Source of the DNA: Tachypleus tridentatus
Lineage: Eukaryota; Arthropoda; Merostomata; Xiphosura; Limulidae
Direction of reading: 5' to 3'
DNA length: 64,000 nt
Assembly: GCF_004210375.1 (NCBI RefSeq)
Contig: NC_134830.1
Coordinates: forward strand, 62,429,576-62,493,575
This document shows, one piece after another, positions 1 through 64,000 of this stretch (position 1 is its first letter; each line of letters starts with the position of its first letter). A program made the position numbers and the translations under genes. The notes beneath the pieces are model-generated. The model saw only the letters and a program-made list of their open reading frames with translations. It did no database searches and was not told the origin of the DNA.

Positions 1-82
1 CCTCACGATTTGTGCAGCTTCAATGCTGGAATTATAAATGTATTTTGAAATGGTGTTATTGTTTTAAATGCTGTTCTGAAGT

Positions 83-192
83 TAAGAAAAAAGCTACACA
101 GTGGACTATCTGTGTTCTGCCCATCATAGGTATCAAAACTCGGATTATAACGTTGAAAGTCCACAGACATACGACTATTTCACTAGGGGGCA
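83..192 (-). repeat. S2 SINE
   Basis: Reverse-oriented copy. It runs from the tail (AAAGCTACACAGTGGACTAT) to the head (TTTCACTAGGGGG). The box-B region is recognisable but mutated. Confidence 0.7.
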
Positions 193-1228
193 TTTTAAAA
201 TTAACATGGCTAACTGTACAGTTCTGGGTATTGGTCCACAACAATGTCAGTCCCTCTAGTGAAGAAAACGTCTTCCAATTTTTCAAGAGTCTTCAGGCTT
301 CTCTTGTCAAAAACTGTTTAGACTGCATATTTAGAGTGTTTAGTAGCTTCTAGTAGCCAGATGTATAACACTTCAAAGGAAATGTATAACAGCCTAACTA
401 GTAAAGTCTTTGGCTGGTTTTCTCATGTGTGTCATTTGAAGTAGCTGGTTATTCAAGGAGCTTATTTATCCTGTTGTTTTATTGCATGGTTTTCTCTGTT
501 CTTATTTCTTGATGAGAGTTTTGATACGTTCCTCTGAAGCAAGAATTTCATCAATCTGTGTTCTCTTTTGGAAAGAGATGTTCAGTCACTCTATCACTTC
601 TGTGACAAGGATTATCCTAGGATTGTTTATCCCTTGTGAAATCTATCCAAAAATCCATTTCCTTTATTTGCTGAATTTTATGCATTAGATGGAGCTATCT
701 CTTCCAAACTAAGCAATACTGGTTGGTATTGGTTGAGCATTGATCAAATGACTCGGGTATGAACAGTTCACTTTGTGGTCACAGCTGTTTCGGAGTAATT
801 TAGGATATACTCTAAGATTTTGTTATTTTGCCGATCGTTACCTTGAATTTCCCCAACTGTCCAATTAAACATGCCAACTAGTAAACCCACTGCAAAAAAA
901 TCCTGAATTACAGGAGAAGCTGAACAAACTGTTTGATTAATGAAATTGACACAGTGATAACCAAAGTGAGCATGAACAAACTCGTGGCTGTTCTTTTCTA
1001 AAAAAAAAAAGCCTCTGCACCAGAGTACTGGCCCAACATATTTGCACAACTATCGTATGTTTGTCCACGAAGACTAGAAAGGGAATAGACACAGTAAAAC
1101 ATCAATGGCAACTTTGTTTATTACTTCTCCTGTTGTTGAAAATATTTCACAGAAACCTACGAATTCTTCATGTGGCATAAGGTTGTGATCCACATAGCGA
1201 ACGCAGATTGACTCTTGTTTAGTGTCAT

Positions 1229-1250
1229 ATATATATATATATATATATCT
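1229..1250. repeat. (AT)n microsatellite
   Basis: Eleven uninterrupted AT units. Confidence 0.9.
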
Positions 1251-1734
1251 TGTGTTGCATCAATGATCACTAAATATTTTGAATTTTAAAATAGGTATAA
1301 TCCTGATTACATGTCAACCATAAAGAAAGTTTGGGATCAGCCTTTGACCTCTACTTCAACTGTTAACTAGCTTGTACTCTCCTCTTTTTCCTCATGACTT
1401 TTAAAAGTCAATCTTCCTGTGCCAAAAAAAAACAAACTATTCTGTGCTTACAGTTTTCGACAAGCAAGACTCTGCCTTCTGTTGTTGTGACACAAAATCA
1501 CTAAAGAAGTGAGTATTTATTAGTGTTGCCTTCTGAAAATGATTTGTCACCATTACCTTATGCGATTAGCAATCTGAAATCTCTTGTAGATGAAACCATA
1601 AAAGTCCTTTCAAACAAGAACTGTAGTGGAAACAGGAAAATCTTTGAACCTTTTCTTCCGAAAATGAAGAATAATAATTGTCAACTTTTGGTTTATAATT
1701 AACCTTTGATTTAACTTATGAGGGTTATTTTCAA

Positions 1735-1935
1735 GGTGTTCTCACTCCGATCCCCCTAACTCTGTGGCTTACTACCTCGTATGTCTTTGTGCTGGGCAGG
1801 TGTTGACGACCAGTTGATAACTCTCCTCACACTAGCCCTCCCACGTCTGCACGTTCTTCCTTCCTCCTTTTCTCTGTGGTAATGCTGCTTACACTGCTTA
1901 CACACCTGCTGCTGCATTTCTTCCTATAGTAAACA
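1735..1935. other. GC-richer island with short open frame
   Basis: This 200-bp stretch is clearly richer in C and G than its surroundings. On the - strand an ATG near 1916 opens about 50 codons beginning MQQQVCKQCKQHYHREKEEG, a Cys/His-rich peptide. I do not recognise it. It could be an exon, a domesticated transposon fragment or chance. Confidence 0.25.
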
Positions 1936-3036
1936 TGATAGCAAAATACCAAAACTTAATTACCACAGTAAACGAGGAAAAGTAAGGTAAAAAAAGCCCT
2001 CTACAATCAACGGACCGATAAGACCTCAGTCAATATAGCATAGCAATAAGAAAAACCTGGATATTCCTATTGAGGCTATTCGAATAAGTTACTTGAATTA
2101 AATCCTAAACGAATATACCCAAATTATGTGGATAGAACGCCAGACACGGAAACCCACTTTAGGTTCTTGACCACTACAATCACACACAGTTCGTATAAGA
2201 AAATCCTGGAAGAGAACAGCAGATGAACACTTGAAATAAAGGATATAAACTAATTAATAATTAGAGTCTATCTAGTAATGAAAAGCAACATATTAATGAT
2301 TATAATCAGATGAATAATATTCTTTCGTCATGGTCTTACTGTAGGTTCGTATCATGAATATTTTATTAACATCTTTATCAGTTAATAACATTCATCAAAA
2401 TTCAAATTTAAGAACTTTTCACCCAAACATTGAGGACAAACTAAAGAACTAACTTTACCAATGAGTAACAGAAATAATATTTGGCACAGAACGAATCGAC
2501 AGAACTGCATCTGTTTACATCTAAAACTAAATTCGTCAATGAAATTCCTCCATACACATGATTCTGTTAACAAAGATATCAAAATTCATATTTACCTGAA
2601 GAATGTGAGTGGCGATGCCACTTATTCAATTTCTATACAAACACTGCATATACAAATTAAGTAAAATCCAAATTATATTCGAGAACATAAAAATCAGAAA
2701 AACCGACGGGCCGAGCTAGCACACCGGACTATGTGTCCTGAAGTCCATGGTCCGAGTCCCCTTGCCTTCCAAACTCTTTTAGCAAGCACTTTGGAACCGT
2801 GTGATCGTTATAAAAATGATTAGAGCCTACTTTTCTGTCAAACAAGAGTAAAGAAAATGTTGCTAGTGAGCGTTGTAAATTAGTTGCTTTTCTAGATTTT
2901 AGACTGTAAGTCCAAAATTAGTGATAACTAATGCACACGACAAAGAGAAAAGATGTGCAGTAGAATAAATAAATATTATCTATGAAGTAAATTAGAGCAC
3001 AGAATGAAAATCAACATCAACATAAAATACTAATAT
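1936..3036. other. No gene seen; one tRNA-like head
   Basis: AT-rich, no coding signal. At 2706-2770 a weak tRNA-like segment (GGGCCGAGCTAGCACACCGG, then GGTCCGAGTCCCC) could be the head of a fourth, diverged SINE type. Confidence 0.4.
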
Positions 3037-3119
3037 ACAGGGTGTTCGGAAAGTCACTGTGCAGTTTTGTGTGTTAATAAATATATAAGTGTACAATGAC
3101 TTTCTGAACACCCTGTATT
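3037..3119. mobile_element. Mariner-type MITE, short form
   Basis: Inverted ends beginning ACAGGGTGTTCGGAAAGTCA and ending TGACTTTCTGAACACCCTGT are flanked by TA on both sides, as expected for Tc1/mariner insertion. Only about 80 bp remain, so almost all of the interior is deleted. The same ends occur on the longer copy at 19889-20149. Confidence 0.8.
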
Positions 3120-3403
3120 AGTCCCAATTTAGAATATTTAAAATATGTATTGATGGTTGTTTATCACTATACTAGTTAAAATACTTTTAGTTGGAAAGAT
3201 GTCTCATGATTGTTTAGACCAGGATGATCTTATGGATAATGGGAAGTTCAAGATCTGTAGACCCAGTTGTTAGTGAAAGCAAAATTATTATATTAATGCA
3301 GTGTTATATTACACTGTTATCGAGTTATTGATGTTGGAACAAGTTGATTACGAAAAATATGACTACTTTTGTATTAAATACTGTTTTTTATCTCATGAGT
3401 AGA

Positions 3404-3512
3404 TGCCCCTCAGTGGCATAGCGGTATATCTACGGACTTATAATGCTAGAAATCGAATTTATATACCTGTGATTGGCAGCAAACATTATGTATTTTGTGC
3501 TTAACTACAAAC
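3404..3512 (+). repeat. S2 SINE
   Basis: Forward copy with head GCCCCTCAGTGGCATAGCGG and tail TTTTGTGCTTAACTACAAAC. It forms an inverted pair with the next copy 33 bp away. Confidence 0.75.
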
Positions 3513-3545
3513 GTCCATTAGTAGACGTCTTTCTGACCCTCACAA

Positions 3546-3664
3546 ATCTTTGTTTGCTGTTAAGCACAAAACTACAACAAAATGATATTTTTCTTACTGC
3601 TGATATCGAAACCCTGTTTATAGCATTGTAAGCACCTCAGACTTACCGCTGAGCCACCTGGGGC
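3546..3664 (-). repeat. S2 SINE
   Basis: Reverse copy ending in the complement of the head (CCGCTGAGCCACCTGGGGCC). Confidence 0.75.
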
Positions 3665-4107
3665 CTTATGAATTTATCCCTTGCACTCTAACTATTTGTT
3701 GTCTTTAATGTAAAACACTGTTAGAGATATTAAAGATGCGCTGATTGGATGAGAAATTTTCTAGCATTTGACTTAAACGCTTTTTGGAAATATTGTAGAT
3801 GATGTAGCTTTACAATAATTTTAATAATTTATGATTCAAAACTTTGTTTTATGAAACTCTTCTAAGATACGATGAATGCACAAAGAAACTTTTTAGCTTC
3901 TAACAAGATACATTACTTTTTCCATTGGTGCTCCGATTCTTGTATTCCTATTTGCAATCTTATTTCCTTGTCAAAATTATTTTCCCTGATTCGTTTAGTG
4001 TGTTGGGCTACTGATCAGAAGCACTGCGGGTCACATCAACTACCAGCAAAAAGGAAAAAGAGAATGAAACTTGTTCCGCACTTAAGGGACTTGGGAGCGT
4101 TATATGT

Positions 4108-4250
4108 GTAATGGTTAAATCCCACTATTCGACTGGAGTAGCCCACGAGTTGGCAGTCGGTGGTGTCTATTATCTCTTTCCCTCAAACCTGGCCATTCAA
4201 AATTATGTACAGTTAGCGCAGATAGTCCTCGAGCAACTTTGTACAAAATA
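4108..4250 (+). repeat. S1 SINE fragment
   Basis: Contains the S1 body from 'TGGTTAAATCCCACTATTCG' to 'GCGCAGATAGTCCTCGAGCA'. The tRNA-like head is missing and the middle is diverged, with a short insertion. Confidence 0.6.
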
Positions 4251-4326
4251 CAGTTCTAAAGAAATAACTGGAACAACAATAACTTCTAGTTATTTCCTTA
4301 CAATCCTAATTTTTCACACTTGGGTA

Positions 4327-4372
4327 TGTTAAAGTTCTGATGAAGGCTGTTATCGCCTTGTACTAGTCCTAT
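4327..4372 (+). other. Degenerate hammerhead-ribozyme-like / Penelope-type motif
   Basis: TTCTGATGAAGGCTGTTATC is followed by GCC and then TTGTACTAG. This fits a hammerhead core CUGAUGA with an AGGC/GCC(U) stem II, except that the conserved GAAA is replaced. It looks like the decayed ribozyme region of a Penelope-like element. Confidence 0.3.
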
Positions 4373-4691
4373 GAGTATTTTTGGCTATTTATTATCATTC
4401 ATACACTTTTGTACATGCTTATAAGATATTTCTGAAACCGTTTGTTTTCCTACTTCCTGAAGTTGTAACTGAAGAAAAGACTATAAACTATATGTTAATC
4501 CCAACATACTTTACGATCTTCAACTTCTCTGGCAAAGCGATCATGACACTGAATGGTGACATTAAGAACACATTCCCTTATTTCCTTATGTGAGGACCAT
4601 GGACAAAAAAAATAATACATTTTTATTTCATTATCTTGTTTGAGGACCTGCTAGATATACACGATTATATAAGTTAATGCAAGTGTTATGT

Positions 4692-4812
4692 TGTTGTTGT
4701 TTTGAATTAAGTACAAAGCTACAGAATGAGCTATCTATACACTTCCCACCACGGGTATCGAAACCCGGTTTTTTACCATTGAAAGTCTGCAGACATTCCG
4801 CCGTGCCACTGG
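4692..4812 (-). repeat. S2 SINE
   Basis: Reverse copy with a well-preserved box-B complement (GGGTATCGAAACCCGG) and head complement (CCGTGCCACTGGGA). Confidence 0.8.
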
Positions 4813-5166
4813 GAGTGCGAGTGTTATGATTTAGACTGTTTAATATAGCATGAGTGTTAAATTTATTTGTTTCTAGAGGTGATAGTTTTCGCAGACTTAT
4901 TTACGTAATTGTGTTATGTAGTTCAATTGCTGCGAAGTAGCGATTGTTGTAATATTGTGTCATGTTAATAAAAGAATGTAAGATTTCTTGTTGTTTTAAA
5001 TGAATATTATTGCATCTCAATATATATCGTAGATTATGGAAGTTTTAAGCCTCTGTCAGGTTATAAATACGCGCCCAAATTTTGGTTTGAGTAGGACATA
5101 GTTAATTATATAGACAGATAAATCTAGACTGCTTGGTTGTAAGTTTAGCCGTAAATAGTGTATTAT

Positions 5167-5510
5167 GACGATTTTTTGAAGTGAAATATCACAGATTGTA
5201 TTGTAATAACAGAGTTAGAAAAACAATTCATCTTGTCAATTGTGTTCTGAAGTAACTGAACCAGTATGTGTGGACTTTGACGAAAAAGAGACAATTATTT
5301 AAAATTCTGGATACATCTGTGGCAACCAACACTTACGATGGCGATTTTAAAGTGAAATCGTTACACACTGTATTGCAATAACAGAATAGGTAAAAGAATT
5401 CATGTTGTCAACTTGTGTTGTAAAGTAACTGAACCATTCTATATGAAAGTTGATGAAAAGAAAAAGACAATTATTTAAGCTCTGGATACAACTCTGATAA
5501 CCAAAAGTGT
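5167..5510. repeat. Two-copy tandem duplication, unit about 173 bp
   Basis: The segment starting GACGATTTTTTGAAGTGAAA recurs at about 5340 in diverged form. Both copies contain the order: TGTATTG.AATAACAGA, TTCAT.TTGTCAA, AAGTAACTGAACCA, GACAATTATTTAA, CTGGATACA. No coding frame is conserved between the copies. Confidence 0.7.
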
Positions 5511-6647
5511 AATGAATATTTGTATAAGTGTTTGACTTGTTTTAGTATAACATTTTAATACAAGTGGACTGTGTGCTGTTTTTTATTGTTGAAATTTATC
5601 GTCAGGTAGCTACAGGTACCTATTATAAAAAATTTGGCCCACACCTAAATAGAAATATAACAGAATTATTGTTAAATTTATCTTTGTTCATATCCCTTTG
5701 TTTCTCTACATGAACCAACTTAGACTATTTTACACTTAGATGTTTACTATCTCCAAGTTTTATGTAAAATATGAATAAATATTTGTTGTTCAACAAAATG
5801 TAAAAACGTCTACATTCCTCAAAAGGTTGTGGTAAATGAACTTTAGCTACACCATTCATTTTTACTTGACTCTGCTGTTATTATCCAATTGCTTTTTACG
5901 AGGTAGGACTTTTCCAAATGCTCTCGAACTTCCGAAGTTAATTTTACATACTTTGTGAAGAAAAAATCCATTGGGTCAACTACTTCACCTTATTTCTAAG
6001 AGATCTCTCCATACTTGTCTGGTTATTTCCATTCCTAAGCCAAACACTTTAAATCCTTCCATACCCTTGGACTATTTCCTTGTCTTTTTTATCATAATAG
6101 CCCTTATGTGAAGTTAAATACATACAATATAACCTTTTGTTTTTCTCCACAACTACTCGGGTTGCGTTTTGAGTAATAATTTCTATTTGAATTTATTTCT
6201 TGGCTTTTGAATTTAACATATTACAGAACAAAAAAACAAAGATAAAGAGTCTTACAAACCGTATCTTGATGATGCTGTCACGCAAGTTAAAGCAAAACAT
6301 AATATGGCACATGCTAAATACTAGTTTGGTTTAAATGGTTTAACTGCTAACCTTACAGCATATTTGAGGAATTTCTAGTGTTGAGAGGAAGTTCATAAGT
6401 CGACTAAAAACATTCAGCATCATCAAAAATGTCATATAAGAGGAAAGCATTAAGTCTGTAGTGATGAAAGAACCACGAACCGACCTCTGGTTAATTTACG
6501 TTTAGTAGAAAACCTGGGACTAATAAAAATTAATGTTATTTCTCCACTCTTCGTTTATGGCTTACGACAAGTTTAGTAGATGTAATAATGGTTTCTCCGA
6601 ACTGTTGATTTTTCGTGATTCAGCAGTTAGGGAAAGTCGTAAAGAAG
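5511..6647. other. No feature recognised
   Basis: AT-rich single-copy-looking DNA. I found no repeat, RNA or coding signal. Confidence 0.5.
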
Positions 6648-6929
6648 TTTGTTTGTTTGTTTGTTTTGAATTTCGCACAAAGCTACTCGAGGGCTATCTG
6701 TGCTAGCCGTCCCTAATTTAGCAGTGTAAGACTAGAGGGAAGGCAGCTAGTCATCACCACCCACCGCCAACTCTTGGGCTACTCTTTTACTAACGAATAG
6801 TGGGATTGACCATCACATTATAACGCCCCCACGGCTGAAAGGGCGAGCATGTTTGGCGCGACCGGGATGCGAACCCTCGACCCTCAGATTACGAGTCGCA
6901 CGCCTTAACACGCTTGGCCATGCTGGGCC
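6648..6929 (-). repeat. S1 SINE, full length
   Basis: Complete reverse copy from the (GTTT)n tail to the complement of the GGCCCAGCATGGCC head. It includes the tRNA-like box B complement, GCGAACCC, slightly altered. One of the best-preserved S1 copies. Confidence 0.9.
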
Positions 6930-7539
6930 TGTCGTAAATAAAATTGAGAGAGTTGTTACTTTCTTGATGATGAGTTGAAGAGAAGTGAACTGGAGCTTCA
7001 ATAGAGGATCAAGACCTGTCCTAAGGGCCAGCACATCCAGTCCCAGAGAGGATGCACGACCAGAATCAGAGTTTATTGTATTACAAAAGACAGTTACAGA
7101 TAACTATTTTTGCGTGCAATCATAACTGCGTGGAACAGATTGTGATCTTTATTTCAGATACAGAGAATGCGATAGGTAATTAACTTTACACACACACACA
7201 AACTTTAAATATATTCCGTACGTACAATTCATAAACTTTAAACACAGTCTATGTAATTCATAAACATTAAACATTGTTCTAGAACAGAGAACGTGAATTG
7301 TTTTAACTTGACACTTCCAACACTTCCATTTTTCAACTACATATAACCAGTAATGATCACATTTGGCCCGTTGCCATTTTGATGGGTAACATGAAAAAGA
7401 GAAAATGGGGAGAGGTATGGGGTAAAATGTTCAAGTTGGTTGTTGGAGTGAGTCTTTGATTTGTGAGTTGACCCATGAAGCGAGTGTGTCTGAAATATTG
7501 GCGAGTTTTGTAAATAGGTTATTTAAATAGGTTATTTCT

Positions 7540-9910
7540 GTATCTTGGACTTATCGTAGTACTTGTTTGCTAAGGTTAAGAAGCATGTTTGTAATGCCAC
7601 TGACTGGCTTATTCTATTGTATGAGTAGCAGATGTAGACAGGTAGATGGTAGGTTCCTTTTATTTATCTTAGCTAGGTAGATTATAGTTTTTCATAGAGA
7701 TGTTGAGGCATGTTGCATGTTACTAGACATTACGTTGTATACCATCATTACCGTTGTGGAGTTGCAGCTTTTGGCGAAGTCCCTGCTGGTTTTTTTAAAG
7801 ATAATTTATCCGTTTTTCGTTTTGTTTCTTATTTCTGAGAAGTGTGTATTGCAGGTTATTTTTTTACTGAAGGTTAATTCGAGAAATTTTATTTGGTTCG
7901 TGAATTTGACTTTTTTTGTCATATAGTTTGAGCTTATATTCCTAATTAGTTTGTAGTTTTGCTAAAGCCTGCGGTAGAAGACGATGACTTCTGTTTCCTG
8001 TGGATTAAGCAGCACGCGCTAAGTGTTGCACCACGTGACAATGGGGTTTAGAGCAGCTTGTATTTTGTTTGCTGCCAGTAGGCGGCTGCGTGATTTACTC
8101 CATACAGCGATGTCGTCGGCTTATTGTGAAGGTTTTTGTTTCGGGTGTTTCAATGCATGTTCTTTACAAAAAAAATGTAGATTAACGGGTTTAGTACAGA
8201 ATCTTGGGGAACTCCAGCTTTAAGTGGAAATGAAGGTAACACGTTATTATTAATCTTAACTTAAGCGGGTTCTATTAGCTTGGGATCGATCTAATAATTG
8301 AGGTAGATATTCTGTAGTTTATATCTAACGCCAAATAGAATAGAAAGCTTTCCCGAAGTCCAGGAAAACATCAGTTGTTTACTGGTTACGATTAAACCAC
8401 TTTGTGTATCAACTCTTTCAGTCTGGCTAAAGAACTAATTATTTGTCGTTGATCTAGTGACGGGTTTCGTGCATCGGAAAAAAACTTATTGGATTTAACG
8501 TGGAAGAGCAGTCTTGTTGTCGTCATCTTCACTATTAGTTAACAATTTTATAAGTCTGTAGTTACTGGGATTACTAGGGTTGTTGCGGTTTTTGGGATTG
8601 ATGCTAATAACCGCTGGTTTCCATGTTGTTGGGAGATATCCTGATTTTAAGGATAAGTTAAACATCGTTGTAATATTGGTGCTTAATGCATCATAAGTGT
8701 TTTATTTTTTTTTAAATTATGTTTCCAATACAATCTTTGCTGGGGGCAATGTATTTTAGTTTCTTAATATAGACTTGCTTTTATGAAAGTTTTGTTAATG
8801 TTGCTGTCAACGTGTCGGCTGTTAGGGTTGATGTTTACTGGAAAAGTGGGGGCTAACATTCGTCGTTATTCTGATTTGTTTTTGTTCGTTTTTGAATTTC
8901 GCGCAAATCTACACGAGGACTATCTGCTAGACGTCCCTAATATAGCAGTATAAGACTAGAGGGAAGGTAGATAGACATCACCACCCATCGCCAACTCTTG
9001 GGCTACTCTTTTACCAACGAATAGTGGGATTGACCGTAAAATTATAACGCCCTCATGACTGAGAGGGCGAGCATGTTTGGTGAGACGGAGATTCGAGCCC
9101 GTGACCCTCGAATTACGAGTCGAGCGCCTTAACCACCTGGCCATGCCGGGCCTTGTTATCTGAACATAATTATTATTCACCTTGGTGTAATGAAAGTATT
9201 TAGGTTGTGAGTGGTGGAAACTGTGGAATAATAATCGTTAAAAAATTTGTCTTTGTCTATGGTCGCTGTATTGTTGTTATATTTTATTTTGTGGTTTATT
9301 TGAACGAATTTGTTAATGGAAATTGTTTTGAACGTTTTCCAGAACTTTGTGGGATCGTGTCTATTGATTGAAAGAAAAATTTGCCGATTCTCTTGCCCTG
9401 AGTTACGATTAATTATTTTAGTGTGGTTGTTTGTGTTATTCATTAAAGTTTTAAGGCTAGTGTTTCGCGGTAGAATGAATTTTCTACGCAAGTGCCTAAT
9501 GGTTTTATGAGGTTATGGATTCATGTTACGATTTTTAAAAATCAGATTGGGATAACGCTTTCTATTGGTTTGATGATATTATTTGTAATTTATTTATTAA
9601 TATCTTGTGAGCAGTTGGCTGATGTTTTAATGTCAAGTAAAAGTGAATCAGTGATTAATTTTACGCGATTCCTATTTGTTTTTGTTATGTCAAATATTTT
9701 GGGGTGTTAAGTTAGTGTTGTGTTACGGGGTTGGTTTTTACGGTGAATGAGATGGGTTTGTGATCTCCGCTGATGTTTTCTATTACTTTAAAGCTGTTTG
9801 TATGTGGGTTCAGGACTGTGAAGCGATTGCAAAAAATGTCTTGTTATTCATTGTGATGTACGTAGATAGGTGTATTATCACTGACGACAAATAGGTATGG
9901 CAATTATTGT
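7540..9910 (-). pseudogene. Jockey-like LINE ORF2 remnant (endonuclease end + reverse transcriptase)
   Basis: Read on the - strand, the pieces come in ORF2 order. An endonuclease tail is at about 9850-9740 (CNRFTVLNPH, then SGDHKPISF). A linker follows at 9491-9180 (RNTSLKTLMNNTNN, then INRHDPTKFWKTFK). Reverse transcriptase fingers lie at about 8690-8560 (LSLKSGYLPTTWKPAVIS). GVPQDSVLNPLIY is near 8220. A DDIAVWSKSR stretch at about 8120-8090 carries the catalytic Asp-Asp of the palm. The expected Tyr/Phe-Ala before DDIAVW is altered. Stops and frameshifts break every domain, so it is inactive. An S1 SINE has inserted at 8877-9152. The subgroup (Jockey/CR1-like) is an inference from motif style. 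Confidence 0.75.
8877..9152 (-). repeat. S1 SINE inside the LINE
   Basis: Full-length reverse copy, same strand as the host LINE. It splits the linker from the reverse transcriptase region, so it is younger than the LINE. Confidence 0.9.
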
Positions 9911-10263
9911 AAATTGTGGCACCTAGCGGACGGTTTTCACTCAAACTGCAAAATAATGGAACCAATCTTTAAAAGAATCTCTGTAAAAATGTTATTGTGA
10001 TTTTAACATAATGCCAGTGAAAAGAGGAAATAATATACCTTCCATAAGGTCATCTAGAGACATAACACGGAATGTATGGATGTCAAACTATACTGGTAGT
10101 ACATCTTTTCATAAAACTGATATCATGAAATATAAGTTTCTGCGCATGACGACTGTAACGACATTGTTTGGGTTTTAATCAAGTTAGTGTTAGATTTTGG
10201 CTTGGAATTGAGAATTTTGGAATGAAATAGAGAGTAATTTTAATCTTTCAGTTAAATACATCC

Positions 10264-11340
10264 TGTGACAAAGTCACTAACATATACCTGTTTTAATACC
10301 GATGTTTATTTATGCTAATTTTTTATTCAGAAATGTACATAGCTTATACTGTTAAATCTGTGTTGCAAAATTCCCGCCTATTCACTAAAATTATAAAATA
10401 TTCTCGAGTGTAAGAATCAACAATATATGTGTGTACGTAAAGTGTTGCATCGTCTGTATCGTTGTGCAGGCTGACATACTTAGAAACTCTCCTCACACCT
10501 ATAAATGTGACCTACCTGGCATGCCAAAAGACAGTATATAGTACTGGTTCGCTATAGTTGGTATGCTATAAAGCTTGAAAGCTATAACTGTGGTTGTTAT
10601 AACGTTTATTAACAGAAAACGTTAGATATTCGACCAGGATCATTTATAGGTTTCGAACGTTACAAACTATTTAATTTTAACGGATTCACATCTGACTTTA
10701 GTATTTATACGATCAGCGAAAAACGGATACAGAGCCTCCTGTTAACTGAATTGTACCTACAGCAACTCGAAATTAACTCACTCATCGTGAACCCTCAATA
10801 AGAAATCAAGGAAATTCCAGTCCAGAAAAGAAACTCAACATTATTTATAAGTTTGTAAAACTTTTGTACATAGGTCATTATTTGTGATACCCATTAGTTT
10901 GTTTGTTTGTATGTCGCGCAAAGCTACAGGAGGGCTATCTGCGCTAGCCGTCCCTAATTTAGCAGTGTAAGACTAGAGAGAAGGCAGCTAGTCATCACTA
11001 CCCACCACCAACTCTTGGGCTACTCTTTTACCAACGAATAGTGGGATTGACTGATATATCATAACGCCCCCACGGCTGAAAGGGTGAACATGTTTGGCGT
11101 AACGGGGATGCGAACCCGCGACCCTCAGATTACGAGTCGCACGCCTTAACACGCTTGGCTATGCCGGGCTCATACCCATTAGTATAAATTTTTTATATAT
11201 ACATATTAAATGTATTTGTATTGAAAGAAAACTGTATGTGTATCAATCTTGTTGGCAAGTATCATAAATCAGCTACATATTTAACTTCTAAATCTAAATA
11301 ATCATTTAACTCAGTTTCAGACTATTTAAAATTGTAATTG
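10264..11340 (+). mobile_element. LTR-like dispersed repeat, copy 1 (interrupted by S1)
   Basis: A segment of roughly 800-900 bp that recurs at 13212, 14446, 30979 (reverse) and 41262 (reverse). Landmarks in order: CCCGCCTATTCACTAAA, ATATTCTCGAGTGTAAGA, GAAAGCTATAACTGTGG, TTTATAGGTTTCGAACGTTA, ATTAACTCACTCATCGTGAA, GTTTGTAAAACTTTTGTACA, GTGTATCAATCTTGTTGGCA. No open reading frame is shared among copies. Its size, TGT start, internal TATAAA and lack of coding suggest a solo LTR of a retrotransposon. This copy is split by an S1 SINE. Confidence 0.6.
10887..11183 (-). repeat. S1 SINE with 12-bp target-site duplication
   Basis: Reverse full-length S1. The flanks are identical 12-mers ATACCCATTAGT at 10887-10898 and 11172-11183. 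They are the target-site duplication, and show insertion by target-primed retroposition into LTR-like copy 1. Confidence 0.9.
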
Positions 11341-11420
11341 TTAAATCTCTTGAAGGGATTCATGTTGTGCTAATCTCTATGATTTAAACTTATTCGAGAT
11401 GTAATGTTTTGTTTCTTCAT

Positions 11421-11525
11421 GAGTGTATGTGTTTTGTTTTTCTTATAACAAAGCCAAATCGGGGAATCGAACCCCTGATTTTAGCGTTGTAAACCAGAAG
11501 ACTTACCACTGTTCCAGCGAGGAAC
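11421..11525 (-). repeat. S3 SINE
   Basis: Reverse copy with an intact box B complement (GGAATCGAACCCC) and a damaged head. Confidence 0.75.
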
Positions 11526-12431
11526 TTCTTCATGGTCCCAGCATTAGTTTAGACTTATGCACCAGTTTTACATACGAATTTTATTAGGCCTATATTTTGC
11601 TTCGATAATCTAGAGATACCTTTAATAAGCTGGTACGGTTACTTGTGTCTGTATATATAAAAATATTATTAAATCTCAAGACATCTTTATTGATTATAGA
11701 CGTGTAAAACACTTGGCGACAAGATCTAGTTGACTAGACTCATGTACTTTAATACAAACTAAACACCTAACCAGTAATAGAAATATATACAAAATTTACT
11801 ATTATATGTTTTTATCTGTGAAGTTATTTGATTTTACATTTTTGATTGAAGGCAGGTCAGTTTTGTCATCAACATTAAACGCTCATGAAATGAGTGATTA
11901 ACCAAAGCTGAAGGATACGAGTTAATATTACACTTTATTAGTGTAAAGCAATAACTTATTGACTTAATTCATAAATGATTTTTCCTAACGTATAGAAAAC
12001 TGGCAATTAAGAACTCTATAACTGACTTTCTGCTAGAAATTAAACAAACTATATAAATAAGTACAGATCTATATGTATCAAAAGAGATATATAATAGTTA
12101 CACAAACATTGAAATAACAAGCAATCTGAAATGAAACTATTGTATTAGCAGCATGATCACTGGTATTTTCCCTCTTCTAGATTTTCAACTTCTGACTTAA
12201 ATTTTCAGAGAAGACTCTCCACTTAAGCCAACCATTTAAGAGCTTTTTCTAGCTTCTGACATAAAATTTGTAATAGGTACCACAACTGAGATGTCTCTGT
12301 GAGGATGTTATCTATTTTCTTGCCCGGAATATTACTGGAGACACAACTGGAGAGCTGACTGCGTATGACATTTTTGTGGTTTCAAATGTAAAAGTTGTTG
12401 GAAACACATGTGCTCTAACTGTATAAAAAAT
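11526..12431. other. No feature recognised
   Basis: AT-rich spacer; no repeat family or coding signal found. Confidence 0.5.
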
Positions 12432-12693
12432 GTTTGTTTGTTTATAAATTTTGCGCAAAGCCACACGAGGGCTACTTGCGCGAGCCAACCCTAATTTAGC
12501 AGTGTAAAACTAGAGGGAAGACAGCTAGTCATCACCATCCACCGCCAACTTTTGGGCTACTCTTTTAACAACGAATAGTAGGATTGACCGTCACATTATA
12601 ACGCCCCCACGATTAAAAGGGCGAGCATGTTTGTGAAAGGAATGTAAACTCGCGACCCTCAGTTTGTGAGTTAAACGATCTAGTTACCAGACC
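12432..12693 (-). repeat. S1 SINE, diverged head
   Basis: The tail and body are good. The tRNA-like head has degenerated at the distal end, around 12640-12690. Confidence 0.8.
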
Positions 12694-13211
12694 ATTATTA
12701 TAATTACTAGAAGAGAGATATAAAATATTTATGGTCGTCAGAATAGTCTCTTTACTCCAACAGTACATCTTTAAATACAAGATCTCTAGAATGATACGAA
12801 CGGATGGTGATCAAAGACACTGAAATGTGTAAGTTCACTTATATACAGGCCGCATTTTATGAAACCTTATCTAGTGTTAGTCCTAAGTTCAATAAAGAGA
12901 TAAATTAATACTGTAAGTTGTGTACATTGTTTACTTTATTTCAGTTAGGACTAAACTTCACTGTACTTAATACTATCGATAAGTAAACTGCTATTTTACA
13001 GCATAATGTCAGACGTTTTTGGGAACCTTAAGACTGTAGAAAATGGTTAGTAAAGTTTGTTTTTCTCCGCTTTTTGTTGTAATTCAAACCCGCATTAAGA
13101 TTAGTTGAGGCGCTTTTAATAGCATCAGCTGGTCACCCATTATGTGGTTGGTATTGCTAATGTAGGTCAGGAGCAAATATAGCTAGGAACTCAAGTTTCT
13201 TATGTTTTACG

Positions 13212-14123
13212 ACAGTTAGGTGTAAAGGATTTATTGTTATACATATATTTTAACGTCTACGTTTGTTTAAGTTTAATGCATATAACGTATATTGTTAAAT
13301 GTGTATTACGCAAGTCGTGCCTGTTCTCTAAATTTGTAGAATATTCTCGAGTGTAAATAATATATATGTTTTACGAAAACACTAGCCTATCTTCGAATAC
13401 TGTTAAACTCTCGAAAATCTCGCTTTAAAGTATATAAACTGACGGCGAGAGACACTAACAAAGAATACTGTTTGGTCGCTAAAGTCAGTTTACTTTATAA
13501 AACTTCGGACGCCGTAATTGTGACAAACGTTTATTAATCAGAAAACTACAGACATTTGATCAGGAACGTTTATGAATTTTGAACATTACAAACCGTTTAA
13601 CTTCTGTGAATTAACTTTGAATGTTAGTCTGTCTTCGAGGGCATTATGTAATGTCATCGGTGTGCTTCAAGTTAGCTAGCCGTCAATAGAAATGTATCTG
13701 TTTACTAACACAGAATTAATTCGCTCCCCGTAAATGTCGAGGAAAGATGTATGTGTTTCCTTTATAGCAAAGCCACATCGGACTATCTGCTGTGTCTATC
13801 AGGGGAATCAAACTCCTGATTTTAGAACTGTAAATCCGAAAACTTAACGCTGTCCCAGCAGGAGACCGAGGAAAGATTCAGTTCCAAACCAAATAGAAAA
13901 TCCAGTATTGTTTGTAAGTTTGTAAAACTGTTGTGTATAAACCAATATTTGTAATAACCATTATTATAAATTGTATTTTTGTTTTTGTATATTAAAATAT
14001 ATTTGTGTTAAGAAAGCAAATTGTGTGTATCAATCTTGTTGGTAAATATCATAAATTTAATATATATCAACATTTAATTAACTTCTAAATTAAAATTTCC
14101 GGCTGTTTGGATTATGATAGTAA
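13212..14123 (+). mobile_element. LTR-like repeat, copy 2
   Basis: Most complete copy, starting TGTAAAGGATTTATTG and ending GATTATGATAGTAACA, about 910 bp. It contains the core landmarks TATTCTCGAGTGTAAATA, AAAGTATATAAACTGACGGC (TATA-like), TTTATTAATCAGAAAACTAC and TCAATCTTGTTGGTAAATAT. The TG...CA termini fit an LTR. An S3 SINE interrupts it. Confidence 0.6.
13748..13865 (-). repeat. S3 SINE inside LTR-like copy 2
   Basis: Reverse copy. The LTR-like sequence resumes after it at CGAGGAAAGATTCAGTTCCA, so the SINE inserted later. Confidence 0.75.
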
Positions 14124-14445
14124 CACTAGGATTCACAGTCCACAAAACGTGCGTAATTAAGAACCATGTAAATAAACTGTTTTTGACCAGATTAGACATG
14201 ACTGGGATTCTGCTGGCACGAGTGATACACGTAGTGCAAATGACTAAGTAGCAATGGTATAGATTCATTCGAGTGCCGATCAGATTACGTGAAGCTCCGC
14301 TTTTCTCTCTCCTTTAAACGAATATCGGATAACGCATAGATATTCTGCTCCACTATCACAGAAATGAAATCTAATGACGTAAATATTCCCCACTTTCCCC
14401 TTACGATCTCATAAACATCAGATTTGTTGCTAAATATATAACATT
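14124..14445. other. Spacer between two direct LTR-like copies
   Basis: About 320 bp. I see no primer-binding site, polypurine tract or gag/pol coding in it. It may be what remains of a retrotransposon interior or merely host DNA between two solo LTRs. Confidence 0.35.
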
Positions 14446-15215
14446 TGTAACGGATTTATTATTGTATATTTATTTTAATATCTATGCTTGTTTCAGTTTA
14501 GTATATATTTACAAATACATGTATCTTATATTGTTACGTGTGTATTGCGCAAGTCCCGCCTATTAACTAAATTTGTAAAAAAACTCTAAGAGTATAAGAG
14601 TCAACAATACATGTTTCACGAAAGCACTAGCGTATCTTAGAATATTGTTTCCAAATGAGCTTCTCAAATCCTCTCCATAAAAGTTTACAAATTAACGCGC
14701 CAAGAGACAGTTTATTATTGTTGGTTTCATACAGTTAGGACACTTTAAACATCGGAAGCTATAACTGTGATAAACTTATTAATCGGAAAACTACAGATAT
14801 TTGACCAAAACGTTTATAGATTTTGAACATTAAAAACCGTAAATTAACTTTGGATGTTAGTATTTCTAAGAGAACATCAAATATTTAATATCAGGAAAAA
14901 CTCACGTGTGAAGAAGTTAGCTGGGTTCTCATTAAATGAAGTGTACAAGTGTATCAACACACAATTAATTCGCTTATCGTGAACTGTCAATAAAATATTC
15001 AGTTCAGGCCAGAGAGAAAAGTTAGTATTATATGTAAGGTTGTATACCTTTTGTATATAAATCATTATTTGCAATGACCGTTAATATAAATTGCATTGTA
15101 ACGGATTTATGTTAAGAAAAAAAATCTTATTAGCAAATATAAATTCGATACATATCGACATTCAATTAATTTCTAAACTAAAATCAAAATTTCAGACTAT
15201 ATGTAATCGTAATAC
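14446..15215 (+). mobile_element. LTR-like repeat, copy 3
   Basis: Begins TGTAACGGATTTATTATTG in direct orientation to copy 2. Shares GCGCAAGTCCCGCCTATTAA, GAAGCTATAACTGTGATAAA, TTAATCGGAAAACTACAGAT and ATTAATTCGCTTATCGTGAA. Shortened in the 3' half. Confidence 0.6.
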
Positions 15216-15510
15216 GAAAAATAATAAATGAGAAATTCGTCCGAGACAAATTATAATACGCAATACATTTTTGCACCTATTTTAGAAAATTTCAGGAAAC
15301 ATGTTATCACTAATGTGTAAGTCATCATACACTAGTAGTCACTATCTTGGAAATCAATATGTGGTACATTTCTACAAAGTTATATCGAAGTTTGGCACTG
15401 ACCATTTTTAGCCCTTATCGACCACCGTTTTTATTCATTAAATTTAGCACTGTGGATTTAAGCTTCAAATCTAAGCCCTCTACAGACTTCTTCGTTATCT
15501 TATACGGTTT

Positions 15511-15625
15511 TTTCGTTTCTTTGTTTTCCACATAAAACTACAAAATGGACTATCTGTACTCTGTCTGTTGTGACAACCCCGAACTTTTATGTTGTTAGTC
15601 CATCAGCCTGCCACTGACCCAGAAA
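15511..15625 (-). repeat. S2 SINE, diverged
   Basis: ACAAAATGGACTATCTGTAC through CTGCCACTGACCC; box B is not intact. Confidence 0.5.
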
Positions 15626-16796
15626 GGCACAGATGTATTTAACGTGCTAATTGTTATTGCTTAAAGTGGTCTATAAGACTTGACAGTGATCAAATAAGTG
15701 GTCGTATAATTAGAAAACAAGTATTAAAGAAATTAAAGATTTGACCATTAGGGATTACTAGAGAGAAAATTTACAAGTGGTGTTCAAAAGAACGATATTT
15801 ACACGCACAGCTGTTAAGCATTGCAAGAGTTTAACCGGTTCATATATAAAAACTAACAAGTGATTATAAACCAGTTAGTTTGGCCATGTTTCTTACTTCA
15901 CTACTTTAACTCAAGTGTTAAAATTTTGTTGACTTTCTGATTGTTTTATGTTCTTGCACATACATAGTAATATAGGTTTCTTCACACTTAAAACTGTGAA
16001 ACTCTTTAATGTGTACTGTAAAATAAGTTACTATGTCCATTAGTACACCATATATATAATCAAATTAATTAGTAAGTAATATACATTTATTTTTAAACGT
16101 ATTATCGTAATATTGTTGTGTGTAACTTTGATGAGAAATGAAAAGTGGTTTACCAAACTTAGTGCAGGTTCGAAATGCAATGTTTCTAATTAAACGACAA
16201 ATATTCTTAAGCGTTTTATTAAGAAAATCTGAAGGTGAGTTAAAACTTATAACTTTAACAATTTTTTTGAGAATTAACGGAATTTACTTCGTTTAACGAT
16301 GTTAAAAATTTGAATGTTTAACCTCTCATGAGGCTTATTGTTAAGACTTTAAATCTTTCGCCAAATACTTTGTTCATCAGTACGTCTCTAAAGCTATGAT
16401 GTCATTGGACTATTTTACTTTGTGTAATTATTTTAAATCAATATTTCGTATTAAAAATTTTATTTTGGGATAACCCAGGCGTTATGCTGTTTGATAAAAA
16501 TCTTCAATTTTGAATTATCTAATGTGGTATAGGCAAGTTCATTTATACATTTATGTTAGATGTTAGTTTGTAATTGGTTAGTTAACACAAATGTTAGGGC
16601 TTCTGGAACAAATATCGGGCAAGAACTATAAATTTATTTGATCGCACAGCATAGAGAATATTAACTAATTTTTAAAATTTCGTTGATTATACAGCTAACT
16701 AATTTTTTAAAAAGAATAACCAAAGTTAAAGACTAGTTTGTTAAAAATAGAAAAGTGAAACATTGTGAAGAATAGTGGTACCTTTAGAGAATGTTT
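15626..16796. other. No feature recognised
   Basis: AT-rich, no repeat family or coding signal identified. Confidence 0.5.
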
Positions 16797-16988
16797 TGGT
16801 TTGGTCTGTTTTGAATTTTGCCCAAAGCTACTCGAAAACTATCTGCGTTAGCCGTCCCTAATTTAGCAATGTAAGATTAGGGGGAAGGTAGCTAGACATC
16901 ACCACCCACCGCCAACTCTTGGGATACTCTTTTGCTAATGAATAGTGGGATAGACCATTACATTATAACATCCCCACATGCTGAGGTG
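16797..16988 (-). repeat. S1 SINE, head missing
   Basis: Covers tail and body up to the TATAACATCCCCACATGCTG region. The tRNA-like part is absent, so it is 5'-truncated. Confidence 0.8.
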
Positions 16989-17800
16989 AACTGAATCTTT
17001 AGAAACATCTTTAAAGAATAATGAAGACTATACATAGCTACATTTTCGGCAAGTTCAACCTAAGAACATTAGTGTTGAATCTACTATTATATCGCTGAAG
17101 TATAATCGCTGAATAGCAGCTTTCTATAAGCCACAAACAAAGTTGTTTTGATCATAGGATATCTGTACACTTTACAATAAGGACTTTATAGCAACTGGAG
17201 ATATCTGAGAAGTACTAAAAACGGTTGTGGTTGATCTGCCCAGATTACACTGATCAGAAGCAATTCATCATCTCTAAAATCTTCTGGAAGTAGAACAATT
17301 AGAATTTGGAATATTTTGTAGGCATAATTGTAGAATTTCATTGAATTAGTTGTTACAAATCTTTGGTGATAAAAACTAGCGCGATTCGCACGAATTAGAC
17401 ATCCGCAAAAGCACTCTCGAAACCCAATTTGAAACCGCGTTCGACAATGTCTCTTTATCACAGTCAGATCTTACCAATCAACAAATTATGTAGTTCTCCA
17501 CGAATCACAGTAAAGTAATAAATGTAGTGAATAGGTGCGAAAAACAGTCAATAAATAAGTCTTAAGTGTCCTTAAACTTCGTTATGATCAATTATGGACA
17601 TTACTTATTAGGTGCTGTTAACTGGCTTTTATGAAATGTCGATAATAAAGTAAACCAAACAATCATATTTCCTTTAGTCGATAACATATAATACACTAGG
17701 GTAAATTCATCAACTATGTACACAACGATGAATAAAATTAAGCTTTCAGCTTTGATATCAAAACCCGATTTATTGGGAGGCAACAATATTAAGAAGATGA
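16989..17800. other. No feature recognised
   Basis: Single-copy-looking AT-rich DNA. The longest open frame here (17186-17461, -) has no recognisable motif. Confidence 0.45.
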
Positions 17801-18069
17801 TTTAGTTTGAATTTCGCGCAAAACTACACGAGGTGTATCTGCACTTGTCATCCCTAATTTATCAGTGTAAGACTAGACGGAAGGCAGCTAGTCATCACCA
17901 CCCACCATAACTCTTGGGCTACTCTCTTACCAACGAATAGTGAGATTGACCGTCATATTATAACGACTTCACGGCTGAAAGAACGAGCATATTTGATGCG
18001 ATGTGGATTCGAACCCGCGACCCTCGGATTGCAAGTAGAGTGCCTTAACCACCTGGCCATGCCGAGCCC
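17801..18069 (-). repeat. S1 SINE, full length
   Basis: Reverse copy with good box B complement (GGATTCGAACCCGCG) and head complement ACCTGGCCATGCCGAGCC. Several substitutions in the body. Confidence 0.9.
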
Positions 18070-18751
18070 GTTAAGAAGATGAAAATATATCATTCCTATT
18101 GTTAAGTTAAATAAACAAAGACCACGAACTCAAGGAGACGTTACAACATCACTGATGTCTGATGGATAATTAATAACGTACTACACACTCTATAATTATT
18201 GACATTTAATGAAGAACTTAATCGTTATTGATGTTTGATCGAGAACTACGTACCGCATAGAACACATGCGTAAAACAAGTGTTCCTAATTATAATTATCT
18301 GTGAATATGATTAAACTGAGTAATTTATCTGTCAAACAACAACAACTGAGTTTACTCTGGGGGAGATTCCGATACCAAGTTAGAAACTATTCCTTTAAAG
18401 TTTCGGACAAAAGAAAATATTCAAACCTCGTAGTGTATAAATCCTAAATAGATTACAACGACTGGTATCTTGAAGCTCAAATCTCCATGTTGTGATGGTT
18501 CAAAATATAATTACGTTTACTATGGAATAATGTTCTTGTTCATCGGGAAAGACAATGGTTAACAAAAACGTCTATTAGACGTGATTCTTGGACACTTGAT
18601 TTATGTACGTAACAAGTAAGAAACTTGATCAAAGTGTTTAATAATTTATAAAAAAAGATCGACGTTATGCCCGCCAATTAAGTTATAATTAGGTGAGTTA
18701 TTATTTATAATACTAACAGTCATTTTCGAGTAGAAGTCATGCGAAACTTTC

Positions 18752-18866
18752 GTTCCCCATTGGCGCAGTGGACTTACATCCCTAGAAATCAGGTTACGAT
18801 ATCCGTGGCGGGCAGAGCGCAGATAGCCTATTGTTTAGCTTTGTGCTTAATTCCAAATAAACAAAT
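18752..18866 (+). repeat. S2 SINE
   Basis: Forward copy with a very intact 3' half (GTGGCGGGCAGAGCGCAGAT; AGCTTTGTGCTTAATTCC). Confidence 0.85.
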
Positions 18867-19287
18867 GAAATCAGAACTTTTAGACCTTTACAAGGCGGTC
18901 TATAAGCTCTGACTTAGGAGTTACAGTTTTGTTTTAGGTCATACGTGTTCACCTGAGGTGTGAAGAGTACAGAGAGCCGTTTACGTATTTTTGTGCTTAA
19001 ACAAACGAAAAAAATTAGATCACACGTAGTTATGTATAGATACATTGTTGTATATACATATATTGATTGTTTTCAATTTTCCACAAAAAATCTAACAAAA
19101 TATATTTTACAGGATATAGCGTTGTTTAAGAATAGTAAACGGAATAATTTGTCTGTAATAGACCAGTTTAGTTGTTATAAATATTACCTTAAAGTTCAGT
19201 TTTCAACATAAAACATTTAACAGTTGCTTTATTGAGAAAATAATAATAATTTTTAAATTAATTTGAAATATTATCTTTATTCTTTTG

Positions 19288-19405
19288 TCTTCCGCTAGCA
19301 CAGTGGTAAGTCTATGGATTTACAACGCTAATATTAGGCGTTCGATTCTTCTCGATGTACTCAGGAGAAAGCCCAATGTGGCTTTGCTATAAGAAAAACA
19401 CACAC
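19288..19405 (+). repeat. S3 SINE
   Basis: Forward copy: CTTCCGCTAGCACAGTGGTA ... TGTGGCTTTGCTATAAGAAA, ending in a CA-rich tail. Confidence 0.85.
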
Positions 19406-19888
19406 TAATTTTTTTCTGTCACGATTTAACGTCGACAGGTATTTTCAAGATTCGGATACTCAGACATAGAGGTAGTCGACTAAAAATGGATTTTGGTTTG
19501 TGTACTCTTGCCTGAAAAACACATTCCGTTCTTTGAGGTTACGAATGGGTGCATTATAAGAATGAAGTTCAATAACCTTTATACCGTCAGAGAAAACAGA
19601 TAAAAGGCTTATGATGAAATCTGTTAATTATCCACCTTCCTTCCATTTACAATCTAAAAATTAAATATTCAAGTTGCTTATGTGAAGATAGCTCCAAAGT
19701 AACTTTGAGGAAAAATTATGAGAAAAATTTCATGGTTGTTTCCACTTCTTTGTAATAGTATTTTAAACGACAAATTTCACGATTTACAAATTACGAAAAA
19801 TAGACATCAACCACGAATAGTACGAAGAAATTGTGAGGGCTTTATCTAAATCTTCGTATAATTAAGTTTAAATTTTATGTGGAGTTAC

Positions 19889-20149
19889 TTATACAGGGTG
19901 TTCGGAAAGTCATTGTGCAGTTTTGTAATCATATTTTGTTCAGTCTATTTTAAGTCAGCAACTGATAGCGGTGTTTACAAACAAAATAAGAAGGATCCAA
20001 GCCTGTATTGATGCCAACGGGGGTCACTTTCAACATTGTCTATAATTGTCATTCATATTTACCTCCTGTATTCTATATTGAAACATGTCTGTTAATAAAT
20101 ATATAAGTGCACAGTGACTTTCCGAACATCCTGTATATATAAACATATT
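19889..20149 (+). mobile_element. Mariner-type MITE with transposase C-terminal remnant
   Basis: About 260 bp bounded by inverted ends ACAGGGTGTTCGGAAAGTCA and TGACTTTCCGAACATCCTGT within TA dinucleotides. Inside, 19980-20045 (+) reads NKIRRIQACIDANGGHFQHCL then a stop. This matches the style of the C-terminal end of mariner/IS630-type transposases, with a Gly-Gly-His-Phe motif. The rest of the transposase is deleted. It therefore derives from an autonomous mariner, and the 83-bp element at 3037 is a further-deleted relative. Confidence 0.8.
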
Positions 20150-20194
20150 ATGTTAATATAATAATCAATTATCCAACAAAAATGTATGTTACTT

Positions 20195-20275
20195 TATTTT
20201 GGAGAACATGCTAGATGTTTCGGCAGAACATTGAGTTAACTTATTCTTCTTCAGAAGAAATTAAACCAAATTTCC
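20195..20275 (-). other. Penelope-like / hammerhead-like motif, degenerate
   Basis: The - strand has CTGAAGAAGAATAAG, then about 15 bases later CTGCCGAAACATCTAGC. CTGAAGA fits the hammerhead consensus CUGANGA and GAAAC fits the second core. The stem II arms (AGAA/TTCT) pair only with a bulge. Such modules occur in Penelope-like retroelements. Confidence 0.3.
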
Positions 20276-21225
20276 AAATTTAAAGTAACTTCATTATTAT
20301 TATAATACGTCTTTGTTTCACAACTTCATATCATTCTATATGAAGTTATAGTTTATAACTTAAGTTGGAACCAGCTGGTTGATTTTTAACGTAGATTTCC
20401 AATAACCCCGGAGTAACCCATAGACTTTCTTGAATATATTTTTCAAAACTATTTAAGCACCAAATTGCTAACGGATCCATTAAGTTTTTGGCTGCACGAT
20501 TCCTAAAGAAAAAATGTGATACCCCTTAATATTTTGGCCAATAACTTACATAACGGGCACAAACATACAATTACTGAGAACTCTATAATATTTGGACCCT
20601 ACCTATAGTGAACGGTATAGAAATAAGTGTGTCATTTGAAGATTGAGCTGTTGGTTGCATTATAAGAAATAGTTTTGATTAATTACAAATAAGTAATAAG
20701 GGATAATAAATAGTTAGGATAAAATTTATGAAAAATTCAGACGACTTCCAAGTGATTACACAAATAATATCTGTGTAAAATTTATATCCTCTATCATGAA
20801 CAAACAAACTTAGCTCACTATCTTGATTAGCGATAAGTAAAATGACATTTAGGCTGTGAGGAATAAAGAACATGAGTTTTATTTAAGTACAATCTTCTTT
20901 AATGTTCATCTTATCTTTAACTTACAGTGTTAATATAACGTCATTTTTGTTATATCCCTTTTCATTATTAGATTTTTCAACACAGTTTTTATCATAACAG
21001 CACTCATTTTAATATATTCTGAAACTGCATGCATTAGTTTAGAAAAGAAAAAAAGACGAGCCGAACTTTAATTAAAACAACAACTCTACATAAGAGAGGA
21101 CATAAAACGAACTTTGTGTGTGTTATCTTTGAGTTTTATTTATTGAATTTCCAGTATTTTATAAAAACTGTATGAATAAAACTATATGAACGCATTGTGT
21201 TATGTTGGGATTAATTCATTATTCA

Positions 21226-21425
21226 TTTTAGTCTTGAAACTTTGATTAATAAACATAAAAACAAAACTCTAGTCCTTTTAGTCTTGGAACGTAAATCAAT
21301 AAACACAAAAATTGATCTCTAGTCCTTTTTAGCCTTGGAACGTAGATCGATGAACACAAAAACAAAACTGTAGACCTTTTAGTCTTGTAATGTAGACCAA
21401 TGTACAAAAAACAAAACTCTTTACT
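21226..21425. repeat. Short tandem array, unit about 50-53 bp, about 4 copies
   Basis: Repeats of the pattern CTTTTAGTCTTGGAACGTA, then ATCAATAAACACAAAAA, then CTCTAGTC. Copies are 80-90% alike by eye. Confidence 0.75.
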
Positions 21426-21637
21426 AATGCAGTTTTCAGTTCTCAAACATACATATAAATGTTTTGCTCATATAACAAAACCTTTATGCGCTCATTTTTA
21501 CACCTTATTAGCTGATACTGCTCTATAGAATAATTCTAAAACTTTCACAAGAAATATAAAATCTGTAAAAAAATGTTTTACAGAAATGCTTATCTCCTGC
21601 AGAAATATAAAATCCACACATTGAAACCTTCAACTCC

Positions 21638-21760
21638 ACTGGTGGGACAGCGCTAATTTACGAACTTACTACACTAAAATCCAGGTCTGGGATTCTATTC
21701 TCCAAGGTTGGACAAAGCAGATAGCTCACTGTGGCTTTATTCTAAGACAAACAAACTGAA
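21638..21760 (+). repeat. S3 SINE, diverged
   Basis: CACTGGTGGGACAGCGCTAA, box-B-like CTGGGATTCTATTC, and the tail CACTGTGGCTTTATTCTAAG. Confidence 0.65.
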
Positions 21761-22560
21761 GCCTTTAACAATCGTGTATAAAATAATCATTCTTAATAAT
21801 AAAGAACTTTCAGTAAGTACACAATTCTGTCACGAACATGATAGTTTAAAAAAACAACTGTTACCTCCAATAGCTAGTTTCAGAAATTAGATGATAAAGC
21901 AAATAATAATATTATTATACGTTATGAAAAAATTAACACAACATTGCCGCGAAGTTTGATAACTCTGTCCTCTGTTTATAAAAACTGCTTAAACATTTTA
22001 TATGTAAAATATTGAAGAAATATTTAATTATTAACATCTGTTTTTTAAACAACGATTCTTGATATAAACTCTATACTGATTGATGGTGACTTAATAGAAC
22101 TAAGTAATTCGTGATGTTTTATGTTGTGTCAAAGTCTATAAGCGAATAACCATTGTCTTATAAGGAAATCCACGACGTTTCATAAAATTTGACATTTTAT
22201 ATTATTTGTTCGATACACAAGCGTCAGTTGTTGAAATAATATCTATAACAGGTACAAGTAAAATGTATCCAAAGGTATTACGAATATTGAATATTCTAAA
22301 TAAAAGATTGAATATTCTAAATAAAAGATTCTTTATTACAGTGCATGCTATTTCAAAAACATTTTCCTCTTTATTCTTTTAATATTTGAATTTTTGAAAA
22401 GATTGATTGAATTTCAGTTTATTCCATGGTATTGATAACGACAAATTTTTTTTTTTTACTTGTTAACTTATCTTCATATAAAATTCAAATAAAATTTGCT
22501 TAGATTAGTTTTCGTTGTACTTGATACTTTATTGTGAATTTTGTGCATTATAACTTTTCT
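21761..22560. other. Upstream flank of gene 1
   Basis: AT-rich. A perfect 21-bp direct repeat containing TTGAATATTCTAAATAAAAG is at about 22287-22330. Nothing else recognised. Confidence 0.5.
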
Positions 22561-22866
22561 TTATCAGTACGAACGTTCTGTATCAGGGTCCATCAAGGTC
22601 AACATGACACTGTCGACTGTAATTGAAAGGCGAATATCTCAGGTCTGGTGGACATGGATTTGCTGGATGGAAAGAGGCGGTTACAGACACCTCCTCCGCT
22701 GCTAGTGCAGATCGTTCGTTGGTTTTGGTTGATTAGAGGCGTGTTCTCACCACTGTCCGTGATAATCTCGTGTCTATAAAAACACCTCCTATCATCTCTT
22801 TTCTAGAAGTCTTATGAAATCTGTCACATAATAGTTTGTATTACTTTCAATCGAGAATACTTTATT
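22561..22866 (+). promoter_or_regulatory. Candidate core promoter and 5' leader of gene 1
   Basis: This 200-bp stretch is visibly GC-richer than the flanks, unusual here. A TATA box (TATAAAA, 22775-22781) lies 86 bases upstream of the start codon. It predicts transcription from roughly 22805-22812 and a 5' leader of about 55-60 bases without an upstream ATG. The assignment is by motif and position only. An ATG-initiated 38-codon frame at about 22603 lies upstream of the TATA box and would not be in such a transcript. Confidence 0.5.
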
Positions 22867-23347
22867 ATGTCTCTATTGAAAAGAAGGGTCAGACTAATAT
22901 GGATGATACTTTTGTTTGTGAGATTCATATCTGAGTCATCTTCCACACAGAAACTTGAAGGGGAAGAGATTAGTAGTAATGTCGACATACAGAACAAAAA
23001 TTTAAATTTTTCTCCTGAACGCAGTCTCGAGAGAAACGTAATAATCACGGGTTTTGATGACGAAACAGTCTTTCATCAAGATGACTACGCAAACTGTTCT
23101 ATTTGTATTCGCAGAGAGATTGAAAGATTTGAACATCTTGAAGCGATCAAAGCAAGAATTTTGAAAAAACTTGGTTTAAAGCAGCCTTTGAATGTTACTA
23201 AGAAGAATACACTCCCTCATAATATACCTATTCACGAAATTCGTAATCAAATAGAATATATTAACAGGTCTGAGAGCGATACCAACGAGGAACAGAAATT
23301 GGATGAAGAAATCTTGCCAGAAAAAGTTATTTCTTTCGCTGAAATTA
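22867..23347 (+). CDS. myo: Gene 1 exon 1: signal peptide and N-terminal prodomain
   Basis: Encodes residues 1-160 plus one base of 161. The start is the first ATG after the TATA box and is followed directly by a signal peptide. The exon ends GCTGAAATTA with donor GTAAGTAT, a near-ideal 5' splice site. The frame runs open only 11 codons past the donor. Sequons occur at NCS, NVT and NRS. The EAIKARILKKL helix corresponds to the alpha-1/latency-lasso part of myostatin prodomains. Confidence 0.92.
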
Positions 23348-26300
23348 GTAAGTATCATGAAATATGCAAATGTATGTTATAAAAAGTGTGGTATTTTTAT
23401 TAAAACTAAGTGGCTTGGAGACAGAAATGGTTTCTATTCAAGAGATGTTATTTTTTAACCGTCTAAGATAACGTAAAAACCAAATAAAGTGTTTAAAATC
23501 ATTAATATATTTATTCCTGTTACATTCTAAGAAAACCATGTGAAATTGAAGAGGTAATATTTAATGACATCACTATCCAGGTAACAGCTATTAACAAAGA
23601 CAAACGACTTCTGTGTAGGCTTTTCACAATCTATGTCATTTGAAAAATTGACACATTTGTCCCTGATACAAAATATATCTGCTGTTTTTAAAACAGAGTA
23701 ACATAGCTAATATTACGACTGTATAAATTATTGTTGCTATGGTAGCAGAATCTATTTGTTTTAAAGTGCTAGCTAGCTACTTTTAAGACAACTAGTTAGC
23801 TGATAAACAAGCAACTCGCTGTAGTTTTCCCGCATTGAGAATGTTTTTCTTTATGTTTGTGTTTCACAATATTATGGGCTTGATACCAGAGTTGTTGTTT
23901 TCACTAAGCTTACATGTACAACACATAAAAGGAACTAATGACGTAAAGATTTAAAACATATGTTATCAAGAGACAATACTGATATTAAAATCACTTACAG
24001 CGATGCATCAGTGAGTCTACTGAAGTTGAAGTACAATCTGAGAAGAATCCAAATACATCTTTTTACTTTGCCGCATCCCTAAATTTCACCAAAGAGGATG
24101 AAAACAGATGATGCAAAGTGATAACATGTGAATAAAGTGTCAGTATATATATATATATATTTATAATCGCTGGGTCCAAGTTTCTTCCAATAATATATTT
24201 ATTATCATACAAATAGGGTAAGCAACATTTCTGATTAATGCCTCTAGGAGGATTACGCACGCCCTCGTGTCGCTATATCAACTGGCTCATAAATCATCCT
24301 CATTTGAATGGTACCTTCCTTGTTGATGACTTTATTCTCTGCCTTTTCGGTCACGAAAAACCGTTTCAGATGAGTTCCTTATACATGTTAAATACTCTGT
24401 AATCTTAACATTAAACATGCCGTTTTGCGGTATATTTTGGAAACAGGGAAATATAAAATTGATTATGATTTTTTGAAACGTACGTTATACCTTTGCCAGT
24501 TAAGAATGGTCTCTTAACTGTAATTAGTTTATGATAAAAATAGTCTTTGAAACTAGTTTTCGAAGTAATTGTTCTTTCTAGTGTATAAATAATCAGCTGT
24601 GTGTGCTATGTATCCAAGACAACAGGAAACCATTTGTTTTCATAAGACAGAAGATAAATTAGTTTTTATTAAGACACTAGAAAATAAAATTTCTTTCGAC
24701 AATAGAAGTTTGTCGCTGGTCGTACAACAGCCGACAGTTGTTTACAAAACAAGTTACTGTTAATTTAGAAAAACAAAAAATATAGTTTTTAAAGATAAAA
24801 TAGAGAAAAAAAAATTAGTTTAGGAATGGAAAGCTAGCCGTTTAGAGGAAATAAATATAGAATATCCTAGAAACATAGAAATTTAGTTGTGTTGAGAACA
24901 TCCACAAATGTTATTAATGACTATTAAGGGGAAAAATGTTTTAGGATTATCGTTTAGAAGAACTGACCTCACAGACTTAAGGTCAGTAGAATAAATCTCT
25001 TCGTAAGACACTCACTATTAATTGTTTTTTAGCAACAAAATTTAGTTCATTGGAGAGTTGGGTGATAGAGAATCAATTATGAAATAATAACCAGTGTATT
25101 TAAATAATCACAAATGTATAGGTATAAAAAGAGATACATGAAGATGAACTACACTTGTCTTTAAGGAACGGATGATAATGAAAAGTAATTTAGTAAGTTA
25201 GATATGTTAGGGATAGCAAAGGTGCAGTTGATTTTATCAGAACAATAAAGATAGTTATTACATTTATAACTATAAAAGGTTTGTTGTTCAAAGAAAAAAC
25301 ATTTTAATACTCATGTAACGGATGGTGGCTGAATTTAAGATATCAGATTATTTGTTAGGTTCACAAATGTTCGTTGTTTTCAGGACAGTATAAATTAGTT
25401 GGTTCTCAAAACTATCAGTTCCCTTTTCTGGTATTAACTTGAGTGTTTCCAGAAAAAACAAACAAACTCTACCTTCAGAAAAAATAGAAGTTTCCGAAAG
25501 AAATAATTTTGGTTGTCCTGAAAACAACAAAGATAGTTTATACAATAACTATAAAGATACGTTTTTAAGGACATAAATTAATTGGCCTAAAGATGACAGA
25601 AGATATCGCGTTAATGATGGCAAAATACATTGTTACAGGAATTATTGCTCATTATACATTATAAGTTATCATTAGGACACAAACTTGTCGTTTAAAAAAC
25701 GTGATGTCTTAACAATAGGGCAGAAGAAATTATTGTTTTAAAATAAAAAAACGATAAAGTTTGGTGTTCAATTAGCAGGACAACAGATTACAACACAACA
25801 AGAACTGCACATTTAACGTCATTTTTAGAACAAGATAATGAATTGTTTTAGTACAACAGAAGATATCATTTTAAAGTTACAGAAGTTAGAACAGTACATA
25901 ACAGTAAGCCTGCGGACTTATAGCTCTAGAAAACGGTTTTCAATATCCATAGTGGGCGCAGCACATATAGTTCATTGTGTAGCTTCAAGCTTAACTGAAA
26001 ACAGACAGAAGTTAATTGCTCTTAGAATAACAACTATTGTTTTTAGGAAAATAGAAGTCGTTTGCTTTAGGACAATAGATGTTTAGTTTTTAGAGGAACA
26101 ACAGTCAGTTGTTTTTAGGACCATAAAAAGTTATCGATTTTAGGATAATTGAATTTATTGTTCATGAGTAGAAAACGTCGTTTTGGAATAAGAAATGTTG
26201 TTGTGTTTAACATGACATATTTAAGGAAAACAACGGATCTCTTGGTCCATCTAAGCTGTTCCATCCACTAAATTGAATTAAAACTATTAAATACAACTCT

Positions 26301-29300
26301 CAGAGTCAGCACTTATCATTCATATATTTGCCAAGCTTTCTCTTAAGCTAACTTAAATGTACTGCAGCCATTACATCCGAGGGTAACCAATAACTACCCT
26401 GTTAAAATAGTAAAACCGCCTTTGCTGAAGATGACTTCTACCCTGCCAAAATTTATATTTTCGTCCCCTAGTTCTACTATTCTCACTGTTAAATATGAAA
26501 AAAAATTTCTTTAGAATCTTAAACACTTCAAACAAATCTCCTCTAACTCTCCATTGTTCAAGAGAAAAGAAGTTGAGAGATTTCAATTTTTCCTCGTATG
26601 ACAAACGATATGATATGATGTATATCAGACAGAGTGAAGGTCTAAATATTGAGCCCTGAGGTACCCCACTTGTAACATTAATCCAGTTTGATTGAAATCC
26701 ATTTTTAACAGCCCTCGGTTTTCTTCCATCCAGCCTTTCTTCTATCCACTCAGCTAATTTATCCCCCACGTCTACAGAGATTATTTTTACAAGTCTGATA
26801 TGTAACACCTTGCCACATGCTTTCAGAAAATCCAAATAACCAAATCTATATCTTAACCTTCATCTAAATAAGCAGTAACTTTTTCAAAGAATGTCAAAAG
26901 ATTTGTAAGACAAAAATTTTCCTTAGTGAAACTATGTTGTCTTTCCACCAAAATCCTAAACTTTGTTAAACAACTTTGTAAATTACCATTTATCAGACTT
27001 TCCAAAACTTTTCCCACAACTGATGTAAGACTAAAATTTTAACACCTTCATGAAAAGAGGATTAGCCAACTTCCAATTCTCTGGAACCTGACCAACTTTC
27101 AAGGACTTACAAAAATTGTACAATGCGGCTAATATATTCTTTACCTCCTTCAAAACCCTTGAGGAAATAATTTTGTAAATCTCCTTCAAACAAGTCAATA
27201 AAACGTTCTTACATTTATGATGTTTTGCTTTAATTTTATCCCTTATACCCTCTGTTAACCAGCCTGGTTTTTACTTACAAGCACACATTTCTTTTACATT
27301 TATCTTGAATATTTAGAAATTCATTAAAAGTTCCCATATTTGATCAGCTGTCCAATTCATAAAAGATAATTCTTGTTGCATCCCTTCAAAGTTTGCTTTT
27401 TGCAGAAAAACATCGAATCTAGGATATTCTCTAATTTCTTCCCTCTCAGACATTTCTTCATTAGAAGTTAACAATAAATCTAAAATATCATTATTTTTAG
27501 TATTGGTGAAGAAAACGATCTTGAACTGTTTCCAAAATCCTTTGTCCCTCATGTTTTGACTTGAGTATTTCCTATTCTATAATCTCAAATTAAAGTCGTC
27601 CATAATTATAACTTCATTATTGACTGAAATCTTAATATCATTAATTTCATTTGTAACATTTAGTGGCCTATAAAAAAACCCCACCAAAATATTTTTCCTT
27701 TTATATATGCTAATAAAAACCTAACTTGATTCAGTCTTCTGTTATTATCTTTGATATCTCTTATTTCAATACGATGTAACTCACATTTAGATATAAAGCC
27801 CTCTCTCTTTAATACTGTACCATTATTATCTTGCATTTCGAAGATTAGCCTAACATCCAGCCCTTCTGATCTTTTCCTAACTTCCTCCCGACAATCAGTT
27901 ATTAGCAGTATCCCTAACACAAGTTATGACCGTTTTCTTTAAATGCCTTTATGAACCCCGTTGTATTTATCAAATACCTCTCATTACACTTCCCTACATC
28001 ATTAGACCATGTGTGCACAACAGAAACTACATAATGGCTGGTTTCCTTTATGATATCTTTTTCTTTCTCAGGTTACTTTCCAACTGTGCCCCTCGATAGC
28101 AAAATTTAACGATTTTCTATTTATTGTATCTATCCGTCAAGCTATCCTACCCGTATGCGTTGTCAAAGAATCATCCTTCTTAGGTTTATCATTCGTATCC
28201 TTCTCTGTTACCTTAGTTTTCCTTCCCTCCAATAGTTTCTCATTCGCACAAGCTAAAGGTTAAAATCAGTTGCTTAATAGAACATGATCATTACAGTTAA
28301 GTTCCCTACTTTTAGCCCTAATAGTATTGTTTCTAACTTCCTAAAAGTCATTGTTGGCTGATGTATTCCTTGCTTAACTTCCTCTTAAAATCCTACTGCC
28401 ATTTCTCACAGTCTACACTTCTCTTTGTCTATTGTCTATATTCTAATTACCACAGCCTTCAATTTCTCCTAAAACCTGCCAACTGTACAATACAAATAAA
28501 TTGTACATCTTCACTGCTAGCTTCCTTAAAAATGCGTACCAGTCCCGAGTTTCCAATTAAGACCCCCTTCTCCAATTACATCTGTCACACCTTACAAACT
28601 ATGAACACTTAACTCCTACGCTAGTCTTAAACATTGTATTTGTAGCATGGCAGTAAATATTCGACATGAACTAAAGTAACAACAGGAAATGGCAGTCTTA
28701 GATAATAAAGCTAGTTGTCCTTGGGTCAAAAGAATGTAAGTGATTGGATTAAAAATAAATCTACAGAATTTGAAAGCTCGCTATAGTATTATTTACTTGT
28801 TTAACGAATCTTTGTTTTATATAACCAGAACTTGAAAATAAATCTGCATTTTTGATTAAATTCTCAGGAACTAAGATTCTACTCTGATTGGCCAGCCATG
28901 CTACTACGTCACATGTCGTTCTGCTTATGGTTGTCCAATGTTGAGTTCATCTGTTTTGAACTTTAATTGAACAAAGAAAAGAGAAAAACACAAACGAGAT
29001 GAAGTAACATATTCATATATGATAAAGATAGTAAATTATATGAACCTTTTATGTTATTATGCAGTGTTTGTTCCTTTTTTCTGAGTCACAGAATGGGTTA
29101 CTTTCTCCTTTTATGTTTTACTTTTTGCCAGTTTTCAGATATGAAGTAACCACAATTCACTGTTCAGCCACTTCATATTTTATGTAATTTTGACCACAAG
29201 ATCATGAATATTATTCTTAATGTTTCGTGTTTTAAGTCTCTCATTTATTCAGAAAAAGTCATAACAGTGTTTCAAGACCATACACCACATATCGCCTATA

Positions 29301-32300
29301 CAATGTAGATTGTACGATACCTGCCAAAACACAGAAACAGTTGTTAAACTGTTATGTATATATATCTTACTTAATGAGTTTTCTCCATCTTATTCACATC
29401 AAGATTTCTAAAATACGTTTGCAACTTTCTTCTGTTGTTTCTATTATTACAAAACTTTTATCCTACCCAGCTGAAGGGATTTATTACCACAAAGATTGTA
29501 TAAATAATAATGCTGAAACGGTTCTTCAGTTGTAAGCATTTATGAACTTATAAACAGATAAACCAGAGCAAAACATGCATTGTCATTATCTACTCATTAC
29601 CTCCGTTAATTTTTCTTTATAAACGACACATTTATGTGTTTATTAGGAATGACATTGTACTCCGTGTTTCAGTGATATTTGTTAATCATTATCTTTTATT
29701 AGGCGTATTATTGTTTCTTTTTGAACAGCTTCTGAAGGAAAGGATATAATCGCCAATTTGGATAATTTTCTTTCCTTTAAATTTTCGGAGAAGTTGAGGA
29801 ATGGTTACGTTTCTTCAGCTCATCTGTGGCTGTTTCTTCATGTCAATGAAACGATGAAAGGAGAAACTTGGATTTACCTTTATAAAGTCAAAAAAGAAAG
29901 CAATGTGGCTACTTACATAAAGGTTAGTTGAAATGTTACCTAAGGGAATATTGCCTTCATTAGTTTATTTTAGGTCTGATTTACCAATAATTCTAGTTTA
30001 CACTGATGGATTATTTTAAGACTTGCGGTGATATTTTTACATCAATAACAGCCAATGTACAAAATGATGTTGATGGATTTTGCTACGTTCTAAGCAGTTC
30101 TTGTTTACTTTAATCAATGTACAAAATGATGTTGATGGATTTTGCTACGTTCTAAGCAGTTTTTGTTTACTTTAATCAATGTACAAAATGATGTTGATGG
30201 ATTTTGCTAAGTTCTAAGCAGTTCTTGTTTACTTTAATCAATGTACAAAATGATGTTGATGGATTTTGCTAAGTTCTAAGCAGTTCTTGTTTACTTTAAT
30301 CAATGTACAAAATGATGTTGATGGATTTTGCTAAGTTCTAAGCAGTTCTTGTTTACTTTAATCAATGTACAAAATGATGTTGATGGATTTTGCTAAGTTC
30401 TAAGCAGTTTTTGTTTACTTTAATCAACTCTTCTCAGTTATATTTCTGCTCTTTTCTGAAAACAAAATTTAGACAAATGGCATTTCCTCATTCTTCCATC
30501 CAACAACCACAAAACATGTTTTAACTTATCCCTAGGTTTCAGTTTACTACAGTTGTTTAGAAGGGTGTTGTTCTTTGTCAGTGTTCTCTGGAGCAGGATA
30601 ACAAATTAAACCAAGAACAGAAGGTGATGTGTATGGTTAATACCTATTGTATATTAAGCCTATATTCTAACAGCAAGTTAAGTACATATCGAATAAAATT
30701 TAACTTTGAAATAATGGCATTTGTCTCATAATTTATAAGAAATAAGTTTGTTTGTTTGCTTTTGAATTTCGTGCAAAGCTACACGATGACTATCTGCGCG
30801 AGCCGTCCCTAATTTAGCAGTGTAAGACTAGAGAGAAGGCAGCTAGTCATCACCACTCACCGCCAACTTTTGGGGTACTCTTTAAACAACGAATAGTGGG
30901 ATTGACCGTCATATTATAACGCTCTCACGGCTGAAAAGGTAAGCATGTTTGGTGCGACGGGGATGCGAACCCGCGACACAGTTTCCTTTTATAACACAAA
31001 TATGTTTTAAGATACAAACATAAAAACAATGCAATTTATAATAAATAACAGTTATTACTAATAGTTGTAACAAATGATGGTTTATATACAACAGTTTTAC
31101 AAACTTATCAACAATATAGAGTCTTATATACGATCTAGAACAAATTATTTTTTAACGATTCAGGTCCACGACGAACAAATTAATTCCGAGTTGATATTGT
31201 TACACCTCGCTTAAGCTAGCTAGTTCGATCGGTCTCACACCGGTTAAAGCTCACTTCTTCCCGACGGAAATATTTAATGTCCTCGTAGAAATAATAATGT
31301 CCGAATAATTTACTGAAGTTGAACAGTTTGTAATGTTCGAAATCTATAAACGTTCCTAGTAGAATTCTGTAGTTTTCTGATTAATAGGCGTTAATCAGAA
31401 TTATAGCTTCCAAGGCCTATAATACACTGACTGTAGTTGTCCAATGATATTCTCTTATTCTCTCTGCTCGTCGGTTTTTATATACCAATCTAGCGTTTTC
31501 TAGAATTTTCAACAATGATCTAGCGCGTTTTCGTAAACAAATACTGCTGATTTTCACTTTCAGGAATTTTTTACAAATTTTAGAAGATGCGGGACTTGCA
31601 CAATAAACAGTTAAGAATGTACGTCACATGTAAAAAAGAAAACTAAACAGAGACAAGTGTAGGCACTAATATGAAAGTACAACAGAAAATCTGTTACACC
31701 ACCAGTTCAACTATCAATGTTAAAACAGTGAACATTATTTAATGTATATAGTGATCACCTATTTAAAAAATAGATGTAAAACATTGAATAATAATAATTA
31801 TACATGTATGTGTTTGTATAACAACAGGCTTGGCATGACCAAGCGCGTAAGGCATGCGACTCGTAATCCGAGGGTCGCGGGTTCGCGCCCGCGTCGCGCT
31901 AAACATGCTCGCCCTCCCAGCCGTGGGGGTATATAATGTTACGGTCAATCCCATTATTCGTTGGAAAAAGAGTAGCCCAAGAGTTGGCGGTGGGTGGTGA
32001 TGACTAGCTGCCTTCCCTCTAGTCTTACACTGCTAAATTAGGGACGGCTAGCACAGATAGCCCTCGAGTAGCTTTGTGCGAAATTCCAAAACAAACAAAC
32101 AAACAGTATAACAACAAGGCTATGAACAATATTGTGAATAGCAAGCCAATGTTGTCCAATATAATACACAAAGTAAAGTAACTCCGAAAGGAATATAAGA
32201 TAAGATAAACCATGTACAAATCATGTTGAAATTATTGATATCAGGCTCACAGTCGCTCCCCCCAAGCTGAAACTGAAAATAATAATGTTAATGTTGTTTC

Positions 32301-35300
32301 AACACGTGGGGACATTAGCATTGCTATGTAAGGCCAAAAAATATTTTTCACAGACAGAGAAGATGAGATTTACAATCAGCTATCACGTTATAAATTCTGA
32401 ACGTCTGAATTTCAACTTGTTGATGAATTAGAACTCACGCCATGAACTACTGCACATTGAATGCGGCGTTATAACATTGATTTATTTAACATAAAAAAAT
32501 TAAAGTATCTCATCAACTTATCCAGTAACATTCCTCTTGATTTTAACTCCGTAGTCAAATACTTTACGTTATCTTTCCAACAAGAAAATATACCAGCAAA
32601 TCACGATACCAATGCACTGTGGAAGCGAACCAGATTGCATTGGAAGATATTTTTCAAGGAATTGTTTGCTTGTTTGTTTTGAATTTCGCTTAAAGCTGCA
32701 CTAGAGCTGTCTGCGCTAGCAGTCCCTAACTTAGCAGTGTAAGACTAGAGGGAAGGCAGGTAGTCATCACCACCCACCGCCAACTCTTAGGCTACTCCTT
32801 TACCAACAAATAGTGGGGATGACCGTCACATGATATAGCGTCTCCACGGCTGAAAGGGTGAACATGTTTGGTGGTACGGAGATTCAAATAGGCGACCCTC
32901 AGATTGCGAGTCGAGTGTCTCTAACAATCTGGCCATGCCGGGCCATATTTTTAAAGATAATTAAATATAAAATAAACAATGAGCGACCTGTCGCACTACT
33001 TTTCTGAAAGAATTAGTCAAAATAATATTACCTATGTTATTACAATAAAAAGCAACGGGTTAAATAAGTACTGTTCTCTCTTCCTAGTTGATTTAGAATG
33101 AACCACTAACTGAGTTAGTTAAATAAGTTGAAGCGAAAGTAAATATTATAGTAGAGTTTGTTACGTTCGTAGTACATCGTATTTAGTTGTCCTACCATAA
33201 AATGTATCGAGGAAACTTTGGATTGTTCAGTTAGTAACTAGCTCATTAATGTGATTTAAGATGTGTTCGTTAAGCTGCAGGCCCGGCATGGCCAGGTGGT
33301 TAGAGCGGTTGACTTGCAAACTGAAAATTACTTGTTCGAATCTCCGTCACACCAAACATGCTCGCCCTTTGAGCCGTGGAGGTGTTATAATGTTACAGTC
33401 AATCCCACTATTCGTTCGTAAAAGAAGAGCCCAAGAGCTGGCGGTGGGTGATGATAACTAGCTACCTTCCCTCTTGCCTTACACTGCTAAATTATAGACG
33501 GCTGTGCGCAAATAGCCTTCGTGTAGGTTTGCGTGAAATTAAATAACAGACAAACATTAAATTGAAATGACGAAGTTTTACTTTGAGAGAACCTGATGTC
33601 TAACTTGCTCATAGGTAATTAAGTAATATGATAAAGGAATGTAAGGAGAGGGTTATATATATACAGTCTGTGTGTAAGAGTCACGTAAAATAATGCCATC
33701 ATTATAATCAAGGAGACCATTATACAGTGCGAATTAAAACATAGAAAAAGCAAATCAACGCTTCAAAAGAAACGTTCATAAAAATAAGCCATGTTGGAAC
33801 TCAGGGATATAATAGAACAAAGTGAAATGGAGGTTTCAGAAACAACAACGAATTAGTTGAAACTTGTGGCTGATTTTTGAGCTTTTTCATCATCAAGTAT
33901 TTACAATATAACTAATAAAAAGGAAACGATCAGGTATAAATAATAAGAAATAAAGACAAATAGGAATAGATATATACCTAATCTAGCTAGCAATAGTAAC
34001 GTAGAAAATTTTAATGATACTATACGAACTGAAACAAGAAAGCCAAAACGGAAAAAGCTAAGTTACTTAAAGTGTAGCACAGGACTTTATGCTATTTGGT
34101 TGTTTTTATGAAACTGTTTTCTTGAATGGGACCTGTACACTTTTATTTTGACTATCATTACTTACTTGCGTATAATTAGTTATTTTTAGTCCATTTTTAT
34201 GACTTCCACTCAGTTCACAATTAATACGAGTATTTCTTTGTGGCACAGCGATACGTCCCCGGAATTCCACCGCTAGAAACCAGGTGTCGATACCCTTGGT
34301 GGGCAAAGCACAAATAATCTTTGGTGTGATGGGTGATTTGAACTTGTGACCCTCAGATTACGAGTCGAGTATTCTAACCACCTGGCCATGTCGGATAATG
34401 ATGAGAAGCTAGTTAAGTTTTTTAAAGGTTTGTGGGTTACCCGAAGAATTATCTGTGCTCTGCCCAGCTTAGCTAATATTGTCGTGACTGGTTCTTTCAG
34501 AAAAGTAGCGTGACGTGTCGCTTAGTGCTTATTTTATATTTAATTATCTTTAAAAATATGATCTGACATGGTCAGGTGGTTAGGGGCACTCGACTCGCAA
34601 TCTGAGGTTGTCAATTTGAGTCTCATTACACCAAACATGTTCGCCCTTTCAGCCGTGGGGAAGCTATATTATGTTACGGTAATTACCACTATTTGTTGGT
34701 AAAAGAGTAGTCCAAGAGTTGGCGGGGGGTGGTAATGACTACCTGCATTCCCTGTAGTCTTACTCTGCCAATTTAGAAACGACTAGTGCAGATAGTCCTC
34801 ATGTAGTTTTGCGCGAAACTTAAAACAAGCAAAATCAACATTACTTAGTTCGGACTGGCGTTTCGCTGTTCTTGAGTTTACCCACAGTACAAGGTTGTTT
34901 TGGATGGTTCTTATGCACAGCAATAGTCTGAGGAGTCATTGTTTCTCAGACAATTCTTTGTTTTGAATGTTATGTATTTGTTGTTTATCGGACACAGACG
35001 TTTCTGTTTCTGACTCTTACTGCATTTCCTTCTGACACAGAATGTGATTTATTTTGTTTTTAGATATCTGTCTTAAGATATTTATATTATATGTACTCTA
35101 AGTACGTTTTTAAACATTCGCATACAAGATAGCGTGAAATGTGCAACACGTGGTAGTGTACGGTTAATACAGTTGGTGCTAAAGAAATTGGCACTAAGGT
35201 GATTGAAATCAATTTCTGTTAATTTCAGACGTAAGAAGACGTAAGAATTCAAACTAAGTTCTAAATGAAACAAATGTGTTGTCAATTCCTGTTGTTGCAA

Positions 35301-38300
35301 GCATATAGCGCAGCTATAATGTAAAGAATTATTAACCGAAGGGACCGGCATGGCCAAATGTGTTAAGGCGTTCAAGGGTCGCGGGTTTGAATCCTGATCG
35401 CACCAAACATGCTCGCCCTCCCAGCCGTGAGAGCGTTATAATGTACGGTCAATCCCACTATTCGTTGGAAAAAGAGTAGCTCAAGAGTTTGCGGTGGGTG
35501 GTGATGACTAGCTGCCTTCCCTCTAGTTTTAACTGCTAAATTAGGGACGGCTAGCGCAGATAGCCCTGGAGTAGCTTTGCGCGAAATTAATAAAACAAAA
35601 ACAAAACAATATTAACCGGAACTTTTAACGAACCGTATTTTTATTACGTTTTACGCCAATTTTTTTTTTGTGGTTTGTCATAAGTGTGCGATTAACTACC
35701 AGTTTTAAAGCTGTTAATAAATATCCAAATTGTAATCTATTCCTTCATAACTATGTTTTAGAGATGTTTATATACATATATATATATTATATGTAATTGT
35801 TAATGTTTTAGTCCTCTAACCGGAGAATACCGGTTAGCTTTAATTTCCTAACTTTAACTTGTTAAACTGTTTAGTGAATATCTTCAAAAACAAATTTATT
35901 GAAACTTTAAAACAAGCTTTAAGAAATTTAAGCATTTTTCTCTTAACTGTCCAAAAAAAATTTCCAATTTCAAGAGCGCATATGCTACTGTATATATAGT
36001 ATCATATGAATACCATTATTCTATCATCGTAGACCGCTGTCGAAGAGGCCTTTCGCCCCTATCGGTCATCAAACTGACTAGATTAAACAACCCAAGGTTA
36101 TAGATGAAACACTATAAATATTAGTCATAAGGTTAAAGGGTAGATAAAACGCCGTTAATATTAATTATAAAGTTAAATTATATAGATGAAATACTATTAA
36201 TATTAGTCATAAGGTTAAGTGTTAGATAATACGCTGTTAATATTAATTACAGAGCTACTTTATAGATGAAACGTCAACAGTATGAGTCATAAAGTTACAG
36301 ATGGAGCACTGTCTATAATAATTATAGGGCTGAGATGTAGATGAAACGTTATGAGAGTTAATCATAGAGCTAAGGTAATGATGAAGTGCTATTAATATTA
36401 ACCATAGAGCACAACAGAAATTCTTGATTCTATTTTGCAATGTAATGAATTACTTTGTTTTCCACAGTATCGTACAAAAAGAATCCACACAGTGAAGCCC
36501 CAAAGCAGATGGGTGAAAATTAATGTTCGTGGATTAGTGACAGAGTGGATTTTTAACCCTGAATTAAATCATGGGGTTATGGTGTACTGCTCTAACCAAA
36601 ATGGAGGCAACATACCTTACACACGCCCAAATCACGATATACATTATCAGGTGCGTTGATCATGGACTGTTAATATAGTGATAAATAAATCAGGCGAAAT
36701 TGTTTAAAAAAATTAAAACCAAAAGCCATGCCACTAAATGTCTTATTTCTATAATATACAACATTCAATCTTTACGTTGAACAATTTAGGGCTACTTGAC
36801 AAATGTATTGTCTCAAGCTTTTCTCAGTATTAATTCATTAACGTCAGCTAAGCCTTGATACTAAACGATAAAAACCATACAACCGAACGCTTTCGAAAGC
36901 TGGACCTTTCTTATTTAGGGTCAGACTGGTTAAACTTTTTAATATTTGAGTTTTTTTTTTACTTACTTAACAAACTTATTGCCTTCAAGACATATACAGA
37001 GAAGTATTACTCAAGCGAAGTAAATCGATACGTATAAGTTTATAAGACAACTGAACACCGAGAAACAAGTAAAAAATACTTTTATGAAACGTGTAACTGT
37101 TACTTTTCATTAGTTTGTGTTAAAATGTTCTGAATGTCTATCTTTATACAAATAAAATGTTACAGAATCACAAACTTTCAGTGTATCATCCTTCACGCAA
37201 AATGTACTAGACGCACACCCAGTCATTTCTGTGGAGTTTTTCGCGTTATTTTTCAAATATAAGTGCCTTCAAAAAATCTTTTAATTTTAACATCTTAAGT
37301 TATTGTAACTGAAGATATACCTGAACTCTACTAAAACGCTCGCCAGTATCAAATGCATATGAAAAAGCTGTCTCTGCATTGACTCTCGCATGTCTGTAAC
37401 ATAATAATTTCTTCCTCAAAACGTTTTATTTAAAATTGTACTTCATAAAGATGTTATTGAAAATAGGTTATGTTGAGTGACTGTTTGAAATTAAGCACAA
37501 AGCTACACAAGGGGCTATCTGTGCTCTGCCCACCATAGGTATAGAGACGCAGTGTCTAGTGTGAGACCGAAGACATCCCGCTGTGCCACTGGGGTGGCAA
37601 ATGGTTATAGGCATTTTATCGTAAAACAGGATCAGTGTCCAATTAACAACTACATTAACGTTTTTTAAGATCATCATATAATGGGTTTATGATTTTTTAC
37701 AAGATAATTTGAAACATAAAAGAAATCAACAACATAAACCATTTAAACTATTAGTTTCATTTAATACTTTCGATTCAAGTACGTTCTTTGCCTTGACCCT
37801 TTCACGGACATGCATATATTATCATGTGAGAGTTTGGAGTTTTGTACCTATAAAATACGGCTTGGCATGGTCACGTGACTAGGGCGCTCGACTCGTTATC
37901 TGAGGGTCGCAAGTTCGATTCCCCGTCACACCAAACATGCTTGACCTTTCAGCCGTGGGGACATTTTATTGTGACATTCAATTCTATTATCCGTAGCCTA
38001 AAAGTTAGCGATGAGTGGTGATGACTAGTTGCCTCCAGTCTTTCACTGCTTAATTAGGGACGGCTAGCCCAGATAGTCCTCACGTAAATTTACGTATTAT
38101 TCAAAACAAATCGAGACCTACATAAAGAATTGATATTATTCAAACGTTACCAGTTTCATGTTTGAAATAAGTAATGAAACATTGAAAAGTCTTTTTATTT
38201 TTCCTATGTATCTACAAATAAATCTGTAACTAAAAGTTTTTATTTTTGTAAAGATAGAAATGAAGTAGTTAACACAGTCCATAAAACTGTCAGCTATGGT

Positions 38301-39279
38301 TTGCTGTCTAATTGGATAAATTTCTTTTCTAATATTTCTGAAGGTCTGGTGCGTCTACAAGCAAATCATATTTATGAGCAAATAAACCGGCTTCATGTTA
38401 AAACTGATTCAACTGCAATCCATTGTTTCAGAATTAGAAAACTGTTAAAAATCAAGTGTAAACTGTGAAACATCAGAAAACACTAACATCTTTAAGTGTA
38501 TTAAAAAACCAATCGTAATAGAAATATATATATATGTAAAAAAATTTCTCAACCAAACCAGGTGTTTTTACATATATATTTCTCTACAAGTGGGTTTTAT
38601 CATCACTGATTACAATCGTAATAGGGTGGCCATCATAGTTTAAAATTTTTCAACTGAAGGAACAGGAAACAATATACATATATATTTTTTAAATTGAGCT
38701 AGTTTTACGAATAGAAAAACTATAATATTATCTTTAGCATTAAAAATTTTTAATTCCAAAAACCTATCACATTCTAATTTCCAAAATCAGTAAATAATTA
38801 GAGTATATAGATGAACTTAATCCAATCTTCAGAATTATTGAAATACACAGGTTGAATTAAAACAGAATTATTATTATTTACAGATGCCTTTTATTGAAAT
38901 AAAGACGAACAGAAGGTTTCTTCAAAGGGCTAGGCGCAGTTTTAGTTTTAACTGTTCACCTGATTCGAAAGAGGCACGATGTTGTAGACATCCACTGACA
39001 GTGGATTTCACCGAGATGAAATGGGACTTTATAATTGTGCCCCTTCGCTACCAAGCATATTATTGCGGGGGAGACTGCCCTCCTGCGTTCCTACCTGAAC
39101 ATTTACACACTGTCTTGGCCCAACATGCTGCTGTCGACAGATCGGAGGAGCCTCTATCTCAGTGCTGTTCAGCTAGCAGCTTGTCTCCAATAACCATCAT
39201 TTACCGGGACGAAGCAAAAAATAACTACTTACGCGTCTTGGTGGAAGACATGATTGTAAATAGTTGCAGTTGTTCCTAG
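22867..39279 (+). CDS. myo: Myoglianin / myostatin-GDF11-type TGF-beta ligand (4 exons)
   Basis: Secreted TGF-beta family ligand of the myostatin (GDF8)/GDF11/myoglianin class, expected to signal through activin-type receptors to Smad2/3. Joining 22867-23347, 29729-29922, 36468-36650 and 38884-39279 gives an open frame of 417 aa with consensus splice sites and matching phases (1, 0, 0). Residues 1-25 are a signal peptide (KRR, then a LIWMILLFV core). The prodomain has the family's Cys-x-x-Cys followed by LEAIKARILKKLGLKQPLNV, then VISFAE, then KFSEKL...AHLWLFLHV. RARR (301-304) is the furin site. The 113-residue mature domain has all nine cysteines in myostatin spacing (C, 8 residues, CC; YCGGDC; QCC; CSCS). 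By my arithmetic the exon 3/4 junction (MPFIEI) falls at the same residue and phase as vertebrate MSTN intron 2 (NPFLEV). The mature domain is divergent (K-W-D-F-I-I in place of GWDWII; SASS after the CC pair). This makes a derived paralogue possible. Confidence 0.93.
24640..26200. repeat. Very degenerate tandem-like region
   Basis: Variants of AGGACAATAGAAGTT(G/T)GT recur irregularly every few tens of bases (for example 24700, 25480, 25855, 26045, 26070). This suggests an ancient minisatellite of about 35-45-bp units. Seen by eye only; unit length is not certain. Confidence 0.35.
25902..26005 (+). repeat. S2 SINE within intron 1
   Basis: Forward copy, CCTGCGGACTTATAGCTCTA through TTCATTGTGTAGCTTC; the first bases of the head are lost. 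Confidence 0.7.
26330..28250 (-). pseudogene. CR1-like LINE, internally deleted
   Basis: Read on the - strand from 28250 down: a GDSL/SGNH-like hint (VVHTWSNDVG) from ORF1; an endonuclease segment (NNDILDLLLTSNEE near 27490); fingers (VGQVPENWKLAN near 27090); and GKVLHIRLVK...AEWIEERLDGRKPR...NWINVTSGVPQGS (26800-26650). The sequence then jumps from FRPSLCLIYI directly to the C-terminal RLSYEEKLKSLNFFSLEQ...RGDLFEVFKIL (26620-26520). The catalytic Tyr-Ala-Asp-Asp block is therefore deleted and the element cannot be active. It lies antisense to gene 1 in intron 1. Confidence 0.8.
29729..29922 (+). CDS. myo: Gene 1 exon 2: prodomain arm core
   Basis: Completes residue 161 and encodes residues to 225 (194 bases). 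FKFSEKL followed by AHLWLFLHVNETMKGETWIYLYKV matches the FKFS.K...AQLWIYLR block of myostatin prodomains. Acceptor TTGAACAG, donor AAG|GTTAGT, leaving in phase 0. Contains one sequon (NET). It was not identifiable by length alone; homology and splice phase support it. Confidence 0.88.
30053..30424. repeat. Tandem array of six 62-bp units
   Basis: Six head-to-tail units with exact 62-bp period, starting at 30053, 30115, 30177, 30239, 30301 and 30363. Each begins CAATGTACAAAATGATG. Only about three positions vary (TGCTACG/TGCTAAG and GCAGTTC/GCAGTTT). The uniformity implies recent expansion or homogenisation. The array begins 130 bp after exon 2. Confidence 0.95.
30746..30978 (-). repeat. S1 SINE, 5'-truncated
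   Basis: Reverse copy with intact tail and body. It stops at GGGATGCGAACCCGCGAC, inside box B, and abuts the LTR-like copy. Confidence 0.85.
30979..31698 (-). mobile_element. LTR-like repeat, copy 4
   Basis: Reverse orientation. On the - strand it starts TGTAACAGATTTTCTG (31698) and carries GCAAGTCCCGCATCTTC, GGTATATAAAAACCGACG (TATA), GAAGCTATAATTCTGATTAA, TTTATAGATTTCGAACATTA and GTTTGTAAAACTGTTGTATA. The 3' end is replaced by the truncated S1. Confidence 0.65.
31827..32105 (+). repeat. S1 SINE, full length
   Basis: Forward copy. Head GGCTTGGCATGACCAAGCGC, anticodon-loop region GACTCGTAATCCG, box B GGTTCGCGCCC, tail CAAACAAACAAACA. Good internal promoter boxes. Confidence 0.92.
32663..32944 (-). 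repeat. S1 SINE, full length
   Basis: Reverse copy to GGCCATGCCGGGCC; a few substitutions in box B. Confidence 0.9.
33280..33556 (+). repeat. S1 SINE, full length
   Basis: Forward copy with canonical head GCCCGGCATGGCCAGGTGG; the anticodon-loop region is changed (TTGCAAACTG). Tail ends ACAGACAAACA. Confidence 0.9.
34226..34319 (+). repeat. S2 SINE, fused to S1 fragment
   Basis: Forward S2 (GTGGCACAGCGATACGTCC ... GGTGGGCAAAGCACAAATAA) whose tail is missing and which runs directly into a reverse S1 head fragment. Confidence 0.7.
34320..34396 (-). repeat. S1 SINE head fragment
   Basis: Only the tRNA-like part is present: GGTGTGATGGGTGATTTGAA through CACCTGGCCATGTCGG. Joined to the S2 on its left. 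Confidence 0.7.
34560..34836 (+). repeat. S1 SINE, full length
   Basis: Forward, moderately diverged (CTGACATGGTCAGGTGG head; tail AAAACAAGCAAA). Confidence 0.88.
35341..35612 (+). repeat. S1 SINE, short deletion in head
   Basis: Forward. The head GACCGGCATGGCCAAATGTG is followed by a deletion between the A box and GGGTCGCGGGTTTGAATCC, so the anticodon-like arm is gone. Confidence 0.9.
36098..36415. repeat. Degenerate tandem array, about 40-bp unit, about 8 copies
   Basis: Repeats of the pattern AGATGAAAC..CT(A/G)TTAATATTAGTCATA followed by (A/G)GGTTAA. The last unit ends about 50 bases upstream of the exon 3 acceptor, so the array borders the branch-point region. Confidence 0.75.
36468..36650 (+). 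CDS. myo: Gene 1 exon 3: C-terminal prodomain
   Basis: Exactly 61 codons, phase 0 at both ends, acceptor TTTTCCACAG and donor CAG|GTGCGT. Encodes residues 226-286. VKPQSRWVKINVRGLVTEWI, then ELNHGVMVYC, matches the GIWQSIDVKTVLQNWL...NLGIEI block of myostatin. The frame would begin with Tyr-Arg-Thr-Lys. No alternative frame fits both splice phases. Confidence 0.88.
37484..37597 (-). repeat. S2 SINE
   Basis: Reverse copy, tail GAAATTAAGCACAAAGCTAC, head complement CCGCTGTGCCACTGGGG. Confidence 0.85.
37858..38111 (+). repeat. S1 SINE
   Basis: Forward copy with head GGCTTGGCATGGTCACGTGA and box B AGTTCGATTCCCC; the body has a small deletion. Confidence 0.88.
38511..38625. repeat. Palindromic AT-rich element flanked by a short direct repeat
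   Basis: GAAATATATATATATGTAAA at the left faces TTTTTACATATATATTTC at the right with a 22-base loop. The unit is flanked by CAATCGTAATAG at about 38511 and 38614. It ends about 260 bp before exon 4. It could be a small transposon-derived hairpin or part of a Penelope-like element (the - strand has CAGTGATGATAAAACCC). Confidence 0.5.
38884..39279 (+). CDS. myo: Gene 1 exon 4: furin site and mature ligand
   Basis: 131 codons plus TAG. Residues 287-304 hold MPFIEIKTNRR and RARR (furin). Mature residues 305-417: C310, C319-C320, C347, C351, C380-C381, C414 and C416 form the cystine knot plus the extra pair typical of the myostatin/activin/TGF-beta group. The segment ARCCRHPLTVDFTEMKWDFI is the clearest match to myostatin's RCCRYPLTVDFE.FGWDWI. 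The usual Pro-Thr after the CC pair is Ser-Ala. The chain ends at the last Ser after CSC, as in myostatin. The acceptor precedes the first codon exactly, so the ATG here is internal, not a start. Confidence 0.95.
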   Translation: MPFIEIKTNRRFLQRARRSFSFNCSPDSKEARCCRHPLTVDFTEMKWDFIIVPLRYQAYYCGGDCPPAFLPEHLHTVLAQHAAVDRSEEPLSQCCSASSLSPITIIYRDEAKNNYLRVLVEDMIVNSCSCS

Positions 39280-40795
39280 TTTAACAAGATCTCTTCGCGT
39301 TAATTAAATTTCATGAAAAGAAACGAAATAAGAAAAGTTAAATTCCTTGAACACAAAGAAAAATCACAGTTAATTGTAAGCATATGCAATAGTTACAACC
39401 GAAAATATACAGGATTATTAATATATAAATTGCCATAAAAAAGCTTTGAAAATCGTGCTTTGACAGAACTATTTATGTTATCGTTGAGACTACCACTGCA
39501 AGTGAAACTTATTATAATATTTGTGTAAGTTTAAAATAATGTGACATTGTACAGGATGTGGAGTAGAACAGTGAGGTTAATTCATTTATTTACCATTTTC
39601 TAGTTTTGTTTTAATTAAAAAACACATCATGATCACACGTACTTAATAATGTATAATTAAACGTTAAGAGTTTATTTTATCTGTGATAGCTTGTGAGGTT
39701 CGTAGAGATTCAGTGACTGCAAAGATTGGTCAACCGAGGACAAATCTCGGAATAATACTTATTATAAATTTAATCATTCAGCTGAATTATTCATATGAAC
39801 ACAAATAAATCCTATTAATCCAAACTTGCAAATCGAATACCGCAAGTGTATGTCAGATAAAAATAAAAATTAGTGTGTTTTTTTCAGAAATATCAAATTA
39901 TCATTTCAGCAAAATATACATTTTTTATATGTAAGTATACAGTGAAAAAAAGAAATATGATGCAGCCATGATGTAAAATATGATTGAAGAGAAAGCGATT
40001 TAGTCAGATGTACAAAACAAACGACGGGCTTCAATCCGTAATCTTAAAAGGAATTTAATTTCTAAATGCTTTTGTAAAAGTTGTATAAAAATATGATTCA
40101 AATCCTCGTTAGGACTAGTAATATTTTCACTTATATATTTTGTATACAAACACACAACTAAGGGTTCTGTGATTTTTCTTACCAGATGTTATTTCTGTTT
40201 AAGCTTTTTGTGTCTGTCATAAGTCAGTAAAATAAATAGTAAAAGAAAATTGGGGGTCTTCTAGTTAAAAACGGCATGCCTATTTTATTTGTGTATACAA
40301 GAATAAAAAATTCTTCTTAGTGAAATCGTTCTTGAAGGTATAGTAAACACGTAACGCACAAAAACAAAATTTTAACCTACACCTGACGCTTCACAATAGT
40401 ACAAAATTATCTACAAACTTCATTCACTTTTTCGCACAATTTCTAGCTAACACACACAATTGTCGAAAGTACTACACAACTATTGTTTTATAATCAAGCG
40501 AGTGAAATAGTTATTATTATTTAACAAATGAATTAACCACTTTAAGAACATAATGGGTAAAAACTTTTGTGAAACATTAAATTTGAGATATTTATAAATA
40601 CAAGATTATCCGTTCATCTAACCGCTGTTTGTTTCAAAACATTAGATGTTTATATATGTTACAAAGGTTGCTGCTGTTGTTCACTGAGTTTTAGAACATA
40701 TTTTTGTCTTGTTCTTTACACCGCTCATTTTAAAATCTAAACATCCCATAATTCCAAAATCTAGAAACTTTAATTAGTTTGCTAATTACACTACT
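39280..40795 (+). terminator. Gene 1 3' flank with candidate polyadenylation signals
   Basis: No coding. AATAAA hexamers occur at about 39804, 40230 and 40303; none can be preferred from sequence alone. Otherwise no feature recognised. Confidence 0.35.
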
Positions 40796-41255
40796 CGTGC
40801 CGAACTTAGAAAGTTTCTAATTATACCGTTTTAGAGTTACTTTCAATGTCTAGAAAGTTTCTTTATTACACTGTTATATAACTACTTTCAATGTCCAGAA
40901 AGTTTTTTATTATACTGTTATACAGCTGCTTTCAATGTGTAGAAAGTTTTTTATTACACTGTTATATAGACGCTTTCAACGTCTAGAAAGTTTTTATTAG
41001 ACCGTTAAATAGCTACTTTCAATGTCTAGAAAGTTTTTTATTATTTCGTTATATAGCTACTTTAAATGTCTAAAAAGTTTTTTGTTCACAGCTTTTATAC
41101 AGCTACTTTGAAAGTTTAGAAAGTTTTTTATTACACTGTTATACAGCTAGTTCCAATGTCTAGAAAGTTTTTTATAACATTGTTTTTACAGCGACTTAGA
41201 AAATCTATAAAGTTTTTATTACATCATTATACTGTTACTTTCAATGTGTAGAAGT
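40796..41255. repeat. Tandem array, about 44-bp unit, about 10 copies
   Basis: Units begin TTTCAATGTCTAGAAAGTTT and continue TTTATTACACTGTTATATAGCTAC. Starts at 40841, 40886, 40930, 40974, 41017, 41061, 41107, 41151, 41195 and 41239, so the spacing is 43-46. Moderately diverged, older than the 62-bp array. Confidence 0.85.
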
Positions 41256-41261
41256 TAAATA

Positions 41262-41900
41262 AATGTCGATATATATTCAATTTATGATACTTGCCAAAAA
41301 TCTTGGTACACACAGTTTCTTTTTAATACAAATATATGTAATATACACAAAATAATATAATTTACAATAACTGTTCTCACAAATAATGAAGCATGTACAA
41401 AAGTTTTACAAACTTACAAACAATTTCAAGTCATGTTTCTAATCGAGGGTTCACGTCAAGCGATTTAATTTCGAGTTTATGTAGATAAAATTCACTCAAC
41501 AGGAAACTAGCTAGTTCTTATTCTTCGTTCTTCGCTGATCACACGTTGAGTTTTTTCACCGATGAAGTTATATAATATCTTCGTAAAAATACCAAAGTCC
41601 GATGTGAATCTGCTGAAGTTAAATGGATCATTTTGTTCGAAATATCATAAACGTCCCTATTCAGATACCTGAAGTTCCCAGTTAATAAGCGTTAATCACA
41701 GTTATAGCTTTCAAAACAAACCAATGATATATACTGTCTCTTGGGGCGTCGCGTTGATTACATTTATAGCCGTGACGAAAGTTTATAGAAATTTAAGCCT
41801 GCATAACAATGTATACGATACACTAGTGTTTACGTACACACATGCATTCTTGATTCTTAGAAACGAGAATCTTTTACAGTTTTATGAATAGACCAATTAA
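41262..41900 (-). mobile_element. LTR-like repeat, copy 5
   Basis: Reverse copy, 5' part missing. On the - strand it has GAAAGCTATAACTGTGATTA, CGAACAAAATGATCC, GTTTGTAAAACTTTTGTACA and CCAAGATTTTTGGCAAGTATC. It immediately follows the 44-bp array. Confidence 0.6.
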
Positions 41901-42242
41901 CTTTTGGGCTACCTTGCAAAACATACATGTGCAGCGTATATTACAGGTTTGATTGTATTAAATATAACAGTCGAAACCTAAATGAAAAATTCATTTGATT
42001 GTAAATATGATATGAATAGATTCCTAACTTTGAGATACCATATGTAATCTGAGACTTTTCATGAAGTATCTACATCTGTGACCTCAACTGTAGTTCTAAA
42101 TTAGTTTTTGAAAGAGGAATTTTCATGTAGTTGTTTTTCACAATAGCACGAGCGTGAGGAAAGTCGTATGTGAAACGTTCAAATAAGTATACATTCCCTA
42201 CTCACTTGAATTACCCAAGGCGACTAATTGGAGTCTGAAAAT

Positions 42243-42350
42243 ACGATAGAACAGAAGGTAAGTCTTCAACTTACAACGCTAAAATCAGGGGTTTATTTCT
42301 CCTTAGGTCGACACAGTAGATAGCCCGATGTGGCATTGAAAATATTTTCT
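42243..42350 (+). repeat. S3 SINE
   Basis: Forward copy: CAACGCTAAAATCAGGGG, TAGATAGCCCGATGTGGC; the head is damaged. Confidence 0.75.
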
Positions 42351-42744
42351 TCCATCTACAAAATAAAGCGAATCATATATTTAAAGAAACATCCACCATC
42401 ATGTTATAATAATCGTCAGGGCCAACTTCAATTATTCAATTTATTTTAACTTATAACACTTAAAACATTCATATCAGAAACTTTTTTTACGATTTTGGAA
42501 AATCGGTATTTTAGACACTTTAACTTGTGTCATTAAAACAAAAACTTGCGATCTCCTTTATGGACTGTAGTCTCGATCTGTGATTAGAACAATATTTCCA
42601 GAGCAGTCTTTTGTAAGTTATGTTAACGTGTTAAACTCTGTACATTTAATTTCGACCATTACTGTGCTGGTCTGCTTAAAAACTCTGGTTTTTAGTGTCA
42701 TTTGAATGTAAAAAAAACATATTTATTAATGACACTGATTCTAG

Positions 42745-42857
42745 TTGTTAGTTTGAAATTAAGCACAAAGCTACTCAATGATCTGCCCAGCACGGGTAAC
42801 GAAATCCGGTTTCTAGCGGTGTAAGTTCGCAGACATACCGCTGTGCCACTGGGGGGC
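42745..42857 (-). repeat. S2 SINE
   Basis: Reverse copy with intact head complement ACCGCTGTGCCACTGGGG and tail; a short deletion in the middle. Confidence 0.85.
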
Positions 42858-43055
42858 AACACTGCCTGTAAATTTTATTAGTAATCTACATTTGTAGAAT
42901 ACATCATACATTTTCAAAAACAAGAAAAGATTGCTTACGTGGTTTGTCAGTTCACTTAAGCCCAATAAACATGAAAATGTAGTTATTTTAAGGCAAGCCT
43001 GTAAGATAATGGTTAAGAGCAAGAGTCTTTCGACCTACAAAGAGGCATAACTTGT

Positions 43056-43321
43056 TTATTTTTTTAATTTCGCGCAAAGCTACCGAGAGCTATTTGCATC
43101 AGCTATATCCCCATAATTTGGCAGAGTAAGACCAGAGGGAAGGCAGCTAGTCATCACCGCCAGCTCTTGAGCTACTCTTTTACCAACGAATAGTGAGATT
43201 GAGCGTCACATTATAACACCCCCACGGCTGAAAGGGAGAGCATGTTTGGTATGTTGGAGATTCAAACCTGCGACCTCAGCTTACGAGTCGAGCTTCTTAA
43301 CTACCTAGCCATGCTGTGCTC
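43056..43321 (-). repeat. S1 SINE, full length
   Basis: Reverse copy. Body carries a short deletion at the CATCACC...CCGCCA region. Head complement ends CTAGCCATGCTGTGC. Confidence 0.88.
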
Positions 43322-43723
43322 GAGGCATAACTCTAGATGCTTTTCTATCTGAATTATTGTAAATAAAGATTGTTTCTTTGACCTGATTGATGTTCAAAAA
43401 TATAACATCAAAGTTAATAATATGTGGCAATCAAGAATGCATAGGCCTGTCACTGTGAAAAACTATGGAGAACAAAAATTGAAAGATAATTGGTTCAAGC
43501 TAGTCAAACGTAGGTCATTATAGCTTCTAACGTTTGGCTGACTTTCTCAAAAGTATTTTGAATTAATGTATTTTCAATTGTAATGTACCTAAATTAAAAT
43601 CTGCGCGTGCTTGTACTAATATACACACCTTCAAACGCACGTACCCAAGTTTGAACCTGCCCATGCATGTACCAATATACACCTTTAACCTGATCTCGCT
43701 AGGTCACGGATTAAAGGTTTGAG

Positions 43724-43838
43724 CCCCTGCTAGTACAGCGGTATGTCTTCGGGTTTGTAACGCTCAAATCAGGGGTTCGATTCCCCTCAGTAGGCTCAGC
43801 AGATAGCCCGATGTGACTTTTCTATAAGAAAACATATA
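43724..43838 (+). repeat. S3 SINE, best copy
   Basis: Forward copy with CTGCTAGTACAGCGGTATGT, intact box B GGGGTTCGATTCCCC and tail TATAAGAAAACATATA. Confidence 0.9.
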
Positions 43839-44246
43839 CAGCAAGTTTGGTATCAAGTCGCAGAGTATAATTTTAATTTAAGTCTATTAATTAATTTTAA
43901 TTTTACAGTGTGTTTTAAAATAATACACTGAAGTATTGATTATTGGGTTTCACGTGGTATGTTGAATACAGCACTAATTCAAATTAGATGTTTGTGACAT
44001 TAAAATACGAAGTCTATAGTTAATTAGTAATTAGGGAATTAAGTTACCGGTACTGACAAGCTAGAATGTAAAACAAGAAATTCATATCTTCTCTATTTGT
44101 TGAGCTGTGCCTTATGTACTGAATCAAACACAGAGGAAAGAGGTGAGATGGAAATGGTACGCTACATATTCTTAATACTTATACAGCAATCAGTTTACTT
44201 TGACAGTAAAGTGATATAGAAATGGAAAAATACTTGCTTTCTTTAG

Positions 44247-44364
44247 AAGTTCCCCGATGAGAGAGTAGTAAGTTTACTAAATTATAACGCCAAAATCTGG
44301 GATTCGATCCCCGTGGTGGTCAAAGCAGCAGCCCGGTGCGGCTTTGCTGTAAAAAACAACAAAG
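44247..44364 (+). repeat. S3 SINE
   Basis: Forward copy, box B GGGATTCGATCCCCG; A-box region diverged. Confidence 0.8.
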
Positions 44365-44612
44365 CATTTAGATTTGATTAGAAGACACAAATAGGATCAA
44401 GGCAACAAAATTTTATAAGAAATGACAAAAGATCATTTATGAACCATTTTTATCTGGCTTTTCGTTCACCGCCGATGTTTCATCTCTACAGAGAGCAACA
44501 TTATTACTCGTAAGGCATCAACCTGCTCATAAAAAAATTGTTGAACTTCCAATGGGATATTAAAGGTAAAAAGAAAAATGCAAATAAAAGTGTACCTAGT
44601 GTTTACTTATTT

Positions 44613-44881
44613 CATGGCCAGATGGTTAGGGCACTCCACTGCCCATCTGAGGGTCGCAGGTTCGAATACCCGTCACACTAAACATGCTCGCCCTTTCAGC
44701 TGTGGTGGGATTACATTGTAACGGTTAATCCTACTATATGTTGGTGAAAGAGTAGCCCAAGAGATGGCGATGGGTAGTGATGACTAGCTGCCTTCCCTCT
44801 AGTCTTACACTGCTAAATTAGGGACGACTAGCACAGATAACCCTTGTATAGTTATGCGCGAAATTAAAAAAAACAAACAAA
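44613..44881 (+). repeat. S1 SINE, full length
   Basis: Forward copy starting CATGGCCAGATGGTTAGGGC; the anticodon-loop part reads TGCCCATC rather than CTCGTAA. Tail AAACAAACAAAC. Confidence 0.9.
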
Positions 44882-45113
44882 CTTATTTCATATTTAATTT
44901 TTGAATAGAAATATAACACGACAAAAATGGATTACCACGCAGGTGTAACATTAGGGTTCCAAAGAGAACACTCTAAATAAATTTGTAAATATTTAAATTT
45001 GCCAATGCATTCGTGAAAGTTTTAAATTTAGACCATGCAACTGCATTACATTCAGCAAATTCCTTAATAGGATACTTAACAAACTCAAATTACTTCTTTA
45101 TCTTTTTTCTTTA

Positions 45114-45380
45114 GTTTGGTTTGTTCTGAATTTCGTGCAAAGCTACATGAGAGCTACCTGCGCTAGCCGTCCCTAGTTTAGCAGTGTAAGACTAGAGAGA
45201 AGGCAGCTAGTCATCACCACACCCCGCCAACTCTTTGGCTAGTCTTTTATTAACGAATAGTGGGATTGATCGTTACATTATAACGCCCCCACGATTGAAA
45301 GGGCGAACATGTTTGGTGTGTTGGGAATCCGAACCCGTAACCCTCAGATTACGAGTCGAGCGCCGTATCCACCTGGGCCT
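45114..45380 (-). repeat. S1 SINE, full length
   Basis: Reverse copy. The head complement is shortened to CCACCTGGGCC (the GCCATGCC part is lost). Confidence 0.88.
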
Positions 45381-45457
45381 TTACTTAGATTAGAATTTCA
45401 TATCAATTTAGTGTTAAAATTATTTTATTAGCCTTATAAAACCATTCGTTTGATCCT

Positions 45458-45588
45458 TGTGTATGTGTTTGTGTGTTTTCTTATCGCAAAGCCGGATCGG
45501 GCTATCTGCTAAGTTTACCGAGGGCAATCGAACCACTGATTTTAGCGTTGTAAGTCCTTAGACTTACCGCTGAACCAGCGGAGGACTT
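45458..45588 (-). repeat. S3 SINE
   Basis: Reverse copy, tail TGTGTGTTTTCTTATCGCAA, head complement TTACCGCTGAACCAGCGGAG. Confidence 0.88.
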
Positions 45589-45640
45589 ATCCCAGTGTAA
45601 ATGATGTTTAAACACAAAATCTAATGTGTTATATCAGATT

Positions 45641-45755
45641 TATTTTTGTTTGTTAGTTATTAAGAGCAAAGCTCACAATGGGCCGTCTCTGCTCTGCCAA
45701 TCGCGGGTATCGAAACATAACTTTAGCATTATAAACCCTCTGACTTATTATGAAT
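45641..45755 (-). repeat. S2 SINE
   Basis: Reverse copy, CAAAGCTCACAATGGGCC, GCGGGTATCGAAAC; head degraded. Confidence 0.7.
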
Positions 45756-46171
45756 AACTGAGAGGTCTCAGGTTTTATCTGTCATTGTAAAAATAAATTA
45801 CAACATTAATAACTTCAGAAATGCTAACATTATTATTCAAGGCATTAGTTGTGATTATGCAAGACTGATAATTTTTTCAACTATTTATGATCTAACAGAG
45901 AGCGATATCATCGTAAATTTCTGAAAACTATAAAGTACATCAGGACCGATCTAACGAAGTGAAATTACAATGATGACTATCAAGAAGTTAAAAAACAAAA
46001 CAACAACGGTGACCTCACCCATAAAAATGTTCCTTTTAAGGAAATCAACCATAACAATTACAAATTTCCAACAAATGTGTTTTAACTAACTTACTGATAT
46101 CCTTACTATTTCACTATAGAAATTAAAACAAACATTACACAGGTTAGTTAACCTATTTAGCTATTTTTTGG

Positions 46172-46292
46172 TGACTTACAGTGGCTCAGCGCTAAGTCCA
46201 CAGGCTTACGACGCTAAAATTCTGGTTTACATACTCGTGGTGGGCAGAATTCAGATAACTCACTGTGTAGTTTTGTCTTTAACCAAAAACAC
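46172..46292 (+). repeat. S2 SINE
   Basis: Forward copy, CAGTGGCTCAGCGCTAAGTC ... CTCGTGGTGGGCAGAATTCA. Confidence 0.75.
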
Positions 46293-46394
46293 CAACACCA
46301 TACTGGTTCATCGAAGCTTGTGACAACATAATACACATAATTTACCTTTATAATTCTCTCACCCCACTCTTTAATATATATACGTTTTAATCGA

Positions 46395-46666
46395 CCCGGC
46401 ATGGCCAGGTGGGTAAAGCACTCAACTGGTAATCTGAGGGTCGCGAGTTCGAATCCCCGTCAAACCAAACATGCTCGCCCCTTCAATTGTGGGGCCGTTA
46501 TAATGATAACGGTCAATCCAATTATTCGTTGGTAAAAGAGTAACCCAAGAGTTGGCGGTGAGCGGTGATGACTAGTTGCCTTCCCTCTAGTCTTACACTG
46601 CTAAATTAGGGACGGCTAGCGCAGATAGCCCTCGTGCAGCTTTGTGCGAAATTCAAAACAAAACAC
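46395..46666 (+). repeat. S1 SINE, full length
   Basis: Forward copy, ACCCGGCATGGCCAGGTGG head, box B AGTTCGAATCCCCG; among the least mutated in the window. It lies 0.6 kb upstream of gene 2. Confidence 0.92.
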
Positions 46667-46881
46667 GTTTTAATTTATTTAGCTCACATTTTTAAACATG
46701 TAATTATGCTATGGTTTTGACGTCACTTTACGTACCTGCAACCACGGTTATCTATAACGATTATTTGTAATATGAAATATATTTTGTCGTGAGACATTGT
46801 ACATTTACACGTTTATTAAGGAGAATATTATTCGAATAGTTACAGATGAAAAAGGTAACAGCAAAAAGAAAAAAAACAGAC

Positions 46882-46969
46882 CTTCTAGAATATTCTCGTT
46901 GATCAAACTGTCAGCTGACGGACGATTAAAAGGAGGCATCATCCCTTGAGGGAAGAAGTCCGGCGCCAT
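46882..46969 (-). CDS. Candidate first coding exon, divergent from gene 2
   Basis: On the - strand an ATG sits in a near-perfect Kozak context (CGTCACCATGGCG, start at 46969). It opens 29 codons, MAPDFFPQGMMPPFNRPSAD then SLINENILE, before a possible splice donor (GAAG|GTCTGT at 46881). The stretch is GC-richer than its surroundings and looks protein-like, with Pro-rich then helix-like composition. If unspliced, the frame continues through a hydrophobic run to about 60 residues from an upstream non-ATG codon. I do not recognise the protein. No second exon was identified to the left. It lies 298 bp from the gene 2 start, so the two could share a promoter region. Confidence 0.35.
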
Positions 46970-47267
46970 GGTGACGGCTGTCCTCAAAGCACGTTGTAAC
47001 TAATAATAATACTAAAAAACAGCACCACTGAGAAGCAGGCCGAGTTAGAAATATTCATTATGTATTTACCTTAGCACGAGTAAAGAGGTGTGTGCGGTCG
47101 AGCTAGAAATGTGCACATGTGGAAATAAAATATGGCTACCTGTTCTTCGCAGGACGGCTTCAGTGTAAACCACAATGAACACTGATTACAACTTGGCCGA
47201 CGATTTCTTATTGGTATCACAGTTTAATACCAGACGCGAAACTATTGTCATTTGATGATCCATCGTC
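46970..47267 (+). promoter_or_regulatory. Candidate promoter and 5' leader of gene 2
   Basis: Higher GC than flanks. A TATA-like AAATAAAATATGG is near 47125. No other core element is certain. The leader would contain the upstream ORF at 47175-47255. Confidence 0.35.
47175..47255 (+). promoter_or_regulatory. Upstream ORF in gene 2 leader
   Basis: ATG at 47175 opens 26 codons ending TGA at 47253-47255, only 12 bases before the gene 2 ATG (47268). If the transcript starts upstream of 47175, ribosomes must reinitiate or leak past this frame. That would lower ligand translation. Confidence 0.4.
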
Positions 47268-47685
47268 ATGAAGTTCGTGGTACTGTTGTTTCTCGCATGG
47301 ACCTGGTTCGATTCCGGGTCGTTAGGTGCTGCCTCTTCTTCCTCTTCATCAGAAAGAAACAACAACTTTAACTCCTCGAACAGTGTTCACCTAAATAGTT
47401 GCCGACAGTGTGTGAGCGTGACTGACCACGAAGAGGCCAGGAGACTTAAAATGGAAGCTGTCAAAAATCAAATTTTGTCCAAGTTGCAGCTCCAAGAAAG
47501 ACCAAACATGACTAACCCACTGCCCCGGAACGTTTTGCTTCAAGTCCTTCAACATACCTATAATCACGACCTAGCTGAGGACTCGTTGCAAGACCAATCA
47601 ATACCGGATGACATAGATGGCATGTCTGAAGAGAAAGATAATTATTACGGCAGAGTGTCTGAAATCGTAGTTTTCTCAGAACCAG
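47268..47685 (+). CDS. Actβ: Gene 2 exon 1: signal peptide and N-terminal prodomain
   Basis: Residues 1-139 plus one base. Donor CCAG|GTAAAT. The start is the ATG immediately before a classical signal sequence, cleavage likely near SLGA-A. Contains NMT and NSS-type sequons and the CRQC pair that in activins links the prodomain. The intron position (after F-S-E-P, phase 1) equals that of gene 1 (after F-A-E-I, phase 1). Confidence 0.93.
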
Positions 47686-50600
47686 GTAAATTAAGAGATC
47701 GATATTTTAGTTTACATGAGAAAGGTTGGAAGTAATATAATTAATTAATACATAAAAAACAAAAATATTACAGAATGAATGCGTCATAGCTACCCAATCG
47801 GATTATTCTAAATTGGTCTTTCATAGACTGCGTTATGCAATTTGTTTGTTTGTATGCGTATATATATATATATATAGGAGCACAACTGATATGTTTGGTC
47901 TATCTTGACTAAGTTCTCTAATTGTGGCAATTCATTGGTATAGTTTATTTTAAACTGAAATAATGAAACGGAAATGCACAGCATACTAATTTATATCGTA
48001 ATGTTAGGACTAAGTGCCGTGGGTTAAGAAAACGATATCTGTTTTAAATGTGAACGTGATGGTTAGACAAACTTTACTCTTCATCGTACAAAAAATTATA
48101 GATTTTAATCACGTATGAACAAGCTGAATCGAAATGTCAGAACATCTCACGTATAATAAAGATGCGCAAAACTTTTACTCATGTTGAATTTCGTGCAACG
48201 CTACACGAGAGGTATCTTTGCCACCTAGGTAGTTTTCCATAATTTTAAAGTGATAGGCTAGAGGGGTGGTAGCTGATTATTGATATTTTACCAAATGTAA
48301 TGCTGTTATAATACTACGTTTTCTTACCGAAGAAATCATTAGAAGAAAAAGCGTAACCACATGAGCTATTTGACACCGTAGGCAAACTGGAAACTGTTCA
48401 TTGTGCCTATTAGACAATCCTGCCTTTCCTAAGCCTGCTTTTGGGTAAAACACTTACCCAGAAGAAAACTAAAGTCGAAATATGTAGTTTCCCTGAAATT
48501 AACTCGGAAACATTTCCCCTCGTTACTTAGTTATTTTACCTCTCATTTAAGCTACTGTTATTGGCCTAGCATGGCCAGGTGTTTAGGGTACTCGACCCGT
48601 AATCTGAAAGTTGCGGGTTCGAATCTCCATCACACCAAACATGTTCGCCCTTTCAGCCGTGGAGTCGTTATAATGTAATAGTCAATCCCACTATTTGTTG
48701 GTGAAAAAGTAGCCAAGAGTTGGTGGTGGATGGTGATGACAAGCTGCCTTCCCTCTAGTCTTGCACTGGTACCTTAGAGACAGTTAGCACAGATAGCCCT
48801 CGTGTAGCTTTGCTCGAAATAAATAAACAACAAAAGCTACTGTTGTTTTTAGTTCTTACACGCAAATTTTAGGCTACTGAAGGACAATAATAAAAATTAG
48901 GCTTCCCCACGGATTATACGTTAAAATGTCAGTGTAAAGCTGTTTTAACTTGTTTCGATTACTCATATACGACTAATTAAAATCTTACATCTTTGTATAC
49001 AACAACATGACTTAGCTGAAGAGGCCAGAATAACGCGACCTCATTTATTAATACGTTATATTCTTGAATGCAATTAGGTTTTAGAAAAGTTAAAATCGAC
49101 AGTCGTTCTAGCAATAAACCGCAAAATGTTAAACCAGTTAACATGAACTTCGTCACAATAAAATATTCAAGGAAAAGTGAAATTTCTGCAGTTACATTTT
49201 TACACGTAAATGCCGAATAGCCGTAGAATGACAAAATTTTCTGAAAACGTGTACGTCACATTTTATGTATGATAATATATGTATATATTAGCATAATTAG
49301 ATAAAGCTTTAATGAAAGTTTCACTAGTATCGACTGAATATATCACAATAAGTATGATCTTACAAACATTTTCGTTGTGCTCCCCAAATCGACTTTTACT
49401 TCCCCCAAAATAAACCGATAATAAATCAATAAATACATAAAACAATTCTAAGTGTCTTCCGGGGGACGTTACATTATAGTGCCTATTTTAACGTATGATG
49501 TTTTGCAGATTTGAAAATTCCTTAAAATAGCCTGTGTTTAAAAATTTTTTTTTTTTAATTTCACGGAAAGCTACACGAGGGCTATCTGCGTTCGCCGTCC
49601 ATAATTTAGCAGTGTAAGACTAGAGAGAAGGCAGCTAGTCATCACCACTCACCGCCAACTCTTGGGCTACTCTTTTACCAACGAATAGCGGGATTAACCG
49701 TCATATTAAAACGCCCCGACGACTGAAAGAGCGAGCATATTTGATGTGACGGGGATTCGAACCCACGACCCTCAGATTAGGAGTTGAGTGTCTTAACCGC
49801 CTCGCCATCCCAGGCATTTAAAATATGTTACATAGATACTAACTATCAGTTACAGTTTGTTTGTTTGTAATTAAGCACAAAACTACAGAGTGGGTTATCT
49901 TAGCCACCACCGGTATCGAAACTCGGCTTCTAGCCTTAGAAGTCCGCAGACGTGTCGCTGTGAAACTGGTGGGAGGTAGTGTTATTGAGATAGATAAACA
50001 TTTGAAGCAATTCGCTGACAGCCATATCTTAACACAGAAATGTTTTAGTTTTTAATTACCGCCTAAAGCAGCGCAAGGATTATATGCATATAATCACCCT
50101 CAAGGTTGAACTGGTAGACTGAAGAGAAAGCAGCTAGTTAACAGGGTTCATTTGCAGGAGTCTTTATATTTTACAATTAGAGTTTTTCGAAAATTTGAAA
50201 CTGTTTTAAAATGACTAATTATCATTAGCTAAAAATCTGGAGTAATAAAATAGATTCTCGGTTTCTGCATTTTTTTATTTAGGTTTTGGCATTGGAGTTT
50301 TCAGCTTGAAAGGCATCTTATGCGTACGTGGCCTAAATGATGGTGATCCGGTGATTCAGATGTTGCTGTACTTTGTTTTGACCTGCTAGCGAAAGGAAAT
50401 GCAGTCGAAATTATCTGAAGCAATAAGGTTATTTGAATCTAATAATGAAATTAATTGTCACTTTTAAAATGCACCCAAAGTGGTTTATTTGTTTATAGAA
50501 TTTCTCGCACAACTATTCGAGGACTATGTGCGCTAGTTGTTCCTAATTTTGAGGGATAGGTTAGAGGAAAACCGACACCGTCCAACGCCATATTTTGGGC

Positions 50601-51934
50601 TTCAAGCACATTTAAACGCGTAGAGCTTGTTCAGTGGCATCGTAACTCAGTCCGCAGCCACTCTCGGCGATCCATGGCCCGACACACTTATCACTAGGCC
50701 ACGCTCATCTCTGTTTCTTCTTTCGGTGATTTATAGCACATGCCTTATAATGTATGAATAAAATTCTATTATTATTATTATTTAAATATATCATACTGAA
50801 ACAAATTAGTGTCAGAAGAAAAGATAGATGATAAAATTATATATATATATATATTTTACAATAGCATCATTAGGTACCTCAAAGAATAATATATTGCAGA
50901 CAGTAAGATTACAAATATTAACTTGAATCTATTGAATATTACACTTCAACTTTAAACTCCAAGTACTGTTGGTTAAAACAACATAAAAATATAAAGACAC
51001 TAAAAAATGCATATTACAAAAATTGCTTATATCTAAGCCTTTGATTCCAGACTGATGATAAACTGTCCCTCAACTTACTCGTCATATTTTCTTTGGTAGG
51101 AGGAAGGATAAATGACTACGTTCTCTTGGACTTCTTCCATCCTGTTCACCGTTCTCCGCAGCGTATACGTGTGACGGCAGCATTTCTGTGGGTTCAGCTC
51201 CGTGCTAACCCATCTTTGACCCAGCTCGAACTAGCGGCACTGGTCAACAGTAGCCTCACTCTTTATGTGTTTAGGGTAGATGAACCTCCTAACGGTACCA
51301 TGAATGCTCTCAAGTACTCCTTATTGGCTCTGAAGCGGATAGAGTCATCTCCTGTGGGGTGGCAGCGACTAGACCTTTATCAGGAAGTTCAAGAATGGTT
51401 CAGGGCTTCCAAGACCACAAAATTCACCCTCCTAGTTGACTGCAATGGATGTAACTCTTCAATAGAACCAGTGTTATTTAGTGGAGTTGTTGGAGTGGAA
51501 GGAACTAACAAGTCGTCAGAAGCGGGAGTCCGACCGTTTTTTCTATAAAGACTGAAACGATACCTCAGCGACGATCTCTGAGATTCACTAAAACCTGTAA
51601 AGCCCACGTGACGAACTGTTGCATGCAGTCGCTTTTAATCAGCTTCAAGAAGCTTGGATGGGAAGACTGGATAATTGCCCCTAAAGGTTACCAGGCCAAC
51701 TATTGCATGGGCCGATGTGGACGGTCCCCGCGTACCCCAGATACATATCCAGACTATTGGTATTACAGCCAAGTGATGGACGAACATCGTCGAAAAAATC
51801 CTTTTGCGTCTATAACCCCATGCTGTGCGCCTACTAAGCTGGCATCCCTCTCCATAATCTATGTAGATAAAGATATGAACATATTCCAGTCGACTTTACC
51901 AAACATGAGAGTCGAGGAGTGTGGCTGTACCTAA
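47268..51934 (+). CDS. Actβ: Activin / inhibin-beta-type TGF-beta ligand (2 exons, one-base frame break)
   Basis: Secreted activin-class ligand, expected to bind activin type II receptors with an ALK4/Baboon-type type I receptor and activate Smad2/3. Exons 47268-47685 and 51100-51934 join in phase 1. This two-coding-exon layout is that of vertebrate INHBA/INHBB. Residues 1-21 are a signal peptide (VVLLFLAW) followed by a poly-Ser stretch. The prodomain shows C-x-x-C, then EAVKNQILSKLQLQERPNMT, then EIVVFSEPG, close to activin's EAVKKHILNMLHLKKRPDVT and EIITFAESG. The frame breaks at 51537-51542 by one base. Beyond it the sequence continues with RSLR (298-301) as processing site and a 116-residue mature domain. 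That is the length of activin-A. It has nine cysteines and the C-x(6)-CC start, GWEDWIIAPKGYQANYC and VEECGCT end typical of activins. Neighbour of gene 1 on the same strand, 8.0 kb apart. Activin-beta versus dawdle orthology cannot be settled here. Confidence 0.93.
48183..48280 (-). repeat. S1 SINE fragment
   Basis: Tail and first part of the body only (TTGAATTTCGTGCAACGCTA ... GGCTAGAGGGGTGGTAGCTG). Confidence 0.65.
48563..48833 (+). repeat. S1 SINE, full length
   Basis: Forward copy; head GGCCTAGCATGGCCAGGTG, box B GGTTCGAATCTCC. Confidence 0.9.
49547..49816 (-). repeat. S1 SINE, full length
   Basis: Reverse copy with a poly-T tail instead of (GTTT)n; box B complement GGGGATTCGAACCCACG is intact. 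Confidence 0.9.
49855..49976 (-). repeat. S2 SINE
   Basis: Reverse copy, tail GTTTGTAATTAAGCACAAAA; head complement with changes (GTCGCTGTGAAACTGGTGG). Confidence 0.8.
50484..50705 (-). repeat. S1-related SINE with different head
   Basis: The tail and first 100 bases are S1-like (AGAATTTCTCGCACAACTAT, AGGACTATGTGCGCTAG). The distal part (GTGGCATCGTAACTCAG, ACTCTCGGCGATCCATGGCC, TATCACTAGGCCACGCTC) is unlike the standard S1 head. It is a diverged subfamily or a head swap. Confidence 0.55.
51100..51545 (+). CDS. Actβ: Gene 2 exon 2, part before the frame break
   Basis: From residue 140: GRINDYVLLDFFHPVH, then RVTAAFLWVQLRAN, then WQRLDLYQEVQEWF, KTTKFTLLVDCNGC and GVRPFF. This is the activin prodomain in order (AEVWLFLKV-like arm, W..D....V..W helix, L.V.C..C, RPF). 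The in-frame reading runs into TAA at 51546-51548 directly after a run of six T. Confidence 0.93.
51537..51542 (+). other. One-base frame break at T6 homopolymer
   Basis: After GTCCGACCG comes six T. Before it the coding frame is position 0. After it all homology (IKTETIPQRRSLRFTKTC, then the whole mature ligand) is in the -1 frame. One extra T would make the exon continuous. Both sides are intact, so a consensus error at a homopolymer is the simplest explanation. A true deletion allele or recoding is possible. The site is not a canonical slippery heptamer in the zero frame. Confidence 0.85.
51542..51934 (+). CDS. Actβ: Gene 2 exon 2, part after the frame break: cleavage site and mature activin
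   Basis: Frame -1 relative to the upstream part, 130 codons plus TAA. RSLR followed by FTKTCKAHVTNCC starts the mature peptide. Cysteines (numbered in the joined protein) are C306, C313-C314, C342, C346, the PCC pair, C414 and C416. The segment between C346 and the CC pair (SPRTPDTYPDYWYYSQVMDE) is the variable wrist region, with the H3-like helix. APTKLASLSIIYVDKD matches activin's VPTKLRPMSMLYYDD. Confidence 0.95.
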   Translation, partial: SIKTETIPQRRSLRFTKTCKAHVTNCCMQSLLISFKKLGWEDWIIAPKGYQANYCMGRCGRSPRTPDTYPDYWYYSQVMDEHRRKNPFASITPCCAPTKLASLSIIYVDKDMNIFQSTLPNMRVEECGCT

Positions 51935-52262
51935 TAAAGCCATCATTTCAATAGAAACTATAGATAAATGAAAGCGCACCATCTGATACTGAAAACTGTT
52001 TCTGTGATTTAATAGTAGGGTTAGCATCAAGAACAATGTTAGAAGTGTAAAACCAGAGTAACAAGTTAAGCGTTTATTACGTTTGTGAATTAATATGTTT
52101 TTAAACGAAAAGCTCTTTCTTAGCAGTAAGAAAACAAAACATATTTCAGGCGAGTACAGTCCTCTTAATTGTTTTTTAATTTCCCGTGGTATAAAGATAA
52201 AAACTTTACGGATTTTCCATTTTAAAGTAAAATTATTTTCATTTCCTTTAGCCAACAATAAA
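51933..52262 (+). terminator. Candidate polyadenylation signals of gene 2
   Basis: AATAAA at 51933-51938 overlaps the stop codon (CTAATAAAG). A second AATAAA lies at 52257-52262 with T-rich sequence after it (CTTTTTCC). The second gives a 3' UTR of about 340 bases and is the more ordinary choice. Confidence 0.4.
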
Positions 52263-52311
52263 AAAAATTACTTTTTCCACAATACATTAAATTATATTTT
52301 CAATTCAAAGA

Positions 52312-52586
52312 GGCCCGGCATGGCCAGGTGGGTTAAGGCGTTAGACTCGTAATCCAAGGATCGCGGGTTCGAATCTCCGTCACATCGAACATGCTCCTCC
52401 TTTCAGCCATGGAGGCGTTATAATGTGACGATCAATCCTACTATTCGTTGGTAAAAGAGTAGCTCAAGAATTGGCGGTGGGTGGTGATGACTAGCTGCTT
52501 TCTCTCTAGTCTTACACAGCAAAATTAGGAACGGCTAGCGTAGATAGCCCTCGTGTAGCTTTACGATAAATTAAAAAAAAACAATT
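52312..52586 (+). repeat. S1 SINE, full length
   Basis: Forward copy with the consensus-like head GGCCCGGCATGGCCAGGTGG, CTCGTAATCC and box B GGTTCGAATCTCC. It starts 50 bp after the second AATAAA. Confidence 0.93.
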
Positions 52587-53274
52587 AAAAGAAAACAACA
52601 CATTCTATCATTAAATTTATTCAACAAAATGTAACATTTCGTTTTCCTTTACGACAAACAATTGAAAAATGAACACAAAATCTCACTTCGAATATTATTA
52701 TACAGTATCGTATCTTCGACAGGTCACGTTCAACTAGCTTTGAGGCCGATGTGAACAACGTAGACAATGTGTTAAGATAAAGTACTGACGTGGCGCCAAA
52801 CCTGGCACCTCACACGTCACATAAACAGTTCTTGCTGGTCTTTCCTCTATCCCAACAGTCTTTTCTACAATGTCCTTCATTGCGGTAGGAAAGTCTTGAA
52901 GGTTTTATCGCGTACATGGAAATGCTACGTTGATAGATTAAAGGGCGTGACCACAAAAAGTCAGATAGCATGTCATTAATACACTTACTAGAGAAATCTA
53001 GCGCGCTTAATATATGGATGAACATTAAAACTGACGAAAAAACATAGTGTTTTTTTGACAAAATAATTTCAACTTCTGCCAGAAAAAGAAGTGATAAGTA
53101 CAGTCTAAATCACAAAAGAAAGGATAAAATTTCAAAACCAAGCGCACATTTGTTTCTATGCCGATAGGACTAAGACATTCTCACAAGCATTTGTGATGAG
53201 GATAGATAGATTACAATATGATAGGATGTTATATTGAATATCAAAATCATCAATTGTAGCTCTTTTCTTTCATA
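52587..53274. other. No feature recognised
   Basis: AT-rich spacer downstream of gene 2. Confidence 0.45.
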
Positions 53275-53383
53275 AGCCCCCAGTGGCACAGCGGAATGTC
53301 TGTGAAATCATACTGTTAAAAACCGGGTTTCGATATCCGTGGTGGGCAGAGCACAGATAGCACATTGTGTAGCTTTGCAATAG
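53275..53383 (+). repeat. S2 SINE (cluster 1 of 4)
   Basis: Forward, head CCCCCAGTGGCACAGCGG and box B GGGTTTCGATATCCG are near consensus. Confidence 0.88.
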
Positions 53384-53447
53384 TATATATCTATTATATA
53401 ACTTATTTAGATGACGAAAATGACGCAAAAAACGTGTCATTTGTTTG

Positions 53448-53555
53448 CTTTCAGAGCAAAGCCACACTGAACTCTCTGTTGTGTCCACTGCGAAGAATCG
53501 AACCTTGGATAGTAGCGTTAAAGTCTGTATACTTTCGGCTATCTCATCTGGAGAT
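53448..53555 (-). repeat. S2/S3-like SINE (cluster 2 of 4)
   Basis: Reverse, CAGAGCAAAGCCACACTGAA, GCGAAGAATCGAACCTTGGA; the tail is S3-like. Confidence 0.65.
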
Positions 53556-53732
53556 GCAAAGAACGTAAAGAGCTTTTTTCACAAAATTGAAATGCGGTTG
53601 CTAAATCACTTAAAATGACAAGCTCCACTTATTACATTTTTCTTTTTTTCTATCGCTTGAAAAAGGTGAGAAAATTCGAAGATATACCTACAAAATAACA
53701 TACATTATTTAGTAAAAATGGTTAATGTAATT

Positions 53733-53843
53733 TTTTGGCACAAAGCCAAACAATTGGTAATTTGGCACTCTGCCCATCGTCGAGTATCGAATCCTGGAAT
53801 TTCGTATTGTATGTCTAGAAACTTACCACTGATTCAGTGGAGA
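53733..53843 (-). repeat. S2 SINE (cluster 3 of 4)
   Basis: Reverse, TGGCACAAAGCCAAACAATT through CACTGATTCAGTGGA; diverged. Confidence 0.65.
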
Positions 53844-53917
53844 AGAACTAAATATGGAGAAAACAACTACAGTTTCAAATGTTGTGTAACTTCTCGCTGA
53901 TGTGTAAACACATAGTT

Positions 53918-54029
53918 TCCCTCCAGTGGCACATCGGAATGTCTGTGAACCTACAACGCTAAAAACTGGGTTTCGATACTCGTAGTGGGCAGCTAGTCCA
54001 TTGTGTAACTTTGTGATTAACTTCAAACA
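53918..54029 (+). repeat. S2 SINE (cluster 4 of 4)
   Basis: Forward, CCTCCAGTGGCACATCGGAA, TGGGTTTCGATACTCG; nearly intact. Confidence 0.85.
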
Positions 54030-54682
54030 AAAATATATATGATCTACAATTATTTTATTAGGAGACAAGATTTAATGGTCATAAGAAAAAAGGTTCTAGT
54101 GGGGTTCAGCTAGTATTCCCTTACTTTAATTAAAGAACTCTCCCCCTTCAAACGGTCATAGGAAAGAGGCTTTAGTTGAACTAGTATTTCTACACTTTAG
54201 TTACAGAGCAACTCTCATCTCCCCTCAATAAAAACTGTGCTACAGTTAGCTAGTCTTAGTTTTGGAGAATTAACTAAAATATGATAAGGTATAAGAATGA
54301 AACTTTTCCATCCATTCAAACATTCAACAGGATATATGTGTGTGCGTCTATATAATGAAAGATAATAGGTGAACTGTGTCCTTGAAATTTTTCGCGATTC
54401 TTAATGCATGGACAGTGTCCTTCGACAGAGAATATTAGTAAATGGGTTATCTTACTGAAATCAATTTCTCGGTAGCAGATAATTTATTATTCATAACAAG
54501 TAATATTATAGCTGACTTTCAAGACACTCACATGTTTATTGATTCACGAAAAGAAATAAAGAGAGACAGAGAAGTAGTACAAAACCTTGCTCTGTCAAAA
54601 TGAGGCTGGGCGTGAGTCACCTATTGCCATGGAGTTTATTAGGGACCGCTACTGTAGGCCATACTACTACTATACAATTGAT

Positions 54683-55210
54683 AATGGAGTACTGACTACT
54701 ATGGAGTTGATTACGAAATGTTACTCTATAAAGAGCTGATAGTGGAGTACTGACTACTATGGAGTTCATTACGAACTGTTACTACTATAAAGAGCTGATA
54801 GTGGAGTACTGACTACTATGGAGTTCATTACGAACTGTTACTGCTATAAAGAGCTGATAGTGGAGTACTGAATACTATGGAGTTCATTACGAACTGTTAC
54901 TACTATAAAGAGCTGATAGTGGAGTACTGACTATATGGAGTTCATTACGAACTGTTACTGCTTTAAAGAGCTGATAGTGGAGTACTGACTACTATGGAGT
55001 TCATTACGAACTGTTACTGCTTTAAAGAGCTGATAGTGGAGTACTGACTACTTTGGAGTTCATTACGAACTGTTACTACTATAAAGAGCTGATAGTGGAG
55101 TACTGACTACTATGGAGTTCATTACGAAATGTTACTACTATAAATAGCTGATGGTGGAGTACTGACTACTGTGGAGTTGTTTGCGGATTACTCACAACTA
55201 TAGAGCTTAT
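54683..55210. repeat. Tandem array, 59-bp unit, about 9 copies
   Basis: Unit GTGGAGTACTGACTACTATG then GAGTTCATTACGAACTGTTACTACTATAAAGAGCTGATA. Units start at 54683, 54742, 54801, 54860, 54919, 54977, 55036, 55095 and 55154. One copy lacks one base (58 bp). Copies are highly alike; decayed half-units continue to about 55480 (CTATGGAG, GTGGAGTAC). Confidence 0.93.
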
Positions 55211-55479
55211 AACAAACTGTTTAAAAACACATTGTTCGTTATTGATTGTTACTACTGCGAAGTTAATTGTTATGGATTATTTACGACTATACAGCTAATT
55301 ATAGAGCACTCATTATCGAGTTGGTTTTGAAACATTTATTAGTATGAAGTTTATTATACACTGCTGCTACTATGGAGAATATTTTGAAGTATTTACTGCT
55401 ATGGAGATTATAGTGGAGTACATACAACTATTATTGAGTTCATTATGGATTGTTACTACTCTGGGTTGATTGTGGAGAA

Positions 55480-56485
55480 CTTAATACTGTACTGTGTTTA
55501 AATAACTTGTAAAACGACCCTTATCTGAATTTAGAGGTAGTACTTTTGATTATAACATCCGTACATACCTCAGGGGTCAGCAGTAAGATGATAAATATCT
55601 TGTTGTAACTTATTATCTGATAACTCTATCGATGCATGAATATGTAGCTATATAAAGATTTTAGAGAGAAGTTTATTTATTATCTTATTCGTTTTCCTTC
55701 AAATTGTATTATACGACTGACTGCGTATTTCTTCAGAACTTTACAGCAATAAGAGTCTTCAGTGCCTTTAAAATATGGACTATATTCGAACTCAGAAATC
55801 TGTGAACTTAACTGTTTCAAGGACTTGTATCGCAGTTTGTAACAGGTATCATTTACACTGTTTCAACCCATAAGCTAGAAACAGTGGAGTCAGGAGTATA
55901 CGACGTTTTTTATATTTCAACAGAAAATATTAAAGTACTTAAAAACTTGCAGTTTCTTATCAGTAATTGAAAATCCTAAAACATCTACTAGTGCTTTTTT
56001 ATAAATTAGATAACTTACAATGAAAATTACGAATGACAAACTTAGGTCCAGTCATAGACAAGAACACTGTATTGGTTTGAGGGTTTGACGTGATCATTTT
56101 TTTCAAGCTATTTCTTCCAAATTTTAGCCGAAACTCTATTACGCGTCTCTTTTGGGCATTTTTCTTACACGAATACCACTCAAATGTGAACTTTATATTT
56201 CACGATTATTGTAAGGTATGTATGACTCCATCTCGCAACAAGAATATACCAGTTCCAACTAATCAAAAACGACAATCAATCGATCAATACATTCTTTAAA
56301 AAAATTAGGTTTATAAAGTCACTAAATCAATTAGCTCAAGGTGAAGCTATTTAGTTCAAACTATCGTTTTAACATTAGTATGTAGAATTCAGGTTTAAGA
56401 CAAATGTGGTTGTGATCAGATATACCAAAATTTTTTCTTGGTTGATATTAATCCAGAAACCGAATATATCAAATAGTTTCTTTAT
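55480..56485. other. No feature recognised
   Basis: AT-rich. The open frame 56090-56299 (+) has no recognisable domain. Confidence 0.45.
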
Positions 56486-56600
56486 TGTTTGGATTTAAGC
56501 ACAAAGCTACACAATGGACTACCTGTTCTGTGCCCACCAGAGGTACAGAGACCCAGTTTCTAGTGGTGTTAGTCCGCCGACACACCGCTGTGCCACTGGG
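56486..56600 (-). repeat. S2 SINE
   Basis: Reverse, TTAAGCACAAAGCTACACAA to ACACCGCTGTGCCACTGGGA; well preserved. Confidence 0.88.
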
Positions 56601-57825
56601 AAACTATTATTTTTAAATAAACTGTTTTTTTGTTTGAAATATTAGAAAAAAAATTGCTGCAAAATAAAATCAATTTTATAAGTAAAATAAAATAGGACAC
56701 ATCCCTAAAAAACAAACAATATTACATGTTCCAGATGTGCTATATTCCACCATTATCATGGAAAGACTAGAAGTCCCAATATTACAAACGATTATTCTAC
56801 CACAGTTCATCAGGCACACACACACAGACAAATCCGTACTTTCACAAGAATAATTTTTGTCGTCAAATCTTAACAATTAAAATTTAAAGACTTGGTAGTT
56901 GTTGATTAAGAAGTTCAAGGTTCGAATACTAATATGTAGTTGAACACACTTACAGATGTCAAGTAATGACGTCATGTTATTTTAATTGTATATGTGAGTG
57001 CTATTTCATTTTGAATATTTCTTTAGACACTAAATAAATTATTATTATGATGTATTAATTTTAAATGTAAATACATTAGGATAGGACTTTTTCAATACTA
57101 TAAGAAGAAAAGCTTCTTTCACTCTGTCTTGTGGAAGGTTTCTCTAACGCTCTCTGAGGTTAGCCTTTATTAAATACTGTAAGTGAACTACGGCAAGATG
57201 CATTGATATCAGGAAAAATTCTAGCCACTTTAACATGTAATAACAGACTTCTTAACACGAAACAAGGACAGTCTTTTGTAAATTTGTTTCAAGGCAATCT
57301 GAAGTTTGTTAGTTTTTCACCAATTACACAACAGATTGAATAACTTCAATGTTGAATGACGGTAGAGTTGTTTTCATTATTAAAATAACAAGCCTTTTCT
57401 TAGATTAGATTCCCCATTTAAGACCACTGAATACTATTTAAAGAAATAAACCATTTATATAAAACTAGAACTTTTTCAATAGCGAATATGAGTGAGCTAT
57501 TCAACCATATGGAAGGATAGGTTCAACATGAATCTATGATTTATTTTTCAGACAAAAATAAAAACTAATCCTGACTGTCATCAGATAATGATCAAATACC
57601 TCAGAAGCGCTTTTACCACAGTATTTATAGAAGAACTAAAAAATTTCAATCCCATTTTATTAAACTTCTGGGGAAACAAAATAAAACTGTTTAAATCAAA
57701 GTTCACTAGAGGGCTTCACAGTATGTTCCAGTTACAGATGTGTACATTATATGTGAAGATCAGTGATAGACTTAATTATAGTAAAAATATACAAAAAACT
57801 TTAAATAACATTTATTCTTCAGAAA
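56601..57825. other. No feature recognised
   Basis: AT-rich; includes a short CA run (56816-56828). Confidence 0.45.
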
Positions 57826-57839
57826 AAGAAAACAGGACC

Positions 57840-57950
57840 TATAGTGGATTAGTGATAAGTTTGTGGAGATATAATGCGCAAGTATGGAGTTCCATTCCTG
57901 ACGGTGGACATAGTACACATAGCTCACTGTCCAGCTTTGCACCATTAACA
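57840..57950 (+). repeat. S2 SINE, diverged
   Basis: Forward. The 3' half is recognisable (CCTGACGGTGGACATAGTAC, TAGCTCACTGTCCAGCTTTG). It forms most of an apparent 139-aa open frame here, which is therefore not a gene. Confidence 0.6.
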
Positions 57951-58902
57951 ACAATGGGGTATTTTTACTACAACATCAATTTGTTCACTTCAGCTACATT
58001 CTTTTAGTATTATGCATCCTAACATAGATGCCTTATTAAGACATTCATAGTGAGTTGGGCTCGAAGTTGATTCACTTGCAAACCATAAAATTAACTTCAG
58101 CGTTCTAAGAAGAACCTCTTGCAGCGTAAGAATAAACTAATGTATGCATACGTACCTAAACAAGTTGTATCAATCATTACACATCTGATAATCTATATAA
58201 TAATAATGCATATGGATTGATAGCAATTAAATTATTTCATTTCATGTATTTACCAGGAAATAGAATGTTCAATTTCATCGTTATGCCAGATGCTTTATGT
58301 ATTTTTAACTATTATATGATTCATGTATATATAAACAATTATCAATGTAATACGTCAAGAAGTACATCACAAAAACGTTTTTAATTTTCTTTATATTATC
58401 GTTAAAGCAAAATATTTAATACACGGTCAAGAAATGGTCCATTAATCAACCAATGCTCAGGTGACCAAATCCAATTAGTTTTGCCAACTATTAGCTCAGT
58501 CGGATTTTTGCTCGAATTCTGTGTAAATAAAAGATACGTAAATCACATAACAGCAATATCTAACAAATTATTTGTGTATAGTGCTTTTTCAAAGGAAAAA
58601 GCAAAAAATTTGCCGTTTTCTAAAGCATAGAAACACTACCATTATTAAGTTCTTAGAACTTTGTATCAATAAAGATATAATTAAAACTTTGATTAAACCT
58701 TATAGCAACATATTCATAGATATCTTGTCCTGAGTATAAAAATATAATTAAACAATTAGTTATTTCAAGTAATCATAATGTTTAGCCTGAATAATTACTG
58801 GTGACCTACTGATTATTGTTTGAGAATCAAATGTAATGAAACATCATATGACTGTCGTTATTTTTTAAATAAAACCAATTCTAAATTGCCCAATAAAAGT
58901 TT
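57951..58902. other. No feature recognised
   Basis: AT-rich spacer. Confidence 0.45.
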
Positions 58903-59172
58903 GATTATTTTTTAATCTCGCGCAAAGCTACACGAGAGCTATCTGCGACATTCGTACCTAATTTAGCAGTGTAAGACTAGAAAAAGGCAACTAGTCATCA
59001 TCACCCACTACCAACTCTTGGGCTACTCTTTTACCAACGAACAGTAAGATTGACCGTCACATTATAATGCTGCCACGGCTGAAAGGGCGAGCATGTTTGG
59101 TGTGCCGGGAATTCAAACCCACGAACCCCAGTTTACGAGTCGAGCACCCTAACCAAATGGCCATGCCGGGCC
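58903..59172 (-). repeat. S1 SINE, full length
   Basis: Reverse, with poly-T tail; head complement AATGGCCATGCCGGGCC. Confidence 0.9.
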
Positions 59173-61881
59173 TTCAATAAAATTAAAGAAAAAACAAAAA
59201 TGTGGTTTGTTTGCTCTTTATATTATTCTTAATGAAACCTTATTGGTCAGTTAAAATGACGTCATACTTGAAATATCAGTGATATTGTAAGGATTCATCA
59301 CACTAATTTTTACGATTTAAATAAAGGTCACAACTTTTCAAGTTCTAAAATTTTACACCTTCTCAACCACAGATTTTATTCATTACGACAGCAGGCATCA
59401 ATGGAAGTAATCTAGGTGAAAATGTTTCACGTTAATGTAATAAATACTTACAAGAGGAAAACAAAGAATATGAAATATTACTCTGAAGTGAAACATTCTA
59501 GAAGCATACTTACACAAGTATAATTTTAAATTATCAACAACTACAATAACAATAATATATTTTGGTGTATAATAAAATGCTAACAGTTTACATTACCAAC
59601 ATTAACATTAACTGTCTGTCAAAACCTAATCTATACCCGTGATAACTGATGTCCTGTATATTTCATAATTCAAGTTAACAATTCATATTGTGATATATAG
59701 ATACACCATTTATCTCTTCTTCTTGTATTATTAAAACATTTATTCTAAACTTACCTTTATTCTGCATATAAGCAAATTAAGTTCATCACTTTCAAGCTAT
59801 CCTTGTTCGTTTCTCATTCTTTAGGAGGTAATATTTGTTTTACTCATGATAAATTTGATGTAACATTGCATGTTGTACAAGAACGTCAACAACAGTGTCC
59901 TTCAATAGTTCAGGTGGGATTTTGAGGTTGAAGTCTCTCATTTACCTGAATGAGAATGACCAGTTATGTAAGCAGCATTAACTGCTCTGGGTGAATACAA
60001 TGTTTCCAACAAAATAGAGAATGATGGATTTAAACAGTTTGTTATATGTTCATAAAATGTCAGCAACTTGGAGAAAGATTCAGTAAAAGTAACCACCCAT
60101 GTTTAAACACAGTATGTACACACACTTCATGAATTAATAAAGATTGTTTATTTTCTGTATTACATTGTGTCCAATATCCTTCTTTCTAACATTCAGTTGT
60201 TCAACGAATCACTATTATTTTGTAAAAAATATCGACTAAATATATTGTTATTTTGTTGGGCCTATACAGTCACTCTTAGGTTAATTCACTTTGTTTTGAG
60301 TATACCACAGAATGACTATGAAGGAGAAGATTTGGCACTGTAACCACAGGATATCTTATTGCTAAGTTTAATGTTTCTGCTTAAACATATATTGCGCTTT
60401 GCTTAAATGTTCATGCTTTAAGAATAAAAAAAGCTACTTTAGACAGAAATGACATTTTCAACAACCAAATGGACTCATGACAAAAAAGAAGATTGGTTAC
60501 TGAACGGAGACAGTTCTATAACACAATTGTCAATCGAGGGGAAATCCTTTTCTGGATGTGACTTTTACTGGCGCTGAGAAACTTTATGACTTTAATGTAA
60601 TTATAGCCAATGACTCAGGAAGGTACGTCATCAAAGTATGGTGCTCTCAGAATTGCTGTTCCTGGTCTTCCCTTAATAATAATATCAAATCAAAGGAAAC
60701 ATAGTCAACTGTGGATTGTCATGATGATGTAGCATGACTAACAAGCTGTGACAGTCTGTACAGGATTCTCAGACAGAATAATCCGGCCTCAAATCTGGTC
60801 TAGGTCACACGAAAACATCAAACACAGACTGGAGGTGATGCTGGTGGACGACATAAGCCAACAAGAACTACCTAACTGGCAGGTACAACAGCATAAACAA
60901 AATGGTGAAATAAAATATATCATGTTGCACTGGTGAGTCTCCCCAGGCTGGGAGGTATGTTGCAGACAAACATATATCAATGAAAAAATATCGTGTCAAG
61001 CAGAGTTGTTGGATGAACTGCCAATTGCACCTTGTCATTTTTCAATCATACAGCACGACATTGAAATCCCTGAGAGAACCTACAATGCTGTGCTTATGAT
61101 GTAAAGGACATTTTGGTCAAGCCATAACAAGAAAGTTACGAAGAATGGGTTCTGATATAATCACATTTCTCCATGAGTGAGATGAAAGTAGCTCCACTGA
61201 CATTCAAGGGTACAATAAAGGATATAGACCATTTTCTGAAGTGTTTCAGGCAGGTAACTGCTTGGAATGAGTAAACTCTGAATAGGCTGTGTAATGCCTG
61301 GTTCTTAATTTAGATAATTCAGTCGAAAGAATTGCTTCCAGTTGTGAATTAAAATCAACTGTAGTAACAGAACAAATATTCATCCTGACTCGTTAAACGT
61401 TCAGCCGAAAAGTATTTGTTTAGTTGAACTCAATCGGTAAAATTGACTTTGTGATGTTAGAAAGGAAACACGTTCATTTTGATTCTTCATAGATGTCAGC
61501 ACATGAAAAGAGTAAGGCAGTGGTGTAGTTGTTTCGAAAAGTATCAAGAAAAGGTTATCAGAATAAGTTATGTAGACGCCGGAGACAGTTTGTTGTAAGC
61601 TGTTACTGTGTATAATGACAAGTATATCGCAATACACATGTATATATGAACAAAAACAAGCCGAAACAAAAATAAAAAACTGCACCAATTGAAAAGATCC
61701 CCAGGGTATAGGCTATAATGTGGGATATGAAATGTATCCAAGGTTTTGAAGATGAGTGACGAAATAGGACTTACATTGCGGTGGGGATACACTGTTTATC
61801 AGTCTTAACCTCCGTTCGTCAGTTTCACATTAATAAATGAAATAAAGAAACAGAAATAGAAATAAAAAAATAGAAAATTCT
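59173..61881. other. No gene recognised; one less AT-rich segment
   Basis: At about 60480-61260 the + strand is less AT-rich. It reads as broken protein-like pieces (SRSHENIKHRLEVMLVDDIS near 60803; MKVAPLTFKGTIKDIDHFLK near 61182) separated by stops. This may be a dead mobile element or a retropseudogene whose family I cannot name. Confidence 0.35.
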
Positions 61882-62136
61882 TTGTTTTTGAATTTCGCGC
61901 AAAGCTACTCAAGGGTTACTTACGCAAGCCGTCCCTAATTTAGCAGTGTAAGATTAGAGGGAAGGGAGCTAGTCATCACCACTCACTGCCAACTCTTGGG
62001 CTACTTTTTTACCAACGAAAACATTACAACGCCTTCACGGCTGAAAGGGTGAGCATGTTTGGTGCGACAGAGATTCGAACCCATGACCCTCGGATTACGA
62101 GTCGAACGCCTTAACACACTTGGCCATACCGGGCCT
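61882..62136 (-). repeat. S1 SINE
   Basis: Reverse, lacking the AATAGTGGGATTGACCGT segment of the body; box B complement GATTCGAACCCATGA. Confidence 0.9.
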
Positions 62137-62504
62137 ATAATAGAAATTAGGAGAGCGATATGTGAATGCTCAAGCCCAGAACGTCTCACATCTATATTAT
62201 CCCTCACTGCATGCAGACAGTTGCGAGAACGTGATTGAAGTAAAGTAAATGAAAAAAATAAATATAAATCAAATGAACAGATACATAAAAAATATGATAC
62301 TACCATTTGGTAGTAGGTAAGTTAAATAAACTTACCTCCTGAAATTAGCATTCCAGCCCCCCATTAATGTATTAATTAATAGCCTAGTAAATGAGTTATA
62401 CTAGTATGAAGATTCCCAACCAGTTATATGAGCTAAATAATATAACACCCAACCACCACCTACTAAATCTGCTGTAAATATCAACTTTCATACTCTAATT
62501 ACAG

Positions 62505-62547
62505 TGTGAGTTCGCATACATACAGCTATGATGCCACTGGGGGGCAA
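62505..62547 (-). repeat. S2 SINE head fragment
   Basis: Only the head complement remains (GTGTGAGTTCGCATACATAC ... GATGCCACTGGGGGGC). Confidence 0.6.
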
Positions 62548-64000
62548 GTTAAAATAATTTCTAACCTACTGTTGTAACTGTTGGGCCGGCATTTACTTCA
62601 AGCCTTAACAATCAGGATGTTTCTTTTGGTATCTTGGACGACTTCTTCGCAGGCGTTTCCTTATGTGGCCTCTCTCAAACAACCAGATAAGTACTTAAAC
62701 ATCTTACTACTCCTCGAAGATTAATTTATAATACAAAACATCATTTGCCTTATAAAGCTGATTATCGAGAGGTTCATCAAAGATGCATGGCTTCAGCTTA
62801 ATGAAATCTTTACATGATGTGTGAGTGCTATAGCTCAAAGTTTAGTGGACTGACTTGTCAAAGAAAGAGATAACAACTAATCCATCCAGAACTGAATTAC
62901 TTTCATGCCATAGACTCATACCAAAGCTGTATTCAATCTCCATGCTCAGTCATTTGACCCTGTACTGCTTTATCACAGTAGTATTTGTACTGCATAGCAC
63001 GAAATTGTGTATGCCAAATAACAGAGACCTCAACTACTACACATATTCTTGGGGAAAATATACATATCTGCTCGAGGGGTAGACCATATGTAATGTCAAT
63101 AAGAATCTTTGTTTTTAGGCTGAACATGGGAATATTTGGCGATCAATCAGTCGATTGTTACTGTGTTGTATAATTCATGATGATGGTGTACAGTAAGTGT
63201 TTATTCCAATAAATTTGGTCAGGATTAACATTCTCCATAAACGTCAACCTGACAGTTTGTATTTCCAATTCTGCAAAACCATGAAACTGTGATGAAAGCA
63301 TAGTATATATGTCTTTAAATAACTAATATTTTTAACAAATCAGAAAATAATTCGATGTTGAAATTAAAGCCTACGCCTATAAGGATGTCTTTAGAATCTT
63401 TTCTGAATGCTAAAAGAAATTAATGTTTTACTTCTTGTCACTGTACAGGGATTCTTCTATGACCCTTTATTAGGTGTGTTTTTTCTTGTCAATTTGTTAT
63501 TTTCCATGCGTAGTGAATATGCATGTTTCACAATTAAGAATTATTTGCCGTGAATTATCCCTAATTAAAGACAGTGCTTCTTCATAATCGTGAACGTTTT
63601 CAATTTCATGTTTTTTTTTAAATTCATGTACTTTTAAATACTTGAAGACGCTAAACACTTGTAAATAATAAAAATGCCAAAGGTATTGACTTTCTGTTTT
63701 TAATTTGGTAGGCTCCTCTTTTGAGGTCTGTTACTTCTCTTGAAAAAGCCAGTTTTCGTAGTGTGAAATAGAAAATGCCAACACGTTTTCCTAGAAAAAC
63801 ACGTGATTGACCACTGTAACAATTATAGGAGAAATAAGAGTTACGGTCCTAGAAGCTGTAATATTTTGGGTAAACATATCATTATTCTTTTAAAACAGAA
63901 ATACTTTAATAGACAGAAATTAAATAAAAAGGGTTGCAGCGCATGAAGCAAAAACTAATCTCCTGAACATGATTATTCAGACTGTCACTTCAGGGACAGT
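62548..64000. other. No feature recognised
   Basis: AT-rich; no coding, RNA or repeat signal identified to the window end. Confidence 0.45.

Follow-up and report, generated by a model that had tools for sequence, protein, structure and literature searches.

To our knowledge, there is no settled account of how activin and myostatin came to diverge. In human, GDF11 lies at 12q13 and MSTN at 2q32, the neighbours of these ligand genes include members of the ORMDL, NAB, STAT, GLS and NEMP families, and the dot chromosome of the fly carries ci besides its ligand genes. The Drosophila genes Mav, Myo and Act-beta all lie on chromosome 4 according to the available text of the source (PMC10847715), which bears out the fourth-chromosome location of fly myoglianin and Activin-beta given in an earlier note on the DNA studied here. 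The human INHB genes are described, in the part of the source at hand, as tightly linked to GLI on chromosomes 2, 7 and 12, with INHBC/INHBE at 12q13 and INHBB on chromosome 2 (PMC2235844). Such joint chromosomes of activin and myostatin genes in fly and human could be a coincidence of large blocks. For the mangrove horseshoe crab, three rounds of genome duplication with 4DTv peaks at 0.39, 0.85 and 1.33 have been described (PMC7210998, available part).

The window analysed in this study is a stretch of 64,000 nucleotides of contig C6 (NC_134830.1, positions 62,429,576 to 62,493,575) in a genome of 2.17 Gb. A profile search of this genome gave 19 matches to the coagulin family PF02035, which we take to be specific to horseshoe crabs.

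The two ligand genes of the window

Gene 1 starts with its ATG at position 22867 of the window and gene 2 ends with its stop at 51934, all exons being on the + strand. Exon 1 of gene 1 (22867-23347), which encodes the signal region and the first part of the prodomain, ends in a phase-1 intron and matches exon 1 of the paralogue at C6:67.39 Mb at 33% over 99 aa. The prodomain continues in exon 2 (29729-29922) and exon 3 (36468-36650), both of which have similar exons in one paralogue (row L012; 32.6% over 46 aa and 34.6% over 52 aa, respectively). Exon 4 (38884-39279) carries the end of the GDF8-type prodomain, the cleavage site RARR, which precedes SFSFNC, the nine-cysteine mature domain and the stop. 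All introns of the gene read as GT-AG, and the spliced protein of 417 aa is intact. It matched the Pfam families TGF_beta (2.9e-21) and TGFb_propeptide (1e-11), and a separate scan gave the TGF_beta mature domain with its nine cysteines (3.4e-22). The top solved-structure match was human pro-GDF8 (E 3.1e-46), which covered residues 75-417, i.e. 343 residues. Gene 1 is a myostatin/GDF8/11-like (myoglianin) gene with four exons, and it looks functional.

Gene 2 is an activin-beta-like gene with two exons. Exon 1 (47268-47685) ends in a phase-1 intron and shows 48% identity over 100 aa to exon 1 of the paralogue at C6:67.33 Mb, and exon 2 (51100-51934) contains the remaining prodomain and the nine-cysteine mature domain, with a one-base frameshift inside. 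The gene gave a TGF_beta match (1.4e-29), and its top solved-structure match was inhibin beta A (7.7e-30). The matches to pro-GDF8 and inhibin beta A are in agreement with the assignment of the two genes as myoglianin-like and activin-like in the earlier note. Comparison with two paralogues (rows L009 and L011) placed the frame change of gene 2 in a run of six T (51537-51542, + strand), just before the mature domain and cleavage region, and as assembled the gene encodes no single open protein. The change is probably either an assembly error in the homopolymer or a recent lesion. By eye, the phase-1 prodomain introns of gene 1 and gene 2 seem to lie at the same place.

The genes are arranged head-to-tail on the same strand and are separated by 7,988 bp (39280-47267) of SINEs and tandem repeats. 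The description of two same-strand TGF-beta ligand genes 8.0 kb apart (22867-39279 and 47268-51934) with no other confident gene between them was thus accurate: no gene was recognised in the gap, where a six-frame Pfam scan gave, at E<=0.1, nothing beyond a single match to DUF1538 (E 0.055), which is below the cut-off of that family. An Rfam search gave nothing at the gathering score. A tRNA-Tyr call at 43726-43795 was rejected as a gene, as by eye it looks like the head of a SINE.

Linked copies elsewhere in the genome

A search of the genome with PF00019 (TGF_beta) gave 32 matches. Sequence and tree assigned four of them to the myoglianin type (the window, C6:67.37 Mb, C12:102.87 Mb and C3:10.70 Mb) and three to the activin-beta type (the window, C6:67.34 Mb and C12:102.79 Mb). 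An activin gene lies within 80 kb of three of the four myoglianin genes. The linkage of activin and myoglianin is much older than the window pair, because members of the same two families also lie close together at two further sites in the genome. Order and orientation differ among the copies. The window pair is head-to-tail (+/+) at a distance of 8 kb, whereas in the pair at C6:67.34/67.37 Mb (hereafter C6b) the genes converge (+/-) and their 3' ends are 33.9 kb apart, and the pair at C12:102.79/102.87 Mb is also convergent (+/-) and 79.2 kb apart. With both other pairs convergent and more widely spaced (34 and 79 kb), the layout must have changed at least once inside the host genome. Of the ancestral cluster proposed in the earlier note, the old linkage stands, as seen in three of the four myoglianins, but the layout is not common to the sister pairs. 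The further proposal that the window pair keeps the ancestral immediate adjacency was not borne out, the window genes being the most diverged copies and the other pairs convergent at the wider distances. Two BMP-type genes, 42 kb apart on C9, are also linked.

Exon 2 of the C6:67.34 Mb activin, used as a query, gave 31 matches at E<=0.1, of which the strong ones were the three activins. No activin remnant was found near the C3 myoglianin, where the exon 2 query matched just that myoglianin; C3 was read only near this gene and the C12 gap over about 9 kb of its 79 kb. No gene was seen in the C6b gap among the open frames of at least 110 aa, one of which is transposon-like by eye, and the one open frame of this gap scanned with Pfam had no match. 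Nor did the 30-kb flanks of the window and C6:67324500-67399000 yield a common flanking gene.

The introns of gene 1 and of the C6b myoglianin agree by reading, with phase 1 before exon 2 and then phases 0 and 0, and the window and C6b activins each have one phase-1 intron, where the first exons of the C6b genes were located by similarity and the exon 1 donor of the C6b myoglianin is approximate.

The ligand phylogeny that the earlier note had suggested as a check spoke against a lineage-specific pair. The window activin and the window myoglianin as sisters were rejected (AU p 0.00108), and so were all crab activins and myoglianins as one clade (AU p 0.00038), in a tree built from 20 of 28 rows, which include two provisional reference sequences. 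The first trees left out L014, L019 and L021-L028, which were near-copies, partial domains or missed by the pattern. On account of the long branch of window gene 1, neither the crab myoglianins as one clade (AU p 0.33) nor a position of this gene outside all GDF8/11/myoglianin sequences (p 0.107) was rejected. Gene 1 grouped with GDF8/11 at 83/97 and 99/98 in the trees with provisional reference rows and at only 55/51 in the first tree. Gene 2 and its two crab paralogues grouped with INHBA/INHBB at 87/83 in the first tree, a grouping not recovered in the two trees that include provisional reference rows. In the activin tree, the three crab genes formed a clade (99/98) apart from human INHBA/INHBB, with the window copy outside C12 and C6b. 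No tree resolved activin and myoglianin as sister families.

Probable duplication history of the pair

The window copies are the most diverged of all copies. In exon 4, gene 1 is 46-47% identical to its C12 and C6b paralogues and 43% to that on C3. Among the C12, C6b and C3 myoglianin proteins, the closest are those of C12 and C6b (88% identity vs 78-79%). In activin exon 2, C6b and C12 are 85% identical, and the window copy is only 57-59% identical to them. Silent sites are saturated between the window and the C12 and C6b copies, both in activin (four-fold transversions 39/76 and 37/70) and in myoglianin (11/17 and 10/19, and 9/16 vs C3), the silent-site counts for gene 1 resting on 16-19 sites. 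Judging from these sequence comparisons, the two window genes branched off first, before the other copies diverged from one another, although the myoglianin counts are small.

The C12 and C6b copies differ by four-fold transversions at 19/103 sites in activin (prodomain 15/55, mature domain 4/48; dS 0.76-0.89) and at 12/44 sites in myoglianin (dS 0.96-1.27). The corrected values, 0.23 and 0.39, are nearest to the youngest of the published 4DTv peaks, as given in the available part of the source (PMC7210998). The C3 myoglianin shows 13/37 four-fold transversions vs C6b and 6/37 vs C12; as the latter value is lower than the 12/44 between C12 and C6b, silent sites give no clear order for C12, C6b and C3.

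The divergence of both window genes is early, and a sister pair is found 4.9 Mb away on the same 170-Mb chromosome, C6. We therefore consider it probable that the two genes were already linked when one block carrying both was copied, and that this preceded the younger genome duplications of horseshoe crabs. The block would have held an old pair of ligand genes, one of the myoglianin (GDF8/11) type and one of the activin-beta type, and its duplication would have taken place in the chelicerate or horseshoe crab lineage, later than the split from vertebrates. How this occurred is a weaker step of the scheme, but since the two blocks are still 4.9 Mb apart on C6, it would most likely have been a segmental duplication within one chromosome. 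Later whole-genome duplications would have put the other block on C12 and C3, with C3 keeping only the myoglianin gene. The window block evolves fast. C12 and C3 are probably kin chromosomes, because BMP-type close relatives that group at 100/100 lie on both (C12:94.1 Mb and C3:9.96 Mb).

LRAT loci were also found mostly on these chromosomes, six of the seven being on C6, C3 or C12 (with a close group of three on C3); the family was chosen post hoc, and its distribution is a hint that the three chromosomes are kin. A retroelement family is common to the first introns of gene 1 (26207-28404) and of the myoglianin at C6:67.38 Mb, both elements having the same direction relative to the gene and pieces that are 67-81% identical. 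An element query of 417 bases gave 5,463 first-look candidates; among the 40 that were scored, the 39 besides the window were 77-81% identical, and the C6b copy (75%) was absent from these best 40 of the 5,463. The element was rejected as a dating mark, independent insertions of an abundant family being the simple reading. Apart from it, and with repeats left out, no conserved non-coding DNA was detected between the two C6 pairs.

The saturated silent sites are also what would be expected of the oldest whole-genome duplication, judging by the peaks in the available part of the source (PMC7210998), and the window block may be its product, a later fusion or rearrangement on C6 having placed it close to its ohnologue. 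We find this doubtful, since the two blocks are 4.9 Mb apart on a chromosome of 170 Mb in a genome of 2.17 Gb, where fusion would have brought them only by luck. Equal saturation would result if the first round of genome duplication had been followed by a fusion of chromosomes.

The block duplication is compatible with a still older origin, in which the head-to-tail pair would be the relic of one tandem duplication before the divergence of protostomes and deuterostomes, with the adjacency kept here and loosened in other lineages. The age of both families according to the AU tests, the linkage seen three times in the host genome, the seemingly common place of the phase-1 prodomain intron and the human GDF11 and MSTN positions are in line with such a relic. 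The same applies to the one small chromosome that carries fly Myo and Act-beta (PMC10847715, available text) and to INHBC/INHBE at 12q13 and INHBB on chromosome 2 (PMC2235844, available text). We nevertheless regard a relic of this kind as rather unlikely, as the sister pairs are convergent and 34-79 kb apart, activin and myoglianin did not come out as closest relatives, and C6, C12 and C3 carry none of NAB, STAT, NEMP, GLS, the three best Gli matches and the Hox clusters.

The marker genes of the human MSTN, GDF11 and INHB chromosomes, which the comparison in the earlier note would lead one to seek on the crab ligand chromosomes, were mostly elsewhere. Only one of the 16 marker loci, the single ORMDL locus at C6:52.0 Mb, lies on C6, C12 or C3, where 19.7% would be expected by length; the chance of one or none among 16 is 0.15 if the loci are taken as independent. 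The marker families were mostly fixed before searching, with the outcomes for ORMDL and Gli already known by then. None of the six NAB loci (C9, C2, C7, C13 and two on C11), two STAT loci (C9 and C11), two GLS loci (C13 and C4) and two NEMP loci (both C19) is on the ligand chromosomes, and the same is true of the three best Gli matches (C9, C4 and C8; 82-88% identity, 150 of 1,950 candidates scored), a count that leaves out 76-80% matches on C8, C4 and C2 and many zinc-finger matches of 42-61%, some of which are on C6, C12 and C3. Antp-type homeobox matches were on C2, C9, C11 and C19 in 26 of 28 cases, with one weaker match each on C10 and C3. The marker count shows no enrichment on C6, C12 and C3 and leaves room for weak linkage. 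C9, which carries Hox, NAB, STAT and Gli together without activin or myoglianin, resembles the human arrangement. The two genes may have moved out as a unit, or the ancestral chromosome may have been divided, and both fit a pair that stayed together.

A tentative suggestion, which we put forward with some reserve, is that activin and myostatin were born side by side in an early bilaterian and stayed a unit while their neighbours changed, and that the whole pair was then duplicated in the horseshoe crab or chelicerate lineage. A change of neighbours is suggested by the position of the crab pair off the Hox, NAB, STAT, NEMP and best-Gli chromosomes, of the vertebrate pair on Hox chromosomes and of the fly pair on the dot chromosome.

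The one-base frameshift of gene 2 and the long branch of gene 1 could mark the window copies as pseudogenes (duplicates in decay) or as an artefact of the assembly, but this seems improbable. The four exons of gene 1 form an open frame with canonical splice sites and encode nine cysteines, and gene 2 has its nine cysteines and a conserved mature domain (66-67% identity to its paralogues) despite the saturated silent sites. Moreover, the frame change sits in a homopolymer, a common place of error.

By position alone, a distance of at most 8 kb between one given gene and another has a p of about 7e-6. Chance or secondary linkage of two ligand genes that joined independently, for which the two BMP-type genes on C9 might be quoted, is very improbable given that 0.0009 myoglianin-activin pairs are expected within 80 kb (4x3 random placements) vs three seen, or p about 7e-5 for the widest pair when the three, being related by descent, are counted as one event, and that the same two families share one fly chromosome (PMC10847715, available text).

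Comparison with known ligand genes and linkages

Gene 1 has the prodomain, RXXR site and nine-cysteine mature domain of GDF8/GDF11 and Drosophila myoglianin, and its likeness to GDF8 extends over the 343 residues matched by the human proprotein. Two of its three introns presumably agree with the structure of vertebrate MSTN, from which it would differ by an extra intron that splits the middle of the prodomain. Unlike GDF8/11 and myoglianin, it lies on a long branch, with an exon 4 only 43-47% identical to the crab paralogues. By analogy, the gene 1 product would be cut by furin at RARR, and the ligands would form disulphide-linked dimers and act through activin-type type II and type I receptors and Smad2/3. 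Gene 2 shares with INHBA/INHBB and Drosophila Activin-beta the nine cysteines, INHBA as the top match and one prodomain intron. It differs from the activin beta family in being frameshifted as assembled, and it is 57-59% identical to the C6b and C12 copies vs 85% between those two.

Among the matches listed in a search of open-access PMC literature, titles and the starts of abstracts contained no report of an activin-myoglianin gene pair. The occurrence of the same two families near each other three times makes the idea of an old cluster directly testable with existing assemblies of ticks, spiders, centipedes, molluscs and annelids. The conserved pair copied by genome duplication and the fast pair of the window also form a natural duplicate set for studies of how ligands share their roles. 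A further parallel is the vertebrate GLI-INHB linkage, as described in the available part of the source (PMC2235844): although the best Gli matches of the crab (C9, C4 and C8) are apart from activin, in both cases a ligand gene has been kept beside a fixed neighbour through genome duplications.

Surroundings of the ligand genes

The sole host gene recognised within 30 kb on each side of the window, in the part of the frames scanned, is an LRAT-domain gene (PF04970, 5.2e-29), which is located 25.7 kb past the activin-beta-like gene at G000:C6:62507239-62507778 (positions 3664-4203 of the flanking stretch L039). Six of the seven LRAT loci in the genome lie on C6, C3 or C12, the chromosomes carrying myoglianin copies. 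Within the window, minisatellite arrays were found at 29991-30486, 36099-36417, 40773-41264 and 54667-55286, with spacings of ~62, ~40, ~44 and ~59 bases, respectively. Intron 1 of the myoglianin-like gene contains an old element (26207-28404), reverse-transcriptase-like as judged by eye, whose abundant family has 5,463 first-look candidates genome-wide.

Ligand genes on other chromosomes

Two BMP-type ligand genes, L006 and L003, lie on the same strand with 42 kb between them (G000:C9:116619559-116661919); by eye, the pair is dpp-like and ADMP-like. L003 has a close relative at C8:76.5 Mb (support 100/99). For L006, the gene that groups nearest is at C6:17.8 Mb, with weak support (81/60). Near-identical copies of a maverick-like ligand (type by eye) are all on G000:C2, in two sets, one at 54.57 (L027), 75.77 (L018) and 75.79 Mb (L019) and the other at 134.60 (L017) and 136.56 Mb (L021), and are either recent duplications or uncollapsed haplotypes.

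Linkage with Hox and other marker genes

GLS is close to maverick-like genes (by eye) on two chromosomes (C4:62.2-66.8 Mb, where a Gli match is also nearby, and C13:123.4-124.9 Mb). Hox clusters are present on G000:C9, C11, C2 and C19, the linkage on C9 being noted for the region 25.7-36.6 Mb. NAB is also present on C9, C11 and C2, STAT on C9 and C11, Gli on C9 and NEMP on C19. This linkage of Hox with NAB, STAT, Gli and NEMP resembles the arrangement at human 12q13 and 2q.
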